39,485 nt of DNA from a virus. The stretch spans positions 1 through 39,485 of IMG/VR virus record IMGVR_UViG_3300045136_000292. One strand, given 5' to 3'. The notes under the pieces are model-generated. The model was given only the letters and a program-made list of their open reading frames with translations. It was not told where the DNA came from and ran no database searches. A program made the translations under genes and the position numbers. Below, piece after piece: positions 1-39,485 of the stretch (positions within the stretch are counted from its first letter, which is position 1; each line of letters opens with the position of its first letter).

Positions 1-127
1 CCTCAAAACGGCACATCATCGTCTTCTTCGTCACCCTCTTCGTTGTCGTCACCACCACTATCGTCAGATTCTTCCTCGTCACCCTCCCCCTCGTCCAGAT
101 AGGAATCCTGTTCCTCGGTATCTGCCT
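1..127. repeat. terminal direct repeat, left copy (contig circularisation overlap)
   Basis: These 127 bases recur without a mismatch at 39359-39485. Both copies carry the same 3' end of the SSB-like gene. An exact overlap of 127 bases equals the largest k-mer of a common short-read assembler, so it most likely marks a circular assembly graph rather than a biological terminal repeat. The genome is then 39,358 bp and either circular or circularly permuted. Confidence 0.9.
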
Positions 128-482
128 CCTCCTCCTCGTCCTCTTGTTCGTTGTTTAGGTAGGAATCCACAAAGTCCTCATTTTTTGGCGCGGGCTTGCT
201 AAGGTAAACTGTGAGCACCTTGTTTCCGTTAGACAGCTCATCTATCTTGTCTGCGTCCACCCAGAAGTCTAGGACTCCGTTCGCAGTGCATAGACGCGCT
301 CGCTGGCCGTACTTTGTGTCGCCTATCCAAACCAGCACATACTGCCGTCCCTTGTACTTAGCAGTCCATCGACGCTTGATTTGGTACTTCTTGGATTGCT
401 CCGAGTACTTAGGCTTCTTACTGCCTTGCGGTTTACCGGCCTTCTTGACCAGCTTCGGCTTCCCATTTTTCTTTTCGGCCAT
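3..482 (-). CDS. SSB-like protein with acidic DDDVPF C-terminal tail
   Basis: This 159-aa protein has three parts. Residues 1-42 are very basic (many Lys), residues about 43-102 form a compact beta-rich stretch with aromatics and WVD/YLS strands, and residues 103-159 are almost only Glu, Asp, Gly and Ser and end in DDDVPF. Bacterial SSB proteins end in a disordered acidic tail with a DDDIPF-type tip that recruits replication partners. The tip here is nearly identical, which is the main evidence. I cannot see a classical OB-fold signature, so the DNA-binding core may be divergent or unrelated. The start at 482 has an AAGGGGG ribosome site. It is the first gene after promoter module P1 and is followed across the contig junction by the 75-aa gene at 39117-39344. 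A single-stranded DNA-binding role is inferred. Confidence 0.6.
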   Translation of the reverse strand: MAEKKNGKPKLVKKAGKPQGSKKPKYSEQSKKYQIKRRWTAKYKGRQYVLVWIGDTKYGQRARLCTANGVLDFWVDADKIDELSNGNKVLTVYLSKPAPKNEDFVDSYLNNEQEDEEEEADTEEQDSYLDEGEGDEEESDDSGGDDNEEGDEEDDDVPF

Positions 483-518
483 ATCAATCCCCCTTGGTTA
501 GGATACCAGCCGGTACGT

Positions 519-537
519 AATAGGCAACTCACCTATT
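519..537 (-). other. small hairpin in the SSB-like gene leader
   Basis: AATAGG and CCTATT pair perfectly around a 7-base loop. The hairpin lies between promoter P1 and the ribosome binding site of the SSB-like gene. It could affect translation or mRNA stability, but it has no T-run and is not a clear terminator. Confidence 0.35.
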
Positions 538-577
538 CACCACCGTACTAGCTAGGTTATCCTTTATTGTTACCGTT

Positions 578-637
578 ATCCTACACCCCTTTTCCTAGGT
601 AGTCAACCCCGGATACCAGTTTTCATCATTTTTTCAT
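578..637 (-). promoter_or_regulatory. promoter module P1 (leftward, SSB-like cassette)
   Basis: Read on the minus strand, an 18-bp A-rich element ATGAAAAAATGATGAAAA (620-637) is followed by 13 bp, TTGACT (601-606), 17 bp and TAGGAT (578-583). The same arrangement occurs at three other places (P2, P3, P4). The stop codon of dCTP deaminase lies inside the A-rich element. The expected transcript has a leader of about 90 bases before the SSB-like gene. Confidence 0.75.
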
Positions 638-1203
638 TTTTCGGTCGGTCGTACCCAGCCTTCGTAGATGTGTTTTAGCTCCCGCAGTATTTGGCCGCAG
701 GAAGGTATTGGAGCCTTCGGTTGGTCCTGGTATATTCCCTCGTATTCCGCCGGATAAGCTAGGTCAAACAGCAACACCTGACCTATACCTCGCCCAGCAA
801 TCAGCCTTATAGGATTCGGCGATAGGTTGCTCAACTCGATTGTGATATGCCCTTTCCACCCAGGCTCTAACGGCGTAGCGTTCACCAGTAAACCAAGCCT
901 TGCCCATGTAGACTTGCCTAGCACAATTCCTACCTTGTTTTTCGGCATATCGAAAAACTCCTCAGTAACAGCCAGCATAAGCTCATTAGGGTAAAGGACT
1001 ATAGTATTAGCTTCCACCGGCTTCCAAAGCGGCTCCTTGCCACCATATACAATCGGCTTTTTTGACCGCTTCATGGTGAGGAAACGGTTAGATAGTGTAA
1101 CGTCATATCCCGCTACACTCATACCCCTACTGGGCTTTTTCCCGTCGCCTTCCACGTACGGCTTCACAACGGACACCCACAAACTTTTGTCATTTACGAT
1201 CAT
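634..1203 (-). CDS. dcd: dCTP deaminase (Dcd/dUTPase family)
   Basis: The 189-aa protein matches dCTP deaminase over most of its length. Key blocks are GKSTWARLGL (residues 96-105, nucleotide-binding Ser and Arg), LEPGWKGHITIELSN (about 112-126), with E123 corresponding to the catalytic Glu of the family, and a C-terminal segment rich in Tyr and Gln that would close over the substrate. It converts dCTP to dUTP, or possibly on to dUMP as in bifunctional members; I cannot tell which. The length is normal for the family. The start has GGAGGT seven bases upstream. With ThyX and the kinase nearby it forms a thymidylate supply line. Its stop codon is embedded in promoter P1. Confidence 0.93.
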   Translation of the reverse strand: MIVNDKSLWVSVVKPYVEGDGKKPSRGMSVAGYDVTLSNRFLTMKRSKKPIVYGGKEPLWKPVEANTIVLYPNELMLAVTEEFFDMPKNKVGIVLGKSTWARLGLLVNATPLEPGWKGHITIELSNLSPNPIRLIAGRGIGQVLLFDLAYPAEYEGIYQDQPKAPIPSCGQILRELKHIYEGWVRPTEK

Positions 1204-1235
1204 CTTTTACCTCCACCTACTAATAATAGGGATAC

Positions 1236-1255
1236 CTAACCTAACCTAACCTAAC
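1236..1255. repeat. CTAAC x4 pentanucleotide tract
   Basis: Four perfect tandem CTAAC units sit in the 63-bp gap between the divergent dcd start and the small plus-strand gene, directly before the GGAG ribosome site of the latter. The same five-base period appears in the long array at 33186-33335, so the two may share an origin or a binding factor. Confidence 0.8.
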
Positions 1256-1266
1256 GGAGCTTTCAC

Positions 1267-1470
1267 ATGTACCAAAATGATATTCTCAAGGCCGTTGAGA
1301 TAATAGTCGAGGAGATACGCAAAGGCGACCTTGACCTAAAAGACTTTGTTCCCTTACTGAAAGCTTTCATCGATTCACCTCTGTTTGTAATCCTCGAAAA
1401 GTTATTGGAGAGCCGCCCAGTCTTACGTATAGCTTTGGTCATTCTCAAAGGTTATATAAAGAACCTATAA
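1267..1470 (+). CDS. small plus-strand protein of unknown function
   Basis: The 67-aa product is predicted to be largely amphipathic helix, with acidic residues in the first half and a more hydrophobic, basic second half ending in KGYIKNL. No family is recognised. The ATG at 1267 has GGAG seven bases upstream, and the gene is one of only three convincing genes on the plus strand. It points away from dcd and into the methyltransferase gene, overlapping its last codons by 6 bp tail to tail. A minus-strand reading of the same stretch is not supported by a ribosome site. It might be a small regulator, or a membrane-active peptide given the hydrophobic C-terminal half; neither is shown. Confidence 0.6.
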   Translation: MYQNDILKAVEIIVEEIRKGDLDLKDFVPLLKAFIDSPLFVILEKLLESRPVLRIALVILKGYIKNL

Positions 1471-2505
1471 CAGGTATAGATACTCGTATACAGCAGTCCT
1501 ACTCCTTATTTTACTGTATTCAGGGTGGGCTGTATACCTACTATGCTGTTTTTCTAATCTTTGCGCACCTAGGTCTCTTAGCATGGAATCTATTTCCTTC
1601 AAGTAACTTCCCTCATCGGAGTAACTAAACACAGACACGCCGCCCTTCCTTTTGATTCGTAGTGTTTCCTTTATATATTCCTCGATATATGCCAGCTTAT
1701 TCCTTGGCGTAGGTGGCGTATCATCTAGCTGATACTCACTAGGTACTAGGTTCGACACAATAGTATTATATACCGAGTAAACCCGTCTGTAAAGGGACAA
1801 ACTCTGATACGGTGGGTCGCTATAGATTACGTCAAAGCTTTCTGTAGGTATGGTCCTCAGTAACGCTAGTGCATCCCCGCAAAATACCTTGCTCTCTAAG
1901 TCAGGCCTGCGCATCCTGAAAAACTCATAGCTGGGATAAGGTAGGTAAACCGGCTTCCTTTTCTTAGCCGACTCCAGCTCCCTTTTGATAGGCTTAGTAA
2001 ACTTACCTGTATTACAAGCCGCTTTATCAGCAGCTACCAATAATAATCCGAATAAGACTATCTTATCATTGTAAGACAAGCTTTCACAAGCCGATATTTG
2101 ATCCGTGTACCAATCAATTCTGGACCGGTTATTCTCCGCGAAGAACGCACCGTGGTTCTCATTAGCCCACAATCTACCCTTATAGGCAACGCTTTCTTCG
2201 TCTACTTTACTGTTTAGCTTAGATAAGAACGCTTCTATCGCCGGATAGTCTATATCGTTTATCCCGGTTACGGCATACTTGGAAAACACATATGCATACG
2301 GTTCAATATCATTCGCTACAATGTCCTGGAAGTCGTTCCTAACCGTTGCCAGCATAATCCCGGTTCCAGCAAACGGCTCAAGGTAGGCTAGACCCTCCTG
2401 CTTTCTGGTATCTATTCGGTTGGTTATAACATATCTTATCCATTCACTCAAAGCTAGTTTCGAGCCACAATAGCGGACGTGGGGGAACCATACGTAGTTT
2501 ACCAT
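1465..2505 (-). CDS. D12-class adenine-N6 DNA methyltransferase
   Basis: The 346-aa protein has the hallmarks of Dam-like N6-adenine methyltransferases: RYCGSK near the N-terminus (residues 11-16), the SAM-binding motif EPFAGTGI (43-50) followed by ND (65-66), and the catalytic DPPY (230-233). Length and motif order fit the D12 alpha class. The target sequence cannot be read from the protein. No restriction endonuclease lies next to it, so it is probably an orphan enzyme that marks phage DNA, for example against host restriction. It starts 20 bp after ThyX stops and is likely cotranscribed with it. Its last codons overlap the plus-strand 67-aa gene tail to tail. Confidence 0.9.
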   Translation of the reverse strand: MVNYVWFPHVRYCGSKLALSEWIRYVITNRIDTRKQEGLAYLEPFAGTGIMLATVRNDFQDIVANDIEPYAYVFSKYAVTGINDIDYPAIEAFLSKLNSKVDEESVAYKGRLWANENHGAFFAENNRSRIDWYTDQISACESLSYNDKIVLFGLLLVAADKAACNTGKFTKPIKRELESAKKRKPVYLPYPSYEFFRMRRPDLESKVFCGDALALLRTIPTESFDVIYSDPPYQSLSLYRRVYSVYNTIVSNLVPSEYQLDDTPPTPRNKLAYIEEYIKETLRIKRKGGVSVFSYSDEGSYLKEIDSMLRDLGAQRLEKQHSRYTAHPEYSKIRSRTAVYEYLYLL

Positions 2506-2524
2506 GTTTACCTCCTGTTCGGTA

Positions 2525-3271
2525 CTATACTTTGTGATGTTCGCAGGTTAGAAAGCCGTCTCGTTCACCGTTACTTGTGTAGGTAAAGTCAAACACAAGC
2601 CAAGGTGACACGTGTTTTACGATCTCATAAATCTCCAAGGCAACCTGACGTATTTCCCAGTCCGCCTCCTTCGACCCCCTTTGCTCCAGGAAGTTACGGA
2701 CAGCTCTTGCGTTCATCGTTACCACCAACTCCGTCAGCGTACAAAGCGGTAGTAAGTACCTCGCAATACCGTTTGCCCACTTCCTTGGCTTTTCCTTAGA
2801 CAATTTTCCTTCGTGCACCTTATGCAACAACTTCTCGACTACCCTAATATAGCGATTGACCGCATCCCTGTAAACGTTCTTCACATCATCATGAGCCTCC
2901 TCGTCTTCAGGGAGCATTATACCTATCGGCTCACACCACCGAAGCGAACGCTCTGAATACGAACAACCGGCTCTATGTCGAATTATTTCGTGACTAGTAG
3001 CTCGACTACAGACAACAAGGAAGGTGTACACAACATGCTCTAGAACCGATCCGTGGCCTAGTTTGATTAGTTTTTGGAGATACTGTCTTCCGCTTTGACT
3101 ATGCGGGGGAAGGAAGCTGTCATAGCAAATCCTTCCAGCGGATTCCACTATCTTTGCTCCTACACTTTCATCAAAACTTAGACTGTCTATGTTTTTCACA
3201 CTCTCTATCGCCCCATCAACAGGAACAGTGTGTGCTATAAGAGTAACTTTGGGTCTGGAAAGTATGATCAT
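2525..3271 (-). CDS. thyX: flavin-dependent thymidylate synthase ThyX
   Basis: ThyX makes dTMP from dUMP with FAD, NADPH and methylene-tetrahydrofolate. The signature region RHRAGCSYSERSLRW is present, with one residue more between RHR and the conserved Ser than in the usual RHRX7S form. Other family blocks include AGRICYDSF near the N-terminus and an NARAVRNFLEQR segment for dUMP binding near the C-terminus. I chose the ATG at 3271 (248 aa). An open TTG at 3310 lies almost at the predicted transcription start of the promoter at 3313-3341, so it is unlikely to be used. The gene heads a short operon with the adenine methyltransferase. Confidence 0.93.
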   Translation of the reverse strand: MIILSRPKVTLIAHTVPVDGAIESVKNIDSLSFDESVGAKIVESAGRICYDSFLPPHSQSGRQYLQKLIKLGHGSVLEHVVYTFLVVCSRATSHEIIRHRAGCSYSERSLRWCEPIGIMLPEDEEAHDDVKNVYRDAVNRYIRVVEKLLHKVHEGKLSKEKPRKWANGIARYLLPLCTLTELVVTMNARAVRNFLEQRGSKEADWEIRQVALEIYEIVKHVSPWLVFDFTYTSNGERDGFLTCEHHKV

Positions 3272-3312
3272 AGTCAGTTGTCCCAGATAGTACCCTTCGC
3301 CCGTTTGCAATT

Positions 3313-3341
3313 ATTGTAGGTCGGAGCGGTAGGGGAATCAA
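3313..3341 (-). promoter_or_regulatory. sigma-70-type promoter of thyX
   Basis: On the minus strand TTGATT (3336-3341), 17 bp and TACAAT (3313-3318) make a good match to the bacterial consensus. Three 11-bp direct repeats lie just upstream. Transcription would begin near 3306 and read thyX and the methyltransferase gene. Confidence 0.65.
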
Positions 3342-3344
3342 CAT

Positions 3345-3377
3345 AAACTTTTCGTAAACTTTTCGTGAAGCTTTTGT
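3345..3377. repeat. three tandem 11-bp repeats upstream of the thyX promoter
   Basis: AAACTTTTCGT occurs twice in tandem (3345-3355, 3356-3366), followed by a diverged third copy GAAGCTTTTGT (3367-3377). An 11-bp period is about one helical turn, so the copies face the same side of DNA. They end 4 bp from the -35 box, which suits an UP element or activator site. Confidence 0.7.
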
Positions 3378-3391
3378 GAAGTCGGAATTTC

Positions 3392-4126
3392 CTACACTTT
3401 TTGGCCATCCTCAAACCTACTGACTATGCAGTCAGGGGATTCGGATAAAATGTCATTTACTTCTATCACCTTATAACCTATATCTACTCCTATCTTAGCT
3501 AGGTTATACTCTTCGTAAGTATTCAGTATAATGGAATCTAGCTCCTTATAATCGTAGTATTTCGTAAATAAGTTTCCTCCTGATAATCTTTTAGCTATCT
3601 CGTATTCGTCATCCTGAGTAATAGGTTTATTACGTTTAGTTTTCACAATCAGCCTAATATCGTCATATTCAGCTATTCCTTTCTCTATTTTCCTTGACAT
3701 ATACCTAAATAAGCTAGTGAATATACCTATTTCGTCCACTACGTTCTCAGGGAATAGGTTATATCTATTCCTTGCGTACCGTATCTTAGCTATCAGATAG
3801 GTAATACCATCGAAGCTTCTAGGGAATATAACAACCTTATAACCTTTAGACTCTTTTATCTCTCTTTCAACGTAACTGGCATATCTCGATATGTAGATTG
3901 ACTGATTAGCTAATTCTGATAATATCGTTCCTACTTTACCTATACTTGTTGGACTAAGTAAGCTAATAAGTATACCTAGATCATTATAGGTTGTATGTTC
4001 GTCCAACAGGTTATGATAGCTTATATCACATACCTTAGCTTTATCCTCTCCATAATAAGCCGCCAGTTTCTTAGCTAAACTACTTTTACCGGTATAGTGG
4101 GGACCGTAAAGTAAATAGACAATCAT
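3392..4126 (-). CDS. P-loop (deoxy)nucleotide kinase-like protein
   Basis: The 244-aa protein begins with a hydrophobic strand and a Walker A loop GPHYTGKS (residues 8-15), followed by a helix, as in thymidylate and deoxynucleoside (mono)phosphate kinases. A second strand-loop VIFPRSFDG (about 99-107) resembles the substrate-binding DR/ERS segment of those enzymes. The rest is not similar enough to name a substrate. Its position beside thyX suggests a dNMP kinase that feeds dTTP synthesis, but this is inference. It is the last gene of the leftward late operon before the thyX promoter and follows the tRNA-Arg gene. The ribosome site is weak. Confidence 0.6.
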   Translation of the reverse strand: MIVYLLYGPHYTGKSSLAKKLAAYYGEDKAKVCDISYHNLLDEHTTYNDLGILISLLSPTSIGKVGTILSELANQSIYISRYASYVEREIKESKGYKVVIFPRSFDGITYLIAKIRYARNRYNLFPENVVDEIGIFTSLFRYMSRKIEKGIAEYDDIRLIVKTKRNKPITQDDEYEIAKRLSGGNLFTKYYDYKELDSIILNTYEEYNLAKIGVDIGYKVIEVNDILSESPDCIVSRFEDGQKV

Positions 4127-4160
4127 AGGCCGTACTCTACGATCAATCTTACACCTTATC

Positions 4161-4233
4161 TGCTCTCGGAGGGACTCGAACCCCCAACCGACCGCTTAGA
4201 AGGCGGCTGCTCTGTCCATTGAGCTACGAGAGC
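4161..4233 (-). tRNA. tRNA-Arg (anticodon TCT)
   Basis: A full cloverleaf can be drawn. The acceptor stem is a perfect 7 bp (GCTCTCG/CGAGAGC), the D stem GCTC/GAGC, the anticodon stem GCCGC/GCGGT with loop CTTCTAA, and the T arm GGGGG-TTCGAGT-CCCTC. The anticodon TCT reads AGA. The 3' CCA is not encoded. The gene sits between the 122-aa gene and the kinase in the late operon. Confidence 0.95.
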
Positions 4234-4252
4234 CTCTACCAACCCGACCTAT

Positions 4253-4621
4253 TTATTGTAGTATGTCAGCTACTAAATCGTCAACCTTCTCCTTCTCTGA
4301 TATTTCGATAGCTAAATCTACTATCGTTTCAATAGGATGAAAAGGAGATATTTTCCTCCCAATCTTAGTGTGCGTGATTCCCTTTATACCTAGAAGTAGC
4401 TTTTGGGGAGATGATATTTTCCCCGATTCCTCCCGGAGCCAACTTATTACCAATTCCCTCTTTTTCTTACACTCCTCGGTTCCCCAACTGTCCATAGTTT
4501 CCTTCCTCTCCTTGCACTTACATCCTACTAACGCTGGTATACCAAGCCGTCTGAGTATTGCCTCTAATGCCGATCCAGGTTTGTTTAGGTAGGGATTGAT
4601 TGTCGGTTTTTCATACGACAT
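4253..4621 (-). CDS. small cysteine-motif phage protein
   Basis: The 122-aa protein contains GCKCKERKETMDSWG (about residues 33-47), then a further Cys and ISWLREES. This CxC...MNxWG...C...WLxEE pattern is seen in a family of uncharacterised phage proteins often found near tail and sugar-modification genes. The cysteines could bind a metal. The gene has a good GGAGG site and starts four bases after the phosphoribosyltransferase-HAD gene ends, so the two are probably translated together. Function unknown. Confidence 0.6.
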   Translation of the reverse strand: MSYEKPTINPYLNKPGSALEAILRRLGIPALVGCKCKERKETMDSWGTEECKKKRELVISWLREESGKISSPQKLLLGIKGITHTKIGRKISPFHPIETIVDLAIEISEKEKVDDLVADILQ

Positions 4622-4625
4622 TTTA

Positions 4626-5702
4626 CTAACCTCCTATCCTGAACACTATACCGGTTCGTTCTATAAAGGATACCTTTCTATCTGTGAATCTTTTGATTGA
4701 CCTGTGTTGTCTTAGTATAGTTTCCCAAGCTTCATCGGTATCCTTCCGAATGTCTTCACTCTCACAGTCTTTATCAGTAATAAGCTTTTTATCCTGTATA
4801 GACAGAACATACTTTTGCATCCCAAGCTTTTCCCTTAGTAGGTTGTGTACAATCCTGGCTTGTTTACCATCGCTTTCAACGAATAGGCCGTGTGAGGGGA
4901 ATGCGCTCCACATGCAGGTTGCTTTCCACGCCGATATAGCTTTGTAGTCATCCTTGCTTCCCCACCAGTCCGGCATTAGCATTAGGTTATCCCATAAAAC
5001 ACCAGCCCGATTTAGCTGCTCCTCTGTTACCTTCCTCTCCGATTCTAGCCTCCCTGAAACTATGTTTACTGGCTTTCTTCTAGGTACTAGGTACGGACTT
5101 AGGACATATTCCTCTTTTCCCCCAGAGGTTAGTATGTCATGAAGCAAAACTCCGTCCAGGTCAGTAACCAACCCACCACCACAATACTTACCAGACTCCA
5201 TGTCGAGATTTCCAGTTACCCAGTCACTATTCATCAAGTTCCATTCCAAAATATGAGGGGACTCCAGCACCTTAGCATAACCTGTTGTTATTCCCATTGA
5301 AACAAGCCGGTTATATCCCTCCGTTCTAGCATAAACGGAGCAAAACACTAGTTTATCTAGATTATATCCGTCTTTGTTGGATAGGCTTCTTACCACATTC
5401 TCAATAGCAAAGCCGTTGTATATAGTATCATCTACTATAGCTAGTCGTTTTTGAGGGTTGTATGTTAGATACCTAGGATTACTTGATCTCCAGCCGTTAG
5501 ATAGCCAAACTACCGTTCCGTTTTCCTTATCATACGATCCCAAAGGTAGATGGAGAACCGTAGATAGTATACTTGCTGGTATCATTCCTGACCTAGGTAT
5601 GCCGATTATACCACCTACGTCATTTTTGGTCAGGAAGTCTGATAGAAAAATCGCATCATTAGCAAGCTCCCCACAAGTTATCAGTCTAATTTCCTCGATC
5701 AT
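4626..5702 (-). CDS. phosphoribosyltransferase-HAD hydrolase fusion protein
   Basis: The 358-aa protein joins two enzyme domains. The N-terminal half is a type I phosphoribosyltransferase: GIPRSGM (residues 34-40) and the PRPP loop AIVDDTIYNG (88-97). The C-terminal half is a HAD-type phosphatase with the nucleophile motif TDLDGVL (180-186) and later VSGR and a WWGSKDDYKA segment fitting the other HAD motifs. Such pairs can handle sugar phosphates or nucleotides; the substrate is unknown. Its ATG overlaps the stop of the upstream beta-propeller gene (ATGA), so the two are coupled. The last 18 residues (341-358) repeat a motif found at the start of that neighbour. Its place after the tail genes suggests a role in surface or virion sugar chemistry. 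Confidence 0.75.
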   Translation of the reverse strand: MIEEIRLITCGELANDAIFLSDFLTKNDVGGIIGIPRSGMIPASILSTVLHLPLGSYDKENGTVVWLSNGWRSSNPRYLTYNPQKRLAIVDDTIYNGFAIENVVRSLSNKDGYNLDKLVFCSVYARTEGYNRLVSMGITTGYAKVLESPHILEWNLMNSDWVTGNLDMESGKYCGGGLVTDLDGVLLHDILTSGGKEEYVLSPYLVPRRKPVNIVSGRLESERKVTEEQLNRAGVLWDNLMLMPDWWGSKDDYKAISAWKATCMWSAFPSHGLFVESDGKQARIVHNLLREKLGMQKYVLSIQDKKLITDKDCESEDIRKDTDEAWETILRQHRSIKRFTDRKVSFIERTGIVFRIGG

Positions 5703-6826
5703 AGCTCACTTATTGTATCTACGTATTTTAGGAACGAATCGTTACTATCTACAGTGTTATTCGGTATTATTATATTATCTTTATGTTTTAGTATGCTAGT
5801 GAAAATATAGGTGTCGTGTATTCCGCCACAAATTGTTGATTCCGTTCCGTCGTTATTTAGTAGGTGGAATGTTCTAGGGAAAACTACGCTGTTGTTATGC
5901 TCTGGGTTGCTGTAAACAAACGGCTCTCTTGACATATATATCTCAGAATTACTACTTAGCAGGTTTTTGTAGACTATTAGCCAGTTTACATAGTATCTTT
6001 TACCTTTGTTTGAGTATCTCCTGTCGTGTGCTAGCGTGTATAGATAGTAGTCACGGTTTTCGTTTTTGTCTATTTTATACATCATTGTAGGTGTACTGCC
6101 GTGTATGTGGTCATTACCTATATGCCGAAGTATTCTGTTTTCAGCACGAATTACCACCTGTCCCTTCCTCACGATAGGTATCCAATCTTTAGCTGGAAAA
6201 CGTATTACTACGGTAGGAGAATGTGTGTAGATGAAGTGAAGTTCGCTTTTACAGCTTATATCCGGTACGAAGCTCCAGTTTTTCTCCCACGATTTGGGAT
6301 TAGGATGTTCGATTATAGATGGTGTGTTTACTATAAGCTCTTTTTTGTTATAGAGCAAGTCCTCTATGTTTATTACATTCCATCCTATATATACCCTGTT
6401 TTTATAAAAGTCCCATTGTGATGTTACTATACCGATTCTACTATCATCTAGCATGATAGCTTGAGGGTCTTCTGCGCAGAAGTATCTACCATCGGTCCAG
6501 TAACATAAAGATAGTCTACCTTTTTTGATTATTCTATTTGTTAGCCCATCAGTTACAAAGTATACAAGAGTTTGTGTTGGATCGTGACATATCCATTGTC
6601 TTGCTATGTATATGTAGAATCTTCCTTTCTCTTTTGGTGGTATTATTATAGATGAGTTGGTTACTGTAATATAAAAGTTTAGGTTATCCTTGTTTATGTT
6701 TACTCTATTATTTTCAGTAACATGTCTTGAGAAGGTTATATCGTCTTTTGACCATTCCCTTTCAATAAAACCATTGTTTATCTTGTAAACGACGCCAGAC
6801 CTCTTTATAAAAGATATTTCTTTCAT
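5699..6826 (-). CDS. putative five-bladed beta-propeller (glycosidase/phosphorylase-like) protein
   Basis: The 375-aa protein is rich in beta strands and aromatic residues. Blocks such as CAEDPQAIMLDDSRIG, SWEKNWSFVPD, ELHFIYTHSP and a late VVFPRTFHLLN...GGIHDTY resemble the repeating blades of GH130/GH43-like beta-propellers that bind or cleave glycans. The match is by pattern only. It lies between the tail fibre-like gene and the phosphoribosyltransferase-HAD gene and is coupled to the latter by an ATGA overlap. The first 14 residues carry SFIKRSGVVYKI, which recurs in altered form at the C-terminus of the fusion protein. It may be a virion-associated sugar-binding protein or an enzyme. Composition is more A/T rich than in the capsid genes. 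Confidence 0.5.
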   Translation of the reverse strand: MKEISFIKRSGVVYKINNGFIEREWSKDDITFSRHVTENNRVNINKDNLNFYITVTNSSIIIPPKEKGRFYIYIARQWICHDPTQTLVYFVTDGLTNRIIKKGRLSLCYWTDGRYFCAEDPQAIMLDDSRIGIVTSQWDFYKNRVYIGWNVINIEDLLYNKKELIVNTPSIIEHPNPKSWEKNWSFVPDISCKSELHFIYTHSPTVVIRFPAKDWIPIVRKGQVVIRAENRILRHIGNDHIHGSTPTMMYKIDKNENRDYYLYTLAHDRRYSNKGKRYYVNWLIVYKNLLSSNSEIYMSREPFVYSNPEHNNSVVFPRTFHLLNNDGTESTICGGIHDTYIFTSILKHKDNIIIPNNTVDSNDSFLKYVDTISEL

Positions 6827-6828
6827 GG

Positions 6829-7950
6829 TTATATCAGAGCTATTTCGTATACCATGCTAAAGTATAATACAGCACCACCAGAAAGCTGATACGAACCACT
6901 AAGTCGATATCTATAAACATTACCCATCCTTCCTATTAGTATTCCATCGTAACAAGTATGTGTGTAGACTCCACTTTTCGCTTCTATGTTGAAGGCTAGT
7001 TGGAAACATGCCGGCAGTATGGATCCGGGGACTAGGATATCTATACATCCAGCCCATTTACATTTGTCCGAAGGTACGCACATTCCATTTTGATCCGCAT
7101 ATATATAGCCCCTTGTTTTGTCAGGTCTTATGCCTGGGTCACCACTAGTTACGGTAAAGTCAAGTATTCTCCACTCTGCTTTACATCCTATAGTGTTTCC
7201 ACTACCATCTTCCATATTGAATCTTGCATATTGATTCGCATTACAGGCATTTACAAGATTTAAGGTATCACAATTAGAACCACTACTATTTCTTCCATAG
7301 TCAAACTCACAGCAGTCTTGCTCGTTGATTACGCAGTATCTATTGTCCCAGTCCAGTATAGAACCTCTTGGTAGGTAAACCGGTAAGTATTCCGTTTTTG
7401 TTCTGATGTTTCCTCCTCCTCCACTACCTCCTCCAGGTTGTCCGCTTGAAGCAAGGTTTTCGACGCAGATGCGAATAGGTACATCTATCCTTACACCGCC
7501 TTTGGAATCTTTACCGCCTTGATCGCTACTACTACTACTCCCACTACTAGCTGGAGGACAGAACTCTACCTCTTCACCCCAGTTTATTATCATAAAACAG
7601 TCTAACTGAGGTGAGGGTTCCACCCAAACAACGGCACCACTGGGTATTACTTCGTCAGGGTTTATATAGTATGCTACTAATTTTATTACCGGCTTTCGTA
7701 CTACAAACTTTTCGCTTTTACGGTATTTACGCCTGATTACTATGACTTCGTATTCATATCTGAACCATATCTCGTGGTTCCTGGGATATTCACTGCTAAA
7801 CCTAGCTTTTTCTCTGCAATCGAATATCTTCCTTCCAGATACTACGATTCCTAGAATACCAACCTGCGGTACATATCTTACCCTAGTCCCGTTTAGGATT
7901 ATTTCACCATTATTGTTTTTAGATAGTTGGCTCTCTTTTTTAGTTTTCAT
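6829..7950 (-). CDS. cysteine-rich tail fibre/tip-like structural protein
   Basis: The 373-aa protein has a charged N-terminal region (about 1-125), then low-complexity linkers of Ser, Gly and Pro (around 135-180), then a Cys-rich beta region. There are 15 cysteines, unusually many for a phage tail protein, which may form disulfides or bind metal. No family is recognised. It follows the 334-aa structural protein at a three-base gap and precedes the propeller gene, positions typical of distal tail, fibre or receptor-binding proteins. That role is inferred from order only. The ribosome site is weak, which suggests coupling to the upstream gene. Confidence 0.5.
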   Translation of the reverse strand: MKTKKESQLSKNNNGEIILNGTRVRYVPQVGILGIVVSGRKIFDCREKARFSSEYPRNHEIWFRYEYEVIVIRRKYRKSEKFVVRKPVIKLVAYYINPDEVIPSGAVVWVEPSPQLDCFMIINWGEEVEFCPPASSGSSSSSDQGGKDSKGGVRIDVPIRICVENLASSGQPGGGSGGGGNIRTKTEYLPVYLPRGSILDWDNRYCVINEQDCCEFDYGRNSSGSNCDTLNLVNACNANQYARFNMEDGSGNTIGCKAEWRILDFTVTSGDPGIRPDKTRGYIYADQNGMCVPSDKCKWAGCIDILVPGSILPACFQLAFNIEAKSGVYTHTCYDGILIGRMGNVYRYRLSGSYQLSGGAVLYFSMVYEIALI

Positions 7951-7953
7951 AAC

Positions 7954-8958
7954 TTACATCACGCTTTGAAACATTATCTCAAAGTTTTTTGTAGGTAGAT
8001 AATCACGATAGCTTTCGCCTACTAGTGCCGTGTAGAACTTACCGTCCTCTCTCCAGGGAAATAGGAAATGTCCTCTCCTAATAGGATTACTTACACCAGG
8101 CGGCGGATTAGAGTATAGGAACTCAAATGTAATATCCCAGCACTTCTGGAGAGATATTGGTGCACCAATTGGAGGATAAACCGGCATCATTGTAGGTTCG
8201 GTTGTGTATCCGGTAAACAGTAATGTGTATTTATCGAACCCAAGAAAAGGTTCATTGTTTACCGCGCCTAAACATTCTTCTATTTTTGGGTTGTTGAAGT
8301 AAAGCCTATTGGTAGATACGTAATCGTTAGGTACCCACATCCATCTTAGAGTTATCTTTTTCTTTGGCAGGAACATTCCTATAGGTACAGGAAACTCTTC
8401 GTTTATTGGTGGACCTTCTACGAATACTAAGAAGGCCATGTTATCAGCTTGCAAAGTTTCTAGCTGCGGTTCAATCCTAATATCCGTGAATCGGACATAC
8501 TCCGGCTGACCAGCCATAGCTGAGTTAGGTAGAAAGTTTACGTTGGTATAAGCCTGAAACCTTATAGAGAGTACAAACTCCTCAAATGCGGTAAACAAGG
8601 GTATAAAGTTGTCTGAGTTTTGAGAGTACCATGTGGCTGGGATTCGTAAGCCGCCGCTAGTTTTTACAGGTTTTGGGACTCCAGGAACGTAGCTTGCCAG
8701 ACCTTCGGGATATATGTCAACCGATGATGCGTATAGGTTTTTTACAAACGGATGCTGTACTGGCGGATACCTTTCTAGCCCTCCACCTACTACCCTACTG
8801 TATCCCATAATTGCCGGTAAAGCAAAAGGAAGGTCGTCTCTTTTGATCCTAATCTTTATATCCGCACTACTGTCCGCTGAGGATATACTGATCCCCTGTG
8901 TTTCCGACAGACACTCTGCCCATCTATTGGAAAGCCAGAATTGTAACGGAGACATCAT
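7954..8958 (-). CDS. putative distal tail / tail tip protein
   Basis: The 334-aa protein lies immediately after the tape measure gene, where siphoviruses usually encode the distal tail protein or tail tip. It is beta-rich with many Pro and aromatic residues and ends with a GHFLFPWREDGKFYTA stretch. I do not recognise a domain. The start uses the first of two adjacent ATGs (MMSPL), one base after the tape measure stop, with AGGAAA upstream. A structural role is inferred from position and composition. Confidence 0.5.
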   Translation of the reverse strand: MMSPLQFWLSNRWAECLSETQGISISSADSSADIKIRIKRDDLPFALPAIMGYSRVVGGGLERYPPVQHPFVKNLYASSVDIYPEGLASYVPGVPKPVKTSGGLRIPATWYSQNSDNFIPLFTAFEEFVLSIRFQAYTNVNFLPNSAMAGQPEYVRFTDIRIEPQLETLQADNMAFLVFVEGPPINEEFPVPIGMFLPKKKITLRWMWVPNDYVSTNRLYFNNPKIEECLGAVNNEPFLGFDKYTLLFTGYTTEPTMMPVYPPIGAPISLQKCWDITFEFLYSNPPPGVSNPIRRGHFLFPWREDGKFYTALVGESYRDYLPTKNFEIMFQSVM

Positions 8959-8959
8959 G

Positions 8960-11242
8960 TTATATCGTTTCCTGATCTTTATCTTTATTTTGGTAATACT
9001 TACTCTGTTGGTATCCTGAGAAGTTTTTCACTTTAGACTTAGCAACTTCGGATATAGTCTTCATAGATTCGTATGTACCGTAAGTATTCGCTGCTGTCTG
9101 ATATAGGTAGGTTACGCATTCGGTTAGCCGTGTTTCTATCATCGCAACTCTTTGCATAACTTGGGAGTACATCTTTGCAGTAACGTCCTCTTTCGGCATC
9201 TTTTTTTCGACCTGCTGCTGAACGTCACTTACCCTCTCGTTTTCCTTGGCAAGCCCCTTCAGATCACCGCCTGCTCCTTTTTGGAATGCTGATTGGAACT
9301 TAGACTTCAGCTCCTCTGGGTTGGGAAGAGCACTCTTTAGTTTTTCAGTCATTCCTCCCATTGTTTCCTTTAGACCGCCCACCATATCTCCTAGATTTAG
9401 GTTTCCCATTATATTTTTCATATTACCAGCTAGATCACCTATCTTATCCTTCATCTCCCCCAACATAGGAACCTGTTGACTTGTATTCTTCGCTGTTTCT
9501 TCTTCAGGGGATGATTCACCACCTAAGCTAAACGCGGACTGCATGGCTTTATTGAGCATATCAGTAACGCTTCCTGTACTAACCTGCTGTGCTACCGCCG
9601 CCTTACCTCGACCTTCCCCAGGTTGTAACGGTCCCCCTAATTTGTCTAGCATTTGAGTAATGCCCATCTTATCACCAAGCTCTTTGAACTTATCTGTAAT
9701 GTTACCCAATCCCTCGCCAAGCTTATCGGTCATCTTACCCATGTCCAGGTCTTTTAAGCTATCTTTCATTTCGTTCATCATTTTATCTAGCTGATTCATT
9801 GCATCCTGAGCTGCTGGAGGTAGACCTGGACCTCCACTGTCCTCTTGCTTTTTGGATCCAAACAGCCATCTAAACGCTGCGGTAATTTTCTCCCAAATCT
9901 TTTTTATTACGTTGACTACATAATTGTATACCTTCTCCGCTATCTTTATTATCGGGTCGAATATGCCTTTGAATCTTTGTGCTATACCTACAAAGAAGTC
10001 TTTGACTTTTTGGAAAATACCGGTTATCCAATCATATATTCCTTTGAAGAACTCTTTGACCTTATTGAACATGCCAGATAGTTTATCACTAAAAGTAGTA
10101 GCCAGCTCTACAATTAGTCCAATTAGTGGACCTATTCCCATACTTGCCACAGCCATAGCTACGCCTACTGCTATGATTGATCCCATAAAACCTAGGGCTT
10201 TGAACGTATTTATAAGGAACTTTATTCCTAGAGACACCATTTGCGCTATTAGCTGGCCAGCTTGTACACCAACCTGTATTATTGTCGTTATAAGACTACC
10301 GAATATATTGATCAGAAAACCAACACCAGATATTACAAACTTTATTATACCACCCACTATGTTTACCACACCACCCCATAGGAATCTAAGAATGTTGAAC
10401 AGCATCCCAGCGAACCGAATTATCATCATCGGGATGTTGTTTAGTATAAAGCTGATAAGTCCTAATATAAATCCACCGATAGTTATTATTATGCCTAGTA
10501 TCATTCCTACTATGGTAATTACTGCTATAGCCATAGTCATGAAGAATCCTATCACCGCCACTATAGCTGCGATTACTGCGCCTATTGCTGCGATGAGTAG
10601 GAAGAATGGAGTTAGTGCTAGGATAATGATCCCTACTAGTACGCCTATAACTGCGATTAGTGCCCAGAAGGAAAATGCTTTGGAAGGTATCTTGTCGATC
10701 CAACCGGCAAGTCTTTGGAGGAAGTTGGTGAATTTGACCGTAAATGGAATCAACTTAGCCCCTATTGTCGCCATCACGCGACTAAAAGCTAAGTTTAGTC
10801 TAACGGCATGTGCTGGGGATACTTTGCTGACGAATGAGGATAATGTGCTAGTGAACCCGCCTAACTTTCCAACCGCTCCGGGGAGGAATCCACCTATCGC
10901 CTGAATGGCCGAACCAAACTTAGTAAACGCTCCACTAACCTTACTTGCTGCGGTTGCTCCCTTCTGGAACGTCTTAGTAAGGTTGCCTATTGCGTTACCG
11001 GCTTTTGCTTTTATTGTTTCCGATAGCTTCGATAACGCTTTAGTTAGCTTAGATTTGACCGCCTCTGCAACCTTGGAAAGCCTGTCTTTTAGAGTAGATA
11101 ACGCTTTGCCAAGTTTTTTGGAAGCACCTTCCGCCTTTTTTGCCTCTTTTTCAGAACCTCCCCCCTTACCGCTATCTTTTTTGGGAGGCGGATTCTTGTT
11201 TTCGTCTGGGATACCTTTATTATTTGATCTATTTTTCGGCAT
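8960..11242 (-). CDS. tail tape measure protein
   Basis: At 760 aa this is the longest protein of the genome. Residues 1-30 are basic and disordered, and 30-115 are helical with Ala/Lys/Ser heptad-like repeats. A very hydrophobic block at about 191-385 could make several membrane-spanning helices, and the tail of the protein is helical with many Met, Lys and Gly. This is the usual design of siphovirus tape measures, which set tail length and help DNA cross the cell envelope. It follows the frameshifted tail-assembly chaperone genes, the expected order. At roughly 1.5 angstrom per residue a tail slightly over 100 nm would be expected. A plus-strand open frame across the same region is only a shadow. 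Confidence 0.9.
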   Translation of the reverse strand: MPKNRSNNKGIPDENKNPPPKKDSGKGGGSEKEAKKAEGASKKLGKALSTLKDRLSKVAEAVKSKLTKALSKLSETIKAKAGNAIGNLTKTFQKGATAASKVSGAFTKFGSAIQAIGGFLPGAVGKLGGFTSTLSSFVSKVSPAHAVRLNLAFSRVMATIGAKLIPFTVKFTNFLQRLAGWIDKIPSKAFSFWALIAVIGVLVGIIILALTPFFLLIAAIGAVIAAIVAVIGFFMTMAIAVITIVGMILGIIITIGGFILGLISFILNNIPMMIIRFAGMLFNILRFLWGGVVNIVGGIIKFVISGVGFLINIFGSLITTIIQVGVQAGQLIAQMVSLGIKFLINTFKALGFMGSIIAVGVAMAVASMGIGPLIGLIVELATTFSDKLSGMFNKVKEFFKGIYDWITGIFQKVKDFFVGIAQRFKGIFDPIIKIAEKVYNYVVNVIKKIWEKITAAFRWLFGSKKQEDSGGPGLPPAAQDAMNQLDKMMNEMKDSLKDLDMGKMTDKLGEGLGNITDKFKELGDKMGITQMLDKLGGPLQPGEGRGKAAVAQQVSTGSVTDMLNKAMQSAFSLGGESSPEEETAKNTSQQVPMLGEMKDKIGDLAGNMKNIMGNLNLGDMVGGLKETMGGMTEKLKSALPNPEELKSKFQSAFQKGAGGDLKGLAKENERVSDVQQQVEKKMPKEDVTAKMYSQVMQRVAMIETRLTECVTYLYQTAANTYGTYESMKTISEVAKSKVKNFSGYQQSKYYQNKDKDQETI

Positions 11243-11254
11243 GGCTTGTAAGGA

Positions 11255-11671
11255 TTACTTATACTTTTTCATCTTTTCATATTCCTCTATCAAATCCGTC
11301 ATTTGTTCTATAGACTCTTGTAGGTAAGGTAGGATATATACCGCCCAAATCTGAAAGTCTGTTAGCTTACTAAGCTCCTCAATAGTTATCTTGCCCTGGA
11401 AAACAGGAAGGAGAAGAATGTTGCTATACTTGCCTTTTACATTCTCCTCCTTTTTGTACAAGCTTATCTTGCCTTTTATACGTTTCCTAAGAACCTCATA
11501 CTGTTCTTTAGGTAAATGCTGTTTAGCTGATCTAAGGGCGGCAAGCTCTCCTGCGATACTGCTCCCCCCTAGTTTGTGACCTCCAGATGATGCTACAGAT
11601 TCATATCGTTTTACTGATTCGTCGTATTTTCGTAGTACGACCTGAACATATCTAGCAAAACTGTTTTTTTT
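11255..11671 (-). CDS. tail assembly chaperone extension made by -1 frameshift (gpGT-like)
   Basis: This frame lies between the chaperone gene and the tape measure and overlaps the former. Its only start near the 5' end is a TTG at 11687-11689 without a ribosome site, so independent translation is unlikely. A run of eight A on the coding strand (11664-11671) gives the slippery heptamer A_AAA_AAA in the upstream frame. A one-base backward slip joins residue K162 of the chaperone to NSFARYVQ of this frame and yields a protein of about 298 aa. The added 136 residues are helical and charged. This mirrors lambda G/GT, whose long form recruits tape measure and tail tube proteins. Confidence 0.75.
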   Translation of the reverse strand, partial: KKNSFARYVQVVLRKYDESVKRYESVASSGGHKLGGSSIAGELAALRSAKQHLPKEQYEVLRKRIKGKISLYKKEENVKGKYSNILLLPVFQGKITIEELSKLTDFQIWAVYILPYLQESIEQMTDLIEEYEKMKKYK

Positions 11672-12150
11672 AGTCCGGGCACGTAACAATGGAGTAATCT
11701 TGCGATAGTGAGAAGAACCAACTCAGAAAACTTAGTACCATCTTCTCCCTCTTCATCGTTTACTAGAAAGCTTAGTACCTCTTCCTTGCTGATCGTCTTA
11801 TCACCATCTTTATCCTTTAGCAATGCAGACATTAGACAGCATATTCCGTCCTCAGTTTGTAGCCATTCAGCTAGCATTACCACACCACCACGAAGACCGT
11901 TCTTTATACCGTTCTCAAGCTCGCGATATAATTGAGCGGACACTTCTTTTTTGATCTCCTTGAGTAACTTATACTGGGACTCCAAATACTCACCTAACAG
12001 CTTTGCTTTTGTTTTTTGTGTTGGCCAGTATAGTACGTAAGTTTTTCCATTACAAGTCCACTCAAGTAAGTCACCCTCGTTACCCAGGATTGCTTTCGGA
12101 TCAACATCCACCTCGTCGATCTTTGATTTCAGAGTTTTTAGATCGAACAT
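11611..12150 (-). CDS. tail assembly chaperone (gpG-like) with an EF-hand loop
   Basis: The 179-aa protein sits between the tail tube genes and the tape measure, the standard place for the siphovirus tail assembly chaperone. It is mostly helical. Residues 113-124 read DKDGDKTISKEE, a near-perfect EF-hand calcium loop (D113, D115, D117, S121, E124; only the usual Gly at loop position 6 is Lys). Near the C-terminus a run of eight A offers a -1 frameshift into the frame at 11255-11671. The start has GGGAGGT eight bases upstream. The sequence itself is not recognisably similar to known chaperones; the call rests on position and frameshift. Confidence 0.7.
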   Translation of the reverse strand: MFDLKTLKSKIDEVDVDPKAILGNEGDLLEWTCNGKTYVLYWPTQKTKAKLLGEYLESQYKLLKEIKKEVSAQLYRELENGIKNGLRGGVVMLAEWLQTEDGICCLMSALLKDKDGDKTISKEEVLSFLVNDEEGEDGTKFSELVLLTIARLLHCYVPGLKKTVLLDMFRSYYENTTNQ

Positions 12151-12167
12151 TCTATGTTACCTCCCTA

Positions 12168-12587
12168 TTACAAGCCTATAATAGCTCCGTTTACCTCGAA
12201 CGAGAGCTTTACTTCCGCAACACCGTCAACTGCTAAGCTGTGGCTTACGCTAGTACATATCGCACTAGGTATCTGGAAGTTTCGACTAACAGCATTAGAG
12301 GACATACCCAAGATCAAAGAGTATTGACCACCAAACACAACTCCTTCACCAAGTGCAAAGCTGTAGCCTGAAAGCTCTACCTTACCTTCAGCTAGGTTCA
12401 ACAAGGTTTTATTTTTCCATATTCTGCCAAAGCTGTCCATCACGTTGTAGAACGTATCGGCTTCGGTTAGCTCAATACTCGCTTCCAAGCTCCATTCCTT
12501 TACGTAGACTAGGTGTGTTGTACCGGCCGTGACAAAACCGCCTACTCCGGCAAAGTAGACGTTGGTGTATTGTCTTGTACCTAGCAT
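12168..12587 (-). CDS. tail tube-like protein, short paralogue
   Basis: The 139-aa protein shares an ordered set of blocks with the neighbouring 212-aa protein: VKEWSLEASIELTEADTF, a WKNKTLL...EGKVELSGYSF stretch, and AICTSVSHS...LSFEVNGA near the C-terminus. The two therefore derive from a gene duplication. Position upstream of the tail assembly chaperone, beta-rich composition and small size fit major tail tube proteins. One may build the tube and the other a specialised section. The ribosome site AAGGGGG is good. Confidence 0.65.
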   Translation of the reverse strand: MLGTRQYTNVYFAGVGGFVTAGTTHLVYVKEWSLEASIELTEADTFYNVMDSFGRIWKNKTLLNLAEGKVELSGYSFALGEGVVFGGQYSLILGMSSNAVSRNFQIPSAICTSVSHSLAVDGVAEVKLSFEVNGAIIGL

Positions 12588-12620
12588 TATCTTTTCCCCC
12601 TTTTTAGTAGGTTATTTTGC

Positions 12621-13259
12621 TTAGATGTTTCCTATTCTATCCCAGACTACGTTAGGTAGCTCACCACCAACAACCTCAAACTCCGCCTTGAATTCGACCG
12701 GCTCGCTTGTTGGGTTGCTATAACTAACGCTTGTACATATAGCGTCGACTTCAATCAACCTATCATAACTTTCAATATCCGGCATATTTGCGGAATTTGT
12801 TGTTTGCCGGAATACTAAGGTTAGCCAGTATGCATGACCTAGACGTATATACTCTTTATAGTTCGGTTTAGTTGGGTCAATAGGGCTTTGGATTGCGTAA
12901 CCTGTAAGCTCTACCTTGGCTTCGTGGAATCCTAACATACTCTTATCTTTCCATACCATAAGGCCGCCGTATTCCATGTTAGTAGTGGCGTTATTACCAA
13001 AGGTATCAGCACCTATAATTTCCGCTGTAACTTCGATAGACCACTCTTTTATAAACCCTAGTATTCGTGTAGTTCCTTCGTATCTCGTACCAGGTCGGCT
13101 CGATCTACCAGAAAACGTTGATGTTTGCTGACCTGTCGAGTAATCCAGAACCTCAGTTGTGTGAGCCGGATATGCACCAGTATACATCGTAGCCTTTACA
13201 TCACCACCCAGGCCGCTGAAGAATAGACGATGATAGCTTTTTACATTCTGCATAATCAA
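12621..13259 (-). CDS. tail tube-like protein, long paralogue
   Basis: The 212-aa protein is the longer member of a tandem pair. Shared blocks with the 139-aa neighbour are IKEWSIEVTAEIIGADTF, WKDKSMLGFHEAKVELTGYA and AICTSVSYS...AEFEVVGG. It carries additional N-terminal and internal insertions rich in Thr, Ser and Gly, which could form surface loops. Its start overlaps the stop of the 173-aa gene by four bases. A tail tube role is inferred from position and from the beta-rich sequence. Confidence 0.65.
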   Translation of the reverse strand: MIMQNVKSYHRLFFSGLGGDVKATMYTGAYPAHTTEVLDYSTGQQTSTFSGRSSRPGTRYEGTTRILGFIKEWSIEVTAEIIGADTFGNNATTNMEYGGLMVWKDKSMLGFHEAKVELTGYAIQSPIDPTKPNYKEYIRLGHAYWLTLVFRQTTNSANMPDIESYDRLIEVDAICTSVSYSNPTSEPVEFKAEFEVVGGELPNVVWDRIGNI

Positions 13260-13777
13260 TCTCCTAGTATTAGCAATGTTATTTGTTTATTTACAGATGT
13301 ATGATTTTGTACCACTAAGTTTTTATTTGATCCAGTTACTTGGATCGAGTTGCCGACTAGTATACAAAATGGGAACAAGCTACTTACAGTAAACGCGGTT
13401 GTATTCAATCCCCACCCATCGAAGGTTGTGGAACCTCCGCCAACTCTAAACTCAGGGTTGCTAACGTCTCCACCGGATACGAACGCGATTATCGCTTTCA
13501 CATACCCCATACTCGTACTACTACAGGATGTTTCGTCATTTACCGAAGTCAGGTCAATAGTAGCGCTGTTTCCTGCGTTTAGGTTCACCTTTACAACGGC
13601 AAACCGACTTATACGGGTTGGGTCGTTTGTATTAGGTGTAGCGCTATAAGTAAAACCTGTTGGAATTACCAAGCTGTTCTCACCTATCGAAAACGAGTAA
13701 CCGTTCGTAGTCTTCAGTCCAGCGGAAAAACTTATGAATCCGTTTAGGGACAAGATAAAACTGTCTTTGGTTATCAT
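13256..13777 (-). CDS. putative virion protein
   Basis: The 173-aa protein is rich in Ser, Thr, Asn, Gly and Val with almost no long helices, as in beta-sandwich virion proteins. No domain is recognised. It overlaps both neighbours by four bases, inside the tail operon between the 180-aa tail protein and the tail tube pair. It could be a tail, tail-decoration or head-tail joining protein. Confidence 0.5.
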   Translation of the reverse strand: MITKDSFILSLNGFISFSAGLKTTNGYSFSIGENSLVIPTGFTYSATPNTNDPTRISRFAVVKVNLNAGNSATIDLTSVNDETSCSSTSMGYVKAIIAFVSGGDVSNPEFRVGGGSTTFDGWGLNTTAFTVSSLFPFCILVGNSIQVTGSNKNLVVQNHTSVNKQITLLILGD

Positions 13778-14316
13778 ACGTCACCTATGTAAAACCTAGT
13801 AGTAAGCTCCGCACCCTCAATTTGCCAGTTGGTATGCTGGTCTTCTATATTTTGTAGGTAAAAGTTAGCTATATCGACTCCTATAAGATTGTTCGTTCTT
13901 CTGGTCAATAATTCCTTTACCGCCTCAGCAACAAGCTCGTGGAACCAACCTATAGGACGGTATATGTTCAAGCTGTCTAGCCTAATAAGGTAGCTTATAG
14001 ATAAGGTTAGAGATAGCTGCCAGTGAGAAAAAGTAAACCGCTCTGTATTTCCGCCTTCAGGAGATATAATTAGTATCTTATTGTAATTTTCAAAGTAGTC
14101 TACAGCGTAAGGATAAAACTTTATCTCCTTATCTACATATCTCCAAAGCTTTCTGAATGCTAGTATATAAAGGTCTATGTTACTACAGTTTACATGTTCC
14201 TTATATATCACCACATCCTGATTAGGGAAGAAGCGGTAGCCCACGTTGCATAGCTTTTCAGTGAGTACCGCTCCTATATCGTTTAGTGCAATAAAGCTTT
14301 GTCGCCAATGCAGCAT
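13774..14316 (-). CDS. putative tail completion/terminator protein
   Basis: The 180-aa protein has mixed helix and strand, several aromatic residues and no recognised motif. It lies between the connector-type genes and the tail tube genes, where tail completion or terminator proteins are usually encoded. Its first 34 bases overlap the end of the protease gene, and its last bases overlap the next gene, so it is part of a tightly coupled run. The assignment is by position. Confidence 0.45.
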   Translation of the reverse strand: MLHWRQSFIALNDIGAVLTEKLCNVGYRFFPNQDVVIYKEHVNCSNIDLYILAFRKLWRYVDKEIKFYPYAVDYFENYNKILIISPEGGNTERFTFSHWQLSLTLSISYLIRLDSLNIYRPIGWFHELVAEAVKELLTRRTNNLIGVDIANFYLQNIEDQHTNWQIEGAELTTRFYIGDV

Positions 14317-15704
14317 AGTGGTAAACCTATAACTCTAGGTATATATCCGATTATAAACCTCAACAGCTCCTCATCATCCTCTCTAAGGATGTGGTAAAGA
14401 GCGTACCAGTCCTCATAATGATTATCTATCTTTTCGTTTACGTAAAGCTCAATAACTGTATCTATCTCATTCCCAAACCGGTCCACAACCTGGTTCAGCC
14501 AAATGCGGACGGAACCCTCGTCAATATCAGCCAAATGTTCCGGTAGGACTACTATCTTATATCTATTTACAACTTCGTTTACGCATCTTTCTATCAGCAT
14601 ATCTCTAAACTTTTTGCATAAGTTAGTTTTATTACCAAGCTTTTCAACCTGTGATATAAACCATTCGGTTCTGCATCCCCAGATAGTAGCAAAAGCGCCG
14701 GGTTTAACTCCACAGCAGACAGAGGATAGAAATTCACCGGTTTCCTTGAGGAATATACCTCCACCGGAATCACCATAGTAAACATTTAGCTTATATTGAA
14801 GTTGGTTTGCGGTTATAGCTTCAACCCAACCCTCCTCTACGTTCCCAGGTTTATCCGCACCCCATGCTGCGTGGAATACCTTGTCTCCCGGATTAGGAAG
14901 CTTACGTGCTACTTTGGCATACGGTATTGGGAACCCAGCTTTAGCAAGTCCCCTACTAACTAAAATAGCACCGTCGTTCGTATTGTTTGCCGAAACTACA
15001 ATCGCCTCAAACTTATATTTATTAGGTAAATGAGCAAGTTCGACCGAAAACCTTGTACCAATTCGACCGCAATGGGCAGCCGAGAATAAGTACCTTTCTC
15101 CATCTTTGGTCTGAAACTCCGTAATAGTAGCACTACAACCTACGCTATTAGTGTATATACGAACCGTTGCATGGATTGGATTGACATAATCCTTATTTGG
15201 TTCAGGCTTGGGAGGCTCCGGTTTTTCCTTATCATCATCCGGCCCTTTTTCGTCTCCCTTTTCAATCTTTATATCGACTACATGACGGAATATGGTAAAG
15301 TCATCTTTAGCAGCGTAGAAAGTCAACCTTTTAGTCTTATCTACGTCGGCTTTCTTTACTAGGTAAATATAGATTACGTTAGGACTGATACCTATAGTCT
15401 GTACGCTATCATCATCACACCAAGTAATCTTATAGCTAGGATCGGCCTTAGCTATAAGTAGGTCGCCAGCTTTTTTAGGATGAGAGATTATCTCGACTAC
15501 GATGCCGTCCCTAATAACGGCTGGGTCGACTAACGGCTTTTTGGTATGATGGGCTAGAGGACTGTTATAAACCTTGTCCTCTCTACCTAATGTGAAACCT
15601 AGTATGGAAACTGTAACAAATATACCGATAAATAAAGCGATAAACGACGAATATGCAGCGTATCTAGCAACTTTTGGCGGGATCATGTTACTATTACCTT
15701 TCAC
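14283..15704 (-). CDS. membrane-anchored trypsin-like serine protease
   Basis: The 473-aa protein (numbered from the GTG at 15704) has one N-terminal membrane helix (residues about 16-40), a beta-rich region (60-148), a charged Pro/Glu/Lys linker (150-172) and a chymotrypsin-fold protease. The catalytic triad is visible: FSAAHC (H211), TNDGAIL (D244) and GDSGGG (S313). A further 150 residues follow with a Cys pair near the end. The GTG overlaps the previous stop and lacks a ribosome site; an ATG at 15686 preceded by AAAGG is a good alternative. The topology suggests a protease held outside the inner membrane or built into the virion. Such an enzyme within the tail operon is unusual. Possible roles are virion maturation, attack on host surface proteins, or exclusion. 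Confidence 0.85.
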   Translation of the reverse strand: MKGNSNMIPPKVARYAAYSSFIALFIGIFVTVSILGFTLGREDKVYNSPLAHHTKKPLVDPAVIRDGIVVEIISHPKKAGDLLIAKADPSYKITWCDDDSVQTIGISPNVIYIYLVKKADVDKTKRLTFYAAKDDFTIFRHVVDIKIEKGDEKGPDDDKEKPEPPKPEPNKDYVNPIHATVRIYTNSVGCSATITEFQTKDGERYLFSAAHCGRIGTRFSVELAHLPNKYKFEAIVVSANNTNDGAILVSRGLAKAGFPIPYAKVARKLPNPGDKVFHAAWGADKPGNVEEGWVEAITANQLQYKLNVYYGDSGGGIFLKETGEFLSSVCCGVKPGAFATIWGCRTEWFISQVEKLGNKTNLCKKFRDMLIERCVNEVVNRYKIVVLPEHLADIDEGSVRIWLNQVVDRFGNEIDTVIELYVNEKIDNHYEDWYALYHILREDDEELLRFIIGYIPRVIGLPLCCIGDKALLH

Positions 15705-16111
15705 TAGTATCTACGTGCCCTAATTTCTATAGGTCTTTTGAGGGATTCTACTCTTATAGAATATATGTTATGTTTTACGTTGGAAGCTCCTACAGTAATA
15801 ACAAACTGTACCCATCTGCCATTTACTCCATCTACCCCAATGTTCAGTATGTCATTTTGTAATGGTACGATTCCGTTGTTAGTATCCTCAATAGCTAGTA
15901 AAGCGTCCGCAGCGTATAATGATGCCCAAGACACCGCACCTATGCTTTGTTCCGTATACTCTCCCGGAGACAATACAACCTTACAATTCGCCAGAAAGAT
16001 GGGTGTACCTTTATCTGGCTTAGGTCTATACAGCTCTGCGGGATACCAAGGCAGTATTAGAGTAAAGTCCAAATATGGGTCGACTAGCCTAAAATCGTGT
16101 GGAGCGGTCAT
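15704..16111 (-). CDS. putative head-tail joining or fibre-tail adaptor protein
   Basis: The 135-aa protein is beta-rich and combines LPWYPAELYRPKPDKG near the N-terminus with a C-terminal WVQFVITVGA...IYSIRVES stretch. That second part resembles the strand pattern of small Ig-like adaptor proteins next to phage capsid genes. No firm family match is claimed. Its start overlaps the stop of the 89-aa gene by one base, and the protease gene starts at its stop. Confidence 0.45.
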   Translation of the reverse strand: MTAPHDFRLVDPYLDFTLILPWYPAELYRPKPDKGTPIFLANCKVVLSPGEYTEQSIGAVSWASLYAADALLAIEDTNNGIVPLQNDILNIGVDGVNGRWVQFVITVGASNVKHNIYSIRVESLKRPIEIRARRY

Positions 16112-16380
16112 CAGGAGTATACCTTATACACTTCGTAGGGATACATAGCTTGCAATACAGCCAAAGATTCCTTGATTGAATGTATAGCTGATATAACACT
16201 ATTGCGATACGCATTCCAGGAGAAGCTCACCCCACCAACGTTATAGTCTGTTCTCACCCTCTGATCAGGAGGCAGCGAATCAAGCTCAGCCAGGATAAGG
16301 AGATACTGATCGAGCGCCTTTTCCAGACGCTCTCTCATCTCCTTTACCCTGGCGTACCTTTCCTCGCTATTCGGCAGCAT
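16111..16380 (-). CDS. small head-tail module protein
   Basis: The 89-aa protein is a helical hairpin (residues 3-35 and 57-78) around a central VGGVSFSWNAY motif and ends in MYPYEVYKVYS. Short proteins of this type with a G-x-S-x-SW-x-x-Y centre are often found just downstream of phage capsid genes. The role is unknown. It overlaps the upstream gene by 14 bases. Confidence 0.5.
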   Translation of the reverse strand: MLPNSEERYARVKEMRERLEKALDQYLLILAELDSLPPDQRVRTDYNVGGVSFSWNAYRNSVISAIHSIKESLAVLQAMYPYEVYKVYS

Positions 16381-16681
16381 CTAACTTATCCTCATCCTTT
16401 TCCTTATCGGCTTCGGATTCAGAAAGCTTCCCCGCTTTTTCCAGGACTACATCCTCAAACGTTTTCTCCTTCGGCTTGGGAAGGTCGAATAGAATCTCCT
16501 TCACAATACTTTTGTTTATAAACCGGTCACTAGTGTCTACGTACCCTATAAGCTGGTTTACACTAGGAACCTCTTTGTTTTTCTCAGCATATGCGAGAAC
16601 CCATTCCTTTAGGTAGTCAAGCTTCGGCTTGGAGAACCCAGCGGCTTCTAGTTTTTTGATTGCGTCTAGTGCGTCTTTCAT
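16367..16681 (-). CDS. small acidic-tailed protein next to the major capsid gene
   Basis: The 104-aa protein has a helical N-terminal half with LEAAGFSKPKLDYLKEWVLAY and a strongly charged, Lys/Glu/Asp-rich C-terminus. No family is recognised. It lies 22 bases after the major capsid gene, has a strong AAGGAGG-type site and overlaps the 89-aa gene. A head-completion or connector role is possible from position only. Confidence 0.5.
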   Translation of the reverse strand: MKDALDAIKKLEAAGFSKPKLDYLKEWVLAYAEKNKEVPSVNQLIGYVDTSDRFINKSIVKEILFDLPKPKEKTFEDVVLEKAGKLSESEADKEKDEDKLDAAE

Positions 16682-16703
16682 ACCGCCTCCTTATCGCCTA
16701 GAA

Positions 16704-17789
16704 TCAGCTATCGATATCCAGTACAAAGTATGCGTTTGGAACCTTCATTCTAGGTAGGAAGTGGTCAAATGCGATATCAACTATCTGTACGGGGTTGTCG
16801 TACACCCGCGCATACCGCCCTCTACCAAACACTTCAACAAAGGAATTCAACGCCTGCTCCGCACCTCCAAACATACCTAGAGTTGTCGGCACAAGCTCAG
16901 AGCCGCGATAAAACGCCCAGGTTGCCTCCGTAATCTCCGGCGTAAAGACTATCCGGTCCGTTGGGAACAGCTCTCGTACAACACCGGTTGCGTCCTCATA
17001 AAACGCTTCATACGCAGGAACCCAAGTAAGTCCCAGGAATTTCTTCGGAATCACACCAGAATCAAGGTAGCTATCGTTGTGATCCTGATGTCTTGCCCAG
17101 AAGTAACGGAGTGACTCGTTTACAGCCATATGCTTGGCAGCATCCTGACCGTATATAGCATACTTCAACGGATAACCGGAAGCTTGAATCGCTTTCTTTT
17201 TGATTGTGGTAATCTGATCGACTATGTTAGTATTAGTGTTGGACCATGAACCGCCTAACGTAGATGCGGCAAGGAAGTTTGTGGGGGGAACGCCTTGATC
17301 GACTACAAGGCTCGCACCCACGTTGTCTGGGAGCAAATTACCATCACTATCGAAGTAGATTTTACCGTAAACAAGGGACGACAAGGTTGCGGCGATCTCC
17401 AAGTTTTCCATACGTAACCGCATCTGCTCGCCTTGGAACGCAATCTCCCTCATTGCAAAATGTTGCTGGGGAGTATACTGTTCCCAGTTGCGCAGGATAA
17501 ACACAAGCTCGTCACGGAACGGAATCTGTTCTCTGGTAGACAAGAGAACGATATCCCGCGATCCTAGCTCCACACGCTCCATAGACCGAGCAACGGAGCC
17601 ATAGTTAGTGATCCGGCTTGTTTTACGTGTCCCTTTATATTCAATCATTCTAGCCGTATGTCCAGACACCTTTTCTTCCAAGGTGAAAAACTCCTGGGGA
17701 AGGACGGAGGGAATACCTCCCTTGACGACTTCAACGGCTTTAGTAAGCGGTACCCAGGAAAGAATCTCTCTCACGCTGTAAGATGGCAT
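16704..17789 (-). CDS. major capsid protein (lambda gpE-like, HK97 fold)
   Basis: The 361-aa protein has the length and pattern of the gpE family of major capsid proteins. The N-terminal part contains the extended KTSRITNYGSVARSMERVEL region, the middle an NRT/VDQITTIKKKAIQASGYPLKY helix-strand segment, and the C-terminus FGRGRYARVYDNPVQI. It follows the protease-scaffold and decoration-like genes and is followed by connector-type genes, the usual head-gene order. An AGGAGG site lies upstream of the ATG at 17789. G+C content and CGN codon use look higher than in the replication genes, as often seen for highly expressed capsid genes. Confidence 0.88.
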   Translation of the reverse strand: MPSYSVREILSWVPLTKAVEVVKGGIPSVLPQEFFTLEEKVSGHTARMIEYKGTRKTSRITNYGSVARSMERVELGSRDIVLLSTREQIPFRDELVFILRNWEQYTPQQHFAMREIAFQGEQMRLRMENLEIAATLSSLVYGKIYFDSDGNLLPDNVGASLVVDQGVPPTNFLAASTLGGSWSNTNTNIVDQITTIKKKAIQASGYPLKYAIYGQDAAKHMAVNESLRYFWARHQDHNDSYLDSGVIPKKFLGLTWVPAYEAFYEDATGVVRELFPTDRIVFTPEITEATWAFYRGSELVPTTLGMFGGAEQALNSFVEVFGRGRYARVYDNPVQIVDIAFDHFLPRMKVPNAYFVLDIDS

Positions 17790-17808
17790 GTTTTATCCTC
17801 CTTATTCA

Positions 17809-18492
17809 TTAGAAGTCATAGGTAGTAAACAGTTCTGTTTGACCTTGAGATCGCAAATAACGGATCAGTCTATAAGCCGCTTCCTTTTTAGCATTATTCT
17901 CATATACCGGCTTTATGGCTTCCTTCAGAACCACACCGGCAATAGGTACGTGATAGAACGGGCTTTTTGCATTCTCGTTTAGTAAGATACCGGATTCGTA
18001 AGGAACAACGGTAACAAGCCCAAACTTTTGAATCTGCAAGCTTGCTAGTTTGTCGTACACAGTACCGGATACCGTAAAGCTGGTTTCATTTTGAGACACG
18101 TTTTCTGTGATGCTACTATAAGTTACTGTAACATTGCTAATAGAAACTACCAGATTAGATGCGTCATTCTCATAGGTGGAGATTGTGAAGTTAGAGCTAT
18201 ACAAAGCTGTCAAGTAACCTTTCCATAGACCATGTAGTGTAACCGTAGTACCGGAAACGGCTTTGACCGGTAACAAGAGCGGTAACCAAGCTCCGAAGTC
18301 TTTGTGGTAACCAACAACTAGGCCGCCTCTAAGCGTCTTGGTGTTGGGACTATTTAGTACGTCAACCGCCGCTTCGTGAAACCAGTCATAGTTATTTACG
18401 TACTCAACCTTGTCCGGGTTTACGAAAATACGACTGAAAGTAACGTCTTTTCTAGATGCCGCGCCTGGAAGGTTTACAACTGGGATGATCAT
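17809..18492 (-). CDS. putative capsid decoration protein
   Basis: The 227-aa protein sits between the protease-scaffold gene and the major capsid gene, where gpD-like decoration proteins are encoded. The N-terminal half contains a WLPLLLPVKAVSGTTVTL beta segment typical of decoration or head-fibre folds. The middle is a Ser/Thr/Asn/Val-rich beta stretch that could be an inserted Ig-like domain. No close family is recognised. An AAGGAGG site precedes the ATG. Confidence 0.55.
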   Translation of the reverse strand: MIIPVVNLPGAASRKDVTFSRIFVNPDKVEYVNNYDWFHEAAVDVLNSPNTKTLRGGLVVGYHKDFGAWLPLLLPVKAVSGTTVTLHGLWKGYLTALYSSNFTISTYENDASNLVVSISNVTVTYSSITENVSQNETSFTVSGTVYDKLASLQIQKFGLVTVVPYESGILLNENAKSPFYHVPIAGVVLKEAIKPVYENNAKKEAAYRLIRYLRSQGQTELFTTYDF

Positions 18493-18532
18493 TTTATTCC
18501 TCCTTATTGGTCAATTTGACATATAGGGTTAG

Positions 18533-19249
18533 TTAGTACGTTAGCCCTTTACGTTGTCTCATATCGCGGATAATGCGTTCCATGTCTTCAATAGCTTCCG
18601 ACAACGGAGTTTTCTTATTAGATTCCTTCAATACTCTATTGGCTGTTTTGGGACGGTTATTGTTTACAAAGTATTTCATCATCTTATCTACATCATTAGT
18701 ATCATTTAGCTTAGACAGTAGGTATATCTGATCTGGACGCAAGACAATACCCCGCTTTGCGGACTCCTTGAGGATATACTTGTAGATATTCACCTGCTTA
18801 CCAGCTTTACCCTTATTATAGCTTTCCTTACAACGCTTACAGTTCTTATATTTATTCTTCTTATATGCTTCCTTTACGTTTTCGTCTTCTTCCTTGTCGC
18901 TACCACCTTCGTCTTCTTCCTCCTCAAGTTCTTCGGAATCCTCACCGTCACCACTACCGTCATCATCCTCTTCAGCTAGCTCCTCATCTTCTCCCTCCTC
19001 ATCGCTAGACTCTTCCACTTCGTCACCACCGTCACCACCTTCGTCCTCTTCCTCTTCAACTTTGGACTCTTCACCACCATCGCCCCCTTCGTCCTCTTCA
19101 CCCTGAATGTTTTCCGTATCGGTTTCGTCTAAACCTTTGGCCAGTTCAAGGGCGGTTTTCAGCTTTTTCACCAGCTCATTCGGGTCGATTTTACCCGAAA
19201 GAGCGGCGTCGATTAGGCTGCTTAGTAAGTTTTTCAAACTCTCACGCAT
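18533..19249 (-). CDS. capsid scaffold protein from a nested in-frame start
   Basis: Within the protease gene, the ATG at 19247-19249 (residue 172 of the long form) is preceded by AAAGGAGGA at ideal distance. It would produce a 238-aa protein starting MRESLKNLL with the helical, acidic and basic scaffold segments and no protease domain. This reproduces the lambda C/Nu3 arrangement, in which scaffold is made in excess of protease from an internal start. The site is seen directly; use of the start is inferred. Confidence 0.7.
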   Translation of the reverse strand: MRESLKNLLSSLIDAALSGKIDPNELVKKLKTALELAKGLDETDTENIQGEEDEGGDGGEESKVEEEEDEGGDGGDEVEESSDEEGEDEELAEEDDDGSGDGEDSEELEEEEDEGGSDKEEDENVKEAYKKNKYKNCKRCKESYNKGKAGKQVNIYKYILKESAKRGIVLRPDQIYLLSKLNDTNDVDKMMKYFVNNNRPKTANRVLKESNKKTPLSEAIEDMERIIRDMRQRKGLTY

Positions 19250-19762
19250 GTTAGATTCCTCCTTTAGGTTTACTTTCATTTTTTGTTTTTTACGGTTGTA
19301 ACTTTCCACTAAGCTTGTCGTAGTAGCAGGATTGGATACAAAGTCTACTGAGTTTACTTTTACTATCTTTTTTACTATTTTTATACCGTTACTCTCTTCA
19401 ACCTCCGCCTCAACGTCATGGGATAAACCGCAATAATCCGGCTTTTTTTCGTAAGCCCAGAGGATAACGTTGGCTAACGGATGTGACCGTACTATTGCTA
19501 TATCAGCTCGTATTTGACCTAAGTTATGATCCCACCAAGCTTTTATGATCCACCCCACCTTCTTAGCTAATACTTCTTTATCACTGTGGTCTATGTAAAC
19601 GGGAGCGTTGACATACAATCCAACAGCGTCCTGAAGAACGTTTTGTGGATAAATAACTCCGTTTTTCGACCGAGTACCCACAACAGCTAAGTTATATAAC
19701 TCTACAATATCTACTTCGTTCGCGGGTGTCGGAGTAGTGTTTACTTTGTGAACGACTTCCAT
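18533..19762 (-). CDS. prohead protease fused to a scaffold domain
   Basis: The 409-aa protein begins with a capsid maturation protease domain (about 1-155): VYIDHSDKE provides the likely catalytic His (H59), CGLSHDVEAE the Ser (S114), and VDFVSNPATT closes the domain. Residues about 172-200 are helical, 200-300 almost entirely Glu, Asp and Gly with repeats of EDEGGDGG, and the rest basic and helical with an NCKRC motif. The long acidic, helical C-terminal part looks like a scaffold. An internal start with its own strong ribosome site (19249) would make that part separately. The enzyme would cut scaffold and capsid N-termini during head maturation. Confidence 0.85.
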   Translation of the reverse strand: MEVVHKVNTTPTPANEVDIVELYNLAVVGTRSKNGVIYPQNVLQDAVGLYVNAPVYIDHSDKEVLAKKVGWIIKAWWDHNLGQIRADIAIVRSHPLANVILWAYEKKPDYCGLSHDVEAEVEESNGIKIVKKIVKVNSVDFVSNPATTTSLVESYNRKKQKMKVNLKEESNMRESLKNLLSSLIDAALSGKIDPNELVKKLKTALELAKGLDETDTENIQGEEDEGGDGGEESKVEEEEDEGGDGGDEVEESSDEEGEDEELAEEDDDGSGDGEDSEELEEEEDEGGSDKEEDENVKEAYKKNKYKNCKRCKESYNKGKAGKQVNIYKYILKESAKRGIVLRPDQIYLLSKLNDTNDVDKMMKYFVNNNRPKTANRVLKESNKKTPLSEAIEDMERIIRDMRQRKGLTY

Positions 19763-19763
19763 G

Positions 19764-21599
19764 TTATCCCCTGCTTGATTTTTCCTTACCTCTCATCTTA
19801 GCTTTCATTTTCCCAAGTAGTTTGTAAAAGGCTTTTATTTCCTCTTTACTAACGGTTAGGTTGTGGCTGAAGCTATATTTTTCACCCTCCTTTGGTGGAA
19901 AATGCTCCCTATTCATTAGGCTAAATGAGGCGGCGGTCAAATTACTAAAATCCAAGTTTTCCTTATCTATATATTCAAAGGAAACAGTTCGACCCTTGTG
20001 TTCTATTAGATAGTAGGTAGGGTTACCGTTTTCATCTATCGTTACAGCTATATTTGCGTGTCCTACTAGCTTTCCTCCTTCGCGTTTAGGGTCAGACTTT
20101 CGATAACTCCCCATAGAAGGCTGGTCAGCTTCCTTTCCTGGGTTACCTATCGAGAAGGAGTACCCGTTTAGCCATGAATCCTCTTTGTGTAAGGCCGTCT
20201 TTTTCCCTCCTACATCCTTAGTAGGTATATTGTCACCTTTACTCTCACCACCTTCAACTGTTTGTATAATGTGCTCAGCTACTACATATGTAGATTCAAC
20301 CTTTCTAACACTATCATCTACTTTACTAATACCTTTTGCTAATATACTAGCTATCTCGGATGCAAATGGACCTGTAGGTGTGTTACCTTCGCCTGTAAGT
20401 ATGTATTCCTTGAGGCGCTCCAAGTTTTTACCTAAATGATAGCCAAGAAACTTTTCGGTAATCTTACCTAACGCTTTGTTGAAGTCATCTTTAGGTTCAG
20501 ACGGAATACTTTTTACTTTATCTACGAAGCTATTGAATTCTTCCTCTCCCAAAATGTCCCTCAATTGTTTCAGCTGGTTTTCCATATTTTCTTTCTGTTC
20601 ACCCTCTACGCCTTCACCCTTTATATACATAGCTAATTTACTTAGGTTAGCCATGTAGCAATCACTACAGTCAGAATTGGGAGATAATTTAGTTTCACTC
20701 AGAACCTTTTCCAAACGCTCCTTTACCTTACTCCGCTCCTCACTACTTAGTCCAATGTAACCTCCCAAGATGTTATCTATACCTTCCTCCAGTTTTTGAG
20801 CGGCGAATCGAGTAGCTTTAGAGTTAGCTCCGTGGCGGATACGATTCTTGGACGTTGTTGCCTTATTCGATACGAGAGATACATGTAGTGTACCGTTTTC
20901 CACGTGGAATGTTACGGAATCTACTACGGGAAAATTATTAGTACTGAATTGGTAGGAGTTTTCGTCTAAAACTAACCTCTCAAACAGTTTGTTTTTTAGG
21001 TTGGTTAGGCTATCCTTGTGAGTAGATATTCGCATGTAAGCTATAATATCTTCCTCGCTAACTTTGCTTTCAATTTGTGGAAGGATAACCTGTATAGCTC
21101 CATTTAGCTTTTTATATACTTCCTTGGTATGACTACCTTCATCAGACTCTTCAAATAACTTATTTATCGATCTAAGTATCTCTTCCTCATCATGCTTAGA
21201 TTTGCCCGCAGGAACCGGATCACCGTTTTTATCAGTTTTCGGATTACCTGCAATAGCGAAAAATACGGCCCGGTTTAGCTCTCCTACAGTTTCAAAACTT
21301 TTCTTGCCTTGTGCAATTTCGGAAAGGTGGGTAGCTATGTTATCTTTATTTGAATAAGCAATAACAGAAAGTACTTTACCTAGCTTGTCATAAACCTTTC
21401 CCTTCAATAAACCTTCCCTCTTTTTGGGGTCGGTCACTTCTCTATCTACATCATTTACTACAACAGAATCGCTTTCCGTAATCTTTTCAAACTTATACTC
21501 CTTACCATCAGAACAAAAGCGTATTTCTTTATGTCCTGCGTAGTTTATAAGGCTAGCTAAACCTAAAACTGCTTTATTTTCCTTATCATCAGTAGGCAT
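19764..21599 (-). CDS. large head-module protein of unknown function
   Basis: The 611-aa protein lies between the portal and the protease, where phages often encode MuF-like, internal or ejected proteins. It is charged and mostly helical, with two beta-rich parts (about 230-265 and 480-560), a CSDC motif near residue 312 and a very basic C-terminus. I recognise no domain. The gene ends one base before the protease gene starts, so expression is coupled. It could be an internal virion protein or a portal-associated protein carrying an enzyme domain; nothing in the sequence decides this. Confidence 0.55.
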   Translation of the reverse strand: MPTDDKENKAVLGLASLINYAGHKEIRFCSDGKEYKFEKITESDSVVVNDVDREVTDPKKREGLLKGKVYDKLGKVLSVIAYSNKDNIATHLSEIAQGKKSFETVGELNRAVFFAIAGNPKTDKNGDPVPAGKSKHDEEEILRSINKLFEESDEGSHTKEVYKKLNGAIQVILPQIESKVSEEDIIAYMRISTHKDSLTNLKNKLFERLVLDENSYQFSTNNFPVVDSVTFHVENGTLHVSLVSNKATTSKNRIRHGANSKATRFAAQKLEEGIDNILGGYIGLSSEERSKVKERLEKVLSETKLSPNSDCSDCYMANLSKLAMYIKGEGVEGEQKENMENQLKQLRDILGEEEFNSFVDKVKSIPSEPKDDFNKALGKITEKFLGYHLGKNLERLKEYILTGEGNTPTGPFASEIASILAKGISKVDDSVRKVESTYVVAEHIIQTVEGGESKGDNIPTKDVGGKKTALHKEDSWLNGYSFSIGNPGKEADQPSMGSYRKSDPKREGGKLVGHANIAVTIDENGNPTYYLIEHKGRTVSFEYIDKENLDFSNLTAASFSLMNREHFPPKEGEKYSFSHNLTVSKEEIKAFYKLLGKMKAKMRGKEKSSRG

Positions 21600-21626
21600 A
21601 TTAGATTACCTCCATAATTATCTCTA

Positions 21627-23522
21627 TCAGCAGCTTGCGCCTGTTTCCTTTATATAACCGTTACTTTGTAGGTAGCTTATACTTTCAGAAAGAGAGGCAC
21701 TATAATCCTTTTGTGTGTCCGATTTATCTTTATCTTTGCTACTTCCGCCTTTTCCCCGATTCCTTCGTTCTCTGGGCTTAGGTTTACTAACCTTTTGTTT
21801 ATCTTTACTATATTCCTCATCCGATGAAGGTTTATCTAAAATATTACCTTCACTATCAGTTTTTCCCTCCTGATCACAAGGCTCTTTACCTCTATCCCTA
21901 CAAGGCCTTTTACCAGCATAACAACGGTTATCCTTTCCCTTACATAAGTAATCCTCCTTTACATTGGAAACACTTTCAAATACTCTACTTCCAGGAGGCG
22001 ATGATTTACCGGCATCGTTACTAGCTTGGGAATTTTCACTATCTTTTTCTTCCTTTTCACCACCTTTATCGGAAAGCTTAGATTCAAGCTCCTTTAGCTT
22101 TTTCTGTAGCTTGTACCACCGTTTATAGTTACTGTATAATCCCTTTACGTCACGACCTCTTTTACGCAGCCATTCGATTGGATCCATCACTCCGGCTTCC
22201 ACCTCTTTTTTCCAGATGTCGACCTGTTTACCTTCATCGGCAATAACTATCGGCGGGAACGTTATTTGTGGTACTAATACCTTCACGACTTCAGGAGGAA
22301 GGTTACCCAGTCGAACATGCATATCTAGGAATGTACGGCATATACGATAGAAGAACAAAGCGTACTCTTTTTGGCGAGATTCAACAGCACGAACGAAAGG
22401 TGAGCCTAGAACGATAGTAGAAGCAAAGCTCTTAGAACCTTCGGTGAACCAGTCGGGATATGACCAGCGGAATCCTATCGTTCGCAAACAAGTCTCCACC
22501 ACCTTTATATACGCATCGCTTTTTACCGTAGGACCGGGTTCGTAGCTTTTATTACCTACTGTCTCTATTGTGGTTCCGGGAGGAATCTTATGCTTAGGTC
22601 CGGCTGGTGAGGGAGTAGGGAGAGTTTGGAAAGGTGTAACTGACGGCCTTTCCCGGATCATATCTATAACTTGGTCGAAGGTAGTGTAATCGTTCTTCTC
22701 GATCCACACCACACCTGTTTGTATCTTTGAGGTTAGCTGTAGGTTACGAACAACATCCCACAGAATAGTAAAGTCTATGTTTATAGGAATGAAATCCGGT
22801 AGTCCTCTCTTTATCGTTCTATCCGTATTAGCTTTTAGATAAACTATAAAATCCTTATCCACATACTCAAGCTTATCCTTCTCTTTGGTATGGGGATAAA
22901 ATGTAATATACGCTTCTACAGTTTCCAGATCATCTATGGGAGTAATTATACCAAAAGAGTAATCATAATCATCTTTATTATAGCTAGGATGCCAGGAATC
23001 AGCAGGCGATCTAACTTGCTCAGGCTCAACGAAACGCAGTATCAGCTCCTCTCCCTTAGAGGCATTAGGATCAACGAAAAAGCGGATGAAGACTTCGCCG
23101 TCACGTATAATACGCTTCCTAATCTCCTTCTCCCTATCCTGGCAGTTTTCCGCCTTGCTATAAGGTCCGATATGCGGTCCAAGGTTATTATACTGCTCGA
23201 ATATATTCCAAAGAGACTCAACCTTTTTCAGTAACTTTTTTTTATACTTCGCCGTTGAGCCTGTTCGGATAGTCCACATAACCTGTGGCTGACCGATAAA
23301 ATTGACCAACTGCTCAAGGAACCCATTAGCTAACGGATTCCGCTCACACAGGAACCGAGAAAAGGCGATAGCTTGGAAAAGTTGCTGCTCTGACCAAAAG
23401 CCGATAGGTCCGTATTGACGAGCCAGAACACGGTCAATAGGATAGGTCACCCCGCTAAAATCGTAATACTGCGGGGAATCTTGTAAGATTGGTATATTGA
23501 TTAGGTTTTCGAGAGGGGTCAT
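21627..23522 (-). CDS. portal protein with cysteine-rich C-terminal extension
   Basis: The 631-aa protein fits portal proteins: an N-terminal region ending in NPLANGFLEQLVNFIGQ, the wing/stem part with IIRDGEVFIRFF and LRFVEPEQVRSP (typical of one portal subfamily), and a later SFASTIVLGSPFVRAVESRQ helix region. It forms the dodecameric ring through which DNA is packaged and leaves. Residues after about 475 are hydrophilic, Lys/Glu/Ser-rich and unlike the core. They include a patch of five Cys around residues 528-553 that could bind metal. It lies directly after the large terminase. Confidence 0.9.
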   Translation of the reverse strand: MTPLENLINIPILQDSPQYYDFSGVTYPIDRVLARQYGPIGFWSEQQLFQAIAFSRFLCERNPLANGFLEQLVNFIGQPQVMWTIRTGSTAKYKKKLLKKVESLWNIFEQYNNLGPHIGPYSKAENCQDREKEIRKRIIRDGEVFIRFFVDPNASKGEELILRFVEPEQVRSPADSWHPSYNKDDYDYSFGIITPIDDLETVEAYITFYPHTKEKDKLEYVDKDFIVYLKANTDRTIKRGLPDFIPINIDFTILWDVVRNLQLTSKIQTGVVWIEKNDYTTFDQVIDMIRERPSVTPFQTLPTPSPAGPKHKIPPGTTIETVGNKSYEPGPTVKSDAYIKVVETCLRTIGFRWSYPDWFTEGSKSFASTIVLGSPFVRAVESRQKEYALFFYRICRTFLDMHVRLGNLPPEVVKVLVPQITFPPIVIADEGKQVDIWKKEVEAGVMDPIEWLRKRGRDVKGLYSNYKRWYKLQKKLKELESKLSDKGGEKEEKDSENSQASNDAGKSSPPGSRVFESVSNVKEDYLCKGKDNRCYAGKRPCRDRGKEPCDQEGKTDSEGNILDKPSSDEEYSKDKQKVSKPKPRERRNRGKGGSSKDKDKSDTQKDYSASLSESISYLQSNGYIKETGASC

Positions 23523-23545
23523 ACTGTCTATCTCCTCCCTATCTA

Positions 23546-25012
23546 CTACTTGGTAGGTATTTGTGAATAGAGATATAACGCCAACGCCAGACTGTCTAAT
23601 GCGTCATCATGTTCAGAGTTCGGCCAGAAATAAAGCTCTCGTATCAGCTCCTCACTACTTTTATGCACAATCAGCTTATTAGAGAATATATACGGATTTA
23701 TATAGTCACGTATTCTAATAGATTTAGGTAGCCTATGCCATACGTGACCTATTATTTTAGTCCTATCTAAACCGCTATTCTGTAATTTTTCATTCAACGT
23801 TTTGAACAGAAGTCCCATAGTAGCGTTCTCCTCTAGTATCGTATAATCCGGTCTAAACTTATAGATTAGCTCTACTATCCTATCGAGCCAGTTAGGAGAC
23901 TTCTCACATATCGACATTACATAAACTTTATCGTCACCGTTGCCAAATCCTAATAAGGTGTAAGCTTGGAAGTCCGACTTGTCCGTCCTACCTTGTGCTG
24001 GGTCGATAGCTAGTATCCTATAAGGTTGCAAGTAAATATCGAAATTATCCCTTATAATGGAGGAGATTACATTAGCATCCCAGTTCGATCCCAATACTCC
24101 CATTCCTGGAATCTGCTGATATTCCGCATTGAACGCATCTTTCCCCAAAGTAAAATAAAGGTCCATAAGCTCTTTTATTTTCCATCGTTCCGGCCATATA
24201 CTCTCCGCACCGTCCTCCATCTCATCTTTATGATAGCGATAAAACTCCTCTCTAAGATTGGGAGCCATTCTGCTGTATTCTTCCCAGAGATGGAAGTTTT
24301 TAGGCCAGCTTATAATAGCAGGGAAAACAACAGACGGCCAGGATTCTACTAATCTAGATATTATAGCATCTTTATGGATTGTAGTACCTATACAAACAAA
24401 CTTAGTGTAAGGGCCTCCTATAGGAAGTATTTCCCTATAGAGCCATTCTAAAGCGTATCGTCTCTCACTCTCCGAAACAAGGTCTATATTGCTTTGTGGG
24501 TCGTCTATTATAACTAAGTCAGGTCTATAACGTCCGTTTCTCTTACCTCGTACCCTACTCCCAGTACCGACGGATTCAATAAGAGTTCCGGTTACCAGCT
24601 TTATTTTTCTGGACGTATTTAGTGTAGAATAGAAAGAAAGATACGGACGTAAATTGGACACATGTTGATTAGCTAGTATTTGAGAATCAGATATGATCAG
24701 TATATACTTGCTTTTCGACAAAGCGGCAAATACGGAAAAGGCTAGGTTGGCTATAACGCTTTTTGCCGACCCTCTTGGAGCCGCGATAGCTAGGTAAGTT
24801 TCATCGGAAAAGTATAATGAGTTCAACCTATCACACAAAACATGGTGGAACCTGGGACTACCTAAGAAGGTATAGTCTGGAAAGTTTTCTCTGATCCATT
24901 CTACAGAAAACCTATTACTAGGTACTACTAAGGTCTCAAGGTCCCGTAATACCTTCTCAACCTGTTTTTTGCATGCCTCGATCTCTTTTTTATTTACTTT
25001 CCCCGTTGACAT
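23546..25012 (-). CDS. terL: terminase large subunit
   Basis: The 488-aa protein has both terminase domains. The packaging ATPase shows Walker A APRGSAKS (residues 78-85), Walker B LVIIDDP (166-172) and a CIGTT coupling motif near 206-210. The RNase H-like nuclease shows ILAIDPAQG (D336), a central ILEEN acidic position near 402, and HDDALD near the C-terminus. It pumps phage DNA into the prohead and cuts it. It lies upstream of the portal and just downstream of the putative small subunit, whose last bases it overlaps by 23 bp. Confidence 0.94.
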   Translation of the reverse strand: MSTGKVNKKEIEACKKQVEKVLRDLETLVVPSNRFSVEWIRENFPDYTFLGSPRFHHVLCDRLNSLYFSDETYLAIAAPRGSAKSVIANLAFSVFAALSKSKYILIISDSQILANQHVSNLRPYLSFYSTLNTSRKIKLVTGTLIESVGTGSRVRGKRNGRYRPDLVIIDDPQSNIDLVSESERRYALEWLYREILPIGGPYTKFVCIGTTIHKDAIISRLVESWPSVVFPAIISWPKNFHLWEEYSRMAPNLREEFYRYHKDEMEDGAESIWPERWKIKELMDLYFTLGKDAFNAEYQQIPGMGVLGSNWDANVISSIIRDNFDIYLQPYRILAIDPAQGRTDKSDFQAYTLLGFGNGDDKVYVMSICEKSPNWLDRIVELIYKFRPDYTILEENATMGLLFKTLNEKLQNSGLDRTKIIGHVWHRLPKSIRIRDYINPYIFSNKLIVHKSSEELIRELYFWPNSEHDDALDSLALALYLYSQIPTK

Positions 25013-25292
25013 TGGCGTCTTCTTTCATCTTTTTCGACAATTTTTGGTATACAATAGACTTTACCTCTTCAATCTGGGCTTGCAGAGATTCGACTTCCTT
25101 AGTAACTTTATTTCTATAGGGAACACTCTTCAGATATATCTCCAAAAGCTTTGCAAACTGGTAAAACTGCTTCTCGGTCAAGTCCGCCTCACCTACTAGA
25201 TAAGAAAAGAGCTTACTAGAGGCTAGGTCGAACAATTCGCCTAGCTTTTCCAATCTATCCTCACCGGGGGAACGAATGAGTTTAGACTCCAT
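24990..25292 (-). CDS. putative terminase small subunit
   Basis: The protein (about 100 aa) is almost wholly helical, with a coiled-coil-like C-terminal half (KEVESLQAQIEEVKSIV). It directly precedes the large terminase and overlaps it by 23 bp, the normal place for the small subunit that recognises phage DNA. No HTH motif is obvious. The start is uncertain: the ATG at 25292 has no ribosome site and overlaps the divergent DHH gene. A TTG at 25253 is preceded by GAGG at five bases and would avoid the overlap. Confidence 0.5.
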   Translation of the reverse strand: MESKLIRSPGEDRLEKLGELFDLASSKLFSYLVGEADLTEKQFYQFAKLLEIYLKSVPYRNKVTKEVESLQAQIEEVKSIVYQKLSKKMKEDANVNGESK

Positions 25293-26700
25293 AATCGAAG
25301 GCTTGTTTGAGAAGGTTAGCAAAAATAGCTATCCCAGCTTCATATTTAGTAGGTTCCACAACCTATGGTATAAGGTGCAGGACAGGTTGAGAAGTGAGCA
25401 CGGCAAAGTGATCATTACTGGAGACTGCGATACTGACGGTATATGTGGGATTGTTGGTCTATATAGAAGTTTGACAAAGTTCCGACCTCATTTAGCAAAT
25501 AAGGTTAGTATAATAAGTCGTAGCAGGGATGAGGGATACGAGTTAGATTATAATAGGATAGATGAATTATCTAAAACAGGACTCGTAATCTTAGTAGACA
25601 ACGGGACTGATTATGCGTTGCAAAGTAAGAATGATAACGTTATCGTATTTGACCATCACCTTCCTAAGAGCCTGGAAAAACTAGATGAATCACAAATACC
25701 GGAAAGCATTGTGAATCCCATATTATACGGAATAACAGACTGCTCCTCCTCTATAATAAATACCTTCCTTTACAACGTAGATGACCTATACAAAATCTCT
25801 CCAGATTTTTTACTACTCGTCGGATCAATATCAGACTTCACACAACCTAACCTGCTAACCTGGCAGATGCTTAGGTATTATTTGAGACTGGACATGCTAA
25901 GTAAGTATGATCTAAAGCTATGCGGTTACGATCCATCGCCGTCTGGAATACGGTACACTATCTCACCATGGATTAGTGCTATAGGTAGATTAGGCAAGAT
26001 GGAGGAAGGGATACCTAAGATATTAGCATACGACATTGAGGGAATGAAAGCGTACAATGCGATAAAAAGAAGTATGATAGCTGAAGCGTTGACATCCTGC
26101 AAAAAGGTAGTGTTACGCAATAACATAGACGTTTATATATTGGACCCTAAACACCTTCCTGTGGTATCTATTATTTCATCTTCTAAAATATCCGAAAAAA
26201 GAATAGGTATGGTAATCGCAACAGATGGCAAAACTCTTTCTGTTCGTTCTAGATTCATTGATCTAACAAAAGTAAAGGAAAAGATAAAGGAAGTAATAGA
26301 GATAAACGGACACCAATTCGCAATGGGTGGAAGAATTATAGGCAATAAGAAAATAACAGAAGTAATTGAAGTATTGGAACAGTTAGATATAAACAACTTT
26401 ATAGTAAAGGAATCTGTAGAAGAAGACGGTTCAATAGTTTATAGCAACATAGGTGAAGTGATTGACTACTGTAAAAAGTTTTACTCTATAGAACCGTATA
26501 TAGTAAAACCAAAGATAAAGATACCTTCAATGCTTCCTGTTTATAAAATAACAGACAGGTTTTATCTAAACAAAATAAAAGCTAATGATATACAAGTAAA
26601 CATAATCAGTAATAAAGATGTTACTGGGAAAGATGTAGTAGCAAATGTTGATTCCTGGTACTTGGGGAAGGGGAGATGGAAGCTGACAATCTCATGCTAG
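25276..26700 (+). CDS. DHH-family phosphoesterase, RecJ-like single-strand nuclease
   Basis: The 474-aa protein has the DHH metal-binding motifs: ITGDCDTDG (D50, D52, D54), VILVDNG (D108) and VFDHHLP (D126-H128), then a SIVNP loop. A DHHA1-type substrate domain with NGHQFAMGGR appears at about residues 336-345. It most likely degrades single-stranded DNA 5' to 3' (RecJ-like) or short oligonucleotides (NrnA-like). About 90 C-terminal residues are specific to this protein. It is one of three plus-strand genes and overlaps the resolvase gene by 25 bp. The ribosome site is GGGG. Codon use is richer in AGA, AGG and ATA than in the capsid genes. Confidence 0.88.
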   Translation: MSLDSIIEGLFEKVSKNSYPSFIFSRFHNLWYKVQDRLRSEHGKVIITGDCDTDGICGIVGLYRSLTKFRPHLANKVSIISRSRDEGYELDYNRIDELSKTGLVILVDNGTDYALQSKNDNVIVFDHHLPKSLEKLDESQIPESIVNPILYGITDCSSSIINTFLYNVDDLYKISPDFLLLVGSISDFTQPNLLTWQMLRYYLRLDMLSKYDLKLCGYDPSPSGIRYTISPWISAIGRLGKMEEGIPKILAYDIEGMKAYNAIKRSMIAEALTSCKKVVLRNNIDVYILDPKHLPVVSIISSSKISEKRIGMVIATDGKTLSVRSRFIDLTKVKEKIKEVIEINGHQFAMGGRIIGNKKITEVIEVLEQLDINNFIVKESVEEDGSIVYSNIGEVIDYCKKFYSIEPYIVKPKIKIPSMLPVYKITDRFYLNKIKANDIQVNIISNKDVTGKDVVANVDSWYLGKGRWKLTISC

Positions 26701-27083
26701 TCGACAAAATTAGCTTCACTCTGTCCGTCACAAAAGGTGCGTCGAAGAATAGAAGGTGGCGCTTTGGACGGGGAAGGGTATTCAATAACCCACAATATGT
26801 AAAGACTATAAAAGTTTGGACTAGGGAGCTGTATGAGCAGGTGAAGCCGCCAAGGTTGTTGAATAAGCCTTACTATGTACTAGTAAAGGTGAAGTATATT
26901 AGACGAGACTATAAGAAGGACCCCGTAAACGTAATAGACGGTCTATGTGACTTCCTAGAATCCATTCTAGGGATAAACGATAGATACTTCGCAGTACACC
27001 TAGACTGGGAGCTTGATCGATCTCTAAAAGACGATATGATGAAGGTGGACGTTTTTATATATGAAAGAGGTCATTCCCAGTGA
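26676..27083 (+). CDS. RusA-like Holliday junction resolvase
   Basis: The 135-aa protein has the RusA core: a strand with VKVKYIR followed by KKDPVNVIDGLCDFLESILGINDRYF. The spaced acidic residues (D82, D88, D102) and the Asn fit the metal-binding site of this family. RusA cuts four-way DNA junctions, which would help resolve recombination intermediates before packaging. The gene starts inside the end of the DHH gene; the second ATG at 26694 is a possible alternative start. Its 3' end overlaps the polymerase gene tail to tail by 13 bp. Confidence 0.82.
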   Translation: MEADNLMLVDKISFTLSVTKGASKNRRWRFGRGRVFNNPQYVKTIKVWTRELYEQVKPPRLLNKPYYVLVKVKYIRRDYKKDPVNVIDGLCDFLESILGINDRYFAVHLDWELDRSLKDDMMKVDVFIYERGHSQ

Positions 27084-28966
27084 TCAGTTACCTTGGAATC
27101 CACCCTTAGATGAATCGGTCGAGCCTTACCATACTTATCATAAACGTTGTAATCCGTTCTAAACTTGCTAACGCAATCCATTACCACCTTCTCCGGTAAT
27201 AACATAGATTCTCTCACAAGCTTCTCTACTTGCGTAGCGGATTCTTCAGGACATTCCACCAAAAGCTCATCATGGATGCTGGCTACAATTCGACCACCAT
27301 ACTTGCCCAACTCACTGTAAAGATACATCATGGCTATCTTTATAATATCCGCTCCAAGACTCTGAATAGGATGGTTTACCAGCTCGGAAAAGCCTACATA
27401 ACCTAGCCAACTCCTAGTACGACCTAAAGCGTTAGGGACGGACGTAACTATCTCTGATCTTTTAGACTCCTCTGTTTTAGCTACAATCTTGTTTATGCTA
27501 TCCACTTTGGAAGCAAGGTAATTGTTCCACGCATACAAACCGGAATATACTCGCATAAACTTGTCACGCAACGCAGAGCTTTCCTCAAGGCTGACGTTTA
27601 CACCAGACAATAGAAGGTAGTCCTTCAACTTGACCGGTCCCATTCCGTAAATCAAACCAAAGTTCATGCTCTTCGCTATCTGTCTGTGCTCAGGTGTCCA
27701 TTTTTTCCCAAACACAGCTTCAGCGGTCTGCGCATGTACGTCTATGTCATTAGCAAAGGCTCTACACATCTTAGTATCGCCTGTTACCCAAGCTGCGAGG
27801 CGTAGCTCCATCTGGGAGTAGTCCGCTTTTATAAACTTACATCCCTTCCTCGGTCTAAATACCGCCCTAGTCTTTTTGGGATACTGTTGTATGTTTGGCT
27901 TACTACAGGTTATTCTACCGGAATCCGCTCCCAATACATTCCATGATGGACGTATAAATCCCTCCTCGAATCCCTCGAAGAACGTTATTAGCTTGCCTAT
28001 TTCACGGTAGTCAAGTACCAGGTTTATAAACTGACATAGCTCGGAGAAGTCGGCATTAGCGGCGGCTATCCTTTTCAGATTCAGCTCATCCGTATGCTTC
28101 GTCTCCACCCCAAAATCGTTTTTTAGTATTTTACGTAACACTTGTGGTGAGTTTAGGTTTACGCTAGGTAACCCAAACATATCACCACCGACGTAGCTGG
28201 TCAGCTTATCCTCTATGTCATACTTCAGCAGACTAAACTCTCCCCGCAATGTCTCCGCCCTTTCAACGTCAACATAAATCTTTTCACCACTCAGGATAAA
28301 CTGGGAGTATATGTCAATCTTATTGAGGAGAGCGTGGGGACTAACACCCTCCATCCTATCCCATAACAACTCACTAAACGGCTTTGTAAGGCATAATTGG
28401 GCTACTAACCGAGAATCATTCAAGGAGTACTCTATCTGCTCATCGGTCAGTTTACCCGTCCAGTCCGAGGCCTGCATCTTACGCTTTGCACGGACGTTCT
28501 CATCAGTAGCGGTACATATACCATATCTGCTACATACGTCAAGTAGTCCGGCTTCGTAACGAGAACCTGTGCCTAAAGTAAAGTTTAGGTAAGTAAGATA
28601 CGTACAAAAGCTTTTCTCTAGAAGTCTAACAATCTTGTGATTTGGTAACTTTAGGTAGTTTGTTATAAATCTTAGGTCGAAAGCTAGGTTATGGCCTACG
28701 ATAAAGAGGTCGCTATTTACTACTTTATACAATAAGGATTCTACGTTCTCATGTGAGTTCTCAAAACAGTCTACAACTCCTTCGCATATTATCCCTTTCA
28801 AAGGTGAAGCAATGCAGAATGATAGTAAACGTATGTTATCCTTCTCATAGTCAAGCCCAGTAGTTTCCAGGTCTATAGAACAAAAGTATTTACCATCACC
28901 GCGGTCCGAAAAGTTAGCAATCTTGTTTTCAGCTTCCTTAGCGGTCAACAGCTTGGTTACTCCCAT
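27071..28966 (-). CDS. polA: DNA polymerase I (family A) with 3'-5' exonuclease
   Basis: The 631-aa protein carries a proofreading domain and a complete family A polymerase, without a 5' nuclease domain. Exonuclease motifs: IDLETTG (D32, E34), GHNLAFDL (91-98) and YSLND (Y180, D184). Polymerase motifs: A KADYSQMELR (D382), B RQIAKSMNFGLIYG (428-441) and C IHDELLVE (H565-E567). In motif B the discriminating residue is Phe, as in E. coli Pol I. It is the likely replicative polymerase. It is the last gene of the leftward replication operon and ends 13 bp into the convergent resolvase gene, leaving no room for a terminator. Confidence 0.96.
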   Translation of the reverse strand: MGVTKLLTAKEAENKIANFSDRGDGKYFCSIDLETTGLDYEKDNIRLLSFCIASPLKGIICEGVVDCFENSHENVESLLYKVVNSDLFIVGHNLAFDLRFITNYLKLPNHKIVRLLEKSFCTYLTYLNFTLGTGSRYEAGLLDVCSRYGICTATDENVRAKRKMQASDWTGKLTDEQIEYSLNDSRLVAQLCLTKPFSELLWDRMEGVSPHALLNKIDIYSQFILSGEKIYVDVERAETLRGEFSLLKYDIEDKLTSYVGGDMFGLPSVNLNSPQVLRKILKNDFGVETKHTDELNLKRIAAANADFSELCQFINLVLDYREIGKLITFFEGFEEGFIRPSWNVLGADSGRITCSKPNIQQYPKKTRAVFRPRKGCKFIKADYSQMELRLAAWVTGDTKMCRAFANDIDVHAQTAEAVFGKKWTPEHRQIAKSMNFGLIYGMGPVKLKDYLLLSGVNVSLEESSALRDKFMRVYSGLYAWNNYLASKVDSINKIVAKTEESKRSEIVTSVPNALGRTRSWLGYVGFSELVNHPIQSLGADIIKIAMMYLYSELGKYGGRIVASIHDELLVECPEESATQVEKLVRESMLLPEKVVMDCVSKFRTDYNVYDKYGKARPIHLRVDSKVTDHWE

Positions 28967-28975
28967 TGCTGCCTC

Positions 28976-29542
28976 CTATATCTCGTCCTCAAACAAATCC
29001 CCTAACATTCCGTTATCCTCATCACCTTCGTCATCATCATAGCTAAACATATCTTGCCAAGTATCGGACACACTATCTAAACTAATTGACTTATAGCGCT
29101 CAGCAAATTGCAGTATCTCACGGCATAGGAAAGTAGAATTACCGGCATACTTTATAAAAGTAATCACCCTATCTTTTTTTATAGCATAGTAATCATATCT
29201 AAGAACCGCTCTCCATACAACATGCATAGCTAAGTTTTCTATATCATCCCTACCTACCCATTTTATAAACGAAACACATTTTTGTTTTACGAAAACTTTC
29301 CAAATAAACGGAAAGTATATTTCGACTAATCTACTTACTATATTTGAAAACTTTTTATCATATTTACCTTTTTTATCCTTCAACACCTTGGGTAGTTTAC
29401 CTATACTGTACTGAACAAGCTCATTATCCTTTACACTATATCCGTACTTTTCCATAAAAGCTTTGCGCATAGAAAACAACTCAATCCAAAGATTATGCAC
29501 TTCTTCCGCCTTACAGTTTATGTTATGGCTACTACCTTCCAT
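28976..29542 (-). CDS. putative phage sigma-like transcription factor
   Basis: The 188-aa protein has a central helical region (about 65-150) that reads like sigma-70 region 2: RDDIENLAMHVVWRAVLRYD, then ITFIKYAGNSTFLCREI, followed by ISLDSVSD. This parallels the DLIQEG...RAVxxFD...FSTYAxxxIR...SLDxP order of sigma factors. No region 4 helix-turn-helix is seen, and the C-terminus is acidic with GDLFEDEI. Size and lack of region 4 resemble late-gene sigma factors such as T4 gp55. It could direct host RNA polymerase to late genes. The ribosome site GAGGAGGGG is strong, and the gene overlaps the helicase gene by 25 bp. A remote relationship only; not certain. Confidence 0.5.
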   Translation of the reverse strand: MEGSSHNINCKAEEVHNLWIELFSMRKAFMEKYGYSVKDNELVQYSIGKLPKVLKDKKGKYDKKFSNIVSRLVEIYFPFIWKVFVKQKCVSFIKWVGRDDIENLAMHVVWRAVLRYDYYAIKKDRVITFIKYAGNSTFLCREILQFAERYKSISLDSVSDTWQDMFSYDDDEGDEDNGMLGDLFEDEI

Positions 29543-30909
29543 CTTTTTACCCCTCCTCTACGATCCGGCTTTAGCATTCTACCCTCCACTATTCGACCCT
29601 GCCAATAGTTTAGACGGGATTCGACTAATGAAGGCGTCGGCTTAGGAAAAATAGTTAGCAACGCTTGCCTAAGATTCTCCTTGCTATCACCATCAGACTC
29701 GTCCCTGTTCGGGAATATACTAAACCGGTTAGTACCAGATAGTCCAGCATATTCCAAAAGCTCTACGGCTGACATAGCTTTACCTTCGGGCCAGCTATAT
29801 AATAGAGACGAAAGCTGCATGTTTTCTGACTCATACCTTTCCAGAATCCGCTTTTGTGTTATTATAGGACTTGGTAACCCGACCCAGTTACAAAATGATG
29901 TGAAGACTTTGTACCATATCTCGAAGCTGGGGAATTGTGGATCAACTGATCTTATCATATCTCTGCCTTGTCTGAAGAAGCTAATGAACCAGGAGAACAG
30001 CTTCCTAAGTATAGGACGACGACGTTTCATTATCTCTGATAGTAAGTTGTCACAATTATACTTATCTTTTTTATTGGTAAGATGTATACCTACAAGTCTC
30101 CTAGCAGTGTCTGACGACACACTAACGTTATTACCCGTGATTACTATCTGCAAAAATGTTTCTATTCTAATAAACTTGCTTTTACCTAATACACGGTCAC
30201 TATAAACTCTAGATGTCGCTAGTGAATCTAGAACGGGAGTTTTCAGGCTATAAACGTTATCTAAAACCAAGTAAGGTACACCAGTCAAAACAACTGACGT
30301 TACCGCTTTACGTATCTCATCATCACCGCTAGGAATGTGGTAAACAGAAGGTAGGCGTCCCAATAAAAGGGTACCTATTATCTGTGATAGGTATGTCTTT
30401 CCTGATCCTGGAGAATTGGCGGTAAATAAGAATAACGGTATTGTATAGGTATCAGAGTAAAGGAAGGTTGACATAATAGCAGATAGGAATGTCGAAATAT
30501 CGCCTTCCTCTTCAAAACTGAAACTAAGGTAATTTATAAACCGGTCTATCTCCTCCCTCACCTGAACAGGCGATAGTTTGTCAACAAAATTGAAGTCCGA
30601 ATAATCAAATATACAATATACCTTACCACATCTACCTTTTACAACTTTATAATTGTAATCGTCATCTATCTCGATTAGAGGAGCCTCCAATATCGAGCTA
30701 ACCCTTTTCCTTATCCTAGCTTCCATACTAGCTAAGGCTATCTTACAATCACATAGGCTAGCTCTAAATGGTAGTATTCCTAATAACCTATGTTCGTCAA
30801 GCGGGAAAACTTGCTTATTGTAAACATAACAAGGAGACTCCCCTATGACTATAACATTCTCGTTACTCAAAATAAACTTCTCAATATCCCTATGTTTACC
30901 GACAGTCAT
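29518..30909 (-). CDS. SF3-like AAA+ replicative helicase
   Basis: The 463-aa protein contains an AAA+ core at about 155-280: Walker A NSPGSGKT (165-172), a DDEIRKAVTSV helix, Walker B YLVLDN (D217), ITGNN with the conserved Asn pair (N260, N261), and DTARRLVGI with the likely arginine finger (R270/R271). This order is seen in phage helicases of the SF3/primase-helicase type. Residues 1-130 form a separate N-terminal domain, possibly for DNA or partner binding, without visible primase motifs. The C-terminal 150 residues may include a winged helix. It lies between the reductase and sigma-like genes. It probably unwinds DNA for the family A polymerase; no separate primase gene is recognised. 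Confidence 0.78.
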   Translation of the reverse strand: MTVGKHRDIEKFILSNENVIVIGESPCYVYNKQVFPLDEHRLLGILPFRASLCDCKIALASMEARIRKRVSSILEAPLIEIDDDYNYKVVKGRCGKVYCIFDYSDFNFVDKLSPVQVREEIDRFINYLSFSFEEEGDISTFLSAIMSTFLYSDTYTIPLFLFTANSPGSGKTYLSQIIGTLLLGRLPSVYHIPSGDDEIRKAVTSVVLTGVPYLVLDNVYSLKTPVLDSLATSRVYSDRVLGKSKFIRIETFLQIVITGNNVSVSSDTARRLVGIHLTNKKDKYNCDNLLSEIMKRRRPILRKLFSWFISFFRQGRDMIRSVDPQFPSFEIWYKVFTSFCNWVGLPSPIITQKRILERYESENMQLSSLLYSWPEGKAMSAVELLEYAGLSGTNRFSIFPNRDESDGDSKENLRQALLTIFPKPTPSLVESRLNYWQGRIVEGRMLKPDRRGGVKRWKVVAIT

Positions 30910-30920
30910 AGGTCAATCAC

Positions 30921-32837
30921 CTATTTGATCACGCAGTACTCGCCGTCACAAAAGGCGGACTCGGTATCGGCAATGTTCATTTTAGCATTGTCAGCGTACA
31001 GGTCAAGCCCAGTTTTCCCAGAATTGATTATCGGCGGCTTTACATACCTCTCGGCAACGCTTTCCGACGCACTAGCAAATACCGGATCATCCGCACTAAC
31101 AGGCTCGAATGGAGCTAGGCGATAACCGTTGGAGTAAGCTAGGAAGGTCATACCTACTGGTAACCTAAGTCCTGATGTAGCTCTGTTACGATAAAAGCTT
31201 TTCACTAAGTCAATATCACTGCTATTACGTATAACGCAAGTACCGGATACGGAGTTTGTAAAACCTGAATTAGTGAATGGAATCCAGTTATCTGTAAGGT
31301 AGATTACCGTATTCAGAAACTTTTGTACCGCATCATCATCTTGCCATGTTACGCTACCGTCTGGAGCGGTTATAGGAAAACTCAAAACACGGGAAGAGTT
31401 GTCGAACGGATCAACATGTGGCTCAATTCCGAACACCTTGGCATACCACTCCCAAAATATGGGATTCTTCTCTCGGACGTTTCGCCAGTATGTCTTAGCG
31501 TACCACGGATGAGCGCCTGCTGAAACACCGGCAACAAGAGAAACAGTTCCACTCGGTTTTACAACAGTTATCCGGGAGGAAGGAGATACACCAAACAGTG
31601 GACCGGAAAGTTTTAGGTCACATTTGTATAAGTAGTCCGCCATCTTAGGTATAAGTCTAACCTGATCAGGAGAAGCGGTCATTACTCCGGTTAGTGAAAC
31701 TCCTAGCAATCTATCCCTACGATGTAGAACAAGGTCACGGTCATCACCCACAATAAAGTTGTCGTAGAACGATTGTATCTTTGCAAGCTCCCAAGCCAGC
31801 ATACATACCTCTTGCCAGTTACGGTTAGTTACCTTAGCTAAGTTTATTTCCACCAAGTTGCAAAATTGGAAGCAGGAATACTCACAACCGTTAATCCAAG
31901 GCTCAAACACAACCTCTGCACAAGGGTTTACAACCTGGTTCCGTTTGATCAGGATTATTCCAGGTTCGCCGTATTCGATATATTCATCGAAGTTGAATCT
32001 GTTTGTGAAGAAGTCTTTCCTACACTCAGGCTCTATAACCATACTGATGTTTGCCATAGCACGATGGGGATGCTTTCTCCACCATTCACCTACCTTAGCG
32101 TTTTTCATATCATCATCATCTTTGTCGAAAACGAATATAAGGGCGGAACGACGAACACCGGAGGAGACTATTCCCTGACTAGCTATGCAAATAAAGTCAA
32201 ATACGTCAATAGGTCGGATAGTAAAGCTACGAGAATTGACCTTACTATCTAGAAAATCCTCCAGGTCACGGTGTATCTTACGAAGAGGTTCGGAACCTGG
32301 GTGTGGCCTACCACAGGATCGTAACAAGGTCCCTTTACCAGCCTCAACCTGGGAATAGTCGAATTGGACAGTGTAACCGTAAACGTAGGAGTTGAAAAGC
32401 TCCATAATGGAATCTGACCATCCCAATATATCGTCTTCTATCCTAAACGTTTTCACCAGTCTAGGATCACGTTCCTTTATCCTAGGAAGCTTTTCAACGT
32501 ATTCAGGAAGTATATTTACTCCTACTCCACAACCGGAAAGTAGTAGGAACGGAGCTATTCGGAACAATCTAGGATGGTCAGCTATCATACCTACGCAGTT
32601 ATACATTCTGGTATTCTTCGATAGGAATCCACGTAGGTACTGAATAGAACGCATAGAAGGGAAAACTACCTTAGACACAACAGCTTGACGATCAAATTGG
32701 GAGAAGTATTCTTTTCCTATATATTCACGATGAATATCGAAAAGTTCTTTTACCGTATTTTCCCAGTCAAGGTAGTTTAGGTATCGACTATGCAAAACGT
32801 AATCAGACAAAACTTCCAGCGGACTGATAGCCTTCAT
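30921..32837 (-). CDS. class II (B12-dependent) ribonucleotide reductase
   Basis: The 638-aa protein is a single-chain reductase of the RTPR type, using adenosylcobalamin and ribonucleoside triphosphates without needing a second subunit or oxygen. The active-site residues are visible: first redox Cys in MYNCVGM (C81), NPCAEV with radical Cys C306 and E308, second redox Cys in FCNLVEINL (C326), and a C-terminal CDGEYC pair (C630, C635) for re-reduction. GVRRSA and KPSGTVSLVAGVS are further family blocks. Two extra Cys (C318, C322) lie between the radical and second redox Cys. The start has GGAGGGTG upstream. It opens the replication operon and depends on host cobalamin. Confidence 0.93.
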   Translation of the reverse strand: MKAISPLEVLSDYVLHSRYLNYLDWENTVKELFDIHREYIGKEYFSQFDRQAVVSKVVFPSMRSIQYLRGFLSKNTRMYNCVGMIADHPRLFRIAPFLLLSGCGVGVNILPEYVEKLPRIKERDPRLVKTFRIEDDILGWSDSIMELFNSYVYGYTVQFDYSQVEAGKGTLLRSCGRPHPGSEPLRKIHRDLEDFLDSKVNSRSFTIRPIDVFDFICIASQGIVSSGVRRSALIFVFDKDDDDMKNAKVGEWWRKHPHRAMANISMVIEPECRKDFFTNRFNFDEYIEYGEPGIILIKRNQVVNPCAEVVFEPWINGCEYSCFQFCNLVEINLAKVTNRNWQEVCMLAWELAKIQSFYDNFIVGDDRDLVLHRRDRLLGVSLTGVMTASPDQVRLIPKMADYLYKCDLKLSGPLFGVSPSSRITVVKPSGTVSLVAGVSAGAHPWYAKTYWRNVREKNPIFWEWYAKVFGIEPHVDPFDNSSRVLSFPITAPDGSVTWQDDDAVQKFLNTVIYLTDNWIPFTNSGFTNSVSGTCVIRNSSDIDLVKSFYRNRATSGLRLPVGMTFLAYSNGYRLAPFEPVSADDPVFASASESVAERYVKPPIINSGKTGLDLYADNAKMNIADTESAFCDGEYCVIK

Positions 32838-33185
32838 GGTTCACCCTCCTTTGCTCCTTTATCGCCTGACTGATCGCTTACTGGGTTAGGCAGAGTTTAG
32901 TAGGTGGGCTGGAAAACGGTCCAGGGAGTATTGGGATATACCTTGAGCAGGAAAATCGATTATAAAGCGAATTAGACGGGAAAAACGGCATGTAGGATTT
33001 TCCGACAGTGAATTGTGAAGATTTGGTGAAAAACTGTTTGGTCGGCGAGATTTTCTCCAAAACACCGGCTTACCTAGACATACTAAGTTATGAGGAGGTG
33101 AGGTTGGGTCGAGGTAATTTATTGCGTCGATCATACCTAATTATCCTAACTATTACGTTATATTTGTCTAGCTTACTAAGTATAT
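32838..33185. other. non-coding leader between the pentamer array and the reductase gene
   Basis: No convincing gene is present on either strand. On the minus strand TATAAT (32959-32964) is a good -10 box, but no matching -35 lies 16-18 bp upstream. The remaining sequence shows no clear hairpin with a T-run. The reductase ribosome site GGAGGG lies at the left end. The stretch probably serves as leader or part of a replication or regulatory region. Confidence 0.4.
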
Positions 33186-33335
33186 CTACCTTACTTTACG
33201 TTATCTTACGTTATCTCGCCTTACCTTACCTTATCCTATCTTACCTCACTTTCTTTGCCTTATACTATCTTACGTCATCTTATATTATCCTATCTTACCT
33301 TATCTTACCTTACCTTACCTTATCTTACTTTTTAG
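33186..33335. repeat. degenerate pentanucleotide tandem array (TTACC/TTATC type)
   Basis: About 30 consecutive five-base units follow one another in register, mainly TTACC, TTATC, TTACG and TATCT (GGTAA/GATAA on the other strand), with some substitutions. The array covers the gap between the reductase operon and the 110-aa gene, whose stop codon lies in it. A five-base period places every second unit on the same DNA face. Repeats beside replication genes are typical of origin or partition sites. Confidence 0.85.
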
Positions 33336-33657
33336 CTAGACTTATCTTTATTTCGCTTATAACCTTATCACCTTTTATCTTATAAAGCTCCATGACTATC
33401 TTATTTTCCTCTTTTACCTTCCTAACAGTTAGCTCAGTATATATAGTTTCTTCCTCTCCATTTTCGTTATTTGTTAGCTTATTTACGTACTCACACCTAA
33501 ATCCGGTTACCTTACTCGCCGCCGCCGATTTACCGCCGCCGTCATCATCATCATCATCTTCGTCTGTAAGCTCATAAAGCCGGCCGTAGTTAGCCAACTC
33601 AGGATATAAGCCGAGTAAAGCCGCCAAATGTTCGATAGTAGTCTTGTAAACTTCCAT
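33325..33657 (-). CDS. small protein of unknown function
   Basis: The 110-aa protein has an N-terminal helix (IEHLAALLGLYPELANYGRLYEL), a run of seven Asp-rich residues with a Gly/Ala linker (33-47), and a C-terminal beta-rich charged part (FRCEYVNKL...ISEIKISLAKK). No family is recognised. It is the last gene of the cassette that begins at promoter P2. Its stop codon lies in the pentanucleotide array. Confidence 0.5.
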   Translation of the reverse strand: MEVYKTTIEHLAALLGLYPELANYGRLYELTDEDDDDDDGGGKSAAASKVTGFRCEYVNKLTNNENGEEETIYTELTVRKVKEENKIVMELYKIKGDKVISEIKISLAKK

Positions 33658-33793
33658 TTGACTATCTTCGTCTAACCTTTATCTACCCGCGCCCCAGCTT
33701 ACATACCGATTTGCGTCTTAGCTAAATAGAATACATGACCCACCCTCAGAGAGAGGGGGAATCGAAGTCTGCTATTATTGGTAGGTAAGCCGA
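33658..33793. other. intergenic stretch with a short inverted repeat
   Basis: CCCTC and GAGGG pair around five bases near 33742-33756. There is no following T-run, and the surroundings cannot be folded into a tRNA. No promoter matching the P1-P4 module is seen here. Confidence 0.35.
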
Positions 33794-34174
33794 CTATCTA
33801 TTTTCGCATACCAGCGGTACAATTTCGCCGCTTGCCACTCTAAATCCGAACAATACGCATTTATCTTTCCCATTATTTACGGTAATAACTACGTAACACT
33901 CGCTGTTTTCTTCATTACTTGAGATTTTTATAACCTTGTTACCTTCCTTGTACACTACTAACAAGTCTCCAGTTTCATTTACGTTAGCTGGCTCAATAAC
34001 TTCTATCTTATCAGGGTTTATAAGCCCTATCTTTTCAAACAACGCCGCTATTTCGCATAGCAGTACCTTGGCAGCCACCTTATCTTGCCGCCCTTTCGTC
34101 CATATTTTATCTAGTGATTGAGACTTTCCTAGGTCTGTTTCTTTTGTTGTAGCCAAATATCCCTCTATCCGCAT
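33794..34174 (-). CDS. small protein of unknown function
   Basis: The 126-aa protein starts at the ATG at 34174, which has an AAGGAGGAG site eight bases upstream; an open frame further upstream lacks such a site. It has a helical middle (KVAAKVLLCEIAALFEKIGL) and a beta-rich C-terminal half (LLVVYKEGNKVIKISS, CYVVITVNNG, CVLFGFRV). This helix-then-strands plan resembles that of the 104-aa and 110-aa neighbours, though sequence identity is too low to call them paralogues. Second-to-last gene of the P2 cassette. Confidence 0.5.
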   Translation of the reverse strand: MRIEGYLATTKETDLGKSQSLDKIWTKGRQDKVAAKVLLCEIAALFEKIGLINPDKIEVIEPANVNETGDLLVVYKEGNKVIKISSNEENSECYVVITVNNGKDKCVLFGFRVASGEIVPLVCENR

Positions 34175-34296
34175 ATTCTCCTCCTTATGAGCTGGTAGTT
34201 TGTAAGGCGAAGCCGCCGCAAGGCGGTCGTGCTCCCCACTTTTCCCAACTTTTCGCATCTTTGTTGGGTAGGTGAGGAGGCGGGGTGGGTAGGTAT

Positions 34297-34611
34297 TTAG
34301 CTTGCTATTTTAGTTTCGGTTAGGTGTTGGCGTATTCGTTGTATGATGTCGTCACCTTTTTGTACCAGTCCGCTTAGTATGATTCCGTTTTGTAGGCGTA
34401 TTTCGTAGGCGAAGCTTGTGGTGTAGACGGTCACCTTTGCTTTTGCTATGCCTACTGTTGCTAGGTGTAGGAAGGCTGCTGCGCATGCGCATTCTTTTAT
34501 CCAGTTTTTATCTTTTATTGATAATCCGAGCAGTACTTTGGCTAGCTTCAGTGTGTTTTCTGGACAGCCGTCAATCGGCAGTGCTAGGCTGATGCTTTCT
34601 GTGTTGACCAT
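34297..34611 (-). CDS. small protein of unknown function
   Basis: The 104-aa protein contains a Cys/Ala-rich helix (WIKECACAAAFLHLATVGIAKA) followed by strands (VTVYTTSFAYEIRLQNGIILSGLV) and a basic helix at the C-terminus. No family is recognised. GGAGG precedes the ATG at nine bases. Unlike its neighbours, the coding strand here is C-rich rather than G-rich, so strand composition flips locally. Confidence 0.5.
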   Translation of the reverse strand: MVNTESISLALPIDGCPENTLKLAKVLLGLSIKDKNWIKECACAAAFLHLATVGIAKAKVTVYTTSFAYEIRLQNGIILSGLVQKGDDIIQRIRQHLTETKIAS

Positions 34612-34651
34612 AGGTAAGCCTCCATACAGGTTGAGGGTGCGTTGGGCTGTC

Positions 34652-34918
34652 TTACTCTTCCACCTCTTTGACTTCTACTAGCACACCGTTATCGATTAGC
34701 TCTCGGTTGATCAACGCTGCTGTTTTGTCGGCCACTACCAGTGTGTTTGTGCGCAGTTTCTTCGGTAGCTTGCTGATGATTCCCTTCTTCTCCAGCAACT
34801 TGATCAATCCCTCGTCGATGTTTTCAAAGTAGTGTGTGCGGACTACCTTGTTGTCCTTAGTCTTCACTTTGGAGACTGTCCAGATAACCGTTGCCGTTGC
34901 CGCTGCCGTTGCCATCAT
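34652..34918 (-). CDS. small protein of unknown function, first gene of the P2 cassette
   Basis: The 88-aa protein has an Ala/Thr-rich N-terminus, a strand with VIWTVSKVKTK, a helix with GLIKLLEKKGIISKLPKK and an acidic end. No family is recognised. Strong AGGAGG site. It is the first gene downstream of promoter module P2, whose leader is purine-rich and contains a short (GACA)n run. Confidence 0.55.
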   Translation of the reverse strand: MMATAAATATVIWTVSKVKTKDNKVVRTHYFENIDEGLIKLLEKKGIISKLPKKLRTNTLVVADKTAALINRELIDNGVLVEVKEVEE

Positions 34919-34999
34919 TGTTTCGCCTCCTCGTTTAGGTATGCTTTGTCTGTCTGTCTGCCTTCGCTTCCTTGCTTCCTCTCCCTCGTCCTCACCAGT

Positions 35000-35059
35000 A
35001 TATTACCTCTTAGTAGGTAGGAAGTCAACTCCATTTTTCCATTTTCATCATTTTTTCAT
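35000..35059 (-). promoter_or_regulatory. promoter module P2 (leftward)
   Basis: Minus strand: the 18-bp element ATGAAAAAATGATGAAAA (35042-35059, identical to that of P1), 13 bp, TTGACT (35023-35028), 17 bp and TAATAT (35000-35005). The first transcribed bases (CTGGTGAGGA...) also resemble those of P3. The stop codon of the 132-aa gene is embedded in the module. Confidence 0.75.
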
Positions 35060-35454
35060 ACTTCCTCGTTCCGCCGCTTCCGTAAGGCTAGTTCCACTTC
35101 AGCCTTCAGCTCCCTACGCATAACGTCCCTTGGGGTCGTATCGAACCATGCCAGAAACACCTTGCATGCATACGGACTCCCTAACCTTAGATCAGCTCCC
35201 GCACACACGTTTGCAAAATATTCCTCCACTTCGCCCACCTTCGTCAACCTATGACCTCTCCAGCCGCAATAACCTATCGCACAAGCCGCTTCCACCTCAC
35301 GATCCATCAGGGATAATAACGGAGGCGGAGTAGTCGTAGAACCCTGCTGTAGGCTCGGATCATCGTTCTCCAGTCCGTAATACAACGCTTCCAGCGCCGT
35401 AGTCGATAACTCTGGAGCAATTCCCTCTCGCCAGACTTGCCTCCAAGGTTCCAT
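35056..35454 (-). CDS. small protein of unknown function
   Basis: The 132-aa protein is mostly helical, with a Thr/Pro-rich linker (about 41-46) and two segments containing Cys and Trp (ACAIGYCGWRGH and CKVFLAWFD), and a basic C-terminal helix. No family is recognised. It is the last gene of the P3 cassette and begins three bases after the 74-aa gene. Its final codon and stop form part of promoter P2. Confidence 0.5.
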   Translation of the reverse strand: MEPWRQVWREGIAPELSTTALEALYYGLENDDPSLQQGSTTTPPPLLSLMDREVEAACAIGYCGWRGHRLTKVGEVEEYFANVCAGADLRLGSPYACKVFLAWFDTTPRDVMRRELKAEVELALRKRRNEEV

Positions 35455-35457
35455 AGA

Positions 35458-35682
35458 TCAGCCCTCCATATCTAGGTGAGACTCGCCCCAATTGTCCCAT
35501 ACCACACCGTCCCAGTCCAAACACAAGTCAAGCGGCTGGTCACTATACCGCTCTGACTCAATCACGCTCTCTTCCCACATGCGATACGCCTCAGTATCGA
35601 ACATACAGTAGTCGCCCAGCAGCCTGTAAATATTCGGATCACCATAAAACTCGCTGTTGTGCATCATGACGTTGTCCTCCAT
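35458..35682 (-). CDS. small acidic protein of unknown function
   Basis: The 74-aa protein is acidic and rich in Trp, Tyr, Asp and Met, with CLDWDGVVWDNWGES near the end. The DWDGVVWDN part is reminiscent of the first HAD motif, but the protein is far too short for such an enzyme. Start supported by a GGAGG-type site. Small acidic phage proteins often act as inhibitors of host proteins; nothing here proves that. Confidence 0.5.
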   Translation of the reverse strand: MEDNVMMHNSEFYGDPNIYRLLGDYCMFDTEAYRMWEESVIESERYSDQPLDLCLDWDGVVWDNWGESHLDMEG

Positions 35683-35702
35683 ACTTAGGTCAGGATAGGT
35701 AA

Positions 35703-35736
35703 GGGAGGCTAGCCTAGCTAGGTAAGCTCGCCTCCC
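35703..35736. other. strong inverted repeat between two cassette genes
   Basis: GGGAGGC (35703-35709) pairs with GCCTCCC (35730-35736). After one mismatch three more pairs (AGC/GCT) extend the stem, leaving a 12-base loop. The enclosed sequence contains the palindrome CCTAGCTAGG. No T-run follows on either strand, so it may be an attenuator, processing site or protein-binding site rather than a simple terminator. Confidence 0.6.
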
Positions 35737-35772
35737 AGTTATCTGACGTTCACCGCCGGTATTGCTACCCTA

Positions 35773-36039
35773 TCATACCTCAACCTTCGTATAAGGTACG
35801 GTAGCCTTCACCGCCTTCTCGATCAACTTTGCCATATAACCGTACTCGTAAATCCGCACCACATCCTCACCGCGATTCCCAGCCTTCCATGCAGCTTTAC
35901 GGATATAGCTCCACTTCGTAACCACAGGATGCAACTGATTCATTGCCTTGACGATCCGGTCTACCATGCTAAGCGGGATCGTAAACACAGTCACATCATT
36001 CACCAGCTCCCGCCCCTTACGCAGCTCGATGCGGACCAT
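35773..36039 (-). CDS. small basic protein of unknown function, first gene of the P3 cassette
   Basis: The 88-aa protein is basic with an N-terminal strand, a helix (LSMVDRIVKAMNQLHP), a Trp/Lys/Arg-rich helix and a final VKATVPYTKVEV. No family is recognised; charge and size would suit a nucleic-acid-binding protein. It has a GGAGGT site preceded by a short AAAGT pentamer tract. It follows promoter module P3. Confidence 0.55.
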   Translation of the reverse strand: MVRIELRKGRELVNDVTVFTIPLSMVDRIVKAMNQLHPVVTKWSYIRKAAWKAGNRGEDVVRIYEYGYMAKLIEKAVKATVPYTKVEV

Positions 36040-36113
36040 AGCTACCTCCTAGACTTTACTTTACTTTACCTTGATTTAGCTCCGGATTCCCTTCCTCCAT
36101 CATCCTCACTAGT

Positions 36114-36173
36114 ATCTTACCTCCTAGCGGGCGAGAAGTCAACAGGAAAATTCCATTTTCATCATTTCTTCAT
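36114..36173 (-). promoter_or_regulatory. promoter module P3 (leftward)
   Basis: Minus strand: the 18-bp element ATGAAGAAATGATGAAAA (36156-36173), 13 bp, TTGACT (36137-36142), 17 bp and TAAGAT (36114-36119). Compared with P2 the similarity continues into the transcribed region. The stop codon of the 97-aa gene upstream lies in the element. Confidence 0.75.
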
Positions 36174-36463
36174 ATTTCCCCCCTCCCCGCTGAACAGCTA
36201 GACATCGGTGAAAATAACCATGCTCTCATAACCGGACCAGTATCACTACGTAAATTGACCCCAAACACCGGAAAAGACCCGAATGTGGTCATGTACCCCT
36301 TGCTCCTATCCGAAAACGGCGGGATAGGCGGTCCCTTATACTTGGCCGAATAAACAAACGTCCAAAAACGATCCGGTACCGCCCTCTCCAATAACCCCGC
36401 CACCTCAAACGGCGCCCCTCCAGCAACTCCCTCCACCTCCCTCACCACCAAAAAACTGTTCAT
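36170..36463 (-). CDS. MNSFLVV-family protein, short copy
   Basis: Starting at the ATG at 36463, which overlaps the stop of the 250-aa gene (ATGA) and has GGGAGGT upstream, the product is 97 aa. It begins MNSFLVVRE, almost the same as the 250-aa neighbour (MNSFLVVKE), and shares an aromatic WTFVYS/WSFAYR block, a PPF/LPFY turn and a later SFPVF/LFPSF block in the same order. It therefore looks like a shortened tandem duplicate. Function unknown. Confidence 0.55.
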   Translation of the reverse strand: MNSFLVVREVEGVAGGAPFEVAGLLERAVPDRFWTFVYSAKYKGPPIPPFSDRSKGYMTTFGSFPVFGVNLRSDTGPVMRAWLFSPMSSCSAGRGEI

Positions 36464-37212
36464 ACCACCGCCACCTCCCTGTCCCAAGGAAAATTACAAC
36501 TCAGTAAACCCTCCATCCGCTCCACACACACCCTCCACTCCCACAAAACACCTAGCCTCCCATAAGACACACCAGTAAACCGCCGATAACGAACGCGCAC
36601 CCCTCCAGCAGCCCAGCTACGACAATATACCCACCTCTCCAACATACCAAATATACCCACCGCTCCCCCACCCCTCACCCAAATAGCACAACACCCCTCC
36701 GGCCGCACCTCCACACAATCACCCACCTCCGGCAAACACTTCCCCCTGCCCGTAACACTATCAAAACTCTCCTCCCTAACTACGTCAGCATATAACCTCC
36801 AAGTCAATACGTGACCCACATAACGACTAAACTCAGGAACCACGTGCAAACAAGCCTTACTATACCGGCTCCGACCCTTGAATGTCTCTAGCATAAAGCT
36901 TTCAAACTCCCTCTCCACCTCCCTACCGTCACTACCTAGCTTGCCACCACACTCCCTGTACGCCTTACTAACATCATCCCAGCCCCTACCATAAACCGCC
37001 GGGACAAAGCTGGGAAATAAACTGCCGTCACTCCTAACATACTTCAACCTGTCCTTCCCATTGTCGTAAAAGGGAAGAATAACCTCATCATAACCCTCCC
37101 TGTACGCAAAACTCCACCTCCCCAGCTCATCTAGCCAAAGACGACCCACTACGTCCAGAAAATAAGGCTCGCCTCTCCCCGCTCCCTCTTTGACCACTAG
37201 GAAGCTGTTCAT
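36460..37212 (-). CDS. MNSFLVV-family protein, long copy
   Basis: The 250-aa protein is rich in Gly, Arg, Val, Trp and Cys. The coding strand is markedly G-rich and the gene has a higher G+C content than most of the genome, which may signal recent acquisition. The N-terminal 80 residues match the downstream 97-aa protein in block order. No family is recognised. It follows the tRNA-Ile gene and has a GAGGG site. It is part of the cassette that begins at promoter P4. Confidence 0.55.
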   Translation of the reverse strand: MNSFLVVKEGAGRGEPYFLDVVGRLWLDELGRWSFAYREGYDEVILPFYDNGKDRLKYVRSDGSLFPSFVPAVYGRGWDDVSKAYRECGGKLGSDGREVEREFESFMLETFKGRSRYSKACLHVVPEFSRYVGHVLTWRLYADVVREESFDSVTGRGKCLPEVGDCVEVRPEGCCAIWVRGGGAVGIFGMLERWVYCRSWAAGGVRVRYRRFTGVSYGRLGVLWEWRVCVERMEGLLSCNFPWDREVAVV

Positions 37213-37259
37213 CTACTACCCTCACCACAACGCATTCACCAAATCTTCACATTACCTAC

Positions 37260-37333
37260 TAGTCCGGCTGGGACTCGAACCCAGAACCTTCGGCTTATAA
37301 GGCCGACGCTCTCGCCTGTTGAGCTACCGGACA
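37260..37333 (-). tRNA. tRNA-Ile (anticodon TAT, reads AUA)
   Basis: The cloverleaf has a D stem GCTC/GAGC, anticodon stem TCGGC/GCCGA with loop CTTATAA, T arm CTGGG-TTCGAGT-CCCAG and acceptor stem TGTCCGG/CCGGACT. Only the terminal 1-72 pair is a T-T mismatch. Anticodon TAT reads the Ile codon AUA. The 3' CCA is not encoded. It lies between the 152-aa and 250-aa genes. Confidence 0.88.
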
Positions 37334-37792
37334 TTACGTATCCAGGAATGTTACGATATGTAAGCTTCCCAGTCCGTCATATACATGTTTTAGCGTATCA
37401 TATAGCCTCTTGCAGTCATCAGTAAGGTCATCGTATGTTGCTGTAAAGTATCTCTCCTCTTGTTCATTGTAACCTGACCAGCCAGTGTCGCCCAGCCATA
37501 TGTTAGCTAGCAGTCTTATACTTAGATACTTTCTGTAATCCTCCCAGCTTTCCCAGTCTTCGTTTATACCAGGGAAGAAGTACTCGACACACCTTCCAGT
37601 ATCTGATCCGACATACACCTCCCCGCAAAACTGGTAACAATCCTTAGCTCCACATATACCTACATCGTAAGATTCAAACTCGTCTGGTACCACAAAAAGA
37701 CGGACAAACATGCCGCCTTCCTTAGTATCTTTGTATCGACTATCTCCTATAGGGAACCTTACACCACCAGCAACCTTGTGCGTTCTGCGCAT
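37334..37792 (-). CDS. protein of unknown function
   Basis: The 152-aa protein is acidic and rich in Tyr, Asp, Gly and Cys, with three Cys at about 46-55 (GICGAKDCYQFCGEVY), a WESWEDYRKYLSIRLLANIWLG helix and a C-terminal helix. No family is recognised. It starts one base after the stop of the 154-aa gene, whose last codons supply its GAGGAGG site, so the two are coupled. The tRNA-Ile gene follows directly. Confidence 0.5.
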   Translation of the reverse strand: MRRTHKVAGGVRFPIGDSRYKDTKEGGMFVRLFVVPDEFESYDVGICGAKDCYQFCGEVYVGSDTGRCVEYFFPGINEDWESWEDYRKYLSIRLLANIWLGDTGWSGYNEQEERYFTATYDDLTDDCKRLYDTLKHVYDGLGSLHIVTFLDT

Positions 37793-37793
37793 A

Positions 37794-38258
37794 TCATGCC
37801 TCCTCGGCGCCCTTGATCAGCTCCTCCATCTTAGACCAGAACCTTTCCTCCCTTTTTTCAGGTGTAAAAAGCCAGCCGAACCGCTCCTGTACCATTCCTT
37901 TAGGACTACTTACGCAGACTAGTATGTTACTGTCGTATTTTATTGAGATACTAATCTCATATCCCAATCTACCGGCAGATTCCAGACATACGGAGATAGA
38001 CTTATCACTAACTTGCATGTTATAGGTTCTATCCTTAGACCGCTTACTTAGCTTGTCCTCCAACAAGGCTAGAAACTTTAGGAATATGTTTTTTACAGTA
38101 GTATAATTGCTAAGATATGTCTCAACCCACGTCCTAACACTGCTCGCCTTTTCCTCCCAAGTATAGTTACCGCAGACTGCGCATAATCTTTCCGAGAAGA
38201 CTTTATTGCTGCCGTACATATTGACCATGTAGTCATAGTACCTATACTCGGTCACCAT
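37794..38258 (-). CDS. protein of unknown function, first gene of the P4 cassette
   Basis: The 154-aa protein has a Tyr-rich N-terminus with CAVCGNYTW, a helix-rich middle and a beta-rich segment (SISVCLESAGRLGYEISISIKYDSNILVCVSS). No family is recognised. A GGAGCTAG site precedes the ATG. It is the first gene downstream of promoter module P4 and is coupled to the 152-aa gene. Confidence 0.5.
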   Translation of the reverse strand: MVTEYRYYDYMVNMYGSNKVFSERLCAVCGNYTWEEKASSVRTWVETYLSNYTTVKNIFLKFLALLEDKLSKRSKDRTYNMQVSDKSISVCLESAGRLGYEISISIKYDSNILVCVSSPKGMVQERFGWLFTPEKREERFWSKMEELIKGAEEA

Positions 38259-38301
38259 AGCTAGCTCCTAGGCATGCGTTGCTCTTTTACCTTACACCGG
38301 T

Positions 38302-38360
38302 ATTTTAGCTCACCTGATTGCGCAGTCAACCCAGAAAAACGAATTTCATCATTTTCTCAT
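38302..38360 (-). promoter_or_regulatory. promoter module P4 (leftward)
   Basis: Minus strand: the element ATGAGAAAATGATGAAAT (38343-38360), 13 bp, TTGACT (38324-38329), 16 bp and TAAAAT (38302-38307). It is the most diverged copy but keeps the 13-bp spacing. Confidence 0.7.
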
Positions 38361-38366
38361 AATTGA

Positions 38367-39086
38367 CTACTTTCTCAGCCCAGCGAGCACCGAGAACATT
38401 CCAATGTTGGGTACTTCCATGCTAATTTGTTCATATTGCACATTCCACCCCTCGCGGTCAAAGGTAAGGTTGTCTGACCACAGATATAGACAGCTCATGC
38501 AGCTTGTGCTACCCATGTTTTTGTGCTGAGAACCTGTACACCTTACCCTGAATCTTTGAAGCAACCTGTTTCTTAGCAGATTTACTTCCTCTTCAAGCTC
38601 TCCCCAGAAACAAGCAACGTCCTTGAAAAAGTCAAGTCGACAAGGAACCTGAAGATCATCCCCTAACTTCAGAATTACCATATTGTCCCGGATATGAGTA
38701 TAACACGTAAGACCTTCAGTAAAGTTGACAATGTTATCTCCCTTACTTATGGCATTTTTCAATCCCTCAATATATCTTTTAGTAGCTTTGGCGGTATGGT
38801 TATTGAATACAGGCTGACTTGCCAAGCTTTCTACCCAGCCGTTCGCTTTATATACTTTATCCATCTTTAGGTCTACACTAGGTTCAAAGTCCATAACCAC
38901 CGGTCCTATTCGGTCTGTCGATAGGCTTGCTATAAACATAAAGTAGCTGTTCATATAAACTATATGAGAGTCGCTTTCAAAATAATCACTCCCCCACTCA
39001 TCCTTTCTGCAACCTAAGGATTTACGCATCCTACCGTCTAGCTTCCATAAGGCATTCCGTAGGTACAAAAAGGCTTCCCGACTCAT
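38367..39086 (-). CDS. protein of unknown function
   Basis: The 239-aa protein has mixed helix and strand, with several Cys in the second half, including CTGSQHKNMGSTSCMSC (a possible metal-binding cluster) followed by WSDNLTFDREGW. No family is recognised. It is the third gene of the cassette that starts at promoter P1 (SSB-like, 75-aa, 239-aa, counted across the contig junction). Its stop lies just before promoter P4. A GGGAGGG-type site precedes the ATG. Confidence 0.5.
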   Translation of the reverse strand: MSREAFLYLRNALWKLDGRMRKSLGCRKDEWGSDYFESDSHIVYMNSYFMFIASLSTDRIGPVVMDFEPSVDLKMDKVYKANGWVESLASQPVFNNHTAKATKRYIEGLKNAISKGDNIVNFTEGLTCYTHIRDNMVILKLGDDLQVPCRLDFFKDVACFWGELEEEVNLLRNRLLQRFRVRCTGSQHKNMGSTSCMSCLYLWSDNLTFDREGWNVQYEQISMEVPNIGMFSVLAGLRK

Positions 39087-39116
39087 ACTACCCTCCCCCG
39101 CTGTAGCGCTTTAGCA

Positions 39117-39344
39117 TCAGTCTGATTCCTCCAAGCTCAAAGTTACTACATAATCTTTACCATCATGACGAACCAGCTCCCTAACCACCCTGCGTATTTG
39201 ACTATGTTCTATCTCATATACGCACATAAAGCTTACAAAGAAGATAAGGGCATCCGCTAGCCCTACCTTTGCGCTTTTTCGCAGAGTAAGGGATACGCCT
39301 TCCGTGGCGTTCATCACCAACCCTGTTTCACTGCTCGCGGACAT
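39117..39344 (-). CDS. small protein with one hydrophobic segment
   Basis: The 75-aa protein has a Ser/Thr-rich N-terminus, a hydrophobic stretch LADALIFFVSFMCVYEI (about 29-45) that could span a membrane, and a charged C-terminus. No family is recognised. The first ATG has GAGG upstream; a second ATG at residue 11 is possible. It lies 17 bases after the SSB-like gene in the circular map. A membrane role is possible, but the hydrophobic part may also be a buried helix. Confidence 0.5.
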   Translation of the reverse strand: MSASSETGLVMNATEGVSLTLRKSAKVGLADALIFFVSFMCVYEIEHSQIRRVVRELVRHDGKDYVVTLSLEESD

Positions 39345-39358
39345 ACCTAGTCCTCAGC

Positions 39359-39485
39359 CCTCAAAACGGCACATCATCGTCTTCTTCGTCACCCTCTTCG
39401 TTGTCGTCACCACCACTATCGTCAGATTCTTCCTCGTCACCCTCCCCCTCGTCCAGATAGGAATCCTGTTCCTCGGTATCTGCCT
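39359..39485. repeat. terminal direct repeat, right copy
   Basis: Identical to 1-127. It contains the 3' end of the SSB-like gene (stop at 39361) and should be counted once when the genome is closed. Confidence 0.9.

Follow-up and report, generated by a model that had tools for sequence, protein, structure and literature searches.

Four tandem units, each composed of an 18-bp box, a gap, TTGACT, a spacer and a -10 hexamer, were found on the minus strand of a 39-kb environmental phage genome (IMG/VR record IMGVR_UViG_3300045136_000292; the window analyzed is the whole stretch of 39,485 nucleotides). Judged from sequence, they are almost certainly promoters whose upstream element is under constraint, and they probably act as strong early switches and as seams for gene-block exchange. 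The whole explanation, in which the units are class I-like activated promoters and also exchange seams, is put forward tentatively, at slightly less than an even chance.

The original prediction had placed units of the same order at 578-637, 35000-35059, 36114-36173 and 38302-38360, and all were found there (Table 1); the gap between box and TTGACT, which was said never to vary, was 13 bp in 4/4 units, and the -35 to -10 spacers were 17, 17, 17 and 16 bp (units 1-4). Sites matching AAATGATGAAA occurred four times in the whole genome, each followed by N14-TTGACT and, 16-17 bp on, by a TANNAT box. This composite is expected by chance about 8e-6 times per genome (order-3 Markov model), and the reversed-pattern control gave 0 matches. 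The hexamers are of sigma-70 type, near TTGACA/TATAAT with 9-10/12 matches and a spacing of 16-17 bp, and two of the four -10 boxes (TAGGAT and TAAGAT) are mediocre. A general promoter scan of the region yielded 17 matches versus 16.0 in shuffles, with no excess.

Table 1. Positions of the promoter units and related features in the window
Feature	Positions	Strand	Remarks
Unit 1 box, ATGAAAAAATGATGAAAA	620-637	-	Includes stop codon of the 634-1203 ORF
Unit 1 core, TTGACT-17-TAGGAT	578-606	-	TTGACT at 606-601; points toward the 3-482 ORF
Unit 2 box, ATGAAAAAATGATGAAAA	35042-35059	-	Includes stop codon of the 35056-35454 ORF
Unit 2 core, TTGACT-17-TAATAT	35000-35028	-	TTGACT at 35028-35023
Unit 3 box, ATGAAGAAATGATGAAAA	36156-36173	-	
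Unit 3 core, TTGACT-17-TAAGAT	36114-36142	-	TTGACT at 36142-36137; near-identical copy at G001 13331-13359
Unit 4 box, ATGAGAAAATGATGAAAT	38343-38360	-	6 bp past TAG of the 38367-39086 ORF
Unit 4 core, TTGACT-16-TAAAAT	38302-38329	-	TTGACT at 38329-38324
Unit 4 leader, about +3 to start codon	38255-38293	-	39/39 identical to G001 15043-15081
Segment ~95% identical to G001	36109-36525	-	Ends just past the unit 3 -10 box
Segment with tRNA-Ile (anticodon TAT, 37260-37333)	37235-37332	-	98% identical to G001; within the exchanged module
Exact direct repeat of 1-127	39359-39485		Circular assembly overlap joining unit 1 to unit 4

The exact 127-bp terminal repeat closes the map into a circle of about 39,358 bp, on which unit 4 follows 1,635 bp downstream of unit 1 and the four units lie in tandem within 4,936 bp. 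They stand at module borders, between small-gene modules and ahead of the replication genes: unit 2 points toward 34652-34918, further small ORFs, then replication and nucleotide genes, including those for ribonucleotide reductase and DNA polymerase. The term early is taken from position only. Each unit had been described as overlapping or abutting the end of the preceding gene; overlap holds for three boxes, in which the TGA stop of the upstream ORF forms box positions 2-4; the unit 4 stop lies 6 bp upstream of its box. No terminator-like stem-loop was found near the four units on the minus strand.

Pairwise identity between units was 15-18/18 in the box and 6/6 in the -35, 3-7/13 in the gap, 3-6/16 in the spacer (10/16 for units 2 and 3) and 10-17/49 in the upstream flank. 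Units 2 and 3 almost duplicate each other, with 77% identity over 92 bp, so about three independent lineages are represented rather than four; among units 1, 4 and 2/3 the box is kept while the gap, spacer and leader around it are little more alike than random sequence. The predicted variability of the gap sequence holds over most of its length, but a G directly precedes TTGACT in all units and, in units 2-4, a run of A/T occupies about -45 to -41.

The box lies at about -66 to -49, centered near -58, and reads as two head-to-tail ATGARRA half-sites (box positions 1-7 and 12-18) 11 bp apart. By permutation, a heptamer repeat at exactly 11 bp has P = 0.0013 and any such repeat 0.018. The two half-sites agree at all 7 positions in units 1 and 2 and at 6/7 in unit 3, and the repeat has decayed to 5/7 in unit 4. 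T and G in the box do not vary between units, a constraint that a model based on A-richness alone does not call for. To our knowledge, ATGARRA is not a known half-site. The published ArcA box has 18 bp with two direct repeats 11 bp apart, center to center (PMC3798270), and class I activators contact the alpha C-terminal domain from a site upstream of the -35 (PMC3335776). The units resemble class I sites of the OmpR/PhoB family, such as the ArcA box, in the 18-bp length, the two direct repeats about 11 bp apart and the placement upstream of the -35; unlike them, they keep rigid spacing in all four copies, and no regulator or activator gene was recognized among the phage proteins searched. Among the predicted early small proteins there was no family match, and two of them gave no confident fold match. 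In the mechanism we propose, the phage is a tailed one with a circular map, and the four tandem promoters, of host sigma-70 type, would head small-gene modules in what is probably its early (pre-replicative) region. In each, the 18-bp recognition element keeps a constant rotational phase relative to the -35. A sequence-specific protein, either a host regulator or a phage or virion factor, would bind both half-sites on one DNA face and aid RNA polymerase recruitment in a class I-like manner, the alpha C-terminal domain being the probable contact; alpha may have a further contact in units 2-4, with the A/T run at about -43.

A protein contacting box and polymerase together had been predicted, with the alpha subunit (UP element) or an activator as candidates; the class I-like layout agrees with an activator, and a canonical UP element fails its consensus. 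A non-canonical UP element, whose A-tracts would be bound directly by alpha C-terminal domains without an extra protein, as at T4 early promoters, is a possible but rather unlikely reading. A-tracts are centered at about -60.5 and -50.5, with the A/T run of units 2-4 at about -43, so spaced about one turn apart; the region from -66 to -36 has 61-74% A+T versus a background mean of 57%; and T4 early promoters combine UP, -35 and -10 elements and use the host polymerase immediately after infection (PMC2988021). Against this, the consensus NNAAAWWTWTTTTNNNAAANNN at -59 to -38 was matched at 5, 7, 4 and 5 of 14 positions (background mean 4.9, 95th percentile 8), the box reaches upstream of the usual UP limit, and it has its invariant T and G. 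The proximal A-tract (about -46 to -38) is good in unit 2 (6/8), is an A/T run with a poor consensus match in units 3 and 4, and is absent from unit 1. Common curvature of the boxes was also considered and rejected: predicted bend differs between units (97th, 97th, 48th and 9th percentile for units 1-4).

The box-gap-TTGAC pattern was found in 60 IMG/VR contigs, of which only one (L020, here G001) combines all four elements (box, gap, -35 and -10) with extended similarity; the remainder looked, on inspection, like chance or coding matches. A stricter composite found only this contig in IMG/VR, and its five matches in GTDB genomes were unrelated and chance-like. With a variable gap (5-27 seen), a gap of 13 occurred in G001 only; the frequent gaps of 6, 9, 12 and 15 look like coding contexts, and a gap-15 family with good -10 boxes (L106, L111, L116, L127) reads as a short ORF. 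No terminase relatives were found in IMG/VR, and none of the 16 contigs besides G001 with ribonucleotide reductase relatives has the unit. Among known phages, there was no DNA similarity beyond tRNA and no match to the module proteins tried. In the search of relatives that had been proposed, the whole unit is thus conserved in one contig only, and the G001 copy is a recent transfer, so it gives no independent comparative evidence for the function of box and gap. G001 was assembled from a metagenome, with a small residual chance that the contig is chimeric.

G001 (71 kb, 34.8% GC) is otherwise a very different phage. Its foreign block (G001 13326-15081; 1.75 kb, 51% GC) coincides with the highest-GC 1.75-kb windows of that genome, starts at +3 of a unit-4-type leader and ends at about +1 of a unit-3-type promoter, so that both junctions lie at start-site positions (one case only). 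In G001 this leader (15043-15081) is continued by a different gene and lacks an upstream promoter of this kind. The segment of ~95% identity is in two pieces (36109-36230 and 36219-36525), between which G001 has ~415 bp that are missing here. G001 also has an intact 230-aa relative of the gene upstream of unit 3, with its TAG about 24 bp before the box; the overlap of stop and box in unit 3 is thus attributed to deletion and a frame change. Exchange of modules linked to the units is supported; judged from these junctions, a module would extend between two start sites and have the promoter at its 3′ end. Transfer was presumably into G001, and the recurring promoter and leader stretches would provide homologous seams at which phages recombine modules. 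The earlier suggestion that each promoter lets cassettes be swapped agrees with a block bounded by a unit-4 leader and a unit-3-type promoter, but the module does not begin with a promoter and carries one at its 3′ end.

A rival reading takes the units for recent copies of one promoter, spread through duplication and recombination, with box and gap inherited rather than selected. The similarity of units 2 and 3, the arrival of the G001 copy in a transferred block, and the deletions and mosaic joints of the region fit copying; among units 1, 4 and 2/3, however, gap and spacer have largely diverged with the box still at 15-18/18, and as an unselected 18-mer would diverge like its gap and the gap length would drift, this origin is considered quite improbable. 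There is a similarly small chance that a phage repressor or early shut-off protein, and not an activator, uses the box as its operator: phage repressors are known to have identical sites in several dispersed copies, such as the L5 stoperators (mentioned in PMC3203893), but the boxes lie outside the core promoter, occur at promoters only and always in one phase and orientation, the non-consensus elements (TTGACT, TAGGAT) would profit from help, and no repressor or integrase was recognized in the proteins searched. It is highly improbable that the box acts in a read-through transcript from the preceding module, as an RNA or end-of-gene signal (stop cluster, minigene ATG-RRR-AAA-TGA or processing site), and not as a DNA site: three of the four boxes contain an upstream stop and all four units have a short open frame, ATGATGAAA...TGA, that terminates within the -35 box, but the genes of unit 4 and of the G001 relative end before the box, the unit 3 overlap being secondary, an Rfam search gave no match, and the fixed DNA phasing to the -35 would be left unexplained. 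The minigene and this 8-codon frame were deemed coincidental, with no ribosome-binding site preceding the boxes of units 1 and 4.

Promoter early stem-loops (PeSLs) were reportedly studied by Arbiol in 2010 and Comeau in 2014. As far as they are described via PMC4503421, PeSLs are mobile regulatory cassettes of T4-type phages; like them, the units are early-type promoters repeated at module borders and tied to module shuffling between phages, with module junctions at the cassette in one case only, the G001 block. Relative to that same description, the four units differ in having no terminator-like stem-loop, in the type of phage, and in the layout of the exchanged block, which stops at the start site and has the promoter in 3′-terminal position. 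Early promoters of Escherichia phage T4 are likewise read by host sigma-70 polymerase and occur in many copies with conserved sequence ahead of the -35 (PMC2988021), but they are built of UP, -35, TGn and -10, whereas the units have a specific 18-mer further upstream that fails the UP consensus, no TGn element and weaker -10 boxes. The start-associated sequences (SAS/ESAS) of Cluster K mycobacteriophages are also short conserved repeats in one orientation before many non-structural genes, but SAS are located at the ribosome-binding site, 3-7 bp ahead of the start codon, and the box lies upstream of a promoter (PMC3203893). The broader reading, in which an undescribed activator (host or virion-borne) reads a direct-repeat box rigidly spaced from the -35 of an early promoter array, and promoter-plus-leader seams trade start-site-to-start-site modules between phages of very different base composition, is conceivable though on balance doubtful.

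If class I-like activated promoters do serve as exchange seams, the array would be a clear example outside T4-like phages of promoters doubling in this role, with a foreign block still recognizable by base composition (51% versus 35% GC) and both its junctions at start-site positions. It would also offer a compact, testable upstream element, for which the alpha subunit or an activator is the candidate partner.

Four composite promoter units are present in the window, all on the minus strand and all with the same order: an 18-bp upstream box, 13 bp, TTGACT (−35), 16 or 17 bp and a −10 box. They match the original prediction exactly, including the constant 13-bp gap. With TTGACT set at −35 to −30, the box spans −66 to −49. 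The whole genome holds just four copies of the motif AAATGATGAAA, each with TTGACT 14 bp after it; 8e-6 composites per genome are expected by chance (order-3 Markov model), and a position-weight scan of the window yielded no fifth unit.

Features of the window, with the −10 sequence of each unit
Feature	Position	Strand	Detail
Unit 1	578-637	minus	TAGGAT
Unit 2	35000-35059	minus	TAATAT
Unit 3	36114-36173	minus	TAAGAT
Unit 4	38302-38360	minus	TAAAAT
Start context, unit 3	36049-36055		CTAGGAGNTAGCTATGG
Start context, unit 4	38268-38274		CTAGGAGNTAGCTATGG
tRNA-Arg	4161-4233		TCT
tRNA-Ile	37260-37333		TAT; within exchanged module
First gene after unit 1	3-482		159 aa
Repeat array	33177-33343	plus	TTACCTTATC-like
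Orphan gene A	36170-36487		paralogous to neighbour B
Orphan gene B	36460-37212		paralogous to neighbour A

Identity between units was 15–18/18 in the box and 6/6 in the −35, 3–7/13 in the gap, 10–17/49 in the upstream flank and 3–6/16 in the −35/−10 spacer, except for units 2 and 3 (spacer 10/16). These two duplicate each other, at 77% across 92 bp, which leaves about three independent lineages in support of selection on the box and its distance. Constraint within the gap consists of a G directly before TTGACT (4/4 units) and, in units 2–4, a run of A/T from roughly −45 to −41. The translation start context common to units 3 and 4 occurs once in G001 (15043–15081), an IMG/VR phage contig.

The TGA of the upstream ORF lies within the box in three of the four units; at unit 4, the upstream gene's stop is 6 bp before the box. 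Compared with its G001 counterpart, the gene upstream of unit 3 lacks ~415 bp, lost at a 12-bp repeat, and the resulting frame shift placed a TGA inside the box; the longer G001 gene ends with TAG about 24 bp before it. Because the unit 3 overlap stems from a deletion and the unit 4 stop lies ahead of its box, such overlap is most plausibly incidental, a consequence of stops that the box provides in two frames. Orphan gene A is the one without ~415 bp of its G001 relative, and B is mostly absent from G001.

Bases 1–127 are identical to 39359–39485 (an exact terminal repeat), making the window, an IMG/VR virus record, a circle of ~39,358 bp in which coordinates 578 and 38302 adjoin. (A common assembler k-mer length is also 127; the record acts as a closed circular map.) Units 1, 4, 3 and 2 follow in transcription order at 0, 1635, 3822 and 4936 bp, heading modules of small orphan genes and tRNA-Ile. 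Past unit 2, the same strand leads to ribonucleotide reductase, a primase/polymerase-like protein and DNA polymerase; the genes for capsid, portal, terminase and tape measure lie elsewhere. This position suggests that the units are early promoters; functionally, their nearest known counterpart is the set of T4 early promoters (PMC2988021). The first protein after unit 1 has a basic N-terminus and an acidic tail ending DDDVPF, resembling that of single-stranded DNA-binding proteins. The array of ~10-bp imperfect repeats, inside a 190-bp intergenic gap, is possibly an iteron-like replication origin or a leader array.

The box had been proposed to be contacted by a protein together with RNA polymerase, through either a UP element or an activator. 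Scored in proper register against the UP-element consensus, units 1–4 gave 5, 7, 4 and 5 of 14, which is background level, so the box does not fit the canonical UP consensus. No predicted bend was common to the four units. Two ATGARRA heptamers offset by exactly 11 bp make up the box; they are identical to each other at 7/7, 7/7, 6/7 and 5/7 positions in units 1, 2, 3 and 4 (permutation P = 0.0013 at this offset; 0.018 for any such repeat). This is the architecture of the ArcA box, an 18-bp site whose two direct repeats have their centres 11 bp apart (PMC3798270), and its location upstream of the −35 is that of class I activators, which contact alpha-CTD (PMC3335776). We therefore prefer a putative specific activator working with alpha-CTD to a UP element alone. 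No regulator-like protein was found among the phage proteins scanned, and the predicted structures of the first proteins encoded after units 2 and 3 had no confident match.

A pattern search, as originally proposed, found the unit in one other IMG/VR contig only, G001 (L020; 71,120 bp, 34.8% GC); the unit is absent from 16 other phage contigs retrieved through ribonucleotide reductase. The G001 copy is unit 3 with a few substitutions, its box inside the consensus and its −10 TAATAT. Judged by sequence, G001 is a distant phage relative: it has a few proteins in common with the window, at 24–55% identity (ribonucleotide reductase 36%, ThyX 45%, an orphan protein 51%), and patches of DNA at 95–100% identity. 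DNA similarity to known phages was not found beyond tRNA. A further contig family (L106, L111, L116 and L127) carries ATGAAAAAATGATGAA followed, after a gap of 15 bp, by TTGACA and then a −10-like box; this pattern may be a short ORF (MMNTRNKDLDKLIKVS) and not a promoter unit.

The G001 block at 13326–15081 has 51% GC and coincides with that genome's highest-GC 1.75-kb windows. At the upstream end, its first 39 bp match the window's unit 4 leader base for base, reaching from ~+3 up to the start codon; the gene behind this leader in G001 is another one (257 aa), and no unit-type promoter precedes it. The block includes a tRNA-Ile segment 98% identical to the window's and a 230-aa gene that matches orphan gene A in its 5′ part (92% protein identity over 84 residues), and it ends with the unit 3 promoter, close to the start site. 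As a caution, G001 was assembled from a metagenome; it is improbable, though, that two misjoins would both fall at points that make biological sense. Promoter early stem-loops (PeSLs), mobile cassettes of T4-type phages, are the closest analogue for the exchange role as far as their citation in PMC4503421 describes them; membership on that description was rejected, no such stem-loop being found at the units. The G001 block supports the exchange of cassettes originally envisaged and relocates its seams: with the unit 4 leader from ~+3 at one end and the unit 3 promoter at the other, the putative foreign module extends between two start sites and includes the following promoter at its 3′ end, and base composition suggests that G001 was the recipient.
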